From Bacteroidales bacterium (lineage in GTDB: Bacteria; Bacteroidota; Bacteroidia; Bacteroidales; UBA932), in the NCBI GenBank assembly GCA_017617475.1, contig JAFZWC010000087.1:1-43203 (forward strand): DNA of 43,203 nt, in the 5' to 3' direction. The translations under genes and the position numbers were made by a program. Shown piece after piece: positions 1 to 43,203 of this stretch (within the stretch, counting starts at the first letter, position 1; every line of letters begins with the position of its first letter). Below the pieces are notes generated by a model. The model was not told where the DNA came from. It ran no database searches and saw only the letters and a program-made list of their open reading frames with translations.

Positions 1-658
1 CGGCTCCGCCGGTGATGTGACCGCCTATCACAGAGGCGGCAAATGCTTCCTCAGAAAGCGAATATCCCCAGTATACCCTGGCACAAGCGACCAGCAGAAG
101 GCTTTGTCCGTACATATTCGGGCGCTGCAGGCCTGGAGGTCGCTTCCTCATGAGGAGCAGCTGCGCTGGGCGCCATATGCAACGGTGGTGGAGCCGCACC
201 GGCCGCCGTTCGATCACCTGGCCAGGATCTCCGGCAACAATCTGTTCATCTCGGCATATCATGGCTTCGCCACGCTGGGGAATGAGCATGTGCCGTCTCC
301 GGCTCCATTCGAGAAGTTTCCTACGTTTATCGTCAAGCTTTTGGGAGCCTCGGTAGTAGAGGACACGCTTCTGATTCGGTGGAAGCTCATCATGGAAGAC
401 TGTGGCGGCCGGTACAGGCTTCTCACCAAAGTACAGCTGGCAAAGCCTGGCCGGGGATGGGATACCGGTGCCCTGCGGAACTTCCTGGCGGAACCTGGCG
501 CGAGCGAAGCCGTGCAGACTACGCGAATCACCGGCTACCAGTCCATCTGGGGCCTGGATCTGGATTCCTATCAGGTGCATGCCCGGTGCCTCCTTCTGGA
601 TACAAGAACCGGGTACCGCAGTCAGTTCTTTGCAGTATCCGGTGTTGTGAGTTTATGA
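1..658 (+). CDS. Unrecognised protein, 5' end outside the window (partial)
   Basis: The frame is open to the left edge, reading Gly-Ser-Ala-Gly-Asp before a possible GTG at 17, so the gene very likely starts upstream. About 218 residues are visible. The beginning has a basic GGKCFLRKR stretch and then a region rich in Trp and Arg (LQAWRSLPHEEQLRW). No transmembrane segment or catalytic motif is evident. I do not recognise the family. A Gly-Ser/Gly start followed by a short basic segment is common in small proteins of Bacteroidota phages and integrative elements, and the nearby integrase fits that, but this is inference. It converges on the ATPase gene with only 12 bases between the stops. Confidence 0.6.
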   Translation, partial: GSAGDVTAYHRGGKCFLRKRISPVYPGTSDQQKALSVHIRALQAWRSLPHEEQLRWAPYATVVEPHRPPFDHLARISGNNLFISAYHGFATLGNEHVPSPAPFEKFPTFIVKLLGASVVEDTLLIRWKLIMEDCGGRYRLLTKVQLAKPGRGWDTGALRNFLAEPGASEAVQTTRITGYQSIWGLDLDSYQVHARCLLLDTRTGYRSQFFAVSGVVSL

Positions 659-664
659 ACAAAA

Positions 665-718
665 GACGGCCTAAATGAACATACAATGATAAACAGGAAT
701 CATTGTTAATTCGCCGTC
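665..718. repeat. Nested inverted repeats at convergent gene ends
   Basis: Outer arms GACGGC (665-670) and GCCGTC (713-718) enclose inner arms CAATGAT (684-690) and ATCATTG (699-705). The structure covers the end of the ATPase gene and lies just after the stop of the left gene. It may act as a two-way transcription stop; there is no strong T run, so this is only a candidate. Confidence 0.4.
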
Positions 719-2020
719 CTTCCTAGAGTCTTTAGTATATACCAGATATCTTAATCCAATATGCTGCGAGAACTTCTTGCAGAATTCATCCATGGATTTA
801 TGGGTTTTGTAGCCGGAGGATTTTACCTCGACCGGGCAGATCTTGAAACCGCGGGAGAGCAGGAAGTCTATCTCATAGTTGTGCTTGCCGCTGGGGGTGG
901 GCCAGGTGTGATAGAAAAGCTTTTCTCCACGGGCACGCAGCATTTGGGCTACAACGTTCTCGTAGACATAGCCAAGATCGGTGACCAGCTTGTCGCTGAG
1001 AAGCTTCTGATAGATGATGTTCTCCGTTACTGCGTTGTCCCAGAAGGCCATGGTGATGAAGAGGCCGGTGTCTCCGACGTACATCTTATACTGTTCGATA
1101 TTCTTGTGCTGTGACAGACCTACGGACGGGTCGTTGGCGTGGTAGCAGAAATTGACGGCCATGCTGTCTTCCATATCCTGGATGAGTTCGGCCATCTCAT
1201 CCAAGTCCTGGCTGCGGCCCAGGACGCTGGAAACCTGATAGCGGGAAGCGTTGCCGGTGAGCTGGGACGGGGCCGCCATAAAGAGGCGCGTAGCACGGCC
1301 GGTGGGATCGAGCTTACGGAAATCGTCGGCGTAGAGCTCAATGATTTCCCGCTTCTTGGCATCCACGGCGCTCAGGTTCTTCGTGTCGAGATAGGCGTTC
1401 ACGGCCTGGGGCATGCCGCCGACCAGCATATAGAGGCGGAAATCCCGCATCAGCTTGCGGCAGGTGGCGTCTCCGACGCCCTGGTGCTTTTCGAAGGTTT
1501 CCTTCATGAGCGGGACGGTGGCAGTGTCTCCCAGCGCCCAGCGGAATTCCTCATAATCCATCGGGTACATCTCGATGCGGGTTTCCTCGCTGGGGATGAC
1601 GATACCCTGCGTGTTCTTTTTGATAGAAAGAAGGGAACCGGTCTCGATGTAGTCGTAGCGATGGTCTTGAACCAGATATTTGATAGCCTCACGGACTTTG
1701 GGCGCTTTCTGGATTTCGTCGAAGATGATGACGGACTTGCGCTCCTCCAGACGGACGTTGTAGATGAACTGGAGCTGGAGGAAGAATCGGTCGCGGTCGT
1801 TAATATGGGCGACGGCTTCCCAGACTTCATCGGGGGCATCGGCGAAGTCAACCTTGATGTAGGAGGCGTACTCGTTCTTGGCGAATTCCTCTGCGATGGT
1901 GGACTTGCCTACGCGGCGGGCGCCTTTGATGAGAAGGGCCGTGGTGCCGTCCTTGGTCTGCTTCCATTCCTGGAGCTTATCGTATATCTTTCGTTTGAAT
2001 ATGCGTTCCGGATATTCCAT
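671..2020 (-). CDS. AAA-type ATPase with DUF4143 C-terminal domain
   Basis: An ATPase of the AAA_14/DUF4143 group, about 449 residues. It has Walker A (KGARRVGKST, near residue 33), Walker B (SVIIFDEIQ, near 100), a sensor-like ETGSLLSI, and a C-terminal part with the PD-(D/E)XK-like pattern EIDFLL...PVEVKSS typical of DUF4143. The family is widespread in Bacteroidota, often in accessory DNA; its physiological role is poorly known. I chose ATG at 2020 (MEYPERIF); a GTG at 2029 is in frame. A good promoter lies at 2051-2081. It sits between the truncated left gene and the integrase and is probably cargo of the same mobile element. Confidence 0.88.
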   Translation of the reverse strand: MEYPERIFKRKIYDKLQEWKQTKDGTTALLIKGARRVGKSTIAEEFAKNEYASYIKVDFADAPDEVWEAVAHINDRDRFFLQLQFIYNVRLEERKSVIIFDEIQKAPKVREAIKYLVQDHRYDYIETGSLLSIKKNTQGIVIPSEETRIEMYPMDYEEFRWALGDTATVPLMKETFEKHQGVGDATCRKLMRDFRLYMLVGGMPQAVNAYLDTKNLSAVDAKKREIIELYADDFRKLDPTGRATRLFMAAPSQLTGNASRYQVSSVLGRSQDLDEMAELIQDMEDSMAVNFCYHANDPSVGLSQHKNIEQYKMYVGDTGLFITMAFWDNAVTENIIYQKLLSDKLVTDLGYVYENVVAQMLRARGEKLFYHTWPTPSGKHNYEIDFLLSRGFKICPVEVKSSGYKTHKSMDEFCKKFSQHIGLRYLVYTKDSRKDGELTMIPVYHCMFI

Positions 2021-2050
2021 CTTCCTCACATTTTAGTTATAACACAGATG

Positions 2051-2081
2051 CAAAAGTAGGCCATTTTGACGGATTCTCAAA
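2051..2081 (-). promoter_or_regulatory. Bacteroidota-type promoter for the ATPase gene
   Basis: On the minus strand TTTG (2081-2078), a 19-base spacer and TACTTTTG (2058-2051) match the Bacteroidota -33/-7 consensus TTTG-N19-TAnnTTTG. An imperfect 15-base direct repeat (2071-2085 and 2104-2118, both with TCTCAAAAT) overlaps the -33 side. Confidence 0.7.
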
Positions 2082-2124
2082 ATTTATTAAGCAAATTATG
2101 TATGGAATCTCAAAATCTTCGCTA

Positions 2125-3507
2125 TTAGTTGAAGTAGTCGTATTTGTCGGTGAGCTTCTCCACCACGTCCAGGGAATCGGCCCGGATGTATTTCTTCAGC
2201 ATAGCAGGGGAGCTATGGCCGGTGACTTTCATAATGTCGTACACATCCATGCCGGCAAGGTACATGAGGGTGGCGCCGGTGCGGCGGGCTGTATGGGTGT
2301 GAATGAGCTTGTACTTGGGGAATTTTTCCTTCTTGGGCGTTCCTCCCTTTGTTGTCTCAATCTCTACCAAATCTGTCAAGCCAGCCTGTTCTGCCACTTC
2401 CTTGATGTAACGGTTAATGACCTGGTCCTCCAGGTGTGGCATCTGGTAGTTGTACTTTTCCAAGATAGCCTTCAACTGTGAGTTGCAGGGGATCGAAACC
2501 TTGGCACCGGTCTTCTGCTGGCGGATGTTCAGGTAGGTGATCTCCTGCTGCTCAATCCATGCAATCTTCTTCTTCTTGTTCTTGGGATCTGGTTTCTCCT
2601 TCATCACATTCTTTGTGATGGTGCTGAAATCCTTCTTCTTGATATTATTGTAGTCGGAAACTCGCTGGGCTGTCCAGACTCCTACCATAAATATATCACG
2701 CGCCTGCTCGTGGCCGGGGCTCAGTTTGCTCATATCTACGGCCATCATCTTGTCCAGTTCCTCTCTAGTAAGGTAGATGCTATCAATATCCACTCGGGCA
2801 CCCTTGAACCTCCGGTCCTTAAATATTGCGTTGGAGTGGTAGCCCTCAGACTCAGCTGCAGCCAAGACTCCTTTCAAGATCTTGATGCACTTGCCTATGG
2901 AGTTGATGGAATAATCCTTATTCTTAAGGTATGCCGTGTAGGCATAGTAGAAGTTCATGTCAATGTCCTTGAAGTCGTAGGTACGGCCCATCTCACTCTG
3001 GAAGTTCTCGAACTGTTGAAGCGCTCCCTTGATGGCTTTCACGGAGGAGGGGGAGTAGTTCTTTCCCTGTTCCGTCTGCCGACCGCCATTCTTCACCTCT
3101 TCCTTATACTTAGCGATGAACTTGTTCAGAGTCATCCGCTTCGAGGCCGCCTCTTTCCGGGCCTTCTCTTCTTCCTCTTTCTTTTTGGCCTCAATGGCCT
3201 CCTGGTAGGTGACGGAGTCAATAATCAGGCGAGCCTTCTCACTGGAGAGCGCCTCCTTTTCATTGAGCCTTCCTTCAATCAAGGTCTCAATCTGGTCCAG
3301 TTTGGCGAACAGCGGCTTTCCATCTTCGCTCTTACGGAAGTTGGCCAGGGTGCTGGCTTTCTCTGCTGCGGCATTCCACCGGCGGGCATCCACTTCAAGA
3401 TTCGTCGACAGTTTGATGTCAACTTTCAGTAGTCGGGACCGGATGCGGACGAAGATGGGAGTCATCCCGGACTTCACACCTTTCTTTATATAGTAGTTGC
3501 AAGCCAT
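2125..3507 (-). CDS. Tyrosine recombinase (site-specific integrase)
   Basis: A 460-residue phage/ICE-type integrase. The N-terminus (YYIKKGVKSGMTPIFVRIR) is the Arm-DNA-binding domain typical of Bacteroidota integrases, followed by a long charged helix, a SAM-like core-binding domain (near 170-260) and the catalytic domain. The visible catalytic residues are Arg in VWTAQRVSDY, the HTARRTG box (His-x-x-Arg), and His and Tyr in VTGHSSPAMLKKYI. The open frame extends to 3699, but ATG at 3507 (MACNYYIKK) is the natural start because the family begins there and a -7 box lies at 3536-3543. Its position next to chromosomal-looking genes makes this the likely end of an integrated element, with the attachment site between here and 3760. 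Confidence 0.93.
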   Translation of the reverse strand: MACNYYIKKGVKSGMTPIFVRIRSRLLKVDIKLSTNLEVDARRWNAAAEKASTLANFRKSEDGKPLFAKLDQIETLIEGRLNEKEALSSEKARLIIDSVTYQEAIEAKKKEEEEKARKEAASKRMTLNKFIAKYKEEVKNGGRQTEQGKNYSPSSVKAIKGALQQFENFQSEMGRTYDFKDIDMNFYYAYTAYLKNKDYSINSIGKCIKILKGVLAAAESEGYHSNAIFKDRRFKGARVDIDSIYLTREELDKMMAVDMSKLSPGHEQARDIFMVGVWTAQRVSDYNNIKKKDFSTITKNVMKEKPDPKNKKKKIAWIEQQEITYLNIRQQKTGAKVSIPCNSQLKAILEKYNYQMPHLEDQVINRYIKEVAEQAGLTDLVEIETTKGGTPKKEKFPKYKLIHTHTARRTGATLMYLAGMDVYDIMKVTGHSSPAMLKKYIRADSLDVVEKLTDKYDYFN

Positions 3508-3535
3508 GGCTTCAAGAAATTTGTTGTGTCTATTA

Positions 3536-3543
3536 CAAAGATA
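3536..3543 (-). promoter_or_regulatory. -7 promoter box of the integrase gene
   Basis: The minus strand reads TATCTTTG, a full match to TAnnTTTG, 28 bases before the chosen ATG. No TTTG is seen at the expected -33 distance, so the promoter may be weak or regulated. Confidence 0.5.
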
Positions 3544-3580
3544 CAAAAAGCTCCTTGGAATTCCTATGGGGAATCTGAAA

Positions 3581-3602
3581 AAAGTTCCCACAAAGTTCCC
3601 AC
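3581..3602. repeat. Tandem 11-bp direct repeat upstream of the integrase
   Basis: AAAGTTCCCAC occurs twice in a row (3581-3591 and 3592-3602). Short direct repeats between an integrase gene and the element end are often arm-type binding sites for the integrase; that role is inferred. Confidence 0.6.
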
Positions 3603-3701
3603 ATTTTCGGACTTTGGTGGAAATGGTAGAAAAGCGAATCGGCCTTGTAGCTATGTAGAAACGGGTTTTCCATTCGTGCCCATCCCGGCAAATACCCATT
3701 T

Positions 3702-3722
3702 AGAGGTACGCTTGGTACCTCT
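3702..3722. repeat. Perfect 8-bp inverted repeat, possible attachment core
   Basis: AGAGGTAC (3702-3709), a 5-base loop and GTACCTCT (3715-3722). It lies between the integrase and the terminator of the neighbouring NRPS gene, where a crossover core could be expected. No second att copy is in the window to test this. Confidence 0.35.
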
Positions 3723-3757
3723 GAAAAAGCCTCTGGAAATCTTCCGGAGGCTTTTTC
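3723..3757. terminator. Rho-independent terminator, two-way
   Basis: GAAAAAGCCTC (3723-3733) pairs with GAGGCTTTTTC (3747-3757), extended by GGAA/TTCC after one mismatch, with a 3-base loop. A/T runs flank both sides. It lies 3 bases beyond the NRPS stop and should end the six-gene minus-strand operon; it may also insulate the mobile element. Confidence 0.8.
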
Positions 3758-3759
3758 TA

Positions 3760-6237
3760 TTAAATGTTCTTTAAGAAATAATCCACAACGGCGTCCTTGC
3801 TTTCCTGGGTGATGAGGAACTCATTGTGGTTGCCGGGGACGGTAACCAGCTCGCAGTTGGGATAACGGCGTCTCCAGCGTTCTCCCTTGTTGTTGTGCTC
3901 AATCAGTTCCAGCTCAACGATATCGGGCTTTTTCTCCGTACCTGAGATGGGGCTGATACTGGTGTAGGATGCCGACAACAGGGCGGTGACGGGCCCGTTG
4001 TAAGGTTCTTCCGGCTGGGTTTCCATAAGATGGATATCCAGCTCGGCCCTGCGGAGGTTGCGCTCCTTGCTGTAGAAGGGGAAGAAATAGGACTCGATGG
4101 TGCGGCGCTGCACGCTCATGTCACGGTCCAGTTCGCCGTCCAGGACAATCACGGGCGGTTTGTATTCCGAGTTGTTGTACAGACGACGAGCCAGTTCCAG
4201 CCCTTGCTCGCCACCCGTGCAGAAGCCGGTAATAGCCACTATCTTATGGGTGTTGACCACATCCTTGACATAGTCCATATAGATGTTGACCAGGGATTTG
4301 ACGTCTGTGGGCTGGTCTTCCATGATGGTATGGTAGGATTCGATGACGAAGACATCGAATTTGTGGGAAATCCGGTCGGCCCATTCTCCAAAGATGAAGG
4401 AGAAACTGGTGAGTCCGCTGATGGCGATGATGACGGGTTTCTCGGGATCCTTGCCGCCGTCCCCATACCAGAAGTAGTTGGGGTGCTGGTCTGCCGCCAT
4501 GATCTTCCGGATGGTTCTCAGGGAATAGAAGTCGTTGGTAGTCAGGTGCATACCGGATACAGCCAATTGGACGGTGAGCTGCATGATGTGCAGGGAAGTG
4601 ATGCCCACATCATTGATAAGGTCGGCTTCCACGTTCACGCTGGGCAAGCCCAGGAGGCTGGCCATAGCCTGCATGAGCAGTTCCTCATGGGGTGTGATGG
4701 GGGTGTTGTTGGTGATGACGGAATCTACCGCATTGTTCACCAGCGTGGTCTTGTCAATCTTGCCGTTGATGTTCAGTTTGAAATCGGCCACATGGTTCCA
4801 GAAGGTGGGCACCATGTACACCGGCAGCTGCTTGGCAATCTTCTGCCGGATGTCGTTCAGGTTCTTGACGTTGTCGGCCGTCCTTACATAGGCGACGATA
4901 TATTTCTCGTTTCCAATCTCTTCCAGGCGCACGAAAGCCCTGAGAACGCCTTCCTGCCGCTCAATCTGGGTGGTGATTTCGCCCAGTTCGATGCGATAGC
5001 CATGTAGCTTGATCTGGTGGTCTTTTCGGCCGATATAGTCGAAGCTGCCGTCTTTGTTCAGGACCACAAGGTCTCCGCTGTGATAGAGCCTGGAGACGTC
5101 AATGCCGTCATGCTCCTTTTCGTACGGATTCTCGAAGAACATCTTGGCATTGAGCTCGGGACGGTTCCAGTAACCGTTGGTGAGCTGCATGCCGCCGATA
5201 AGCAGTTCGCCCTGCTCTCCGGGAGCCACCAGCTTGCCGTTTTCATCGGCCACGTAGCACACTACGCCGGGAACCGGTTTGCCGATATTCTTCCAGTCGT
5301 CCGGCCCTTCAATTTCATGGGTGGTGGTGACGATGCTCTCCGTGGGTCCGTATCCGTTTACAAAGCGGTAGGGGTATTTTCCGGCTATCTTGCTGGTAAG
5401 GCTGTGCGGAATGGCCTCGCCGCCGGCGGACAGGGTGTCCATGGCGGGGAAATCGTAATCCGGGAATACGGCCAGTAGGGAAGGCGGCATGAAGGTGTAG
5501 GTGATTCCTTTCTCCTTCATGAGCCTGTAGACCAGCAGGGGATTGTGCTTCTCTTCATTCTGGGCTATGACCAGGGTGCCGCCATAACAAAGCATGGAGA
5601 AAACCTCCAGCACAGAGACATCGAAGCTGATGCTGGCGAACTGGAGGACTACAGAATTCTCGCTCACATTGAAATTGTCCGGCAGGCACACCGTCTGCAT
5701 ATAGCTGTAAAGCGTCCTGTAGGGCTGGGAAACGCCCTTAGGCTGGCCTGTAGTGCCGGAAGTATAGATCATGTAGGCTTCGGAAACACCCCGGCTCAAA
5801 ACGGGCAGTTTGTCCATCATGGGGCTGGCCAGCAGCTGGCCGATATTGGCCGAAGTGATAAGTACGCTCAGGCTGGCATCCTTACTGATGAAATCCTTGC
5901 GCTCCTGGGGATTTTCCACGTCGATGGGGACATAGGAGCAGCCCAGTTTCATGGCGGCGAGGATGCAGGGCACGAAATGCTGGTTCCTGCCCAGGGCTAT
6001 GCCGATACGGACCGGGACATCGCTGTCGCCGGGATTCTTTTCCACCATTCTGGCCACGCCGGAGGCGATGTGGCGGGCCATATCGTCCATCTGGGCGTAG
6101 GTAACCTCCTGGTCGCCCATGATATAGGCGACCTTGCTCTTATGGGCTTGAATGACGGCGTCTATCTGCGCGGCAAGTTTCTCAAAATAGATGTCCATAT
6201 TGTGCTGTTCGATTATATTAGAATTTGAAACTGACAT
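3760..6237 (-). CDS. Single-module NRPS: adenylation, carrier and thioesterase domains
   Basis: An 825-residue nonribosomal peptide synthetase of layout A-PCP-TE without a condensation domain. Adenylation domain, residues about 20-500: YTSGTTGQPKG (158-168), FDVS (205-208), GYGPTE (295-300), Tyr-His-Ser-Gly-Asp (A7), and NGKIDK with Lys493. Asp206 of FDVS is the residue that normally binds the amino group, so an amino acid substrate is likely. Carrier domain: DVGITSL with Ser548 as phosphopantetheine site. Thioesterase from about 595: GFCTGG gives Cys673 as nucleophile instead of the usual Ser, with Asp700 and His804 completing the triad. Last gene of the operon; it overlaps the receptor gene by 20 bases if ATG 6237 is used (ATG 6198 is an alternative). 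The product is unknown. Confidence 0.9.
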   Translation of the reverse strand: MSVSNSNIIEQHNMDIYFEKLAAQIDAVIQAHKSKVAYIMGDQEVTYAQMDDMARHIASGVARMVEKNPGDSDVPVRIGIALGRNQHFVPCILAAMKLGCSYVPIDVENPQERKDFISKDASLSVLITSANIGQLLASPMMDKLPVLSRGVSEAYMIYTSGTTGQPKGVSQPYRTLYSYMQTVCLPDNFNVSENSVVLQFASISFDVSVLEVFSMLCYGGTLVIAQNEEKHNPLLVYRLMKEKGITYTFMPPSLLAVFPDYDFPAMDTLSAGGEAIPHSLTSKIAGKYPYRFVNGYGPTESIVTTTHEIEGPDDWKNIGKPVPGVVCYVADENGKLVAPGEQGELLIGGMQLTNGYWNRPELNAKMFFENPYEKEHDGIDVSRLYHSGDLVVLNKDGSFDYIGRKDHQIKLHGYRIELGEITTQIERQEGVLRAFVRLEEIGNEKYIVAYVRTADNVKNLNDIRQKIAKQLPVYMVPTFWNHVADFKLNINGKIDKTTLVNNAVDSVITNNTPITPHEELLMQAMASLLGLPSVNVEADLINDVGITSLHIMQLTVQLAVSGMHLTTNDFYSLRTIRKIMAADQHPNYFWYGDGGKDPEKPVIIAISGLTSFSFIFGEWADRISHKFDVFVIESYHTIMEDQPTDVKSLVNIYMDYVKDVVNTHKIVAITGFCTGGEQGLELARRLYNNSEYKPPVIVLDGELDRDMSVQRRTIESYFFPFYSKERNLRRAELDIHLMETQPEEPYNGPVTALLSASYTSISPISGTEKKPDIVELELIEHNNKGERWRRRYPNCELVTVPGNHNEFLITQESKDAVVDYFLKNI

Positions 6238-8572
6238 GACCCAGGAACCAGCGGCCGGCCTGCTGCAGGGGAGCTACGCTGGAACCACCCTGATCATAGG
6301 TGGTATTGGCAACGTTGTATACATTAACACCCACTTCCATTTTCCAGAAGGAGTAGCTGGCACCCAGGTCCACGATTACGCGGGCAGGGATGTCAATGTC
6401 CATGGAAAAAACGCCGGGCAGCGCATACTGCGAGATTTGCTTGGACAGGAATAGGCCGTGTGCGTTCACCTTGAGACCACGGATAATCTCATAGGATGCC
6501 GTCAGGTTGGCCTGCCAGTCCGGAATATTGTACACGCTGTGGTTGATGATGCTGAAGTTCTCGGAATCCAGCACCCGCTGCCAGGTGACGTTTCCGTCCA
6601 CCATAAAGCGGGAGATGGAATAGCTGGCGGCCAGTTCCACACCGGCGTTGGTGAGGCTACCGGCATTGACGTTACCCAGTTCGCTCTGGATGATGAAATT
6701 ATCGGCCTTGTTCACGAAACCGTTCAATTCCATCTTGAGTCCGGGAACAATCTTGCCGTCACTGTAGAAGGACATCTGCCAGGAATTCAGGTACTCGGGG
6801 TTGAGGTCATCGTCGCCGAAGTTGATATCCAGGGTGTTGTTGCGGTAGAAGAACGGGGAGTCTACGAAGGATTTGGAATAACTGAGCTTGGCACTCCACT
6901 TGGGCCGGGAATAAATGAGGGCGATACGGGGGGAGAGCACGTTTAGCTTCTTGCCGCTGGAGCGCAGTTTGAAGTCGTAGCGGAGGCCTCCGTTGAGGAC
7001 GAATCCCTTCCAGGTATGCTTAATCTGGAAATAGGCGTCGGCGCTGGTCTCCTTGCCCGTGTTCAGGACCTTGGTGTCGTTGTAGGTCTTCAGGATGAGG
7101 TCGTATTTGATACCCTCCAGATAGGCGGCGTCATACAGGTTGAAACGGTTGGCGTGTCCGCCGATCATCATTACGCCCGAATGGTTCTTGCCGAAGGAAT
7201 AATTATAGCTGCCCTGGGCCGATACGCCATAGGTGTACTCCTTCCAGCTCACGCTTTGGAATACGGCGTCATAGAGTTTGACCAGGACACCTTCCGTACC
7301 GTTGGGGTAGAGGTCATTTCCGCCTTCTCCATTCTCGGGGATGTCTCCGTCAACCTGATAACGCTGCTGCGTCTGGGAATCGAACGTGGCGTTAATCTGC
7401 CAGGAAAAAGCGTCGTGACTGTCGGCATAGCCCAGCTCTGCATGCTGGGAGGTGATGGCATAACCGGGAGCGTTGCCGTTAAGCCGCCTGTATTTGTCGT
7501 AATGATAGGGGGTGAAGAAGTAGCTGAGGGCCATGGGAGCCACTGTCTTGGCGAAACGGCGGTTGTACAGCAGGTGCATCTTGTCCCACTTGAGCGACAG
7601 GCCCAGGTCATAGGACGGCGACTTGTTATAACCGCCGATGGTCATATCACCATCAATGGGCATAACCGCAAACGGCTGTTCCTCGGGGCTGGCCCCATAA
7701 TGGACCTTCTGGCCCGTAGCATTGTAGATGCTGGCCCAGCTCAGGATATCCAGGGACAGATAACGTTTGCCGAAGAGGACGTCTCCGCGGACCTGGCCGT
7801 AGTTGCCTGCGGCACCCTTGACCATGAATCCGTCCACATCCGAACCGTCCTTGGTAATGATGTTCACCACACCGGTAAGAGCCACGCCGCCATACAGGGA
7901 GGAGGCGGGGCCTCGCAGCACCTCTATCTGTTTCACCTTATCCAGGCTGATGGAGAAATCGGGACTGGCCGTGTTGGTGGAATAGCTGTTGAGGCGGTGG
8001 CCGTTGAGCATGATGAGGATCTTCTCCTGGCCGGAGGAATAGATGCCTCGCATAGCCACGTTCATCTCCTCATTGCAGGCGATGTCCGTCATGCCGGGAA
8101 CGTAGGCTATTAGGGCCTCCTTCAAGTTCCTGGCTCCTATGCTCCTGATCATTTCTTCCGTAATGAGGGTCACCGGCACGGGGGCCTCTTCAATGGATTC
8201 CGCCTGTTGGGAAGCCGTGGTAATGGTAGCCGTCTTGCCGACCTTGAGCTTGTTCACCAGTTCGGTGAAGCGCGGGGTGTCGTTGTAGACGCTGTAGTAA
8301 GGGTCAACAGCCAGCAGCTTGGATACCCAGGTCTCGGCCACGGCAGGCTTGTCCATGTTCAGGTTGCACAGGGCGAGGAGCCTGTATACGCCGATGCGGG
8401 TTTCTCCGGTGAAGCTGTTGACGGACTGGGTCAGGAGAGAATCGGCCGTCTGGAACATGCCCAGCTCGTAGGCCTCCTGGGCCGACTCATACACACGTGT
8501 ATCTTCCTGTGCGTGAACGGCAAATGGGAAGAAAAGAATGAGGAGGGGGATTATGTATCTCTTGATTCTCAT
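6218..8572 (-). CDS. TonB-dependent outer-membrane receptor with N-terminal helical-repeat extension
   Basis: A 784-residue protein with a signal peptide (cleavage near HAQ-EDT, residue 22). Residues about 23-110 form a TPR-like helical region (YESAQEAYELGMFQTADSLL) in place of the usual CarboxypepD_reg domain. The plug domain follows (about 130-240: VPVTLITEEMI, GHRLN, QIEVLRGPASSLYGG, VVNIITKDG), then a beta barrel ending in an aromatic residue (HVSFKF), as outer-membrane proteins do. It shares four bases (ATGA) with the upstream kinase gene. No SusD partner is present, so it is more like a siderophore, vitamin or peptide receptor than a glycan importer. Its place before the NRPS suggests uptake or sensing of the NRPS product or a related molecule (inference). 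Confidence 0.92.
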   Translation of the reverse strand: MRIKRYIIPLLILFFPFAVHAQEDTRVYESAQEAYELGMFQTADSLLTQSVNSFTGETRIGVYRLLALCNLNMDKPAVAETWVSKLLAVDPYYSVYNDTPRFTELVNKLKVGKTATITTASQQAESIEEAPVPVTLITEEMIRSIGARNLKEALIAYVPGMTDIACNEEMNVAMRGIYSSGQEKILIMLNGHRLNSYSTNTASPDFSISLDKVKQIEVLRGPASSLYGGVALTGVVNIITKDGSDVDGFMVKGAAGNYGQVRGDVLFGKRYLSLDILSWASIYNATGQKVHYGASPEEQPFAVMPIDGDMTIGGYNKSPSYDLGLSLKWDKMHLLYNRRFAKTVAPMALSYFFTPYHYDKYRRLNGNAPGYAITSQHAELGYADSHDAFSWQINATFDSQTQQRYQVDGDIPENGEGGNDLYPNGTEGVLVKLYDAVFQSVSWKEYTYGVSAQGSYNYSFGKNHSGVMMIGGHANRFNLYDAAYLEGIKYDLILKTYNDTKVLNTGKETSADAYFQIKHTWKGFVLNGGLRYDFKLRSSGKKLNVLSPRIALIYSRPKWSAKLSYSKSFVDSPFFYRNNTLDINFGDDDLNPEYLNSWQMSFYSDGKIVPGLKMELNGFVNKADNFIIQSELGNVNAGSLTNAGVELAASYSISRFMVDGNVTWQRVLDSENFSIINHSVYNIPDWQANLTASYEIIRGLKVNAHGLFLSKQISQYALPGVFSMDIDIPARVIVDLGASYSFWKMEVGVNVYNVANTTYDQGGSSVAPLQQAGRWFLGHVSFKF

Positions 8573-9429
8573 TTGGCAATCTTTACAGGAATGATAAACG
8601 TAAATGTGGTTCCCACCTTGGGCTCCGACTCCACAAGGAGCTGTCCGTTGTGGTTCTTGGTAATGATTTCATAGGTAATGCTCATGCCAAGACCCGTACC
8701 CTGACCGGCCGGTTTGGTGGTAAAGAAGTTCTCAAAGATCTTTTGCTTGATTTCCGGGGTCATGCCCATGCCGTTGTCGGTGATGTCAATGCGGAGCTGT
8801 CCCTGGCTGCCGTCGTGTTCCATGGCCACCTTCACCTCAATGGTGGGCTTGTAATCGGCCCCTTCCTGGCCGGCCCTTTCCTTGACGGTGTAGCAGGCGT
8901 TGTTCATGACGTTGAGCACGGCCCGGCTCAGGTCCTGAGGGATCACCATCGCCTTGGGCATGTTCTCCTGGATGTTCTCCTGGATGGTGATGTTGAAGCT
9001 CTTGTCGTTGGCGCGCATGGCGTGATAACTGAGCCACACGTATTCGTGGACCAGCTGGCCGATATCGGTAGGGAGCATCTCTCCGGCCTTGCCGCGGCTG
9101 TGCAGCAGGATGCCGCGGATAATGCTGATGGCGCGTTCTCCGTGCTCCTGGATCTTGGTCAGATTCTCTTCAAGGTCTTCCGAAATGTCCCTGAGGTCGG
9201 CGGCGTCATCCTCTCCCAGCTTTTCTGCGCAGTCCTCCACTATATCCTGGAGGTCTTCCAGCAGTTTGACGGACATCTTGCTGAAATTGATTACGAAGTT
9301 CAGCGGATTCTGTATTTCGTGGGCGATGCCGGCGCTCAGCAGTCCCAGGGAGGCCATCTTATCCTGCTTGTGCAACTGTTGCTGCAAATATTCCACCTGA
9401 TCCTTCAGGCTTTGCAATTCCTCTTCCAT
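8569..9429 (-). CDS. Soluble sensor histidine kinase
   Basis: About 286 residues, without membrane segment or obvious sensor domain. An N-terminal coiled coil (EEELQSLKDQVEYLQQQL) leads into the H-box GIAHEIQNPLNF with the phosphoacceptor His near residue 37. The HATPase domain is complete: N-box NACYT, DNGMGM, FENFFTTK and GTGLGMS. With this short form the input must come through partners, and the coiled coil may pair it with the propeller sensor encoded just upstream, whose own H-box lacks His. ATG 9429 is preferred; GTG 9435 gives two more residues. The stop overlaps the receptor start (ATGA). Confidence 0.9.
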   Translation of the reverse strand: MEEELQSLKDQVEYLQQQLHKQDKMASLGLLSAGIAHEIQNPLNFVINFSKMSVKLLEDLQDIVEDCAEKLGEDDAADLRDISEDLEENLTKIQEHGERAISIIRGILLHSRGKAGEMLPTDIGQLVHEYVWLSYHAMRANDKSFNITIQENIQENMPKAMVIPQDLSRAVLNVMNNACYTVKERAGQEGADYKPTIEVKVAMEHDGSQGQLRIDITDNGMGMTPEIKQKIFENFFTTKPAGQGTGLGMSITYEIITKNHNGQLLVESEPKVGTTFTFIIPVKIAK

Positions 9430-9442
9430 AGTCACAGTTATC

Positions 9443-11998
9443 TTAAGCCAAGTTAATTACGAATTCAGTATACTCATCCTTAACGGAGTCCACCGTAATG
9501 GTGCCGCCGCAGTCGTGCAGGATCTGCTGACTCAGGTAGAGTCCCACGCCCGGGGCTTCGGCCGTAGGTTTGGTGGTGAAGAACGGGTCGAAGATCTTGC
9601 CCAGGATGCTCTGCTCTATACCTATGCCGTTGTCGTAGATCTTGATGAGGACGGGCGCCCCCTCAAATTCCTGGGCAATGGAGAGCCGGATGACAGGCTG
9701 GTAGGAGCCGCCCTTCTCGGACTTCTTCCGGATGGCATAAATGCTGTTGGCGAGCATGGACAGGATGGACTTGTTAAACTGGTCGGGCACAACATCCCGC
9801 ATGATGGGGGAGTCTGGCATTTCGCATTCCACCTGGATTCCCAGGGCGGAGATGTCGTCCGCGTTGTAGTTCTTGAATTTCTCCACGCACTGCTGGCACA
9901 ACAGGGCCAGGTCGGTGGATTCGAACTTGCGGGAACGCTCTTTGAGCATCTCCTCCATGGCCTTCAGGGTGCGTGTGGTGGAGATTCCGTGCTGCTCGAT
10001 CTTCTCCAGATTGGTCTTCATCATATCCATCACATCCAGCGCGTCCTCATAGGTGTCCGGCGTGAGGTTGTCCTTCTCATCCTCGATGTTCGCCTCCATC
10101 TCCTTGTTCAGGCCCAGGGTCAGGTGGGCGAAGTTGTTGATGTAGTTCATGGGGTTGAGGATGCGGTCGATGAGGCCCTTGGTGAGTTTACCGATGGCGG
10201 CCTCGCGCTCCTGTCTAAGCAGCTGGTCCTGGGCCGAACGCAGCTCACGGGTACGCTCGTCCACTATGGCTTCCAGCCTTTGCTGTTCCTCGGCCATGCG
10301 GCGCATGCGATACCGGAAGATCAGGTAAACGATAAATACTATGATAAGGATATAGACCAGCAGGGAATACCAGCGCATGTAGAAAGGATACGGCCTTCTG
10401 AACTCGAAGGGACCGGTTTCACTTACCTGTCCGTACGGGTCTTTGGAACGGACCGATACCTGATAATTGCCGAAGTTGAGGTTGGCAAACAGATATTCCT
10501 TCTGTTCGCTCCACTTGGACCAGGTGTCGTCGTCCTGGAGGCGGTAGCTGTACTGGGTTTCTCCGATGGGGTCCAGCTTGTCATTGGCAAAACTGAGGGA
10601 AAGGTCCCTGTCGTTGAAGCTGAAACGGCGGATATGGAGCTGCGGTACAAACTGTGCTGTGGTGCCGCACTGGCCCATATTGAAGCGGACCAGCTCGGCG
10701 TAATCGCCTATCCAGACAAGTCCGTCGTGGACGAGCATGGCGTTTACTTTCCACTCGGCAAACGGCTCTATCCAGTTTTTAAGATCTTCCGGCACGTCCT
10801 CGAACGAAATGCCCAGGCCGTTGCTGTTGCTGCGCCAGACATTGCCGGCGGGGTCTTCATACTCGAACAGTTTGGAGATGGGCCCCAGATCCTTTTTCTC
10901 GAATGTCTTGCTGCCGGTTGCCATAAAATAATAGTCACCGGCCAGCGTCATGGCCCACATGCCACGCTCGTCTTTCTTGAAACTGGTGATGTTGGGGATG
11001 GCGTCAATTACCTGGATGCCTTCCCCGGGACGGAAACGGCATACGCGTTCCAGTTCACCTACCAGGTAGGAGCCGTCAGGCAAGGCGGCGATGGATAGGG
11101 AAAACTGGGTGGTGAGCTGCCGCCCGGTTCCACGGGAATACTCGTAAAGGCCGTCGGAAGTGGCTACGTAAAGGGTTTCGCCGGCGCCCTGGGCCATTTG
11201 CCAGCAGGCGTGGTTGATATTACTTACGGGGACAAACTTCTGCCCTTCCAGGCGGAACAGGCCCTGGAACGTTCCCACCATGAGGGTGGAACCGCACATG
11301 GAAATGCAGGAGATCTGACCTCTCAGGCCTTCCTTCTCCGTAAAGTGGGTATAAATCTCGGAAACGGAGATGCTGAAGACTCCGTTGTCCGTGGCTCCCC
11401 ACACCGTACCCTTGCCGTCATAGGCCAGTTTGGTAATACTGTTGGAGCACAGGCCATTATCTACATTGATACGCCAGACTTCCTTGCCTTGCGCATCCAC
11501 GGCGATGACACCGTCCGTGGCCGTGGCCAGGAGAATGCGGTTGTCAGAAAGCTTCAGACGCTGGTAAACTTCTATTTCGTTCCAGCGGTCTACGTCCTGG
11601 GTGGAAGCGGCCGCCACATCGGCCAGCTGGGTATAGGAAACACGGATGGAATCACCCTCAAAAGCCTCTACACGTCCCATCAGGTTAATTCCGTCGAAGA
11701 GGATGGCGCCATCGGCATCCCGGTGCAGGCTCACTACACGGGAGATGTCGGGAGTGTGGACAATTTTCCAGTCCACCTGGTCGTAAACCAGGAGACCCTC
11801 GAAGTTCGCGAAGTAGGTACGGCCCTCGCCGTCACAGAGAACGTCGAAGTTACGGTTGTGGGCATCGTACTGGCCGGCCGAGTAGTTCGTGAAGAACGGA
11901 ATGCCCATATAGGCATTGCCTCCGCTCTGCGCCATGGCCTGTACCGCGACAAGCATCGCGGTGGCCATCAGACTGATATGATACGATAACCTTCTCAT
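9443..11998 (-). CDS. Propeller sensor with degenerate histidine-kinase domain
   Basis: An 851-residue membrane sensor resembling Bacteroidota two-component-regulator-propeller proteins. Signal peptide (about 1-24, AMAQ), repeated propeller blades (about 25-450, such as GTVWGATDNGVFSIS), a Y_Y_Y-type Ig-like domain (near 460-535), a transmembrane helix (about 544-565), a coiled coil and a kinase-like domain. Where the neighbouring kinase has GIAHEIQNPLNF, this one has GLIDRILNPMNY: the phosphoacceptor His is replaced by Asp611. The ATP-binding motifs (ANSIYAI, DNGIGI, FDPFFTTK, GVGLYLS) remain. It may bind ATP and regulate the neighbouring kinase as a pseudokinase. ATG 11998 overlaps the previous stop (ATGA) and begins the signal peptide, so I prefer it to the frame opening at 12043. 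Confidence 0.88.
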   Translation of the reverse strand: MRRLSYHISLMATAMLVAVQAMAQSGGNAYMGIPFFTNYSAGQYDAHNRNFDVLCDGEGRTYFANFEGLLVYDQVDWKIVHTPDISRVVSLHRDADGAILFDGINLMGRVEAFEGDSIRVSYTQLADVAAASTQDVDRWNEIEVYQRLKLSDNRILLATATDGVIAVDAQGKEVWRINVDNGLCSNSITKLAYDGKGTVWGATDNGVFSISVSEIYTHFTEKEGLRGQISCISMCGSTLMVGTFQGLFRLEGQKFVPVSNINHACWQMAQGAGETLYVATSDGLYEYSRGTGRQLTTQFSLSIAALPDGSYLVGELERVCRFRPGEGIQVIDAIPNITSFKKDERGMWAMTLAGDYYFMATGSKTFEKKDLGPISKLFEYEDPAGNVWRSNSNGLGISFEDVPEDLKNWIEPFAEWKVNAMLVHDGLVWIGDYAELVRFNMGQCGTTAQFVPQLHIRRFSFNDRDLSLSFANDKLDPIGETQYSYRLQDDDTWSKWSEQKEYLFANLNFGNYQVSVRSKDPYGQVSETGPFEFRRPYPFYMRWYSLLVYILIIVFIVYLIFRYRMRRMAEEQQRLEAIVDERTRELRSAQDQLLRQEREAAIGKLTKGLIDRILNPMNYINNFAHLTLGLNKEMEANIEDEKDNLTPDTYEDALDVMDMMKTNLEKIEQHGISTTRTLKAMEEMLKERSRKFESTDLALLCQQCVEKFKNYNADDISALGIQVECEMPDSPIMRDVVPDQFNKSILSMLANSIYAIRKKSEKGGSYQPVIRLSIAQEFEGAPVLIKIYDNGIGIEQSILGKIFDPFFTTKPTAEAPGVGLYLSQQILHDCGGTITVDSVKDEYTEFVINLA

Positions 11999-13644
11999 TT
12001 GAACTTCATATATGGAATGGAAGCACCTACGTAGCGGGACCATTCCTGTTGGGTCAGATTACGGTTTATCTTATTGTGCAGCTGCTGCGCCATGTCATCG
12101 GCCGATGAATTGAGCAGCATGACATTTCCGGACGATGTGCCAATCCAAACGGATTTTCCGTTAACGTCACCGCACACGGAAAGGACCCATCCGTCAAAGG
12201 CATAATCTACAGGCACCAGCCATTCTCCGGGGATGCGGTTGGTGTGAGCCTTGCCCGTGGGGGCGCTGGCCAGTTCCAGTTCTTCCCGGAAGGAGAGTCC
12301 GCTCTCGAACAGCAGATTGTCCATGCACCAGATGTAGGCATTCTTGTCATAACCGCCCGTGACGGCAACGGGGCCCTGCATAGTGATGCTTGCGCATCTG
12401 GACTTGTGGGCGGCCATGGTCTCCATGACACGGTCGTATTTGTTTACAGGATAGACGGTACCGTCCTCCAGGCCCAGCAGCAGGCATTCCGTAGCTTTGT
12501 CATAGTATGCGGCGGTGACCACCGAATTGAGCAGAGGGGCCTTCTCCCGGATGTTGCCGGAAGCATCCATCTGCGCATAGGAGCCGTCGGTGAAGAACAG
12601 GCAGATTACGCCCTCCCTTTCGACGAGGGTGGAGAGAGTCTTGTCAAAAGCGGCGCATGCCGATACCTGGGAGTCGGCAAACCAGCTCAGGCTCCTGCGA
12701 CCGGCGATGAGGAGCTTGCTTCCCATGTGGATCAGCTTGAAATAATCGTCATCGGCCAGCTTCTCTTCCACGAAATTGCCTTGGAAATCCAGGATGCACA
12801 GGGGACCTTTGAGGGACAGGGCGTAAATCCTCTGGCCCACTACCTTCACGTCCCTGAAATCGTAGGCGGGATTGAACAGCAGCTGCTTGGAGGTGATTCT
12901 CTTTGCGCTGCCGGCGGTAAGCCATTCTATTTCACCGTAATTGGAGGCGGCTACGCACTGTTCGCTTTTTCCGGGAATATTGGAAATGGCGTTCACGGCG
13001 CCGTTTTCCTTCATCTTGGAACGGGAAATACCGTCGGTAGCCAGAGTAAGGGACTTGAAAGTGTCCGAATAATACTGGTTACCGTGGTTGTCCTTAAGGA
13101 AGTACCAGCTGGCATAAGCCAGAAGGTCTGCCACTTCGGGTTCGTTGGCCTCACGCCTCACCTGCGAGCTCACGGCCAGGCTGCGGGCCTGGGTGCGGCG
13201 GTTCAGCGTATCGGCTACATTTCTGGCATAGGTGGCCTCATCTCTCTGTTCCAGGGCGATGAGCTGCTGCCTTTCTGCATTGGCGCGTTCCTTCTCGGCC
13301 ACGTCGGCCGCGGCATTGGCCTTGTGCTCGGCCTCGCGGGCGGCCCGGCTCTCCATCTCTGCGCGAGCGGCGTTATGGGTGGCCAGGATGGACTGCTCCT
13401 CGGCACGGTCGCGCTGCTGGTCGGATATGGCTTTCTGCTGGTAGGCGATATCCTCCATTTGCTGGCTGACCCGTTTCACGATGGCGGCATCCTCTTCGGC
13501 GGCCAGCAGGCGGCCCATCTCCTCCTGGACGGCAGCCAGCTCGCGCTGAGCCTTTCTGCTGCCCAGATGGTAGAAGGTAACAGCCACGCCGGCAACCACC
13601 ACCAATGCTGTCAGAGCATATAATATGGTTGAACGGAGTTTCAC
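11995..13644 (-). CDS. Membrane-anchored coiled-coil and beta-propeller protein
   Basis: 549 residues. One N-terminal membrane helix (about 6-27), a long Ala/Glu/Arg-rich coiled coil (about 30-165), then a segment (QARSLAVSSQVRREANEPEV) like the helical linker that precedes WD40 repeats in bacterial signalling ATPases, and a divergent propeller (about 200-525) ending in LTQQEWSRYVG, the typical tail of that group. No catalytic domain is seen. It may be a scaffold or sensor that links the PP2C regulator to the kinases. The GTG start at 13644 overlaps the preceding stop (GTGA), and the stop overlaps the next start (ATGA), so translation is probably coupled on both sides. Confidence 0.8.
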   Translation of the reverse strand: MKLRSTILYALTALVVVAGVAVTFYHLGSRKAQRELAAVQEEMGRLLAAEEDAAIVKRVSQQMEDIAYQQKAISDQQRDRAEEQSILATHNAARAEMESRAAREAEHKANAAADVAEKERANAERQQLIALEQRDEATYARNVADTLNRRTQARSLAVSSQVRREANEPEVADLLAYASWYFLKDNHGNQYYSDTFKSLTLATDGISRSKMKENGAVNAISNIPGKSEQCVAASNYGEIEWLTAGSAKRITSKQLLFNPAYDFRDVKVVGQRIYALSLKGPLCILDFQGNFVEEKLADDDYFKLIHMGSKLLIAGRRSLSWFADSQVSACAAFDKTLSTLVEREGVICLFFTDGSYAQMDASGNIREKAPLLNSVVTAAYYDKATECLLLGLEDGTVYPVNKYDRVMETMAAHKSRCASITMQGPVAVTGGYDKNAYIWCMDNLLFESGLSFREELELASAPTGKAHTNRIPGEWLVPVDYAFDGWVLSVCGDVNGKSVWIGTSSGNVMLLNSSADDMAQQLHNKINRNLTQQEWSRYVGASIPYMKFK

Positions 13645-14804
13645 TTTCTGCGGATTACTAATTGGGTAATATCATCACTCTGGGCAGCGCCGTCGGTGAA
13701 TTCCTTGACCTTGGAGTTGACGGTGCTGACGATTTGTTTGCTGGTGGCTCCCTTCAGCTCGGCCAGGGCGGCTTCCAGGCGGGATTCACCGAACTGGTCG
13801 TGCTGGGGGTTTTCGGCCTCGGTTACGCCGTCCGTGTACATCACCAGAGCGTCGCCGGGGTTCAGCTGGAGTGTTTCGCTGGAGAAAGGCATGCCTTCCA
13901 TAACACCCAGCACCAGATTGATGGTAGACTTCAACACTTCCACAGTACCGTCGGCCCTGAGGATATAAGGCGGGTTGTGGCCGGCGTTGGTAAAGGTAAC
14001 CTGGCCGGTCTCCAAGTCGTAGATGCCGTAGAACACGGTTACGAACATGGAGCCCACGCTCTCTCCGCACAGGATGTCGTTGGCCGTCCTCATGCATTCG
14101 TCCGTCCGGGGCTCCTGAAGGCCCGTCGCCTTGATGAGCGTGCGGCTCACAGCCATGAAGATGGCCGCCGGAACGCCCTTGCCGCTCACATCGGCAATGG
14201 TGAAGCCTATGCGGTGTTCGTCGATGGGGAAGAAGTCGTAGAAATCGCCTCCCACATCCTTGGCCGCCAGCATGCTGGCGTAGATGTCAACCTGCTCGGC
14301 TCCCGGTATCTTCAAGTCGAAGGTGCGGGGCAGGATGGCCTGCTGGATTTCGCGGGCTACGGACAGGTCGGTCTGGATGTCCACCAGCTGGGCATGCTCC
14401 TTCTGGGCACCCCGGATGTACTCGATCTGCTCCACAGCCTTGTCGATGGTCACCTGGAGGTCGTCCAGGTCGATAGGCTTGGTGGCAAAGTCGAAGGCGC
14501 CCTTGTTCATGGCATGGCGGATGTTGTCCATGTCACCGTAGGCACTTACCATTATACATTTAAGGGACGGGATGCGCATCTCGTTGATCTTGGTCAGGAG
14601 GGTGAGCCCGTCCATTTCAGGCATGTTGATGTCTGAAAGGATAATGGCAATGTCCGGGTGTTCCAGCAGAACCTTCAGTGCTTCAAGTCCATTGTGGGCG
14701 AAGAAGAATTCGTATTCGCCATGTCGGATCTTTCTACGGAAGTATTGCGTCAACAACAGTTCGAGATCGGTCTCGTCGTCAACGCTGAGTATTTTTACGG
14801 CCAT
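13641..14804 (-). CDS. Response regulator with PP2C-type (SpoIIE/RsbU) phosphatase output
   Basis: 387 residues. Receiver domain (about 1-125) with the acidic pocket (Asp9, Asp10), phosphoacceptor Asp58 in LSDINMP, and the switch Lys in ATKPID. After a helical linker comes the PP2C/SpoIIE domain (about 180-387) with metal-binding and catalytic motifs DVGGDFYDFF, DVSGKG, TNAGHNPPY, YTDGVTEA and SDDITQLVI, all apparently intact. Such proteins dephosphorylate serine on STAS anti-anti-sigma factors or other partners when the receiver is phosphorylated. No STAS or anti-sigma gene is in this window, so the substrate is unknown. First gene of the six-gene operon, with a good promoter at 14831-14860. 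Confidence 0.93.
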   Translation of the reverse strand: MAVKILSVDDETDLELLLTQYFRRKIRHGEYEFFFAHNGLEALKVLLEHPDIAIILSDINMPEMDGLTLLTKINEMRIPSLKCIMVSAYGDMDNIRHAMNKGAFDFATKPIDLDDLQVTIDKAVEQIEYIRGAQKEHAQLVDIQTDLSVAREIQQAILPRTFDLKIPGAEQVDIYASMLAAKDVGGDFYDFFPIDEHRIGFTIADVSGKGVPAAIFMAVSRTLIKATGLQEPRTDECMRTANDILCGESVGSMFVTVFYGIYDLETGQVTFTNAGHNPPYILRADGTVEVLKSTINLVLGVMEGMPFSSETLQLNPGDALVMYTDGVTEAENPQHDQFGESRLEAALAELKGATSKQIVSTVNSKVKEFTDGAAQSDDITQLVIRRK

Positions 14805-14830
14805 GTTTTTATGTAATATTATTTAAGTTC

Positions 14831-14860
14831 CAAAAATAAGTAAAATTCGCTAAAAACAAA
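14831..14860 (-). promoter_or_regulatory. Promoter of the six-gene signalling/NRPS operon
   Basis: The minus strand has TTTG (14860-14857), 18 bases and TATTTTTG (14838-14831), close to the Bacteroidota consensus. The expected transcript start is near 14825, giving a leader of about 20 bases without a clear Shine-Dalgarno sequence. Confidence 0.65.
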
Positions 14861-14870
14861 AGTGTTAGCG
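14848..14870. promoter_or_regulatory. Dyad flanking the -33 element, candidate operator
   Basis: CGCTAA (14848-14853) and TTAGCG (14865-14870) form a perfect dyad with an 11-base centre containing the -33 TTTG. A protein bound here would cover the -33 element, so it is a candidate operator for the six-gene operon. The role is inferred from position only. Confidence 0.4.
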
Positions 14871-14900
14871 TAATAATTCAGATAGAAAATTATAAAAAAA

Positions 14901-14930
14901 GCGGCTCAAATCTTTGTGGAAATGAGCCGC
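14901..14930 (-). terminator. Rho-independent terminator of kbl
   Basis: GCGGCTCA (14901-14908) pairs with TGAGCCGC (14923-14930). Read on the minus strand the hairpin is followed by a run of seven T, about 30 bases after the kbl stop. Confidence 0.85.
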
Positions 14931-14958
14931 GGAAAAAGCAGAACCGAAAATGGGCCGA

Positions 14959-16149
14959 TTATTTGATAACGCCCAGTTCTTTACCTACCTTCACGAAAGC
15001 AGCGATGGCTTTGTCCAGATGCTCCTTTTCGTGGGCGGCGCTCAGCTGTACACGGATGCGGGCCTGGCCCTTAGGAACCACGGGATAATAGAACCCGGTG
15101 ACGAAGATGCCTTCCTGGGCCATCTTGGCGGCGAATTTCTGGGAGAGGGGAGCGTCGTACAGCATGACGGCGCAGATGGCGCTCTGGGTAGGTTTGATGT
15201 CGAATCCGGCAGCGAGCATCTTGTCCCGGAAATAGTCTACGTTGGACTGCAGTTTGGTGTGGAGGGCGTCGCTTTCCTTCAGGATTTTGAAGGTCTCCAG
15301 GGCCGCGCCGGCAATCATGGGCGGGATGGAGTTGGAGAACAGGTACGGGCGGCTGCGCTGGCGGAGCATGTCGATAATCTCTTTCCGGCCGGTGGTGAAA
15401 CCGCCGACGGCGCCGCCGAAGGCCTTGCCCAGGGTGCCGGTGAAGATGTCGATGCGGCCGTAGCAGTTAAACTGCTCTGCCACGCCGTGACCGGTGGGAC
15501 CCACCACGCCGGCGCTGTGGCTCTCGTCCACCATTACCAGGGCGTCGTATTTCTCGGCCAGGTCGCAGATTTTATCCATGGGGGCCACGTTGCCGTCCAT
15601 GGAGAACACGCCGTCCGTGACGATTATGCGGAAGCGGCAGGCCTGGGCTTCCTGCAGTTTGGCTTCCAGGTCGGCCATGTCGGCGTTGTTGTAACGGAAA
15701 CGCTGGGCCTTGCACAGGCGTACGCCGTCAATGATGGAAGCGTGGTTCAGGGAGTCGGAAATAATGGCGTCCTCGGCCGTGAAGAGGGGCTCGAACACAC
15801 CGCCGTTGGCGTCGAAGCAGGCGGCGTACAGGATGGCGTCTTCCGTGTGGAAGTAGTCTGCAATGGCCTTTTCCAGTTCTTTGTGGATATCCTGGGTGCC
15901 ACAGATGAAGCGCACGGAGGACATGCCGTAGCCGCGGGCGTCCATGGTTTTCTTGGCGGCCTCGATGAGGCGGGGATTATCGGCCAGTCCCAGGTAATTG
16001 TTGGCGCAGAAATTCAGGGCTTCGCTGCCGTCCTGAAGATGGATGCAGGCGCTTTGGGCCGATGCGATATTTCTTTCTCTTTTGTAAAGGCCGGCCTCGT
16101 CAATGGACTTGAGCTCGGCGCTCAGATGCTGTTGAAATTTTCCGTACAT
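14959..16149 (-). CDS. kbl: Glycine C-acetyltransferase (2-amino-3-ketobutyrate CoA ligase)
   Basis: 396 residues, full length for the family. A PLP enzyme of the alpha-oxoamine synthase group that cleaves 2-amino-3-ketobutyrate with CoA to glycine and acetyl-CoA. Visible marks are NFCANNYLGL near the N-terminus, VDESHSAGVVG (cofactor Asp and His) and the PLP-lysine motif GTLGKAFGG. It is transcribed away from the threonine dehydrogenase gene, which supplies its substrate, and the two promoters overlap in the 92-base gap. The pairing makes the Kbl assignment preferable to the related BioF or serine palmitoyltransferase. Confidence 0.95.
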   Translation of the reverse strand: MYGKFQQHLSAELKSIDEAGLYKRERNIASAQSACIHLQDGSEALNFCANNYLGLADNPRLIEAAKKTMDARGYGMSSVRFICGTQDIHKELEKAIADYFHTEDAILYAACFDANGGVFEPLFTAEDAIISDSLNHASIIDGVRLCKAQRFRYNNADMADLEAKLQEAQACRFRIIVTDGVFSMDGNVAPMDKICDLAEKYDALVMVDESHSAGVVGPTGHGVAEQFNCYGRIDIFTGTLGKAFGGAVGGFTTGRKEIIDMLRQRSRPYLFSNSIPPMIAGAALETFKILKESDALHTKLQSNVDYFRDKMLAAGFDIKPTQSAICAVMLYDAPLSQKFAAKMAQEGIFVTGFYYPVVPKGQARIRVQLSAAHEKEHLDKAIAAFVKVGKELGVIK

Positions 16150-16172
16150 AGATAATGTGGCTTTTGTGGTTT

Positions 16173-16207
16173 CAAATTTAGCGATTTTATCTTGAATATA
16201 TACTCAA
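16173..16207 (-). promoter_or_regulatory. Promoter of kbl
   Basis: TAAATTTG on the minus strand (16180-16173) is a full -7 match. The nearest TTTG (16207-16204) is 23 bases away, a little far for a -33 element. Confidence 0.5.
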
Positions 16208-16222
16208 AATGTAATAAATTTG
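16191..16222 (+). promoter_or_regulatory. Promoter of the threonine dehydrogenase gene
   Basis: TAAATTTG (16215-16222) matches the -7 consensus, with CTTG (16191-16194) 20 bases upstream as an imperfect -33. Its closeness to ATG 16224 rules against that start and favours ATG 16242. Confidence 0.6.
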
Positions 16223-16241
16223 CATGGATAAAACGGAAATT

Positions 16242-17195
16242 ATGAAGAATGTTCTGGTGATTGGCTCTACGGGCCAGATTGGATCGGAACTCACGATGAA
16301 AATCCGTCGTGAGGTCCCTGGAAGCACGGTTGTGGCAGGCTATATCCCGGGTGCGGAACCCAAGGGAGAGCTTCTGGAAAGCGGTCCTTCCGCCGTGGCC
16401 GATGTCCGCGACGCCGCCGGCCTGGCCGCCATCGTGTCGGAGTATAAGATTGACACCATCTACAACCTGGCCGCCCTCCTGTCGGCCGTGGCGGAGAGAA
16501 AGCCCCTGCTGGCCTGGGACATCCAGATGAACGGCCTCCTGAACATCCTGGAAATTGCCCGTGAGAAAGGTTGCGCGGTGTTCACCCCTTCTTCCATCGG
16601 CTCCTTCGGCCCGGAAACCCCGCATGTGGGAACGCCCCAGGACACCATCCAGCGCCCCCGCTCCATGTACGGCGTCACCAAGGTGGCCACCGAGCTCCTG
16701 AGCGACTATTATTTCCATAAATATGGTGTAGACACCCGTTCGGTCCGTTTCCCGGGTCTCATTTCCTATACCACCCTGCCGGGTGGCGGCACCACAGACT
16801 ATGCCGTTGAGGTGTATTATTCGGCCGTGAAAGGGGAGGAGTTCGTCTGCCCCATCGCCCCCGGTACCTATATGGATATGATGTACATGCCGGACGCCCT
16901 GCACGCCGCCATCCAGCTTATGGTGGCCGATCCGTCCCGCCTGAAACACCGCAACTCCTTCAACATTGCTTCCATGAGCTTCGAGCCGGAGCAGATCTTC
17001 GCCAAGATCAGGGAATACATTCCGGACCTGCGTGTCCGCTACGAGGTAGACCCCGTGCGCCAGGCCATTGCCACCTCCTGGCCGGATAGCATGGACGATT
17101 CCTGCGCCCGTGAGGAATGGGACTGGAAACCCACCTACGACATGGATTCCATGACCCGCGACATGATCCGTCACCTGAGGGACAAGCTGTTGTAA
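16242..17195 (+). CDS. L-threonine 3-dehydrogenase, SDR type
   Basis: 317 residues. An extended short-chain dehydrogenase that oxidises L-threonine to 2-amino-3-ketobutyrate with NAD+. The Rossmann motif is STGQIGS near the N-terminus; the catalytic Ser-Tyr-Lys set is visible as TPSSIGSFG and MYGVTK, followed by VRFPGLISY, which is typical of the UDP-galactose-epimerase-like threonine dehydrogenases. This type differs from the zinc-dependent Tdh of Escherichia coli. ATG 16242 (MKNVLVIG) starts exactly at the Rossmann strand; ATG 16224 lies at the expected transcript start. Together with the divergent kbl it forms the threonine-to-glycine route. Confidence 0.93.
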   Translation: MKNVLVIGSTGQIGSELTMKIRREVPGSTVVAGYIPGAEPKGELLESGPSAVADVRDAAGLAAIVSEYKIDTIYNLAALLSAVAERKPLLAWDIQMNGLLNILEIAREKGCAVFTPSSIGSFGPETPHVGTPQDTIQRPRSMYGVTKVATELLSDYYFHKYGVDTRSVRFPGLISYTTLPGGGTTDYAVEVYYSAVKGEEFVCPIAPGTYMDMMYMPDALHAAIQLMVADPSRLKHRNSFNIASMSFEPEQIFAKIREYIPDLRVRYEVDPVRQAIATSWPDSMDDSCAREEWDWKPTYDMDSMTRDMIRHLRDKLL

Positions 17196-17227
17196 AACGG
17201 GTTTTTCAAGAGTGAAAGAAGAAAAAG

Positions 17228-17258
17228 GGCCGATGCTTAATGATTGTAAGCGTCGGCC
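17228..17258 (+). terminator. Terminator of the threonine dehydrogenase gene
   Basis: GGCCGATGCTTA (17228-17239) pairs with TAAGCGTCGGCC (17247-17258) with one G-T pair, followed by TTAATTTTG. Confidence 0.8.
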
Positions 17259-17458
17259 TTAATTTTGCTTTCAAATTGTTATTTGTGAGGGGTTGTCTCT
17301 ATCGTCTATGTTTTAACAAAATGCTGATAAACAACTAATTAAATCTTTTTAATAAGTATTCGAAATATTAGTCCTCAAAATGGCTTATTTGTAACACTAT
17401 TGATTATCAGCGAATTAAGAAATTATTAAAAATTTTTGTTAAAAAAGTTTTGAAAAAA

Positions 17459-17489
17459 TTTGCAAATCCAAAAATTTGCCGTACCTTTG
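17459..17489 (+). promoter_or_regulatory. Strong Bacteroidota promoter without a downstream gene
   Basis: TTTG (17459-17462), exactly 19 bases, and TACCTTTG (17482-17489) give a perfect consensus. The 120 bases upstream are very AT-rich with A/T tracts, as at highly expressed RNA promoters. The next plus-strand gene is 5.6 kb away, which points to a non-coding transcript. Confidence 0.75.
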
Positions 17490-17495
17490 TATCCG

Positions 17496-17610
17496 GATTG
17501 AGGAAGTGAGGTTCTCTCGACGGAATCAGTCTATTGGTTATTAGTTTTAGTGTTATTAATTATGTGGTTAGTGAGAGCGTCCGCCTGAGACAGGCCGACA
17601 CTCTTTTTTT
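17496..17610 (+). ncRNA. Probable small RNA of about 115 nt
   Basis: Between the perfect promoter (17459-17489) and a terminator-like end lies a transcript of about 115 bases: GCCTG-AGA-CAGGC (17583-17595) followed by GACACTC and eight T (17604-17611). A possible long-range pairing is CTCTC (17514-17518) with GAGAG (17573-17577). A 9-codon frame (17562-17588, MWLVRASA) is inside, but no gene follows that it could control. I could not match it to SRP RNA, tmRNA, RNase P or 6S RNA. The boundaries are estimates. Confidence 0.55.
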
Positions 17611-17641
17611 TATGCCCAGCGGGCATAAAAAAAAGAGTGTC
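17597..17641. terminator. Perfect 21-bp-arm inverted repeat with T/A tracts
   Basis: The arm 17597-17617 is perfectly complementary to 17621-17641 with the 3-base loop AGC. Each arm reads GACACTC, eight T, ATGCCC (or its complement). It begins in the end of the probable small RNA and could stop transcription from either strand. The perfect symmetry outside the T run is more than a terminator needs. Confidence 0.7.
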
Positions 17642-17785
17642 TAAAACGTTTCACTCATTGGGGAGAGGACTCCCCAAGCCCCTCCCTCGCCGCTACGCGG
17701 CGGAAGATTTTGAAAGAGTCTTTCGACTCACTGGGGGCCTAATCCCCCAGACCCCCTGGGTCGGCCTTCGGCCTCCGATTCAAAG
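17642..17785. repeat. Two diverged tandem units of a hairpin-rich repeat
   Basis: Unit 1 has ACTCATTGGGGA...TCCCCAAGCCCC followed by CCGCTACGCGG; unit 2, about 77 bases later, has ACTCACTGGGGG...CCCCCAGACCCC followed by GGCCTTCGGCC. Both consist of one hairpin with G/C arms and a second short hairpin, and both end in CGGA/CCGA plus AAAG. Sequence differs but the plan is the same. No coding function is seen. Confidence 0.5.
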
Positions 17786-17788
17786 ATT

Positions 17789-17840
17789 GCCACGTTTGCA
17801 TCTGCATTGCGACAGAATGACGTTTTCTTGCAAACGTGGC
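17789..17840. repeat. Perfect 12-bp inverted repeat
   Basis: GCCACGTTTGCA (17789-17800) and TGCAAACGTGGC (17829-17840) enclose 28 bases. It is part of the structured non-coding block between 17.2 and 18.0 kb; function unknown. Confidence 0.6.
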
Positions 17841-17859
17841 CGAACCATGTAATCCGGAG

Positions 17860-17900
17860 GGAAAATGGTTTTTTGGGCAACTGCACAAAAAATATTTTCC
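17860..17900. repeat. Possible diverged intergenic relative of the coding palindrome
   Basis: GGAAAAT-GG-TTTTTTG at the left and CAAAAAAT-ATTTTCC at the right form an imperfect palindrome with the same order of parts as the three coding copies, including the GG-versus-A asymmetry between the A/T blocks. The centre differs. The relation is a pattern match by eye. Confidence 0.35.
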
Positions 17901-17949
17901 TGGAGGATGATTATTTCTGATTGTATTTGAGTGAAGCGAAGCGAAACGA

Positions 17950-17982
17950 AGTCCCCCGGGAGGGTGTTCCTTCCGGGGGACT
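17950..17982 (-). terminator. Terminator of the isomerase/oxidoreductase operon
   Basis: AGTCCCCCGG (17950-17959) pairs with CCGGGGGACT (17973-17982), with further inner pairs, 20 bases beyond the isomerase stop on the minus strand. The T run behind it is interrupted (TTCGTTTCG). Confidence 0.65.
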
Positions 17983-18001
17983 GTTTGTAGACCTATGTCT
18001 G

Positions 18002-18901
18002 CTAGGCTTGTTGCCACTGGGTGCGGAGGAGCTGGACCGCGGCGGTGAGGGTGGCGGCGCGGTCTTCTGAGCGGCAGCCGCATTCAAAGCTCACGTAGTA
18101 CGGATAATCCAGTTCCTTGAGGGCGCGGAAGCCTTCCACGTAGTTGTCCAGCTCGCCGTCCTCACCGGGCGTGACCCGGTTCCCGCGGCTGGCGATATGG
18201 ACGTGCTGGAGGTAGGATCCTGCTGCCATGAAAGCGGCGTAGTCGGAGGTCTCTTCCTGCATGTGCCAGAAATCGCCCATGCATTTGACGCCGGCGCTGT
18301 CGGCGTCGCGGCAAATGGCGGCGGCATCGGCCACCTGACGCAGGTAGAAAGCTTCCTTGCGGTTGAGTGGCTCCAAGATGACGGTGGTGCCGCAGCTGAG
18401 GGCAAATTCTCCAAGGTCGTGCAGCTGGGTGCAGAGGTAATCCCGTGTCTCAAGCGTGTGCGGCAGGACGGGTAATTGCCCGTTGAACGCCGGCACCATG
18501 ATGACGCCCGTGGATTCCAGTTCTCCCGCGGCGCGCACAATCTCCCGCATGGACTTGTCAAATGCGGCCTTTTCCTCCGGGTTCTGCGCCAATATAAAGC
18601 CATCGAATCCGGCGCAAATGGCCGATAAATGGATGTCACGGCCTTTTAAAGCTTCGCGGATTTCCTGTACGCGTCCGGCCAGTCCACGTCCGCCCGGTTC
18701 GTATCCGGTAACGCCCAGTTTTTCCATGAAATCCAGCTTTTCGGCCAGGGTTTCTCCGGGCGTCAGGCCCTCCTGGAAGGAAATCCTGAGGGGCGTGGAC
18801 GCTTTTTTCTCCTGCGTCTTGCAGGAAACGAGGGCGCTGGGCGCAACGGCAAGGGCTGCAGCCGAGGCTAATGTGGTTTTAAGAAAGGTTTTCCTGTCCA
18901 T
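18002..18901 (-). CDS. Sugar phosphate isomerase/epimerase-like TIM-barrel lipoprotein
   Basis: 299 residues. N-terminal export signal with a lipobox ending at Cys27 (ALVSC). The rest is an AP-endonuclease-2/xylose-isomerase-like TIM barrel: GYEPGGRGL, the metal-site Glu in VILEPLNRKEAF, CMGDFWHMQEE, and VSFECG near the C-terminus. These proteins epimerise or isomerise sugars, and exported members occur with Gfo/Idh oxidoreductases in the handling of 3-keto-glycosides. It follows the oxidoreductase gene after 9 bases, so the two are probably cotranscribed. The substrate cannot be told from sequence. Confidence 0.85.
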   Translation of the reverse strand: MDRKTFLKTTLASAAALAVAPSALVSCKTQEKKASTPLRISFQEGLTPGETLAEKLDFMEKLGVTGYEPGGRGLAGRVQEIREALKGRDIHLSAICAGFDGFILAQNPEEKAAFDKSMREIVRAAGELESTGVIMVPAFNGQLPVLPHTLETRDYLCTQLHDLGEFALSCGTTVILEPLNRKEAFYLRQVADAAAICRDADSAGVKCMGDFWHMQEETSDYAAFMAAGSYLQHVHIASRGNRVTPGEDGELDNYVEGFRALKELDYPYYVSFECGCRSEDRAATLTAAVQLLRTQWQQA

Positions 18902-18910
18902 AGCCTATGC

Positions 18911-20254
18911 CTATTTGCCGGTTCCGGGTACGGGAACGGTGTACTTGCTCATGTCCATGGGGCCAAGCTCCAGTTTCTCCGGCATGTAATCCATTTCGGA
19001 GGCACTGATCTCGTCCCAGGTGATGGTTTTGCCCGTGTAGGCGGCTTCGCGGCCCATGGTGCCGGCAAGGGAGGACTGACCGGTTTCTGCTGCTTCCACA
19101 TGGGCTTCGCCCTTGCGGATGTGGTTTACCCAGTCCACATGCTCCAGCACATAGGGGTTGTGCTGTGCGAATTCGGCCTTCGCGGCTTCCTCGTCATACT
19201 GCCACAGGATATTGCCCTGGAGGTCCCGGATGGCGAAATCCTCGGAATTCCAGGAGCCTTTGGTGCCCTGGACAAACTCGCTTACGTTGGAGGAGCATCC
19301 GTCAATCTGGCGGCAGAAGCTGTGCATGTGGATGCCGTTCTCGAATTCGAAATCGATGCTGAAATTGTCGTACTGGTCTCCGGTCACACGACGCTGGCGG
19401 CTGCCGACGCCGGTAGCCTTCACGGGGTGGGCGCCCAGCATCCAGGTGAACACGTCAATATTGTGGACATGCTGCTCCACAATGTGGTCTCCGGAAAGCC
19501 ATTTCCAGTTGACCCAGTCGCGGATCATCCATTCCATGTCGCTCCAGCCGGCCTGGCGCTCCCGGTACCAGAGCATACCCTGGTTCCAGTAGACGTTGCC
19601 GCCCGTAATTTCGCCGATGAGGCCTTCCTGGATCTTCTTGAAGGATTCCACGTAGGCTCTCTGGTGGTGGCGCTGGGTTCCCGTGACTACGCTCAGGCCC
19701 TTGGCCTCGGCCTGCTTGGCGGTGGCCATGATGGTTCGGTAGCCCTTGGCATCCACGCAGATGGGTTTCTCCAGGAAGGAATGAACGCCCTTGGAGGTGG
19801 CGTACTGGAAGAGGATGGGGCGGAACACAGGCGGAGTGGCTACTATAACCATGTCCACGCCGGAGTCAATGACCTTCTGATAGGCGTCAAATCCTGTGAA
19901 GCAGTGATCGGCAGGAACCTCCTGTCCGTATTTCTCGGCAATGGATTTCCGGGTTCCCTCCACCCTGTCCGGGAACACATCTCCCAGGGCGGTGATGGTA
20001 ATGCCTCCGGCCGCTTCCAGCAGATTGTCTACGGCGCCGTTTCCGCGGCCGCCACAGCCGATGAGGCCGGCCTTCAGGGGACGGCCGTCAATGGCCTTGT
20101 CCGGCAGTTCGGGAATGTAATAGGAACCGGGCTGGCGGAGGGGCTTCTGTTTGTCGTTGGAGCAGGACGTGAGAAGTGCGCCGCCCAACAGACCCGCGGC
20201 TCCTGCTGCTGCGCTGGCAGTCAGGAAGGATCTTCTGTTCATTTTTGAGCTCAT
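18911..20254 (-). CDS. Gfo/Idh/MocA-family oxidoreductase, exported
   Basis: 447 residues. A Tat-like signal (NRRSFL, residues 6-11) with lipobox Cys31 indicates export after folding with its nucleotide cofactor. The Rossmann motif is GLIGCGGRGNG; the family marks EKP (FLEKPICVD) and HNIDVFTWM follow. Such proteins oxidise and reduce sugars with tightly bound NAD(H); several exported Bacteroidota members act at C3 of glycosides. ATG 20242 (MNRRSFL) is an alternative start. It lies between the cytochrome-FGE fusion (26 bases upstream) and the isomerase, probably one operon. Confidence 0.9.
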   Translation of the reverse strand: MSSKMNRRSFLTASAAAGAAGLLGGALLTSCSNDKQKPLRQPGSYYIPELPDKAIDGRPLKAGLIGCGGRGNGAVDNLLEAAGGITITALGDVFPDRVEGTRKSIAEKYGQEVPADHCFTGFDAYQKVIDSGVDMVIVATPPVFRPILFQYATSKGVHSFLEKPICVDAKGYRTIMATAKQAEAKGLSVVTGTQRHHQRAYVESFKKIQEGLIGEITGGNVYWNQGMLWYRERQAGWSDMEWMIRDWVNWKWLSGDHIVEQHVHNIDVFTWMLGAHPVKATGVGSRQRRVTGDQYDNFSIDFEFENGIHMHSFCRQIDGCSSNVSEFVQGTKGSWNSEDFAIRDLQGNILWQYDEEAAKAEFAQHNPYVLEHVDWVNHIRKGEAHVEAAETGQSSLAGTMGREAAYTGKTITWDEISASEMDYMPEKLELGPMDMSKYTVPVPGTGK

Positions 20255-20280
20255 GGATACTAGTATTAGATTAATAATTA

Positions 20281-21804
20281 TTATTCAATTGTTTCCGGTA
20301 CTTCACACACAACGCGGAAGCCGATTCCCTTGATGTCGGAATACCACCAGATGCTCTTGGGATTCTGCGGGTCCGTGCGAAGCCATTCGTCGTGCCGGGT
20401 ATGGTTGCGGGCGGCACAGCGCACAAGGTCGGCAGCATCGGCATAACAGCCTCCGCGAATCACGTATTCGCTGCCTTCGGCGGGGCCTTTGGGGTCTACG
20501 GCTCCGTCGGGAATGTGCTCATAGGCATCCGGGGCGTAATAATCGGCACAATACTCCATTACATTGCCCAGCATGTTCTTAAGGCCGAAGGGATTGGGCT
20601 TCACCTGAGAAGGCTCCAGCGTACGGGCGGGGGAGTTGCCCTGGTAAATGACGTAACGGGCGATCATGGTGGTGTCTGCAGATCCCAGCAGGCGCCTGAG
20701 GCCACGAGGGGCGAAGCGTTTGGGATTTCCTTCGAAGAAGTAAGGGGTGGAGGTACCGCCGCGGGCGGCATATTCCCATTCCGCTTCCGTAGGGAGCCGA
20801 TACTTTTTTCCGGTCTTGAGCGAAAGCCACTGGCAGAATGTTTCGGCTGCGTAGTGGGTCATGGTGATGGCGGGCCTTTCTCCCATGCCCCAACCCTGGT
20901 CGGGGAAGCCGAAGGGCGGGGTGGGACCGCTCACGGCATCTACATGCTCCCGGCTGTTGGCAACATAGATGACGGAAGGCGGCGTACGGCCTTCGGACAT
21001 GGTCTCGTTGTAGAAGCTCCAAAACTGCCTCCAGGTGATTTCCGTTTCGGCCATGAAGAAGTTGGAGATGCGTACCCGCTTCTGGGGACCTTCGTCGGAT
21101 TGGCGCAGAGGCTCGTCCCCGGGGCTGCCCAGGAGGAATTCACCGCCAGGAACGGCCACCATGCGGATGGCGGCGTTGGTGCCGGGAACCGTCTCGGTAA
21201 AGGATTCGAAATGTTCTACGGTGGCGGGAGCCTCATAGATTTCCCCGGGACCGGTGTCCACGGTGCCCTGAAGCTTCTGATGGGTGTATCCCGGGATGTA
21301 ATGGCCGGCGTTGAGATGGCAGCTTACGCAGTTGAGATGGAGTTTTTCGGCATTCTCCTCATAATGGAGATGGGCGGAAACACCGTCGTCGCTGATGCCT
21401 TCCGGGTACAGGTCCTGGTGGCATTTGACGCAGGAAGAATTGTAAACTATCTGCGGGGCATAGTCTTGCTGGCGCTTGGCGGCCCAGTCAATTTGGTCCG
21501 GATCTTTGACGGCCTTGGCCCAGAGGTCTTTGGCGCCCATCCGGAGCTTGATCATGTAGTAGCGGTTGAGTCCGTCTTCCTTGGGGGGAAGATGGCAGGC
21601 TGCGCAATCCGTGACCACGCCGCTTTTGTTCAGGTGGTGGGACGACTGTTTCCACAGCCGGTCGGCCTCATCGTGGTAGTGGCAGCTCATGCAATAGTTG
21701 CTGGTGGTGGTATGGGTGTCCACCTTGGCAAACGCTATGACCAGCACGGCGGCCAGGGCGAAACCGCCCAAAACAACGCTCCAGATGATGCCTCCTTTTT
21801 TCAT
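20281..21804 (-). CDS. NapC/NirT-like tetraheme cytochrome fused to a sulfatase-modifying-factor (FGE) domain
   Basis: 507 residues. One N-terminal membrane anchor (about 6-26), then four CxxCH heme sites: CMSCH (38-42), CAACH (67-71), CVKCH (125-129) and CVSCH (159-163), with extra His/Met that could be distal ligands. This half resembles NapC/NirT/NrfH quinol dehydrogenases. From about residue 210 to the end is a formylglycine-generating-enzyme/SUMF1 fold: MVAVPGGEFLLGS, ETEITWRQF, YRLPTEAEWEYAARGG, NVMEYCADYY, YVIRGGCYAD. In many members the fold has roles other than sulfatase activation. No sulfatase gene is near. The fusion may feed quinol electrons to a periplasmic redox reaction, perhaps linked to the neighbouring sugar oxidoreductase (inference). 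Confidence 0.87.
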   Translation of the reverse strand: MKKGGIIWSVVLGGFALAAVLVIAFAKVDTHTTTSNYCMSCHYHDEADRLWKQSSHHLNKSGVVTDCAACHLPPKEDGLNRYYMIKLRMGAKDLWAKAVKDPDQIDWAAKRQQDYAPQIVYNSSCVKCHQDLYPEGISDDGVSAHLHYEENAEKLHLNCVSCHLNAGHYIPGYTHQKLQGTVDTGPGEIYEAPATVEHFESFTETVPGTNAAIRMVAVPGGEFLLGSPGDEPLRQSDEGPQKRVRISNFFMAETEITWRQFWSFYNETMSEGRTPPSVIYVANSREHVDAVSGPTPPFGFPDQGWGMGERPAITMTHYAAETFCQWLSLKTGKKYRLPTEAEWEYAARGGTSTPYFFEGNPKRFAPRGLRRLLGSADTTMIARYVIYQGNSPARTLEPSQVKPNPFGLKNMLGNVMEYCADYYAPDAYEHIPDGAVDPKGPAEGSEYVIRGGCYADAADLVRCAARNHTRHDEWLRTDPQNPKSIWWYSDIKGIGFRVVCEVPETIE

Positions 21805-21809
21805 ATCCC

Positions 21810-21817
21810 CAAAAGTA
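21810..21817 (-). promoter_or_regulatory. -7 box directly before the cytochrome-FGE gene
   Basis: The minus strand reads TACTTTTG, a full -7 match ending 5 bases before the ATG, so the transcript could be leaderless or nearly so. No clear -33 element is seen. Confidence 0.4.
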
Positions 21818-21837
21818 CAAAAAAACAGTGACTTTTC

Positions 21838-23049
21838 CTATAACACCGTTCCTGTGCTGGTGGTGTCCCGGGAAGCTTCCAACCGGGCCTGGTTTTGCTG
21901 CAGGCGGGCCTGCTCCTCCTTGAGGCGGTTTATTTCCCGGGCCATTTCTTCCAGGCGGGCCTCCATGGATTCCAGCAGGGCCTGGTTCTCGTCCAGTTCG
22001 TTGTTGGTGTTGTTGTAGATTTCTTCTATGATGTTGTCCATGTCCTGCTGGGACAGGCCGAACGAGTGCTCGATGAGGGTCAGGTCTTTCTGCTTTATCT
22101 TGTAATGGCTTGCCTTTACGTAGATGCTGGCCCGGAGGTCGTCGTTCAGGGGCTCTCCGGCCATGGCAATCTCTGCCTTACGGCCCTGTACGCGATAATC
22201 ATAAATATAGGTACGCGGCGCCACCAGGCGGTTGTTCTCTACGAAATTCTGGACATTCCGTTCGAAATTATTGTTGCGAATCAGGGTGAAGGCACTCCAG
22301 ATGCTGGGAACCAGGATAATCACCAGAATGGTGCTTATAACCCGGCGCCGGCGCAGGGCCACTTCCTCGGAGATGCCCGAAACCGTTTTGAATCCCAGGT
22401 ACTTGACCATGAAATACGTGGCCAGGGCAATGAATACGCTGTTGATGACAAACAGATACAGGGCCCCCAGGAAAAAGTGCATGTTCAGGTGGGCCAGGCC
22501 GTAGCCGGCGGTGCACAACGGCGGCATGAGGGCCGTGGCAATGGCAACGCCTGAAAGCACCGTTCCGCGCTCCTTGCGGCTGTTTTCCAGGATTCCGGCC
22601 ATGCCGCCGAAGAAGGCGATGAGCACGTCGTAGATGGTAGGACTGGTACGGGCCTCCAGCTCCGTCGGGTTCACCAGAGACAGGGGAGAGAGCATGAAAA
22701 ACAGCGTGGAAGCCAGCAGGGAGATGATCACCATCACCAGCAGGTTCTTACCGGCCGATTTCAGCAGGTCCGTGTCGTTGGTGCCCAGGGCCAGGCCGGC
22801 ACCGATGATGGGGCCCATGAGCGGGGAAACCAGCATGGCGCCGATGATGACGGCGGTGGAATTGACATTGAGACCTACGGAGGCCAGGACAATGGCAAAG
22901 GCCAGGATCCAGGCGTTGGGGCCATGGAACCAGATGGACGACTTGATGCGCTGGGTGGCATTCTCCGTATCAATCTCGTCAAAGATGTAACCGTAATACC
23001 GGATAACGCGGCGGAAGCGGTTCCAAAAATGATTGAAGTCCATACCCAT
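21838..23049 (-). CDS. DUF389 integral membrane protein
   Basis: 403 residues. After a short cytoplasmic N-terminus there are about six transmembrane helices (45-245) with the DUF389 signature NSTAVIIGAMLVSPLMGPI and ATALMPPLCTAGYGL, then a periplasmic or cytosolic domain and a C-terminal coiled coil rich in Glu/Arg/Gln (about 350-390). The family is common in bacteria; its transport or signalling role is not settled. It is divergent from the flavodiiron gene and lies 33 bases upstream of the cytochrome-FGE gene, so it could head that operon. Confidence 0.88.
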   Translation of the reverse strand: MGMDFNHFWNRFRRVIRYYGYIFDEIDTENATQRIKSSIWFHGPNAWILAFAIVLASVGLNVNSTAVIIGAMLVSPLMGPIIGAGLALGTNDTDLLKSAGKNLLVMVIISLLASTLFFMLSPLSLVNPTELEARTSPTIYDVLIAFFGGMAGILENSRKERGTVLSGVAIATALMPPLCTAGYGLAHLNMHFFLGALYLFVINSVFIALATYFMVKYLGFKTVSGISEEVALRRRRVISTILVIILVPSIWSAFTLIRNNNFERNVQNFVENNRLVAPRTYIYDYRVQGRKAEIAMAGEPLNDDLRASIYVKASHYKIKQKDLTLIEHSFGLSQQDMDNIIEEIYNNTNNELDENQALLESMEARLEEMAREINRLKEEQARLQQNQARLEASRDTTSTGTVL

Positions 23050-23080
23050 GTAATTTGACGCAAGTTAAGCAATTTTTCGC

Positions 23081-23088
23081 TATATTTG
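23081..23088 (+). promoter_or_regulatory. -7 box of the flavodiiron/heptose operon
   Basis: TATATTTG matches TAnnTTTG. A TTTG at 23054-23057 is 23 bases upstream, slightly far. The expected transcript start falls at about ATG 23096, so ATG 23108 is the safer start. Confidence 0.5.
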
Positions 23089-23107
23089 TAGAGATATGCA
23101 CCAAGAT

Positions 23108-24286
23108 ATGAAAGAAATTGCAAAAGGAATCCGCTATACAGGCGTAGACGACGAGAATCTGGATTTGTTTGAAAGCCAATATGCCGTTCCGGAAGGAATG
23201 GCTTATAATTCGTATGTAATTGTAGATGAAAAGGTAGCCGTTCTGGATACGGCCGATGCCCGGAAAGGGGAGGAATGGCTGAAGAACCTGGAAGAGGCCC
23301 TGGAAGGCCGCCAGCCAGATTATCTGGTCATCCACCACATGGAGCCTGACCATTCGGCCTGCATTGCGCCGCTGCTGGACAAATATCCGGGCATTACCCT
23401 TGTGGGCAGCGCCATGGCCCTCAAGTTCCTGGGTCAGTTCCTCCCGGGCAGGGCCCTTCCTAACACCCTGGCGGTGAAGGAGGGCGACACCCTTCCTCTG
23501 GGCACCCATACCCTCAAGTTCCTGGCGGCCCCCATGGTGCACTGGCCGGAGGTAATGGTTTCGGTAGACTTGGCAAGCGGAATCCTCTTTTCGGCCGATG
23601 CCTTCGGCAAGTTCGGCGCGCTGTCCAAAACCGCCTTCTGGGCCGATGAAGACCCGGACTGGGCCTGCGAAGGCCGCCGCTATTACTTCAACATCTGCGG
23701 CAAATACGGCCCCCAGGTGCAGGCTCTGCTGAAAAAGATCGGTGGGGAGCAGATTTCCGTGATTGCTCCGCTTCATGGGCCTGTAATCCGCAAGGACTTG
23801 GGCTATTACCTGGATTTGTACAATACCTGGAGCAGCTACGGCGTAGAAACCGAAGGCGTGTTCGTGGCCTACGCCTCCATCCATGGCGGAACAGCCGCCG
23901 TAGCCATGAAGGTGGCCGATAAGCTCAAGGCCCTGGGCTGCCCCAAGGTGGCGCTGAGCGATCTCACCAGGGACGACCGTGCCGAGGCCGTGGAAGATGC
24001 CTTCCGCTATGGCCGCATGGTGGTGGCCGCCTGCTCCTACGACGCCGGCCTGTTCACGCCCGCACACGATTTCCTGCATTCCCTGCAGGTGAAGGGCTAT
24101 TGCAAGCGCAAGGTGGCCCTCATCGAGAACGGCTCCTGGGCTCCCAGCGCCGGCCGCGTGATGAAAGAGATGTTCGGTGCCATGAAAGATGTGGAGATAG
24201 CAGGGGATTTGGTGACCATCCGCAGCCGTTACAAAACGGAGGATGAACCCGCCCTGGATGCCCTTTGCAAAGCTATAATGAAATGA
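23108..24286 (+). CDS. Flavodiiron protein (FprA-type A-type flavoprotein)
   Basis: 392 residues from ATG 23108 (396 from 23096). The metallo-beta-lactamase-like half holds the diiron ligands HHMEPDH, the His in MVHWPE, the Asp in SADAFGKFG and the His in PLHGPV; the C-terminal half is a flavodoxin domain (VAYASIHGGTAAVA). Such soluble enzymes reduce oxygen to water or nitric oxide to nitrous oxide and protect anaerobes. First gene of a plus-strand operon; its stop overlaps the hddA start (ATGA at 24283-24286), an unexpected partnership of detoxification and sugar-nucleotide genes. Confidence 0.95.
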   Translation: MKEIAKGIRYTGVDDENLDLFESQYAVPEGMAYNSYVIVDEKVAVLDTADARKGEEWLKNLEEALEGRQPDYLVIHHMEPDHSACIAPLLDKYPGITLVGSAMALKFLGQFLPGRALPNTLAVKEGDTLPLGTHTLKFLAAPMVHWPEVMVSVDLASGILFSADAFGKFGALSKTAFWADEDPDWACEGRRYYFNICGKYGPQVQALLKKIGGEQISVIAPLHGPVIRKDLGYYLDLYNTWSSYGVETEGVFVAYASIHGGTAAVAMKVADKLKALGCPKVALSDLTRDDRAEAVEDAFRYGRMVVAACSYDAGLFTPAHDFLHSLQVKGYCKRKVALIENGSWAPSAGRVMKEMFGAMKDVEIAGDLVTIRSRYKTEDEPALDALCKAIMK

Positions 24287-25305
24287 TAGTCAGAAGTAAA
24301 GCACCCCTGAGACTGGGCCTGGCCGGAGGCGGTTCCGACGTATCCCCCTATTCCGACCTGTATGGCGGCAACGTGCTCAACGCCACCATCAATCTGGCGG
24401 CCTATTGTTCCATAGAGCCCCTTCCGCGTCCCGTGATCCAGGTAAATGCGGCCGATGCCGGAATCCGCAAGGAAGTGAGCCTGGGCACGGGTCCCGTTAA
24501 TACCGGAGCCCTCCTGATTGACGGCGTATACAACCGCGTCATCCGGGACTTCGGCCCCATTCCTTCGCCGGGATTCGCCATAACTACTTATAACGACGCT
24601 CCTGTGGGTTCGGGTCTGGGAACATCGTCCACCATGGTGGTATGCATCCTCAAATGCTTTGCCGAGTGGATGGGAATCCCCCTGGGCGACTACGAACTGG
24701 CCCGCCTGGCGTATGAGATAGAGCGCAAGGATCTCCTGCTGGCAGGCGGAAAACAGGACCAGTATGCCGCTGCTTTCGGCGGGTTCAACTTCATGGAATT
24801 CCTCCCCAGCGACATTGTTATCGTTAACCCGCTCCGCATAAAGGATTGGATTATATCAGAGCTGGAATCGTCTATGATTCTGTACTTTACGGGACGAAGC
24901 CGCTTTGGCGGAGATATCATAGCCCAGCAGCAGAAGGCCACCCGTTCGGGGGAAAAAGAGCCCGTGGAGGCCATGCATCGCATCAAGCAGAGCGCCATTG
25001 ACATGAAACTGGCGCTGCTGCAAGGAGACATGGCCCGTTTTGCCTCCATCATGGGCCAGGCTTGGGAAGACAAGAAAAGAATGGCCGGTTCCATCACCAA
25101 TCCCATGATTCAGGAGGTCTTTGACGTGGCCCTGGGTGCCGGAGCCATCTCCGGAAAGGTATCCGGAGCCGGTGGCGGCGGCTTCATCATGCTCATGGTC
25201 AAGCCGGAACGCCGGGTTGCCGTGCTGGAAGCGCTTTCCAAGCTGCCCGGCAAGGTGGTGCCTTTCCAGTTTACGGATAAAGGAGCCGTGGCATGGAAGT
25301 TATAG
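24283..25305 (+). CDS. hddA: D-glycero-alpha-D-manno-heptose 7-phosphate kinase
   Basis: 340 residues. A GHMP kinase: substrate-binding start SKAPLRLGLAGGGSDV, ATP loop PVGSGLGTSSTM, and C-terminal GKVSGAGGGGFIM. It phosphorylates D,D-heptose 7-phosphate to the 1,7-bisphosphate in GDP-heptose synthesis. The next gene encodes the phosphatase and guanylyltransferase for the following steps, which supports HddA over other GHMP sugar kinases. ATG 24283 is chosen because it forms an ATGA overlap with the flavodiiron stop and matches the family start; the frame opens 18 bases earlier. The end overlaps the next gene by 13 bases. Confidence 0.92.
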   Translation: MIVRSKAPLRLGLAGGGSDVSPYSDLYGGNVLNATINLAAYCSIEPLPRPVIQVNAADAGIRKEVSLGTGPVNTGALLIDGVYNRVIRDFGPIPSPGFAITTYNDAPVGSGLGTSSTMVVCILKCFAEWMGIPLGDYELARLAYEIERKDLLLAGGKQDQYAAAFGGFNFMEFLPSDIVIVNPLRIKDWIISELESSMILYFTGRSRFGGDIIAQQQKATRSGEKEPVEAMHRIKQSAIDMKLALLQGDMARFASIMGQAWEDKKRMAGSITNPMIQEVFDVALGAGAISGKVSGAGGGGFIMLMVKPERRVAVLEALSKLPGKVVPFQFTDKGAVAWKL

Positions 25306-26561
25306 TCCTGGCCGGCGGTCTGGGTACCCGTCTCCGTTCCGTAGTCCATGAAATCCCCAAATGTCTGGCCCCGGTGGGTGAAAAGCCTTTTCTGGGGTAT
25401 TTGCTGAACTGGCTGCAGGGCCAGGGGGTGAATCATGTGGTGTTTTCGGTAGGGTATTTGAGGGAGCAGGTGATTGCCTATGTGCAGGGGCGGGAGTGGA
25501 CGTTCACGTACGATTTCGCCATAGAGGAGACGCCTCTGGGAACAGGTGGAGGAATTCGCCTGGCATTGAGTAAATGCCATGAGAATCAGGTGTTTGTGGC
25601 TAATGGAGACACCTTCTTTCCGGTTAATCTGAACGCCATGCCCTTCACCCATGCCGTAACCTTGGCCCTAAAGCCCATGAAGGACTTTGACCGCTACGGC
25701 TCGGTATCTGTTCAACAGGCATCTGCCAGGCCTGCGGCTTCAGAAAATTATTTTTCGGAAGGCTTTCCGAAAAACCAATTTTCCGAAGCCATCGCGAACC
25801 CCTCGCACGCAGATGCCCTGCAGGTTACGGCTTTTCAGGAGAAGCAGCATTGTGAAGAGGGGCTTATCAATGGTGGGGTGTATGCCATTGACCGCAGCAG
25901 GCTGGATTTGAGCAGCCTGCCTGAGAGGTTTTCCTTTGAGAAGGAAGTGCTGGAGCCGGGGGCGGCCATAGGGGAGATTGGGGGATGGGTGTCAGGCGCT
26001 TACTTTATTGATATAGGCATACCGGAAGATTATGCGCTGGCTCAGTGGGCCATTCCGGCCTGGTTTGCCGTCCAGAAGGCCTCTGAGGCCGTTTTAAAGG
26101 CCGATGCCACAACTCTGTTCCTGGACCGCGACGGCGTGCTGAACCGCCACCTCGAGGGCGATTATGTGCGCACGCCGGAAATGTGGGAATGGATGCCCGG
26201 CATCCTGACAGCCCTGGCCGGATGGTCCCGCAAGTTCCGGCACATTGTGCTGGTGACCAATCAGCGCGGAGTGGGGAAGGGCCTCATGACGGATGCCCAG
26301 CTGGCGCAGGTGCACGCTCACATGATGCAGGGTGTCCTGGAAGCGGGCGGCCGCATAGACCTTATCCTTACCTGTACGGCGGTTTCGGAGGAGGATCCCC
26401 GCCGCAAACCCAACCCCGGTATGTTCTACGAGGCCTGTCAGCTTTTCCCGGACATTGACGCAAAAAGCAGCGTCATGCTGGGAGACGCTCCCTCCGACGC
26501 TGCCTTTGCAAAGAATTGCGGAATTACCTTTATTCTTCTGAATCCGGAAGCGGCTTTTTAG
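25293..26561 (+). CDS. Heptose 1-phosphate guanylyltransferase fused to heptose bisphosphate phosphatase, with coding palindrome
   Basis: 422 residues. Domain 1 (about 1-245) is a sugar-nucleotide transferase like HddC: LAGGLGTRLRSVV, PKCLAPVGEKPF, NGDTFF, KEKQ-like QEKQHCEEGLINGGVY, and DIGIPEDY. Domain 2 (about 268-422) is a GmhB-type HAD phosphatase: LFLDRDGVLN, VTNQRGVGKG, DPRRKPNPGM, MLGDAPSD. The CxH...CxC zinc loop of classical GmhB is not seen. With HddA it completes GDP-D-glycero-D-manno-heptose synthesis from heptose 7-phosphate. Residues 150-166 come from the 55-bp palindromic element and lengthen a loop between two strands that is normally a short turn. The end overlaps rmuC tail to tail by 32 bases. 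Confidence 0.9.
   Translation: MEVIVLAGGLGTRLRSVVHEIPKCLAPVGEKPFLGYLLNWLQGQGVNHVVFSVGYLREQVIAYVQGREWTFTYDFAIEETPLGTGGGIRLALSKCHENQVFVANGDTFFPVNLNAMPFTHAVTLALKPMKDFDRYGSVSVQQASARPAASENYFSEGFPKNQFSEAIANPSHADALQVTAFQEKQHCEEGLINGGVYAIDRSRLDLSSLPERFSFEKEVLEPGAAIGEIGGWVSGAYFIDIGIPEDYALAQWAIPAWFAVQKASEAVLKADATTLFLDRDGVLNRHLEGDYVRTPEMWEWMPGILTALAGWSRKFRHIVLVTNQRGVGKGLMTDAQLAQVHAHMMQGVLEAGGRIDLILTCTAVSEEDPRRKPNPGMFYEACQLFPDIDAKSSVMLGDAPSDAAFAKNCGITFILLNPEAAF
25736..25790 (+). repeat. Coding palindromic element, copy A (in the hddC-gmhB fusion)
   Basis: 55 bp; positions 1-14 pair with 42-55, 16-25 with 30-39, with a 1-by-2 internal bulge and a 4-base loop; one A-C mismatch at 7:49. Read in the gene frame it encodes SENYFSEGFPKNQFSEA (residues 150-166). 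It differs from copy C at 4 and from copy B at 7 of 55 positions (hand alignment). The pair 23:32 is G-C here and C-G in the others. Confidence 0.93.
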
Positions 26562-27807
26562 GATTCTTAGGCACGCCCAGCTTGATGAGCTGGCGGGCCG
26601 ACGTAAGGATGGAATTCCCGGATTCCCCAATCTTCAGAGACACTTTGTCGTATTCCTCCACGGCGGCGTGCAGTTTGTCTCCCATGGCGGCGTGCGCCTT
26701 GGCAAAGTCGTACACGCGGTCCACCATGGTCTGGGCTGCCTTGATAATCTTCTCCTGGTTACGGGCCTGGTCGTAATTGGTCCAGGCAATGCGGATCATG
26801 CGCAGGAAGGGCATGAGGGTCTCTTCCGTGGTGATGAGCACCCCTTGCTGGTAGGCTTCCTGGAATATATTGGGAGCCAGCGTCTTGGCCAGCTGGAGGG
26901 AACCGTAGTTGGGGATGAACATAATCACGTAGTCCAGGGTCTTGTAACCTTCCCTCACATAGTCCTGGTAGCGTTTTCCGGACAGGCTCTTGATCTGGGT
27001 GCGGATGGCCAGCAGGTTGCGCTGGGCGGCGTCGTCCTTGACGGCGGGGTCTTCGGCGGCATACCAGTCCGATAGGGCTTCCATGGAGGTTTTGGCATCG
27101 ATGATGACCTCCGTCTTGTCCGGATAATGGAGAATGTAGTCCGGGCGCATCTTCTTGCCGCTGTCCTCGTTGTAGACCACATTGCCCTGGGCGTCGCGCA
27201 AGGTTTCTTCCTTGTCAAAGTCGCGTCCTTCCTCCATGCCCTCGTTCACCAGCATGTTGTACAGGATAATCTCGCCCCAGGTGCCGGCCATCTTGTTCTG
27301 TCCCTTGAGGGCCTGGGCCAGGTTGTCGGCCTTGGAGCCTATGGCCGATGTCTGGTCCTGCAGATGCTTGACGGCCTGTTCCACGGCGGTCTTGAGGGTG
27401 GCCGTACCCTCGGCCTGGGTGCGTTTCTGGGCGTCGAAGCTGTCCTGCATGGCCTTGAGGTCCTTGCCCAGCGGGCCGGTGAGGGTCTTGAAGGTTTCCT
27501 CTGCCTTCTTCTGCAGGGCTTCTTCCCGCTGTTTCAGGAGTTTTTCCGTCTCGGCCGAGAGTTGGCTGCGTACGGCCTCCAACTGCTTGGAAAAGGCTTC
27601 CTGTTGCATCTGGAGGGCTTTTTCGTGGGCGGCCGATTCGGCCTCACGGATGGCCTGCGAAGCCTTGAGGGCTTCTTTGGACGCAATGAGGTCGTTCTCC
27701 AGGGTATTGCAGGCCTTCACTTGCCGGGCATGCATGATGAGCCAGGTGATGACGATGGCCACAATGACGGCCACGACGGCCAGGATGAGGATTACTTCGG
27801 TTGTCAT
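26530..27807 (-). CDS. rmuC: DNA recombination protein RmuC homologue
   Basis: 425 residues. One N-terminal membrane helix (about 5-25), a long coiled coil (about 30-190), then the RmuC domain with GTWGEIILYNMLVNEG, RPDYILHYPDKTEVIIDAKTS and YGSLQLAKTLAPNIFQEA. The Asp...Asp-x-Lys pattern is nuclease-like. The family is linked to limiting DNA inversions and rearrangements. Start overlaps the stop of the upstream flavoprotein gene (ATGA). It probably ends a long minus-strand operon; the last 32 bases overlap the end of the hddC-gmhB fusion, with no terminator between. Confidence 0.93.
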   Translation of the reverse strand: MTTEVILILAVVAVIVAIVITWLIMHARQVKACNTLENDLIASKEALKASQAIREAESAAHEKALQMQQEAFSKQLEAVRSQLSAETEKLLKQREEALQKKAEETFKTLTGPLGKDLKAMQDSFDAQKRTQAEGTATLKTAVEQAVKHLQDQTSAIGSKADNLAQALKGQNKMAGTWGEIILYNMLVNEGMEEGRDFDKEETLRDAQGNVVYNEDSGKKMRPDYILHYPDKTEVIIDAKTSMEALSDWYAAEDPAVKDDAAQRNLLAIRTQIKSLSGKRYQDYVREGYKTLDYVIMFIPNYGSLQLAKTLAPNIFQEAYQQGVLITTEETLMPFLRMIRIAWTNYDQARNQEKIIKAAQTMVDRVYDFAKAHAAMGDKLHAAVEEYDKVSLKIGESGNSILTSARQLIKLGVPKNPKKPLPDSEE

Positions 27808-29057
27808 AGGCTGTTGGCTATGGTTTGGGCGCAGACGTAGCCGGTGCTCCAGGCGGCCTGCAGGTTAAAACCGCCGGTGATGGCGTCTATGTCCAGCACT
27901 TCGCCTGCAAAATACAGGCCCGGGTGCTGTTTGCATTCCAGGGTATTGGGGTTGATATTGCTCAGGGCTACGCCGCCGGCCGTGACGAATTCTTCGCGGA
28001 ACTTGCTCTTGCCGGTGAGGGGATAGCTATCGGCCGTGAGCACGGCCACCAGCCGGTTGAACCCTTTGCTGCCCAGCTCGGCCCAGCGGATGGCGGGGCG
28101 AAGGCCGGCCTTGGCCAGAAGATGGCTCCACAGGCGGCTTTGGAGCAGGTGAGTGGTGGAAATCTGCTTCTGGGGGTTCTCCGTGGCTGTTTTCTGCAAG
28201 AGCTCGCGTGCCTGGGCTTCGGGGGCATGGAGCCAGTTGACGGTGACGGTTCCCTTGTAGCCGCTCTGGGCCAGGTGCCGTGCGGCATAGGAGGAAAGCT
28301 TCAGAGTAGCCGGTCCGCTGAGCCCCCAGTCCGTAATGAGGAGCGGCCCTTCGGCCTTGAACGGAGTGCCGGCCAGGCCGATGGAGGCTTCCACCACCAG
28401 CCCCATGAGGCTTCGCAGGCCGGGGTCCGGGATGGTGAAGGTAAATAGTGACGGCACTGGCGGAACAATTTCCAGTCCCAGCCCTTCCAAAAACGGCAAC
28501 CCCTTGGTGGCTCCTCCGATTGTAACTACCACATAATCAAATGGTTCGTCATTTACATAAATGTGCGTTGGCTTTGCTAAGGTTTCGGAAAATTGGTTTT
28601 TCGCAACGCTTTGCGAAAAATAATTTTCCGAAACCGTCTGGGCTTTGGAAACCGAAAACACCGGTGTATTTAATCGTATTTCGGCGCCGTCCATGGCCTT
28701 TCTCAGGCATCGGACTATGTCCATGGCGTCCTGGGACTGGGGAAACCAGCAGTGGTCTTCCTGCAGGACGCAGGGGACGCCCCGGGACCCGAACCACTCA
28801 ATGGTGTTTTCCTGCGAGAAGGCCTTGAGGGCGCGTTTCATCACGCGCTCTCCGCGCGGGTAAGCCTCTGACAGCGAGCGGATTCCTTCAAAGGAATTGG
28901 TCAGGTTGCATCGGCCCCCTCCGGTGATGGCCACCTTGGCGAGGGGCTTGGGGGCGGCTTCAAATACCGTAACAGCCAGCTCCGGTGCCCGCCTTCTGAG
29001 CTCGGCGGCACAGAAACAGCCGGCGGCTCCGGCCCCTATGATGGCCACGCTAGGCAT
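27804..29057 (-). CDS. YhiN/HI0933-family FAD-dependent oxidoreductase, with coding palindrome
   Basis: 417 residues. FAD-binding start VAIIGAGAAGCFCA (Gly-x-Gly-x-x-Gly), the family signature ITGGGRCNLTN (near 44-54), the conserved YFAGEVLDIDAITGGFNLQAAWSTG region at the C-terminus (cited here only as a match between residues about 382 and 406). The reaction is not known for the family. Residues 143-159 are encoded by the palindromic element and sit in a hairpin between NTPVFSV and DEPFDYVVVTIGG, where relatives have a short strand-turn-strand. It overlaps both neighbours (8 bases with the ABC gene, 4 with rmuC). Confidence 0.9.
   Translation of the reverse strand: MPSVAIIGAGAAGCFCAAELRRRAPELAVTVFEAAPKPLAKVAITGGGRCNLTNSFEGIRSLSEAYPRGERVMKRALKAFSQENTIEWFGSRGVPCVLQEDHCWFPQSQDAMDIVRCLRKAMDGAEIRLNTPVFSVSKAQTVSENYFSQSVAKNQFSETLAKPTHIYVNDEPFDYVVVTIGGATKGLPFLEGLGLEIVPPVPSLFTFTIPDPGLRSLMGLVVEASIGLAGTPFKAEGPLLITDWGLSGPATLKLSSYAARHLAQSGYKGTVTVNWLHAPEAQARELLQKTATENPQKQISTTHLLQSRLWSHLLAKAGLRPAIRWAELGSKGFNRLVAVLTADSYPLTGKSKFREEFVTAGGVALSNINPNTLECKQHPGLYFAGEVLDIDAITGGFNLQAAWSTGYVCAQTIANSL
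28581..28635 (-). repeat. Coding palindromic element, copy B (in yhiN-type gene)
   Basis: 55 bp with the same stem plan as copy A and full pairing apart from the bulge. In the gene frame it encodes SENYFSQSVAKNQFSET (residues 143-159). Pair 3:53 is T-A here and C-G in copies A and C (in C the outermost base 55 is changed), a compensatory change. The following residues, LAKPTH, resemble IANPSH after copy A, so the mobile unit may be longer than the palindrome. Confidence 0.93.
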
Positions 29058-30699
29058 CCTGAGGATGAATCTCGATGATTTGGTCGGCTACTTCCATGGC
29101 GGCCGGGCGGTGGGAGATGAACAGGATGGTCTTTTGCCCGTGATAGAGGCGGTGGAGGTTCCCGATAAGGGTTTTCTCCGTGTCGGCGTCCAGGGCCGAC
29201 GTGCTCTCGTCCAGAATGAGCACGCTGCCGGGATGCAGGAGTGCCCGGGCTATGGCAATGCGCTGGGCCTGGCCTTCGGAAAGGCCGCTTCCGGTTTCTC
29301 CGCAAGGGGTGTCCAGCCCATGGGGGAGGGTGAAGACAAACGAGGCGGCAGCGGTGTCCAGGGCCTGTTTCATGGCTTCTTCAGTGGCCTTGGGATTGGC
29401 CAGCTGCAAGTTGGAGCGGATGGTGCCGCTCAGGAGCGAATTGCCCTGCGGCACGTAGAGGAAATTACCCCGCACGGAGGGTCCGGCAGGGATTCCGTCC
29501 AGGGTGACGGACCCTTCCTGGGGCCTCAGAAGGCCCATGACCAGCCTGAGCAGCGTACTTTTTCCTATTCCCGTATGACCGGCAATGACAGACATGCGGC
29601 CGGAGGGGAAGGTACAGGAAAAGTCTTTGAGAATGGGCTCCGGTGCACCGGGATAGGAGTAGGTAAGGTGGGAGACCACAATTTCCGGGGCCTTTTCCAG
29701 CCGGACAGGCTTCTCCCGGGGTTCCTCTTCCAGTTCTTCCAGCTCCATGAGGCGTTCGATGGAGGTGATGGCCTGGATGATGGCGGGAACCTGGCGGCCG
29801 AACTCGGCTATGGGCCTTTGTACCTGACCCACCAGCTGGAGGAAGGCCGTCATCATACCGTAGGTGACGGTCCCGTGCAGGATGCCGAAGATACCCCACA
29901 GGAAGGCAGCGGCGTGGCCGGCCTGGAAGCCCAGGAACATGAGCCCGCGCGATACGGCGTTGTAATTGAGGCGTTTGCGTGTATTGTCTTCAACGTCTGT
30001 CTGCAGCCAGCCGAACTTCTCCAGCACCCGTTCCACGTTGGTTAAGGTAAGCACCAGCACACGGTGCTGAAGGCTTTCCTGCATCACCTGCTGGAGCTCG
30101 CTCTCCCGGGTGCGGATGGCCGACATGAGCCTGCGCAGCTGCCGGAAAAAGAGCTTGGATCCGAATACGGCGGCGAACATGAGGATGAGCAGTACCCACA
30201 GCAGGTTGGGCGCCAGGATAAGCAGGTAGGCCGATGCCGCCAGCAGTTGCAGCAGGGTTATCACCAGCCCGGGGAAGCGGCTGCCCACCAGATCGGCCAC
30301 TACCCTTATGTCTTCTTCCAGGCGGTTGACGGTGTCTCCGGAGAGGAAGCGGTCGCGGCCGTCCCATCGGCTGCGGAGTACGTGCCCGAACAACTGGAGA
30401 CGCAGGATGTTCTGCGTTTTCACTTGCGTATAGCTCTCCCACCAGCTGGAAAGGATGAAGGTGCCGATCTGCAGCAGCAGGATGCCGACAAAAATGCCTA
30501 TTCCCGTTGCCAGGGGCATGGAATTCTGGTGGGTGGCAATATCGACCAGCTGCTTGCTGGCCCATACGAACCCCAGGGACGCCGCAATACGCACCAGGCC
30601 GATGACCACGCTTACGGCCATGCGCCAGCGAACCGCCCTGGACATTTTCCAGACGGCGGCCATGCATTCCCGGAAACTCTTTTCTTGCTTGACAGGCAT
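29050..30699 (-). CDS. ABC transporter, fused permease and ATPase (exporter type)
   Basis: 549 residues. An N-terminal transmembrane domain of about six helices (25-310) and a C-terminal ATPase: Walker A GHTGIGKSTL, signature LSEGQAQRIAIARAL, Walker B SVLILDES, and H-loop ISHRP. The arrangement is that of MsbA/lipid or peptide exporters, working as a dimer in the inner membrane. The substrate cannot be read from the sequence. A 62-base gap separates it from the metallopeptidase gene upstream; the end overlaps the flavoprotein gene by 8 bases. Confidence 0.93.
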   Translation of the reverse strand: MPVKQEKSFRECMAAVWKMSRAVRWRMAVSVVIGLVRIAASLGFVWASKQLVDIATHQNSMPLATGIGIFVGILLLQIGTFILSSWWESYTQVKTQNILRLQLFGHVLRSRWDGRDRFLSGDTVNRLEEDIRVVADLVGSRFPGLVITLLQLLAASAYLLILAPNLLWVLLILMFAAVFGSKLFFRQLRRLMSAIRTRESELQQVMQESLQHRVLVLTLTNVERVLEKFGWLQTDVEDNTRKRLNYNAVSRGLMFLGFQAGHAAAFLWGIFGILHGTVTYGMMTAFLQLVGQVQRPIAEFGRQVPAIIQAITSIERLMELEELEEEPREKPVRLEKAPEIVVSHLTYSYPGAPEPILKDFSCTFPSGRMSVIAGHTGIGKSTLLRLVMGLLRPQEGSVTLDGIPAGPSVRGNFLYVPQGNSLLSGTIRSNLQLANPKATEEAMKQALDTAAASFVFTLPHGLDTPCGETGSGLSEGQAQRIAIARALLHPGSVLILDESTSALDADTEKTLIGNLHRLYHGQKTILFISHRPAAMEVADQIIEIHPQDA

Positions 30700-30761
30700 T
30701 CTACTCTAGCTTTGTTTAATCCTATAAATATAGATATTATCGGGAACAGTTCAAAGAAGAT

Positions 30762-31166
30762 TCAGCGTATCTTGTACTGTCTCAGTTCTTTCTCCAGTTC
30801 CCGGTGGTTGGGGCAAAGGGACTCCAGAAGGGCATGGAAACGGGCTCCGTGATTCATTTCCTTCAGGTGGCAGAGCTCGTGGAGCATTACATAATCCTGC
30901 AAAGGCTGGGGGAGGGTGACCAGGCGCAGGTTGAGATTGATGTTGCCCCTTACCGAGCAGCTGCCCCAGTTGCTCACGTTGTTCTTGATGGTAACCCGGT
31001 TGTAGGTGAAACCGTTGGCATCGGCCAGCTCCTTGAGCCGCGGGGGCAGGGAAGCCTTGGCCCTGGCGCGCAGTTCCTCCACTTCGGGAGTCACCGGTGC
31101 CCGGCGGGGCTTTCTCCTCAAGATATAATACAGTCCCGTAAAAGGGTTGAAAAACACCCTAGGCAT
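30762..31166 (-). CDS. Short YgjP/M48-type metallopeptidase domain protein
   Basis: 134 residues. The conserved SNWGSCS and the zinc motif HELCHLKEMNHGARFH are present, with the expected distal part after it. Full-length YgjP (DUF45) proteins have about 230 residues; here the N-terminal half is missing and replaced by a basic RRKPRRAPVT stretch. The active site is complete, so it is more likely a short form than a pseudogene. The start overlaps the channel gene end by 8 bases. Confidence 0.87.
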   Translation of the reverse strand: MPRVFFNPFTGLYYILRRKPRRAPVTPEVEELRARAKASLPPRLKELADANGFTYNRVTIKNNVSNWGSCSVRGNINLNLRLVTLPQPLQDYVMLHELCHLKEMNHGARFHALLESLCPNHRELEKELRQYKIR

Positions 31167-33780
31167 GCTGCTCCGGGGTATCTTTTACATGGACGTCCAC
31201 CTGAGGGAAAGGAATCTCGATACCTTTCTCGTTAAAGGCTCTGTATATGGCTTCACGGGCCTGTCCGGGGAAGGATCGGTAGGTTTCCACGGTAGTATAT
31301 AAAAGAACCGTCAAATTCACTGAACTGTCACCGAAATCGTCCAGGCGCACCGTAATCCCGCGGCGCTTGTCCACCACTTCGCGGCCGTACTTGTCCTTGT
31401 TCATGAGCGGCTGCAGGGCTTCCAGGATGGTCTGGCGGGCCAATTCCACATCCGTTCCATACTTCACGCCCACGCCGAAGGTTACCAGCTGGTAAGAGTT
31501 GTTCCGGGTAAGGTTCTTGAAGTTCTTGTTGAACAGGGCCGAATTGGTAAAGAACATGATGGAACCGTCCGTGGCCTCAATCTGGGTGGTCTGGTAGCTG
31601 AGGCCCACCACGGTGCCGCGGATGCCGTCACATTCCACAATGTCGCCAACCCGGACACGGCCGCCCATGAGCTGAACCCCGTAGAAGAAGTTGTTCAGGA
31701 TATCCTTCATGGCAAAGCCGATACCGGTGGCCAGACCCGTGGAAACCAGCGCCAGGCCCGAGGCTGGAATCCTGAGCATCAGGAAGATAATGATTACATA
31801 CAAGCCCCAGCCCAGCAGCGAAATGATGTTGTTGGCCAGGTTGAAATTGATGTCCGTCTCCTTGAAAGCCACATCGTCTCCCAGTTTCCGGATGGCGGCG
31901 TGGGTCTTGATGACCCGGTAAAATGCCTTGGCAGCATATACGGCATAGCGGAACACGAAGAACAGGCTCACCGTAAGGATAAGCTTGAACAGCGACAGTT
32001 CGAAGCCGGTGCCGTCTTCGCCCAGACTCTGTACAAAAGGATGGAAGAAAATCTTCTGGGCCACCGTTGTGAAGTTGAACACGTTGCAGGCCATAAACAC
32101 GGAGGCCGGGAAGGACCAGATGCCCAGCAGAGGCATCACGCTGGTCTTGAGGAGGTCGTTGAGCCATGTTACCTCAATATAGGATCCCTTTGCCGATGAA
32201 AGCGGAAGGGAGGGATGCTGCAGGCGGTACTCGGCCTTGCGCTGCTTGATGCGGCTGTCGTAATGGCGGCGCAGGAGATTGGAAATGGCGATGACGGTTT
32301 CCAGCAGGGCCAGCTGGAACGTCCACCAGATCAGGAACAGCAGGGAGCCCATCACCACTCCCGCCCAGGAAATGAGGGTGGCCACCGTCATGGCTATGGC
32401 GCTGGCCCACAGGAGCACACGGTCGGCCCGGTCCACCTTCTGGAACTTCTTCACGTTCACCCAGTACTGGGTTACGGTGGCCAGAAGCAGCAAGGCGGGG
32501 AACAGCAGGTTGATGACGCTGTTGGGAATGAAGATAATGCGGAAATAGATGACGATAAAGGCCATTCCCAGTGTGGGCAGATAGGCCGCCAGGGTGCTCC
32601 GGATCTGGTATTTGTCCAGGCGGATGAGCATGGATACGAAGATGGCGGCAATGAGCCAGGCAAACTCTCCCATCATCTTGGAAGAGCGCACAATGAAGGT
32701 GTTGGAGCTCACAGTGGCGTTCACATACAGGAAAACGCCAAAGAGGAACACGCCCAGCAGGGCAATGACCATTCCCTTGTGGTGCCGGAACCATTCCGTC
32801 TTTCCAAACCGGCTGCGGCGGACGCCCCTGTTCACAATGAAGGTGGATACCAGCGTGGCCAGCCCCAGCACCAGCAGCAGCATGAAGGAGTAGAAATAAA
32901 CGATGGGACCTCTCCAGGAACTTTCGACAGCCTGTTCGGACCGGTTCACATTGAGGCTGTAGCGGCTGCGCATGTCGGCCATGGCGCGGGAGAAACGGTG
33001 CGGGAAGCGGGCAATGGTCTTGAAATAATTGCCCTGGCCCTGCACAAAGAGCTTCTGCTGAACGGATTCATACCGCTCCTGCGCGTAATTATAGGCGCTT
33101 CTAAGCAATTCATCCGTCTGCACGTAATACTCGTTGTCCTTCTCTATCTGCTGCAGCTGCTGCCAGTAATACGCCACAATCTGTTCGGCCACAAAAAGGC
33201 AGCTGTCGCGCACCGCCACGGTGGAGCTGTCCATCTTCATGTCGAACTCGTTCTTGGCAAAGTCCGGCGTGGCCACAATCACCGTATCGGCAAGGGCGAG
33301 GGCCATGCTGGCCGAATCCAGGGCCACAGCCACCCGGGTCTCCTGCTCAATCTCTTCCGCCGTGCGCTCCGGCGGCATTTTCCGAAGGGTAAGCAGCAGG
33401 CGGTTGTACCGCTCCATTTCCGTGGTGAGGTTGGCCTTTACCTCGGCGTACGGGGTGCTCTCGTCTTTGAAGCTCTCGTACTGGCGGGTGACTTCATTGA
33501 GGGCGAAGGTAAGGTCGAAGGTGTTTTCAGAAGCCTGGGAGTACAGCATCACAGAGAGTTCGTTGCACTCGTCTATGAGCTCTACAAGCCTCTGATGTTG
33601 CTCCTGGATGCGCTTTTCGGCACTGCCGCTGAACTGGATAAGCCCGCTGTAGGTCTCCTTGAGTTCCATCAGCAAAACGGAAAGGGTATGGTTCAGGTTG
33701 TCTTCCTTGAACACCGCCCAAATGGGGCCTATGGCCACCAGAAGGGCGCAGAGAACCGCGATGATGCGTTTTTTCCTCAT
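31159..33780 (-). CDS. Large MscS-family mechanosensitive channel
   Basis: 873 residues. Signal or first membrane segment (about 5-23), a periplasmic coiled-coil domain (about 40-290), about ten transmembrane helices and the MscS core near the C-terminus: pore helix GLALVSTGLATGIGFAMKD, GGRVRVGDIVECDGIRGTV (beta domain), QIEATDGSIMFFTNSAL, and the C-terminal alpha/beta part ending KGIEIPFPQVDVHV. This is the MscK/YbdG-like long form that releases solutes under membrane tension. Start overlaps the serB stop (ATGA), end overlaps the metallopeptidase gene. Confidence 0.92.
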   Translation of the reverse strand: MRKKRIIAVLCALLVAIGPIWAVFKEDNLNHTLSVLLMELKETYSGLIQFSGSAEKRIQEQHQRLVELIDECNELSVMLYSQASENTFDLTFALNEVTRQYESFKDESTPYAEVKANLTTEMERYNRLLLTLRKMPPERTAEEIEQETRVAVALDSASMALALADTVIVATPDFAKNEFDMKMDSSTVAVRDSCLFVAEQIVAYYWQQLQQIEKDNEYYVQTDELLRSAYNYAQERYESVQQKLFVQGQGNYFKTIARFPHRFSRAMADMRSRYSLNVNRSEQAVESSWRGPIVYFYSFMLLLVLGLATLVSTFIVNRGVRRSRFGKTEWFRHHKGMVIALLGVFLFGVFLYVNATVSSNTFIVRSSKMMGEFAWLIAAIFVSMLIRLDKYQIRSTLAAYLPTLGMAFIVIYFRIIFIPNSVINLLFPALLLLATVTQYWVNVKKFQKVDRADRVLLWASAIAMTVATLISWAGVVMGSLLFLIWWTFQLALLETVIAISNLLRRHYDSRIKQRKAEYRLQHPSLPLSSAKGSYIEVTWLNDLLKTSVMPLLGIWSFPASVFMACNVFNFTTVAQKIFFHPFVQSLGEDGTGFELSLFKLILTVSLFFVFRYAVYAAKAFYRVIKTHAAIRKLGDDVAFKETDINFNLANNIISLLGWGLYVIIIFLMLRIPASGLALVSTGLATGIGFAMKDILNNFFYGVQLMGGRVRVGDIVECDGIRGTVVGLSYQTTQIEATDGSIMFFTNSALFNKNFKNLTRNNSYQLVTFGVGVKYGTDVELARQTILEALQPLMNKDKYGREVVDKRRGITVRLDDFGDSSVNLTVLLYTTVETYRSFPGQAREAIYRAFNEKGIEIPFPQVDVHVKDTPEQHA

Positions 33781-35006
33781 AACTTGCCTTGTTCTCCCAG
33801 ATGGGAATCCTTGAATCCTAAGAAATAGAGTACGCCGTCCAGGCCGATGGTGCTCAGGCTCTGCCGGGCTTCCTTCTTCACGCGCGGCTTGGCATGGAAG
33901 GCTATGCCCAGACCGGCCTCCAGCAGCATGGGGAGGTCGTTGGCGCCGTCTCCGACGGCAATGGTCTGCGCCAGGTTCACGTGCTCGGTCATGGCGATGA
34001 GCTTCAGAAGGTCCGCTTTGCGGCGGCCGTCCACAATCTCGCCCACATAGCGGCCGGTGAGTTTGCCGTCGTCTCCCACCTCCAACTCGTTGGCATATAC
34101 ATAGTCAATTCCGTACTTGCGTTGAAGGTATTCTCCGAAGAAGGTGAATCCGCCGCTGAGGATGGCGATCTTGTAGCCGCAGGTTTTGAGAACGGACATG
34201 AGACGGTCTGTTCCTTCCGTAACGGGAAGATGGTCTGCAATATCCTGCATTACAGATATATCTAGTCCCTTAAGTAAAGCGACCCTTTCGGTAAAGCTCT
34301 CCTTGAAATCAATTTCTCCACGCATGGCGCGTTCGGTAATGGCGGCCACCTGATCACCTACGCCGTGACGGCGGGCCAGCTCGTCAATACACTCCGTCTG
34401 GATGAGGGTGGAGTCCATGTCGAAGCAGATGAGGCGGCGCATACGGCGGTACATGTCGTCTTTCTGGAAAGAGAAGTCCAGACCGGTCTCCGACCCCAGG
34501 TGCATCAGGGCACGTTGCATTTCGGCCCGGTTTTCCAGGGTACCGCGCACGGAGAATTCCACGCAGGCACGGACGTTCCGCTCCGGGTGCATGATGCTCA
34601 TACGGCCCGTCAGGCGCTTGATGGCATCTATGTTAAGGCCATGGTTGCTGATGACTTCCGACGCGGCCTGGATTTGCTTGGCGCTAAGGCTTCTGCCTAT
34701 GACGGTGAGAATATAGCGGTTCTTGCCCTGACGGCCCGCCCAGGCTTCGTAGTCTTCGTCCGAGATGGGCTCAAAGCCTATGGTCACACCCAGTTCGGTA
34801 ACCTTGAAGAGCAGTTCCTTCATCACCTGGCCGGAAACATTCTCGTCAATTCGGATGAGGATGCCCAGAGACAGGGTGCTGTGGATATCGGCCTGGCCGA
34901 TGTCCAGGATCTGGGCGTCGTAGCGCGCCAGAATGCTCATGATGGACGCCGTAAGACCAATCTGGTCCTTGCCGGAAATGCGGATGAGAATCTGTTCTTT
35001 CTTCAT
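33777..35006 (-). CDS. serB: Phosphoserine phosphatase with N-terminal ACT domains
   Basis: 409 residues. Two ACT-like regulatory domains (about 1-80 and 95-175, start QILIRISGKDQIGLTA) precede a HAD phosphatase: CFDMDSTLIQTECIDELA with the nucleophile Asp, AILSGGFTFF, and VGDGANDLPML. It makes L-serine from phosphoserine; the ACT domains suggest amino-acid control. I use ATG 35006 (MKKEQ); a TTG at 35015 is in frame. The promoter at 35013-35044 puts the transcript start within a few bases of this ATG. First gene of the minus-strand run ending with rmuC. Confidence 0.95.
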   Translation of the reverse strand: MKKEQILIRISGKDQIGLTASIMSILARYDAQILDIGQADIHSTLSLGILIRIDENVSGQVMKELLFKVTELGVTIGFEPISDEDYEAWAGRQGKNRYILTVIGRSLSAKQIQAASEVISNHGLNIDAIKRLTGRMSIMHPERNVRACVEFSVRGTLENRAEMQRALMHLGSETGLDFSFQKDDMYRRMRRLICFDMDSTLIQTECIDELARRHGVGDQVAAITERAMRGEIDFKESFTERVALLKGLDISVMQDIADHLPVTEGTDRLMSVLKTCGYKIAILSGGFTFFGEYLQRKYGIDYVYANELEVGDDGKLTGRYVGEIVDGRRKADLLKLIAMTEHVNLAQTIAVGDGANDLPMLLEAGLGIAFHAKPRVKKEARQSLSTIGLDGVLYFLGFKDSHLGEQGKL

Positions 35007-35012
35007 AGAAAA

Positions 35013-35044
35013 CAAATGTACGAAAAAAGAGCTTCTTATACAAA
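35013..35044 (-). promoter_or_regulatory. Promoter of serB, adjacent to the start codon
   Basis: Minus strand TTTG (35044-35041), 20 bases and TACATTTG (35020-35013). The -7 box ends 6 bases before the ATG, which implies a leaderless or nearly leaderless mRNA. Confidence 0.65.
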
Positions 35045-35072
35045 AATAGCCCTGCGGAAGGGCAGGGCTATT
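35045..35072 (-). terminator. Terminator of the second glycoside-oxidation cluster
   Basis: AATAGCCCTG (35045-35054) pairs with CAGGGCTATT (35063-35072); on the minus strand it is followed by TTTTG. It lies 20 bases past the isomerase stop and touches the serB -33 element. Confidence 0.8.
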
Positions 35073-35091
35073 CTTGATTCATGGGCTTCGC

Positions 35092-35979
35092 CTATTTGGC
35101 GTAGGTGGCTTTGACGAAGGGCGCCTCAAGCAAATAATCGGCGCTTTCCTTGAAGCTGATCAGGATGTCGTCGTGCTTGTAGCGCTCAATCTCTACCACG
35201 AAGTCTTCCAGGCCGGCCTTGTCGGCATTCTTGAAGATGGCGTCGAAGCCAACCATGCCGCTCTGGCCCACTTCCCACTCGTCCTTGATGTGGAGCATGG
35301 TGAAGCGGCCGGGATAGCGCTCGAAGTAATCTACGGGCGAGGCCTTTCCGATGACGGCCCAGTACACGTCCATCTGGAAGAACACCAGATCGGGGTCTGT
35401 GTGCTCCAGCATGTAGTCGTACATCACCTGGTCTTCCACTTTCTCGAACTCATAGGCGTGGTTGTGGTAGCCGTATTTGAGGCCGGCGGCCTTGCAGCGG
35501 CGGCCCACTTCGTTGAAATAGTCGCAGTAGACCTGGAGGTCGTGCAGGGTGGCCTGAAGGCCCATCCAGGGCGTTACCAGGTACTTCATGCCGGCCTTCT
35601 TGTGCACTTCGATGCACTTGTCCCACCATTCCAGGGCGGCGGAGAAATCTCCGCTGGTGAGCTGTTCAGGGGTTAAGCCGTGGGATACATGGGCGCTGAG
35701 GACCTTCATGCCGGCATCTTCCACCTTCTGTTTGAAGACTTCGGGTGTGTCTCCGTAGATGAGGCCTTTGTCTCCGTCATAGTTGGCGGTTTCCACGGCG
35801 GTGTATCCCATGGCGGCGATCGTCTTCAGGATATCGGCATAGTTTTCCGTGTTAAGGATACTGCGCGCAGAATACATCTGCACGCACATATCCTTCTTGA
35901 CAGGAGCCGCATCCTTGGGCGCGCAGGCAGGAAAAGCCATCATGGCAGCAAAGGCAAGGGCGATAATACTCCTTTTCAT
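35092..35979 (-). CDS. Sugar phosphate isomerase/epimerase-like TIM-barrel lipoprotein
   Basis: 295 residues. Lipoprotein signal with Cys19 (FPAC). TIM-barrel body with VQMYSARSIL at the first strand, HVSHGLTP, GYHNHAYEFEK, FFQMDVYWAV and MLHIKDEW, which carry the likely metal ligands (Glu, Asp, His, Glu). The family isomerises or epimerises sugars; with the Gfo/Idh and DUF1080 genes upstream it probably takes part in 3-keto-glycoside breakdown. One base separates it from the DUF1080 gene. Confidence 0.87.
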   Translation of the reverse strand: MKRSIIALAFAAMMAFPACAPKDAAPVKKDMCVQMYSARSILNTENYADILKTIAAMGYTAVETANYDGDKGLIYGDTPEVFKQKVEDAGMKVLSAHVSHGLTPEQLTSGDFSAALEWWDKCIEVHKKAGMKYLVTPWMGLQATLHDLQVYCDYFNEVGRRCKAAGLKYGYHNHAYEFEKVEDQVMYDYMLEHTDPDLVFFQMDVYWAVIGKASPVDYFERYPGRFTMLHIKDEWEVGQSGMVGFDAIFKNADKAGLEDFVVEIERYKHDDILISFKESADYLLEAPFVKATYAK

Positions 35980-35980
35980 A

Positions 35981-36823
35981 TTAGTCCATCAGTTTGATAC
36001 GGATGTTGCGGTACCACACGTCGTCGCCGTGGTCCTGCAGGCCGAAATAGCCCTCGTGGTTCTCGCCGCCGCAGTTGTTCAGCAGTTCGAAAGCGAGGGG
36101 CCAGTCCTTCTGGCTGAATTTGCTGGCCTGGAGCATGTCGGTCCACTGCTGGGTCCACAGGTGATATTCCAGCACCTTGACATCGTTCTGGAAATGCACC
36201 ACGGTGCCCTTGTAAACCAGGATCTTGGTCTTGTTCCACTCACCGTAGGGATTCTGGTTCTGGGGAACGGCGGGGATCATGTCGTACAGGGACGCGGACT
36301 GACGGTTGCCGTCAACGCCCAGGAGAGCATCCGGGTGGTTGGCGTTGTCCAGCACCTGGTATTCCGGAGCGGAGATGTAGATGGGCTCGTAACGGTCGTT
36401 TCCGTTCTCGTCCTTGGTGGTGACTTCCTTGGCCAGGTAGAAGATGCCGGAGTTGCCTCCCTTGGAGATCTTCCATTCCAGTTCCAGGGTGAAGTTCTTG
36501 AACTGATGGGCGAAGATGATGTCTCCGCCTTCGCCGGTCTGGCCTTCGCCGGTGCCGGTGCCGTTGAACTTGAGGGCGCCCTCGTCAATGGTCCAGCGGG
36601 AAGGGAGTTCCGTCTTTCCGTAACCGCGCCAGCCCTTGGTGGAGGTGCCGTCGAAAAGGATTACGTAGCCGTCTTCATCTACCGGGAATTCATCCAGGTT
36701 CACCTGAGGGGCTTCCACTACCGTGTAGGCGGGAACGCCGCCCTGCTGCTTATTGTTGTTTTTGCAAGATACAGCGCACATGACCAGAAGGGTTGCTGCA
36801 GATAAGAATAGCAGTTTTTTCAT
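35981..36823 (-). CDS. DUF1080 (3-keto-disaccharide hydrolase-like) lipoprotein
   Basis: 280 residues. Lipoprotein signal (Cys20, or Cys16). The DUF1080 concanavalin-like fold is shown by YVILFDGTSTKGWRGYG, NFTLELEWKISKGGNSGIF and the C-terminal GYFGLQDHGDDVWYRNIRI. Members split 3-keto-glycosides after a partner oxidoreductase has oxidised C3. The partner is encoded 23 bases upstream and an isomerase 1 base downstream. Confidence 0.9.
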   Translation of the reverse strand: MKKLLFLSAATLLVMCAVSCKNNNKQQGGVPAYTVVEAPQVNLDEFPVDEDGYVILFDGTSTKGWRGYGKTELPSRWTIDEGALKFNGTGTGEGQTGEGGDIIFAHQFKNFTLELEWKISKGGNSGIFYLAKEVTTKDENGNDRYEPIYISAPEYQVLDNANHPDALLGVDGNRQSASLYDMIPAVPQNQNPYGEWNKTKILVYKGTVVHFQNDVKVLEYHLWTQQWTDMLQASKFSQKDWPLAFELLNNCGGENHEGYFGLQDHGDDVWYRNIRIKLMD

Positions 36824-36846
36824 ATTATTAATTCGTTTTACTTGGT

Positions 36847-38331
36847 TTAGTCTTTGGGCATTTCCGGCAGCACCCAGCCGTCACGGAAGACGGGTTTGAT
36901 GAGTTCTGCTGCATACTGGTTGGCATCTACGGGATCTGTGTACACGTTCTCGAACGTGGGGTGACCGTCGTGGATGGAGAATCCGTCATGGATCATGGTC
37001 TGGATGGTGGCATCCTTGGGGATGTTGGTGAATTTCATGTTCTCACCGTCCCATTCCAGTTCCATGTTCAGGCTCTGCAGGCGCACGGCAACCACACCCA
37101 TGGCCACCATTTCATTGAACGGACCGGCCTGGGCGAAGTCGGATACGCAGGGCACGCGGTAGTCGGGGTCTTCCTTGCAGGCGCGGACCCAGTCCTGCTG
37201 GTGGGAGGTCTTAACCACGCGCAGCACGTGCGGGACCTCGGGGTTACGGCCGCTCAGCAGGTACGGGTTAACACCGTAGCAACCGCAGATAAGGGTGTCC
37301 TTGGTGCCGTAGAAAATGAGGCAGCCGCCGGAATCGTTGAGATTCTTGCCGACGGGAAGGCCTTCGGGACGGTCGGGCAGGATGCCGCCGTCGGTCCAGT
37401 TCACCACTACCTCGGGCATGGCCACCTTGGGCATGTTGTCACGGGCGGGGAAGACGAAGCGCACCTTCTCGGCCTGGGGGCAGGATTCAGTGAGGAGGGC
37501 GGTGGAGCTGCCCTGTACCTTGGTGGGATAACCCAGCTTCAGGGCTGCAAATACGGGATGCAGGATGTGGCAGGCCATGTCGCCCAGGGCGCCGGTGCCG
37601 AAATCCCACCAGCCGCGGAAATTCCAGGGAGTATAGATGGAATGGTAAGGACGCATGGGGGCGGGGCCGATGAAGCAGTCCCAGTTCATGGTCTTGGGCA
37701 CTTTTTCCGCCTTGGCGGGGCGCTCCAGGCCCTGGGGCCAGATGGGACGGTCCGTGAAGGCATCAACGCGGGTGACTTCGCCGATTTCGCCGTTCCAGAT
37801 CCATTCGCATACTTTGCGGACACCTTCGGCCGAGGCACCCTGGTTACCCATCTGGGTGGCTACGCGGTGCTTCTTGGCCAGCTTGGTGAGCAGGCGGGAC
37901 TCGTAAACGGTACGGGTGAGGGGCTTTTCGCAGTAGACGTGCTTACCGGCTGCGATGGCTTCCGCGGCGATGATGGCGTGCGTGTGGTCGGCCGTTGCTA
38001 CAATAACGGCATCGGCCTCAGGCAGCAACTCCTTGAACATGACGCGGTAGTCGCTGTACTTCTTGGCGTTGGGGTAGGTTTTGAACACGTGGTCGGCATA
38101 CTTCCAGTCCACGTCGCACAGGCCGATGATTTCTTCGGTCTTGGCTACCTCCGCAATGTCCGCGGCGCCACGGCCGCCGATACCCACGGCGAGGACCTTC
38201 AGTTTACGGTCCATGGGCGGCGGGGGAACGTCCTTGGCTTTGGCGAATACCGATTTGGGGGCCACGGCCAGACCTACGGCGGCGGCGGTTCCAGCTTTCA
38301 GGAACGATCTTCTGGATAATTCTTTGGTCAT
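36847..38331 (-). CDS. Gfo/Idh/MocA-family oxidoreductase, Tat-exported
   Basis: 494 residues. Tat signal SRRSFLKAG (RR at 7-8), no lipobox Cys, so probably soluble in the periplasm. Rossmann motif VGIGGRGAADI, the EKP motif (CEKPLTRTV) and GALGDMACHILHPVF, as in the bacterial oxidoreductases that act on glycosides. It is likely to oxidise or reduce C3 of a sugar, supplying the DUF1080 hydrolase. Longer than the related protein at 18911-20254 and not a recent copy. First gene of a three-gene operon; inverted repeats upstream (38354-38404) may be control sites. Confidence 0.9.
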   Translation of the reverse strand: MTKELSRRSFLKAGTAAAVGLAVAPKSVFAKAKDVPPPPMDRKLKVLAVGIGGRGAADIAEVAKTEEIIGLCDVDWKYADHVFKTYPNAKKYSDYRVMFKELLPEADAVIVATADHTHAIIAAEAIAAGKHVYCEKPLTRTVYESRLLTKLAKKHRVATQMGNQGASAEGVRKVCEWIWNGEIGEVTRVDAFTDRPIWPQGLERPAKAEKVPKTMNWDCFIGPAPMRPYHSIYTPWNFRGWWDFGTGALGDMACHILHPVFAALKLGYPTKVQGSSTALLTESCPQAEKVRFVFPARDNMPKVAMPEVVVNWTDGGILPDRPEGLPVGKNLNDSGGCLIFYGTKDTLICGCYGVNPYLLSGRNPEVPHVLRVVKTSHQQDWVRACKEDPDYRVPCVSDFAQAGPFNEMVAMGVVAVRLQSLNMELEWDGENMKFTNIPKDATIQTMIHDGFSIHDGHPTFENVYTDPVDANQYAAELIKPVFRDGWVLPEMPKD

Positions 38332-38353
38332 AAAATAGTGTTTTGGGTTTAAA

Positions 38354-38404
38354 TTGTTGCTTCCTCAACAAATTGTGATAAATATAATTCTTTTTTAAGA
38401 ATTA
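38354..38404. promoter_or_regulatory. Two inverted repeats in a divergent promoter region
   Basis: TTGTTG (38354-38359), 6 bases, CAACAA (38366-38371); and TAATTCTT (38385-38392), TTTT, AAGAATTA (38397-38404). Both are perfect and lie between the oxidoreductase and transporter genes. They could be regulator sites for the glycoside cluster; no regulator gene is nearby. Confidence 0.4.
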
Positions 38405-38459
38405 TCAAAATATTAACGCCTTCCATTAAAGATAAATACTGGAATTCGTGAAAATTCAG

Positions 38460-38467
38460 TAAATTTG
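38460..38467 (+). promoter_or_regulatory. -7 box of the CorC-type gene
   Basis: TAAATTTG matches TAnnTTTG, 18 bases before ATG 38486. It overlaps the in-frame TTG at 38465, which argues against that start. No clear -33 element. Confidence 0.5.
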
Positions 38468-38485
38468 CGAATAGAAATAAAGACT

Positions 38486-39550
38486 ATGGCCCTCCTCGTC
38501 ATATACCTGCTGTTGACAATGAGCATTTCTTTCCTTTGCTCGTTGCTGGAATCCGTGCTCATGTCAACCCCCATCTCTTACCTGACCATGAAAGAAGACG
38601 AGGGAGACAAAAACGCCGCCCTCCTGATGAAGTTCAAGCAGGACCCCGACCGCCCACTGAGCGCCATCCTGTCCCTGAATACCATTGCCAACACCCTGGG
38701 CGCTGCCGCCGTGGGTCACCAGGCCACACTCCTGAGCGGGGACCACTTCTTCGGCATAGTGAGCGCAGTCATGACGGTCCTTATCCTGGTTTTCTCCGAG
38801 ATTGTGCCCAAAACCATCGGCACGTCCCACTGGAAAGACCTCCTCTGGCTGGCCCGCATCATGAATTTCCTGGTGTACCTGCTTTTCCCCATTGTCTGGC
38901 TCATTGACAAGCTGCACAACAGCATCTCGGACGAAGATCCGGATCTGGGCATCTCCCGCGAGGAAGTGTCGGCCATGGCCAATATGGGCGAGGAAGAAGG
39001 CGTGCTGGACAACAGCGAGAACAAGGTTATCCAGAATATCATCAAACTGGACGACATCAAGGCCTACGACATCATGACGCCGCGCATTGTGGCCGCCATC
39101 GCCCCGGAATCCATGACACTGAGGCAGTTCTACAAGCAGGAAGAGCTCTCGCACAACTCCCGCATTCCGGTATATTCCGATTCCCCAGAGTTCATTACGG
39201 GATACATCCTGCGTTACGACGCCTTGGAGAATCTGGCCGAAGACAAGTTTGACATGCGCCTGAAGAGCATCAAGCGCAAGATTGCCGCCTTCCACGAAGA
39301 AACGTCCGTGTCGGACATCTGGGAAAGCCTCCTCAAGACCAAGGACCAGATTGCCCTCATTATTGACGATTACGGCTGCTTCCAGGGCATCATCACGCTG
39401 GAAGACATTATGGAAACCATTCTGGGAATGGAGATTATAGACGAGAACGACACCATTACGGATATGCAGCAATATGCCAAGGAGCGCTGGCTCAAACGCA
39501 AGAACCAGTACAAGCAGATTGTGCTGCCAGACGATGACGCGGAAGACTAG
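38486..39550 (+). CDS. CNNM/CorC-type (DUF21-CBS) membrane transporter
   Basis: 354 residues from ATG 38486. DUF21 domain with four membrane segments (about 1-140, containing SLNTIANTLGAAAVG and FSEIVPKTIG), then a CBS pair (IMTPRIVAAI; ALIIDDYGCFQGIITLEDIMETILG). The usual C-terminal CorC_HlyC domain after the CBS pair is missing; the protein ends in a short charged tail. Relatives are implicated in magnesium or other cation handling. It converges on mutY with a 4-base overlap. Confidence 0.9.
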   Translation: MALLVIYLLLTMSISFLCSLLESVLMSTPISYLTMKEDEGDKNAALLMKFKQDPDRPLSAILSLNTIANTLGAAAVGHQATLLSGDHFFGIVSAVMTVLILVFSEIVPKTIGTSHWKDLLWLARIMNFLVYLLFPIVWLIDKLHNSISDEDPDLGISREEVSAMANMGEEEGVLDNSENKVIQNIIKLDDIKAYDIMTPRIVAAIAPESMTLRQFYKQEELSHNSRIPVYSDSPEFITGYILRYDALENLAEDKFDMRLKSIKRKIAAFHEETSVSDIWESLLKTKDQIALIIDDYGCFQGIITLEDIMETILGMEIIDENDTITDMQQYAKERWLKRKNQYKQIVLPDDDAED

Positions 39551-40578
39551 GGAAGGGCTTCCAGAAGCAGTTCGAACAGGCGGGGCTTGGCGTAGTTGTC
39601 AAGCTCCGTTTCTTTTATCCAGAAGTAGCCTTCCGGCAATTCCGGCCGATTCTCCGGCTCCCACAGATAGAAGTCGCAGATAAGGGTCCGATGCGTAAGC
39701 TGGTGCCTGACGCCCTTTCGAATCAACTCAGCTTCGGAAAATTGGTTTTTCGCAAAGCCTTGCGAAAAATAATTTTCCGAAGCCAACGGCTCAGCAGAAA
39801 GCTTCGCCAATGGCTCATAGAGTCCTTGCCAGATGTCTCCAGAACCTCTTTTGCGGATAGCAGTGTAGCCTCCGCAACGGACATAAATGTAGCTAAAACG
39901 GCGCTCCTGCACCTTGGCTGCGGGTTTCTTGAGGGGCAGCAACTCCACCCGCCCGGTGCGGAAAGCGTTGCAGGAACCCTGCAGGGGACAGGTAAGGCAG
40001 TCCGGGTTCTTGGGGGTGCACTGCAGCGCTCCGAAGTCCATTATGCCCTGGTTGAACCGGGCAGGGGAGTCCTGAGGGAGAAGCTGGTTGGCGAGTTCGG
40101 TGAATTCCTTTTTGGCTTCCGTGGTGCCCACGGGGGTGGTAAGACCGAAATGGCGGGCCAGCACGCGGTAAACGTTTCCGTCCACCACCGCGGCCAGAAG
40201 GCCGAAGCAGATGGAACCTATGGCGGCGGCAGTGTAATCACCTACGCCTTTGAGACTCCGTATGCCTTCCAGGGTATCCGGAAAGGCGCCCAAGGCCACA
40301 ATCTGTTTGGCGGCGGCGTGAAGGTTGCGGGCACGGGAATAGTATCCCAGGCCCTCCCAGAGGCGCAGGACCTCGTCTTCGGTGGCATCGGCCAAGTCCT
40401 TGACGGTAGGGAAGCGGTCCATGAAACGGTGCCAATAAGCCGTCCCCTGGGCTATACGGGTTTGCTGGAGGATGATTTCACTGAGCCACACCGCATACGG
40501 ATCCCCGGTCCTCCGCCAGGGCAAATCCCGGGCGTTCTCGGAGTACCACTCAAGGATAATGCGGCTGAAGGGGTTCAC
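39547..40578 (-). CDS. mutY: A/G-specific adenine glycosylase with coding palindrome
   Basis: 343 residues from GTG 40578, which overlaps the maf stop (GTGA); the frame is open further up but that part reads through maf. The catalytic Glu34 (SEIILQQTRI), helix-hairpin-helix LKGVGDYTAAAIGS, catalytic Asp133 (VVDGNVYRV) and the 4Fe-4S cysteines C187-x6-C194-x2-C197-x5-C203 are all present, followed by a NUDIX-like C-terminal domain that recognises 8-oxoguanine (GDIWQGLYEPL). It removes adenine opposite 8-oxoG. Residues 267-283 come from the palindromic element and lie in a loop of the C-terminal domain. Confidence 0.95.
   Translation of the reverse strand: MNPFSRIILEWYSENARDLPWRRTGDPYAVWLSEIILQQTRIAQGTAYWHRFMDRFPTVKDLADATEDEVLRLWEGLGYYSRARNLHAAAKQIVALGAFPDTLEGIRSLKGVGDYTAAAIGSICFGLLAAVVDGNVYRVLARHFGLTTPVGTTEAKKEFTELANQLLPQDSPARFNQGIMDFGALQCTPKNPDCLTCPLQGSCNAFRTGRVELLPLKKPAAKVQERRFSYIYVRCGGYTAIRKRGSGDIWQGLYEPLAKLSAEPLASENYFSQGFAKNQFSEAELIRKGVRHQLTHRTLICDFYLWEPENRPELPEGYFWIKETELDNYAKPRLFELLLEALP
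39730..39784 (-). repeat. Coding palindromic element, copy C (in mutY)
   Basis: 55 bp with the same stem plan; only the outermost pair (1:55) is broken. In the gene frame it encodes SENYFSQGFAKNQFSEA (residues 267-283). It is 51/55 identical to copy A and 50/55 to copy B by hand alignment. The preceding residues SAEPLA resemble SARPAA before copy A. Confidence 0.93.
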
Positions 40579-41171
40579 GCGAATCTCTGTAAGGCTTCGT
40601 ATACGCGCTGGACGGGGAAGCCCACCACGTTGAAGTAAGAACCCTCGATGCGGGTGATGCCAATATGGCCTATCCATTCCTGGATAGCATAGGCCCCCGC
40701 TTTGTCAAAGGGCTTGTAAGTGTCTACGTAATAGGTGATTTCGGTCTCGGAAAGGGGTTTGAACCACACCTCTGTGGTAACATCGAAGGTTTCCTCACGG
40801 GAGGCGCTTCGCAAGGTGACGGCGGTGGTTACGTGATGTTCGCGGCCGGAGAGGTCCCGGAGCATTCGGCAAGCGTCTTCCCGGTCTTTGGGTTTGCCCA
40901 GAATCTCACCGGGGTTGCCGCCCGAAGGCGGGAGGATGACCATGGTGTCGGCCGTGATCAGGATTTCGTTCTCCCGCAAGGGGCGGTGGAAGCCGTGCGA
41001 CTTGCCCTGGGACATGAGGCGGGGTACCTGGTCATAGGGGATATCTGAACTGAAGGATTCCTCGAAGTTGTTATTAGTATCAACCTCAAAATCAATGTCT
41101 AATCCTTTTAGTAATTCACGCCTTCTTGGGGAATTGCTGCCCAGGATGATATGCTTGGAACGAAGGTCCAT
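40575..41171 (-). CDS. maf: Maf-type nucleotide pyrophosphatase
   Basis: 198 residues, full length. Maf signature ILGSNSPRRRELLKG at the start, the catalytic ITADTMVIL and the conserved GKPKDREDACRML and AGAYAIQEW. It hydrolyses non-canonical or surplus nucleoside triphosphates (dTTP/UTP type) to monophosphates and is linked to septum control. Its stop overlaps the GTG of mutY and 3 bases separate it from the kdsC-like gene; both neighbours in house-cleaning and repair. Confidence 0.94.
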   Translation of the reverse strand: MDLRSKHIILGSNSPRRRELLKGLDIDFEVDTNNNFEESFSSDIPYDQVPRLMSQGKSHGFHRPLRENEILITADTMVILPPSGGNPGEILGKPKDREDACRMLRDLSGREHHVTTAVTLRSASREETFDVTTEVWFKPLSETEITYYVDTYKPFDKAGAYAIQEWIGHIGITRIEGSYFNVVGFPVQRVYEALQRFA

Positions 41172-41174
41172 GAC

Positions 41175-41696
41175 TTAGAATTGCCGCTTGTATTGTTCCG
41201 GGTCAAAGTTCCATTTTCCCTGCTTTTTCAGGGTCTTTTCGATGGCTTCCCTGAGGCAGCCCTTGCCGCCGGGAGCGTCGGTTATCCAGTCGGCTACTTT
41301 CTGAACTTCCGGTACGGCGTCGGAAGGGCAAACGCCGCAGCCGCAGGCCTCCATGACTTCAATATCCGGAACATCGTCCCCGAAGTACATCACTTCTTCA
41401 GGTGAAAGGTTATAACGTTCACAGAATAAAGTGAATTCGTCCATCTTGTTTCTGCAGTGCAGGAACACGTCCTCAGGCTTGACTCCGCTGGCCTTCATGC
41501 GGATGCGGATAGTTTCCGAGCTGCCGCCCGTAATCACTGCCACAGGGTACCCGTTCATGGCTGCCATGCGGATGCCGAAGCCGTCTTTTGCGTCGTATAT
41601 ACGGAGAAAATCGCCCTCTGAGGAACAGAGAAGGCTGCCGTCCGTGGCCACCCCGTCAATGTCGAAGGCAAATGCCTTAATGTTTGATAAATTCAT
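41175..41696 (-). CDS. KdsC-like HAD phosphatase (KDO 8-phosphate phosphatase)
   Basis: 173 residues, typical for KdsC. HAD motifs FDIDGVATDG (nucleophile Asp), VITGGSS, and MYFGDDVPDIEVM, with KDGFGIRMAA and the late GGKGCLREAIE that form the tetramer active-site tail. It most likely removes phosphate from KDO 8-phosphate for lipopolysaccharide core; YrbI-type relatives act on other sugar acids. It sits 53 bases downstream of the DUF3467 gene, with a repeat remnant in between. Confidence 0.9.
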   Translation of the reverse strand: MNLSNIKAFAFDIDGVATDGSLLCSSEGDFLRIYDAKDGFGIRMAAMNGYPVAVITGGSSETIRIRMKASGVKPEDVFLHCRNKMDEFTLFCERYNLSPEEVMYFGDDVPDIEVMEACGCGVCPSDAVPEVQKVADWITDAPGGKGCLREAIEKTLKKQGKWNFDPEQYKRQF

Positions 41697-41710
41697 ATTG
41701 TATTGGCGTA

Positions 41711-41745
41711 CAGATCCTTCGTCGCTAGTGCTCCTCAGGATGACA
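41711..41745. repeat. Intergenic palindromic repeat remnant
   Basis: AGATCCTTCG...CTCAGGATGACA matches the general form of a widely scattered intergenic repeat (AGAtcCTTCG...AGGATGACA) seen in many bacterial genomes. ATCCT and AGGAT can pair. It fills most of the gap between the DUF3467 and kdsC-like genes. Confidence 0.4.
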
Positions 41746-41749
41746 AGGA

Positions 41750-42091
41750 TTAGGATTTATTTCCTCCGCCTCCCAAGGGGCCGAAATCGGCCAGATTGAA
41801 CGTAGTTCCCTGCGGGCCCTTGCCTCCCAGGTCAATGACGCCGAACTGGGCCTCGTACTTGGAGATGTTGTCGAAAAGGGCATTCATGAGGCGCTTGGCG
41901 TGCTCCGGGGTCATGATGATTCGGTTGCCTATCTCAGGTTTGGTCAGCCCGGGGAGGGTGGTGGCAAAGTCTATGATGAACTCGCTTCTGGAATGGGAAA
42001 TGATGGCCAGGTTGGAGTAAGATCCCTTAGCTACTTCCGGTTTGAGTTCCAGACTGATCTGATTCTGGGGTTTGGGTTGATTATTGTCCAT
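41750..42091 (-). CDS. DUF3467 protein
   Basis: 113 residues. The DUF3467 pattern is clear: YSNLAIISHSRSEFIIDF, the PGLTKPEIGNRIIMTPEHAKRLMNAL stretch (residues about 48-73) and a C-terminal Gly-rich tail (GPLGGGGNKS). Small conserved Bacteroidota protein of unknown function, cytosolic. It has its own consensus promoter, divergent from valS. Confidence 0.9.
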   Translation of the reverse strand: MDNNQPKPQNQISLELKPEVAKGSYSNLAIISHSRSEFIIDFATTLPGLTKPEIGNRIIMTPEHAKRLMNALFDNISKYEAQFGVIDLGGKGPQGTTFNLADFGPLGGGGNKS

Positions 42092-42110
42092 TGTAAGAGT
42101 ATTCTTTCTG

Positions 42111-42141
42111 CAAATTTATGTGCAAACCGAGAGAAAACAAA
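42111..42141 (-). promoter_or_regulatory. Promoter of the DUF3467 gene
   Basis: Minus strand TTTG (42141-42138), exactly 19 bases, TAAATTTG (42118-42111): a full consensus match 19 bases before the ATG. Confidence 0.7.
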
Positions 42142-42213
42142 ATTTAATTCTGTTTTCCGAGGCGAAGCCATAAATGTCATTATTCTTAATAATGAAAATT
42201 AACAAATTTTCCG

Positions 42214-42221
42214 TACATTTG
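42214..42221 (+). promoter_or_regulatory. -7 box of valS
   Basis: TACATTTG matches TAnnTTTG, 27 bases before the valS ATG. No TTTG is found 18-21 bases upstream. Confidence 0.5.
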
Positions 42222-42248
42222 TAGGATTGATAATATGTAACATACTAT

Positions 42249-43203
42249 ATGAAGGAATTAGCTGCCAAGTACAGTGCGAAAGAAGTGGAAGATAAATGGT
42301 ATGCCTATTGGCTTGACCATAAGTTCTTTCACAGCGAACCCAATGAGAAACAACCTTATACCATAGTGATTCCGCCGCCCAATGTGACAGGTATCCTGCA
42401 CATGGGGCACGTGCTCAACAATACCCTTAACGACGTCCTCATCCGCAAGGCCCGCATGGACGGAAAGAATGCCTGCTGGGTGCCCGGAACAGACCACGCC
42501 TCCATTGCTACTGAAAGCAAGGTGGTGGCCAAACTCAAGGCCCAGGGCATCCGCAAGGAGGACATCGGCCGGGAAGAATTCCTGAAGCACGCCTGGGAAT
42601 GGAAGGAAGAGCATGGCGGTATTATTCTGCAGCAGCTCAAGAAGTTAGGTTGTTCCTGCGATTGGGACCGCACGCGGTTTACCATGGAACCGGCCCTGAG
42701 CGAGGCTGTCATCAACACCTTCGTATATTTCTACAAGAAAGGGTGGATTTACAAAGGTGTGCGTATGGTGAACTGGGACCCCGAGGCCCTCACGGCCGTG
42801 AGTGACGACGAGGTCATCCACAAGGACACCAAGAGCCATTTCTATCATCTGAAATACTTCATCTCGGACGGCAACGGCAACCCCACGGACAAGTACCTGG
42901 TCATTGCCACCACCCGTCCCGAAACCATCATGGCCGATGCCGCCATCTGCGTGAATCCCAAGGACGAGCGCCACTTCTGGCTCAAGGGCAAGAAGGTGCT
43001 TATCCCTCTGATCAACAGGGAAATCCCTGTGATCGAGGACGATTACGTGGAGATGGACTTCGGTACCGGCTGCCTCAAGGTGACGCCCGCCCACGACGTT
43101 CACGACTACGAAATCGGCCTGCGGCACAACCTGCCCGTGCTGGAGATCATTGACGACCACGGCAAGCTGAACGAGAAAGCCCAGATTCTGGTGGGTGAAG
43201 ACC
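42249..43203 (+). CDS. valS: Valyl-tRNA synthetase, 3' end outside the window (partial)
   Basis: The first 318 residues of a class I aminoacyl-tRNA synthetase, with no stop before the window edge. It starts [21 protein letters not shown]; the HIGH-type motif is [16 protein letters not shown] (about 38-53), followed by [16 protein letters not shown], which is typical of ValRS, and by the start of the editing domain with [12 protein letters not shown] and [19 protein letters not shown]. The enzyme charges tRNA-Val and hydrolyses mischarged threonine in the editing domain. The ATG follows a -7 box by 27 bases. Confidence 0.96.

Follow-up and report, generated by a model that had tools for sequence, protein, structure and literature searches.

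The question raised by this locus is how the same palindrome came to lie, in the same reading frame, within three genes that have nothing else in common. Rickettsia and Wolbachia, both hard to study, are the best-known bearers of palindromes within protein-coding sequence. In the window (the whole 43,203-nt stretch of Bacteroidales DNA that was analysed) three copies of a hairpin were found inside genes, namely copy 1 (25736..25790, plus strand) in the gene of a fused HddC-GmhB-type heptose enzyme (25293..26561, plus strand), copy 2 (28581..28635, minus strand) in that of a TIGR00275 (YhiN/HI0933-type) flavoprotein (27804..29057, minus strand) and copy 3 (39730..39784, minus strand) in mutY, encoding the MutY adenine glycosylase (39547..40677, minus strand). 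A sequence-only reading had described them as 55-bp palindromes of one orientation and one frame in three unrelated genes, and our comparison bears this out: the copies are pairwise identical at 48/55, 51/55 and 50/55 positions, and each starts at offset 2 (modulo 3) of its host gene and encodes the peptide SENYFS-x4-KNQFSE. The hosts are unrelated proteins with recognisable domains, and had been judged earlier to look otherwise functional. The statement that five of the six frames of the element are open is correct for copies 2 and 3, but not for copy 1, in which two antisense frames are closed. A fourth, diverged copy with the same A/CC internal loop (17852..17908, minus strand) is located in noncoding DNA; its longest ORF had no Pfam match.

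The folding of copies 1, 2 and 3 was better than that of all 200 shuffled sequences in each case (z = -5.9, -7.3 and -7.0, respectively). The hairpin comprises 24 bp with a constant A/CC internal loop, and strong covariation was observed between its paired positions (270 cells changed on both sides versus 91 in shuffles, with none of 500 shuffles reaching 270); changes that preserve base pairing predominate. The folding tests and the covariation rule out chance as the origin of the palindrome, and the occurrence of the same insert across many MAGs and protein sets rules out an error of a single assembly. A known Rfam RNA was also ruled out, as no match at the gathering score was obtained in the window or in 12 loci.

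The repeat extends further than the 55-bp hairpin recognised at first. It includes a 3' tail, frequently with CCNACG at its end; in copy 2 the tail spans 28563..28580 (minus strand) and ends with the motif CCAACGCAC. Copy 1 is enclosed in an outer stem, with the left arm GGCATCTGC at 25718..25726 and the right arm GCAGATGCC at 25809..25817 (both plus strand). The suggestion that such copy-specific outer stems are inverted target DNA was unsupported in the one readable case, RmlB, where neither arm of the stem was present in four empty alleles. Owing to the tail, the ends of the element are asymmetric, which matters for any comparison with the terminal inverted repeats and fixed-length target-site duplication of MITEs. 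The CCNACG motif occurs on both sides of only 20 of 213 copies, with a spacing of 69 nt in 16 of these 20. The basic unit is probably about 69 nt long, made up of 63 nt and a single CCNACG from the direct repeat, and this length is a multiple of three; about 105-115 nt is reached only in copies with the outer stem. Hairpin length varies between window-like and other genomes (35-37 nt core), so that some units have a length not divisible by three.

A search of related genomes with a covariance model, proposed in the sequence-only reading, revealed many copies in relatives. The model matched 26 of 200 genomes in a genus sample of the nearest relative and 2 of 295 in the corresponding order sample, and many genomes had several to 20 or more matches each. 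A genome scan yielded at least 120 stretches with the element, of which 119 of the 120 listed are titled Bacteroidales or Bacteroidia. The bearers are uncultured Bacteroidales, many from the rumen, and a viral contig collection contained no exact match to the element pattern. Copies lie both inside genes (three in GmhB of genome G008, listed for L158) and in intergenic arrays, and in genome G015 the intergenic copies are nearly identical; the sorting into genic and intergenic copies leaves out the RUG14425, RGIG7610 and RGIG10228 groups. At the level of titles and abstract openings, which mostly did not cover subscription papers and so leave absence unproven, the element and coding palindromes of Bacteroidales were unreported.

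A frame census was performed on 73 copies from window-like genomes, a copy being counted if host homology was present on both sides in a single frame. This was the case for 54 copies, of which 47 are read in the NYFS frame and seven in two antisense frames, with none in the other two sense frames. The same-frame bias noticed in the window is thus real and reaches across 16 unrelated host families. In 58 genic sense copies the variation at codon positions 1, 2 and 3 was 0.64, 0.52 and 0.64 bits, respectively, with no excess of third-position change. Such about equal variability indicates that the hairpin, and not the peptide, is conserved. It seems that the frame chosen is tolerated as the open one that does the least harm.

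In relatives, the equivalent host loops are empty, occupied by other palindromic repeats, or filled with one to three copies of the element. Proteins P0034 and P0114, which are 98.0% alike and 23 residues apart, form a clean filled/empty pair, and further clean comparisons are provided by P0005 and P0009 versus P0030. Orthologues without the insert therefore exist, and an ancestral domain part is ruled out, since relatives up to 98% identical lack it. The 23-residue difference is infrequent: it was found in 5 of 97 MutY pairs (two of these being rearrangements), in 1 of 78 GmhB pairs and in none of 82 TIGR00275 pairs, for which 71 of 120 loops were read, the loop pattern having missed many distant orthologues. 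Many of the loop changes are duplications or deletions within old loops rather than new insertions, and in the P0058/P0069 pair the tip was swapped between otherwise similar loops. Some sites are shared among related species, e.g. that of the atpB insert (L009, L036, L044 and L104) and that of a glycosyltransferase insert (L021 and L040). The inserts in RmlB and ATP synthase gamma coincide with gaps relative to solved relatives; for MutY, the AlphaFold model is of poor quality and lends weak support.

Based on these observations, we consider it quite probable that the repeat represents a REP-like family of coding palindromes of Bacteroidales, mobilised in trans and residing in many unrelated enzymes as well as between genes. 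The hairpin, its covariation, the tail, the multi-copy genomes and the variation between filled and empty states of the same loops were observed directly. Points against this reading are that no mobilising enzyme was found, that copies with both CCNACG motifs and 23-residue differences are rare, that many loop changes are duplications or deletions within old loops, and that hairpin length differs between genomes. As a non-autonomous mobile element, it would likely spread by an enzyme acting in trans, which may recognise the folded single strand. An insertion would survive only in a tolerant, presumably exposed loop of the host protein, and only if the hydrophilic NYFS frame or one of the two antisense frames were read. 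The element is likely tolerated by proteins because the added stretch stays readable. Once inside their hosts, copies would duplicate, lose hairpins and swap tips, so that evolution would be faster in the loops than in the enzymes around them. A more tentative suggestion, which we regard as possible but doubtful, is that this is a transposable hairpin adapted to protein interiors: its main form would be a multiple of three, one frame would read as a hydrophilic stop-free linker, and its normal habitat might be loops of core enzymes (ATP synthase, MutY, sugar-nucleotide enzymes) together with those of REP hairpins, which would turn such loops into a layered and quickly changing record of mobile palindromes.

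The sequence-only reading had considered selection on the peptide. If SENYFS-x4-KNQFSE were useful in itself, e.g. as a linker or binding tag, selection would spread and keep it, and the dominance of the NYFS frame over the other two sense frames agrees with this. However, the evenness of the codon positions, the predominance of pair-preserving changes and the fast turnover of the loops speak against it, as do the absence of the peptide from close relatives, the seven copies read in antisense, the unrelated hosts and the intergenic copies, and we find this explanation quite improbable. Bypassing of the hairpin by the ribosome, or its excision from the RNA, is highly improbable: although the hairpin occurs in unrelated genes and precedents are known (described in part of PMC6649704), a skipped insert needs no open or preferred frame, yet the 54 copies hold the host frame and one frame dominates.

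If the insertions were old, hardly moved today or not at all, and were homogenised through gene conversion and template switching, this would account for the sites common to related species and for the exchanged tips of P0058/P0069, and template switching can perfect palindromes (the relevant part of PMC6649704). The occurrence of a single family across 16 unrelated hosts as well as intergenic arrays, and clean filled/empty alleles at 98% identity, nevertheless make this improbable. A narrower form of the trans-mobilised palindrome, in which the REP is moved by resident Y1 (RAYT-like) transposases, seems unlikely. The constant internal loop of the hairpin fits it, and Y1 matches were present in 24 of 26 element-bearing genomes versus 119 of 174 others (p = 0.007, uncorrected for kinship). 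On the other hand, Y1 genes are common in genomes without element matches, and by a strict pattern 29 of 30 Y1 loci had no copy nearby.

Rickettsia-like behaviour is displayed here in gut bacteria by a different element, with filled and empty alleles available at high identity. This opens to experiment the route by which short hairpins get into proteins, the reason for tolerance of one frame and the identity of the enzyme that moves them, and also the share of loop-length variation in proteins that is owed to mobile DNA. The inserts can, moreover, be misleading when MAG proteins are aligned, clustered or modelled.

Among known systems, small hairpins that are also intragenic have been described as CGTC-tagged REPs, with Bacteroidetes included; their stem is 8-9 bp long and one end reads CGTC (or TGTC, CCTC) (Di Nocera 2013, in the relevant part of PMC3733652). 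In the genomes studied here, CGTC REPs are found in the gene loops that the element also uses. Within the RUG14425-like group, four copies have an outer stem matching that of a REP, and two more match it less exactly. In contrast, the stem of the element measures 24 bp and includes an internal loop, and the flanks examined are of the CCNACG type, lacking CGTC, TGTC or CCTC ends. With the GTAG REPs and their RAYTs it shares the character of a non-autonomous hairpin in genomes most of which have Y1 genes, but a GTAG end was not seen in the flanks examined and linkage to Y1 genes was limited to a single locus of 30. Hairpins within coding sequence are also described, in part of PMC6649704, from Nematomorpha (coding palindromes) and Magnusiomyces (bypassed hairpins); these are mitochondrial, and those of Magnusiomyces are untranslated. 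The closest analogy is offered by the Rickettsia palindromic elements (RPEs) and the Wolbachia palindromic elements, which, as described in part of PMC3767692, are palindromes within ORFs that leave the frame intact; there, the same region holds one repeat in a Rickettsia gene and another in a Wolbachia gene. The defining feature of RPEs, a palindrome repeated in frame across unrelated ORFs, was found here as well, in agreement with the RPE-like interpretation offered at the outset. However, the 55-nt hairpin and the basic unit of about 69 nt are below the 100-150 bp given for RPEs in that part of the source, the element has an A/CC internal loop and its bearers belong to another phylum. Our best reading is behaviour of the Rickettsia type, shown by an apparently new element of a different phylum.

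The sequence-only reading had described three 55-bp copies of a palindrome in the window, at 25736-25790 (plus strand), 28581-28635 (minus strand) and 39730-39784 (minus strand), alike at 48 to 51 of 55 positions and sharing their coding orientation and reading frame (SENYFS-x4-KNQFSE, the NYFS frame), and our analysis confirmed this description. In that order, they lie in the genes for a fused HddC-GmhB-type heptose enzyme, a TIGR00275 flavoprotein and MutY. The RNA folding energies of copies 1-3 are -24.9, -28.3 and -29.2 kcal/mol, as against approximately -9 kcal/mol for shuffles. A fourth, diverged copy, which has this A/CC internal loop too, is found in a noncoding stretch (17852-17908, minus strand). 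The stretch also holds a perfect 21-bp stem with a 3-nt loop and T-rich and A-rich arms (17596-17640), which looks like a two-way terminator.

At the top of the hairpin is a stem whose tip comes in a few types; an asymmetric internal loop of constant form (A opposite CC) separates it from a lower stem, which varies widely in sequence from copy to copy. The constancy of the inner arms and internal loop is partly built in, as the search pattern used to collect the copies prescribed the inner arms and left the lower stem and the tip free. Among 79 aligned copies, 92.1% of cells were paired (78.6% in shuffles) and 270 carried changes in both partners, versus 91 in shuffles, such double changes being seen in 17 of the 24 pairs; when the pair partners were shifted by 1-3 columns, the values fell far lower. 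Since variation across 58 genic sense copies is about equal at codon positions 1, 2 and 3 (0.64, 0.52 and 0.64 bits) and the paired changes alter amino acids, it is most likely the palindrome, rather than the peptide, that these sequences conserve.

Outside the hairpin there is a 3' tail, roughly ATCGCAACGCCNACGC, and often a CCNACGG motif on the 5' side. CCNACG was found 5' of the hairpin in 31 of 213 copies (3 in a control stretch), 3' of it in 73 (4 in the control) and on both sides in 20, in 16 of which the motifs are exactly 69 nt apart. The flanks pair into an outer stem of at least 8 bases in 66/150 copies versus 197/2980 mismatched flank pairs. In most cases its distance to the hairpin is fixed, and the sequence of this stem varies among copies. 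In the RUG14425-like genomes, the outer stem of four loci (L043, L055, L068 and L069) resembles that of a CGTC-type REP, a small palindromic repeat, and the outer stem of L024 and L103 does so less exactly. As this REP is found alone too in these genomes, the element core seems, judging by the stem sequences, to be located in the loop of a CGTC-type REP hairpin. In five loci of the RGIG7610 group (L004, L029, L075, L095 and L116), a second hairpin, GGTCCCCGAAAATC..GATTTTTGGGGTGC, lies within the element's 5' loop, with AGACGG repeated on both of its sides; from its arrangement we infer that it is a nested insertion.

The flanks of 73 copies from window-like genomes were compared with 22 host proteins drawn from those loci, counting self matches. 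For 54 copies both flanks matched a host in a single frame of a single strand, namely the NYFS frame in 47, two antisense frames in 5 and 2, and the other two sense frames in none. The remaining 19 comprise 5 NYFS-frame copies with a downstream match only (four in atpB, one in a 2-hydroxyacid dehydrogenase gene), 3 in another sense frame (2 downstream-only, 1 upstream-only), 1 with a one-sided antisense match, 9 without a host match, and L015:390, whose upstream and downstream flanks differ in frame, which is evidence against a clean in-frame insert at that site. Copies are not independent of each other; counted per host family, the sense frame is used in 16/16, the 47 NYFS-frame copies being spread over 16 families (including CitX, citrate lyase ligase/CitG, RibF, family-2 glycosyltransferase, YggS, ATP synthase gamma, DNA alkylation repair enzyme, RnpA, RmlA, RmlB, UDP-glucose dehydrogenase and HAD phosphatases). 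Ten ORFs that would use other frames or cover unassigned copies gave Pfam matches in two antisense cases (HAD, beta-lactamase family) and none in the other eight. The inserts align to gaps or poorly matched stretches against solved relatives, and the presumed exposure of the loops rests on these alignments because the AlphaFold model of MutY was poor (mean pLDDT 52.8).

The same loops hold different contents among relatives. RmlB-type orthologues were readable in 7 of the 20 genomes searched: the loop has no insert in four (G007, G014, G123, G234), a single CGTC-type REP in G008 and as many as three palindromes in G019; in G001 it contains the element inside a REP-like stem, neither arm of which is present in the four insert-free alleles. 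The NYFS element occurs in 47 of the 98 MutY homologues (of 120) whose loops were script-readable, three times in one of them; among the matches listed, P0073 and P0107 have KWFFAKPCEKY, an antisense reading, and different repeats, e.g. CHSERSEES, are present in others. The element is present in 31/71 readable TIGR00275 loops and 59/111 GmhB loops. The window's nearest relative, G004, shares copy 3 and lacks copies 1 and 2, having other palindromes and a short loop there instead. At three loci (L156, L173, L180), these GmhB and TIGR00275 loops hold another palindromic repeat, which reads ELCSASAK-x2-ADATAEHS and has its own long outer stem. The first 26-31 residues of the window mutY ORF (minus strand, below 40677) match sites outside MutY in several relatives, in G018 and G015 approximately 1.4 kb away from it; MutY itself probably begins at a later position in the ORF.

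Close pairs of proteins reveal how these loops change. Two MutY homologues with 98.0% identity outside the loop, P0034 and P0114, differ by exactly 23 residues (ESPT[ASENYFSQSFAKNQFPEAIAKPT]HDSL vs ESPTHDSL), as do P0005 and P0009 from P0030 (95.9 and 93.2% identity), and 23 residues equal the 69-nt CCNACG spacing. This difference is not general, being found in 5/97 MutY pairs of at least 93% identity (two by rearrangement), 0/82 TIGR00275 pairs and 1/78 GmhB pairs (through rearrangement). Other pairs differ by a hairpin deletion removing 12 to 15 residues (P0139/P0202, P0019/P0042), by a 34-residue tandem duplication (P0316/P0332, 99.5%) or, in near-identical MutY (P0058/P0069) and GmhB (P0255/P0259) proteins, by a swap of the entire hairpin tip, several paired bases together, which resembles the outcome of gene conversion or template switching. 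The loops are thus changing in enzymes that otherwise stay almost the same.

A scan of the genome collection with a pattern derived from the hairpin arms matched at least 120 stretches. Among the matches listed, 119 of 120 record titles are Bacteroidales or Bacteroidia, many naming rumen, reticulum or omasum; the sole Clostridia-titled MAG record, L066, carries the element at the extreme end of its 3.4-kb contig, which makes a binning error likely. No exact match to the pattern came from the viral collection. A covariance model trained on 79 copies matched 26/200 genomes in a sample of the genus of G004 and 2/295 in an order sample, one being G004 itself, and 26-27 matches were counted in three genomes; these counts are minima, as at most 27 and 18 candidates per genome were scored in the respective samples, with an opposite bias in that a palindrome may match on both strands. 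Most genomes compared are, by title, MAGs. An 833-kb contig sample, of which the window makes up 43 kb, yielded 21 matches at 18 distinct sites; the six that this census counted in 120 kb of G008 all lay inside the MutY, TIGR00275 and GmhB genes. In G015, near-identical copies (L380-L394) occupy seemingly intergenic stretches, often adjoining a TGTCATTCTGAGCG-type REP and a common GGTTAAAGCACAC stretch.

The element would be non-autonomous, recognised as a folded strand and inserted adjacent to CCNACG, after which selection may filter for tolerant host loops and a tolerable frame. Y1 (RAYT-like) transposases are candidates for the mobilising enzyme: PF01797 was matched in 24/26 element-bearing genomes of the genus sample versus 119/174 others (p = 0.007, kinship ignored). 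However, by a strict pattern no copy lies within approximately 1.5 kb of 29 of the 30 Y1 loci.

Two known repeat classes were considered and rejected as identities for the element: it differs from CGTC REPs in both stem length and end, and, unlike GTAG REPs with a RAYT, it has neither the GTAG end nor linkage to a Y1 gene. On the other hand, it works like the Rickettsia palindromic elements, and both share loops with other repeats. Because of this behaviour, and as an earlier study already records CGTC REPs, intragenic ones included, and also reports CGTC REPs from Bacteroidetes (PMC3733652), we do not count the element as a wholly new kind.
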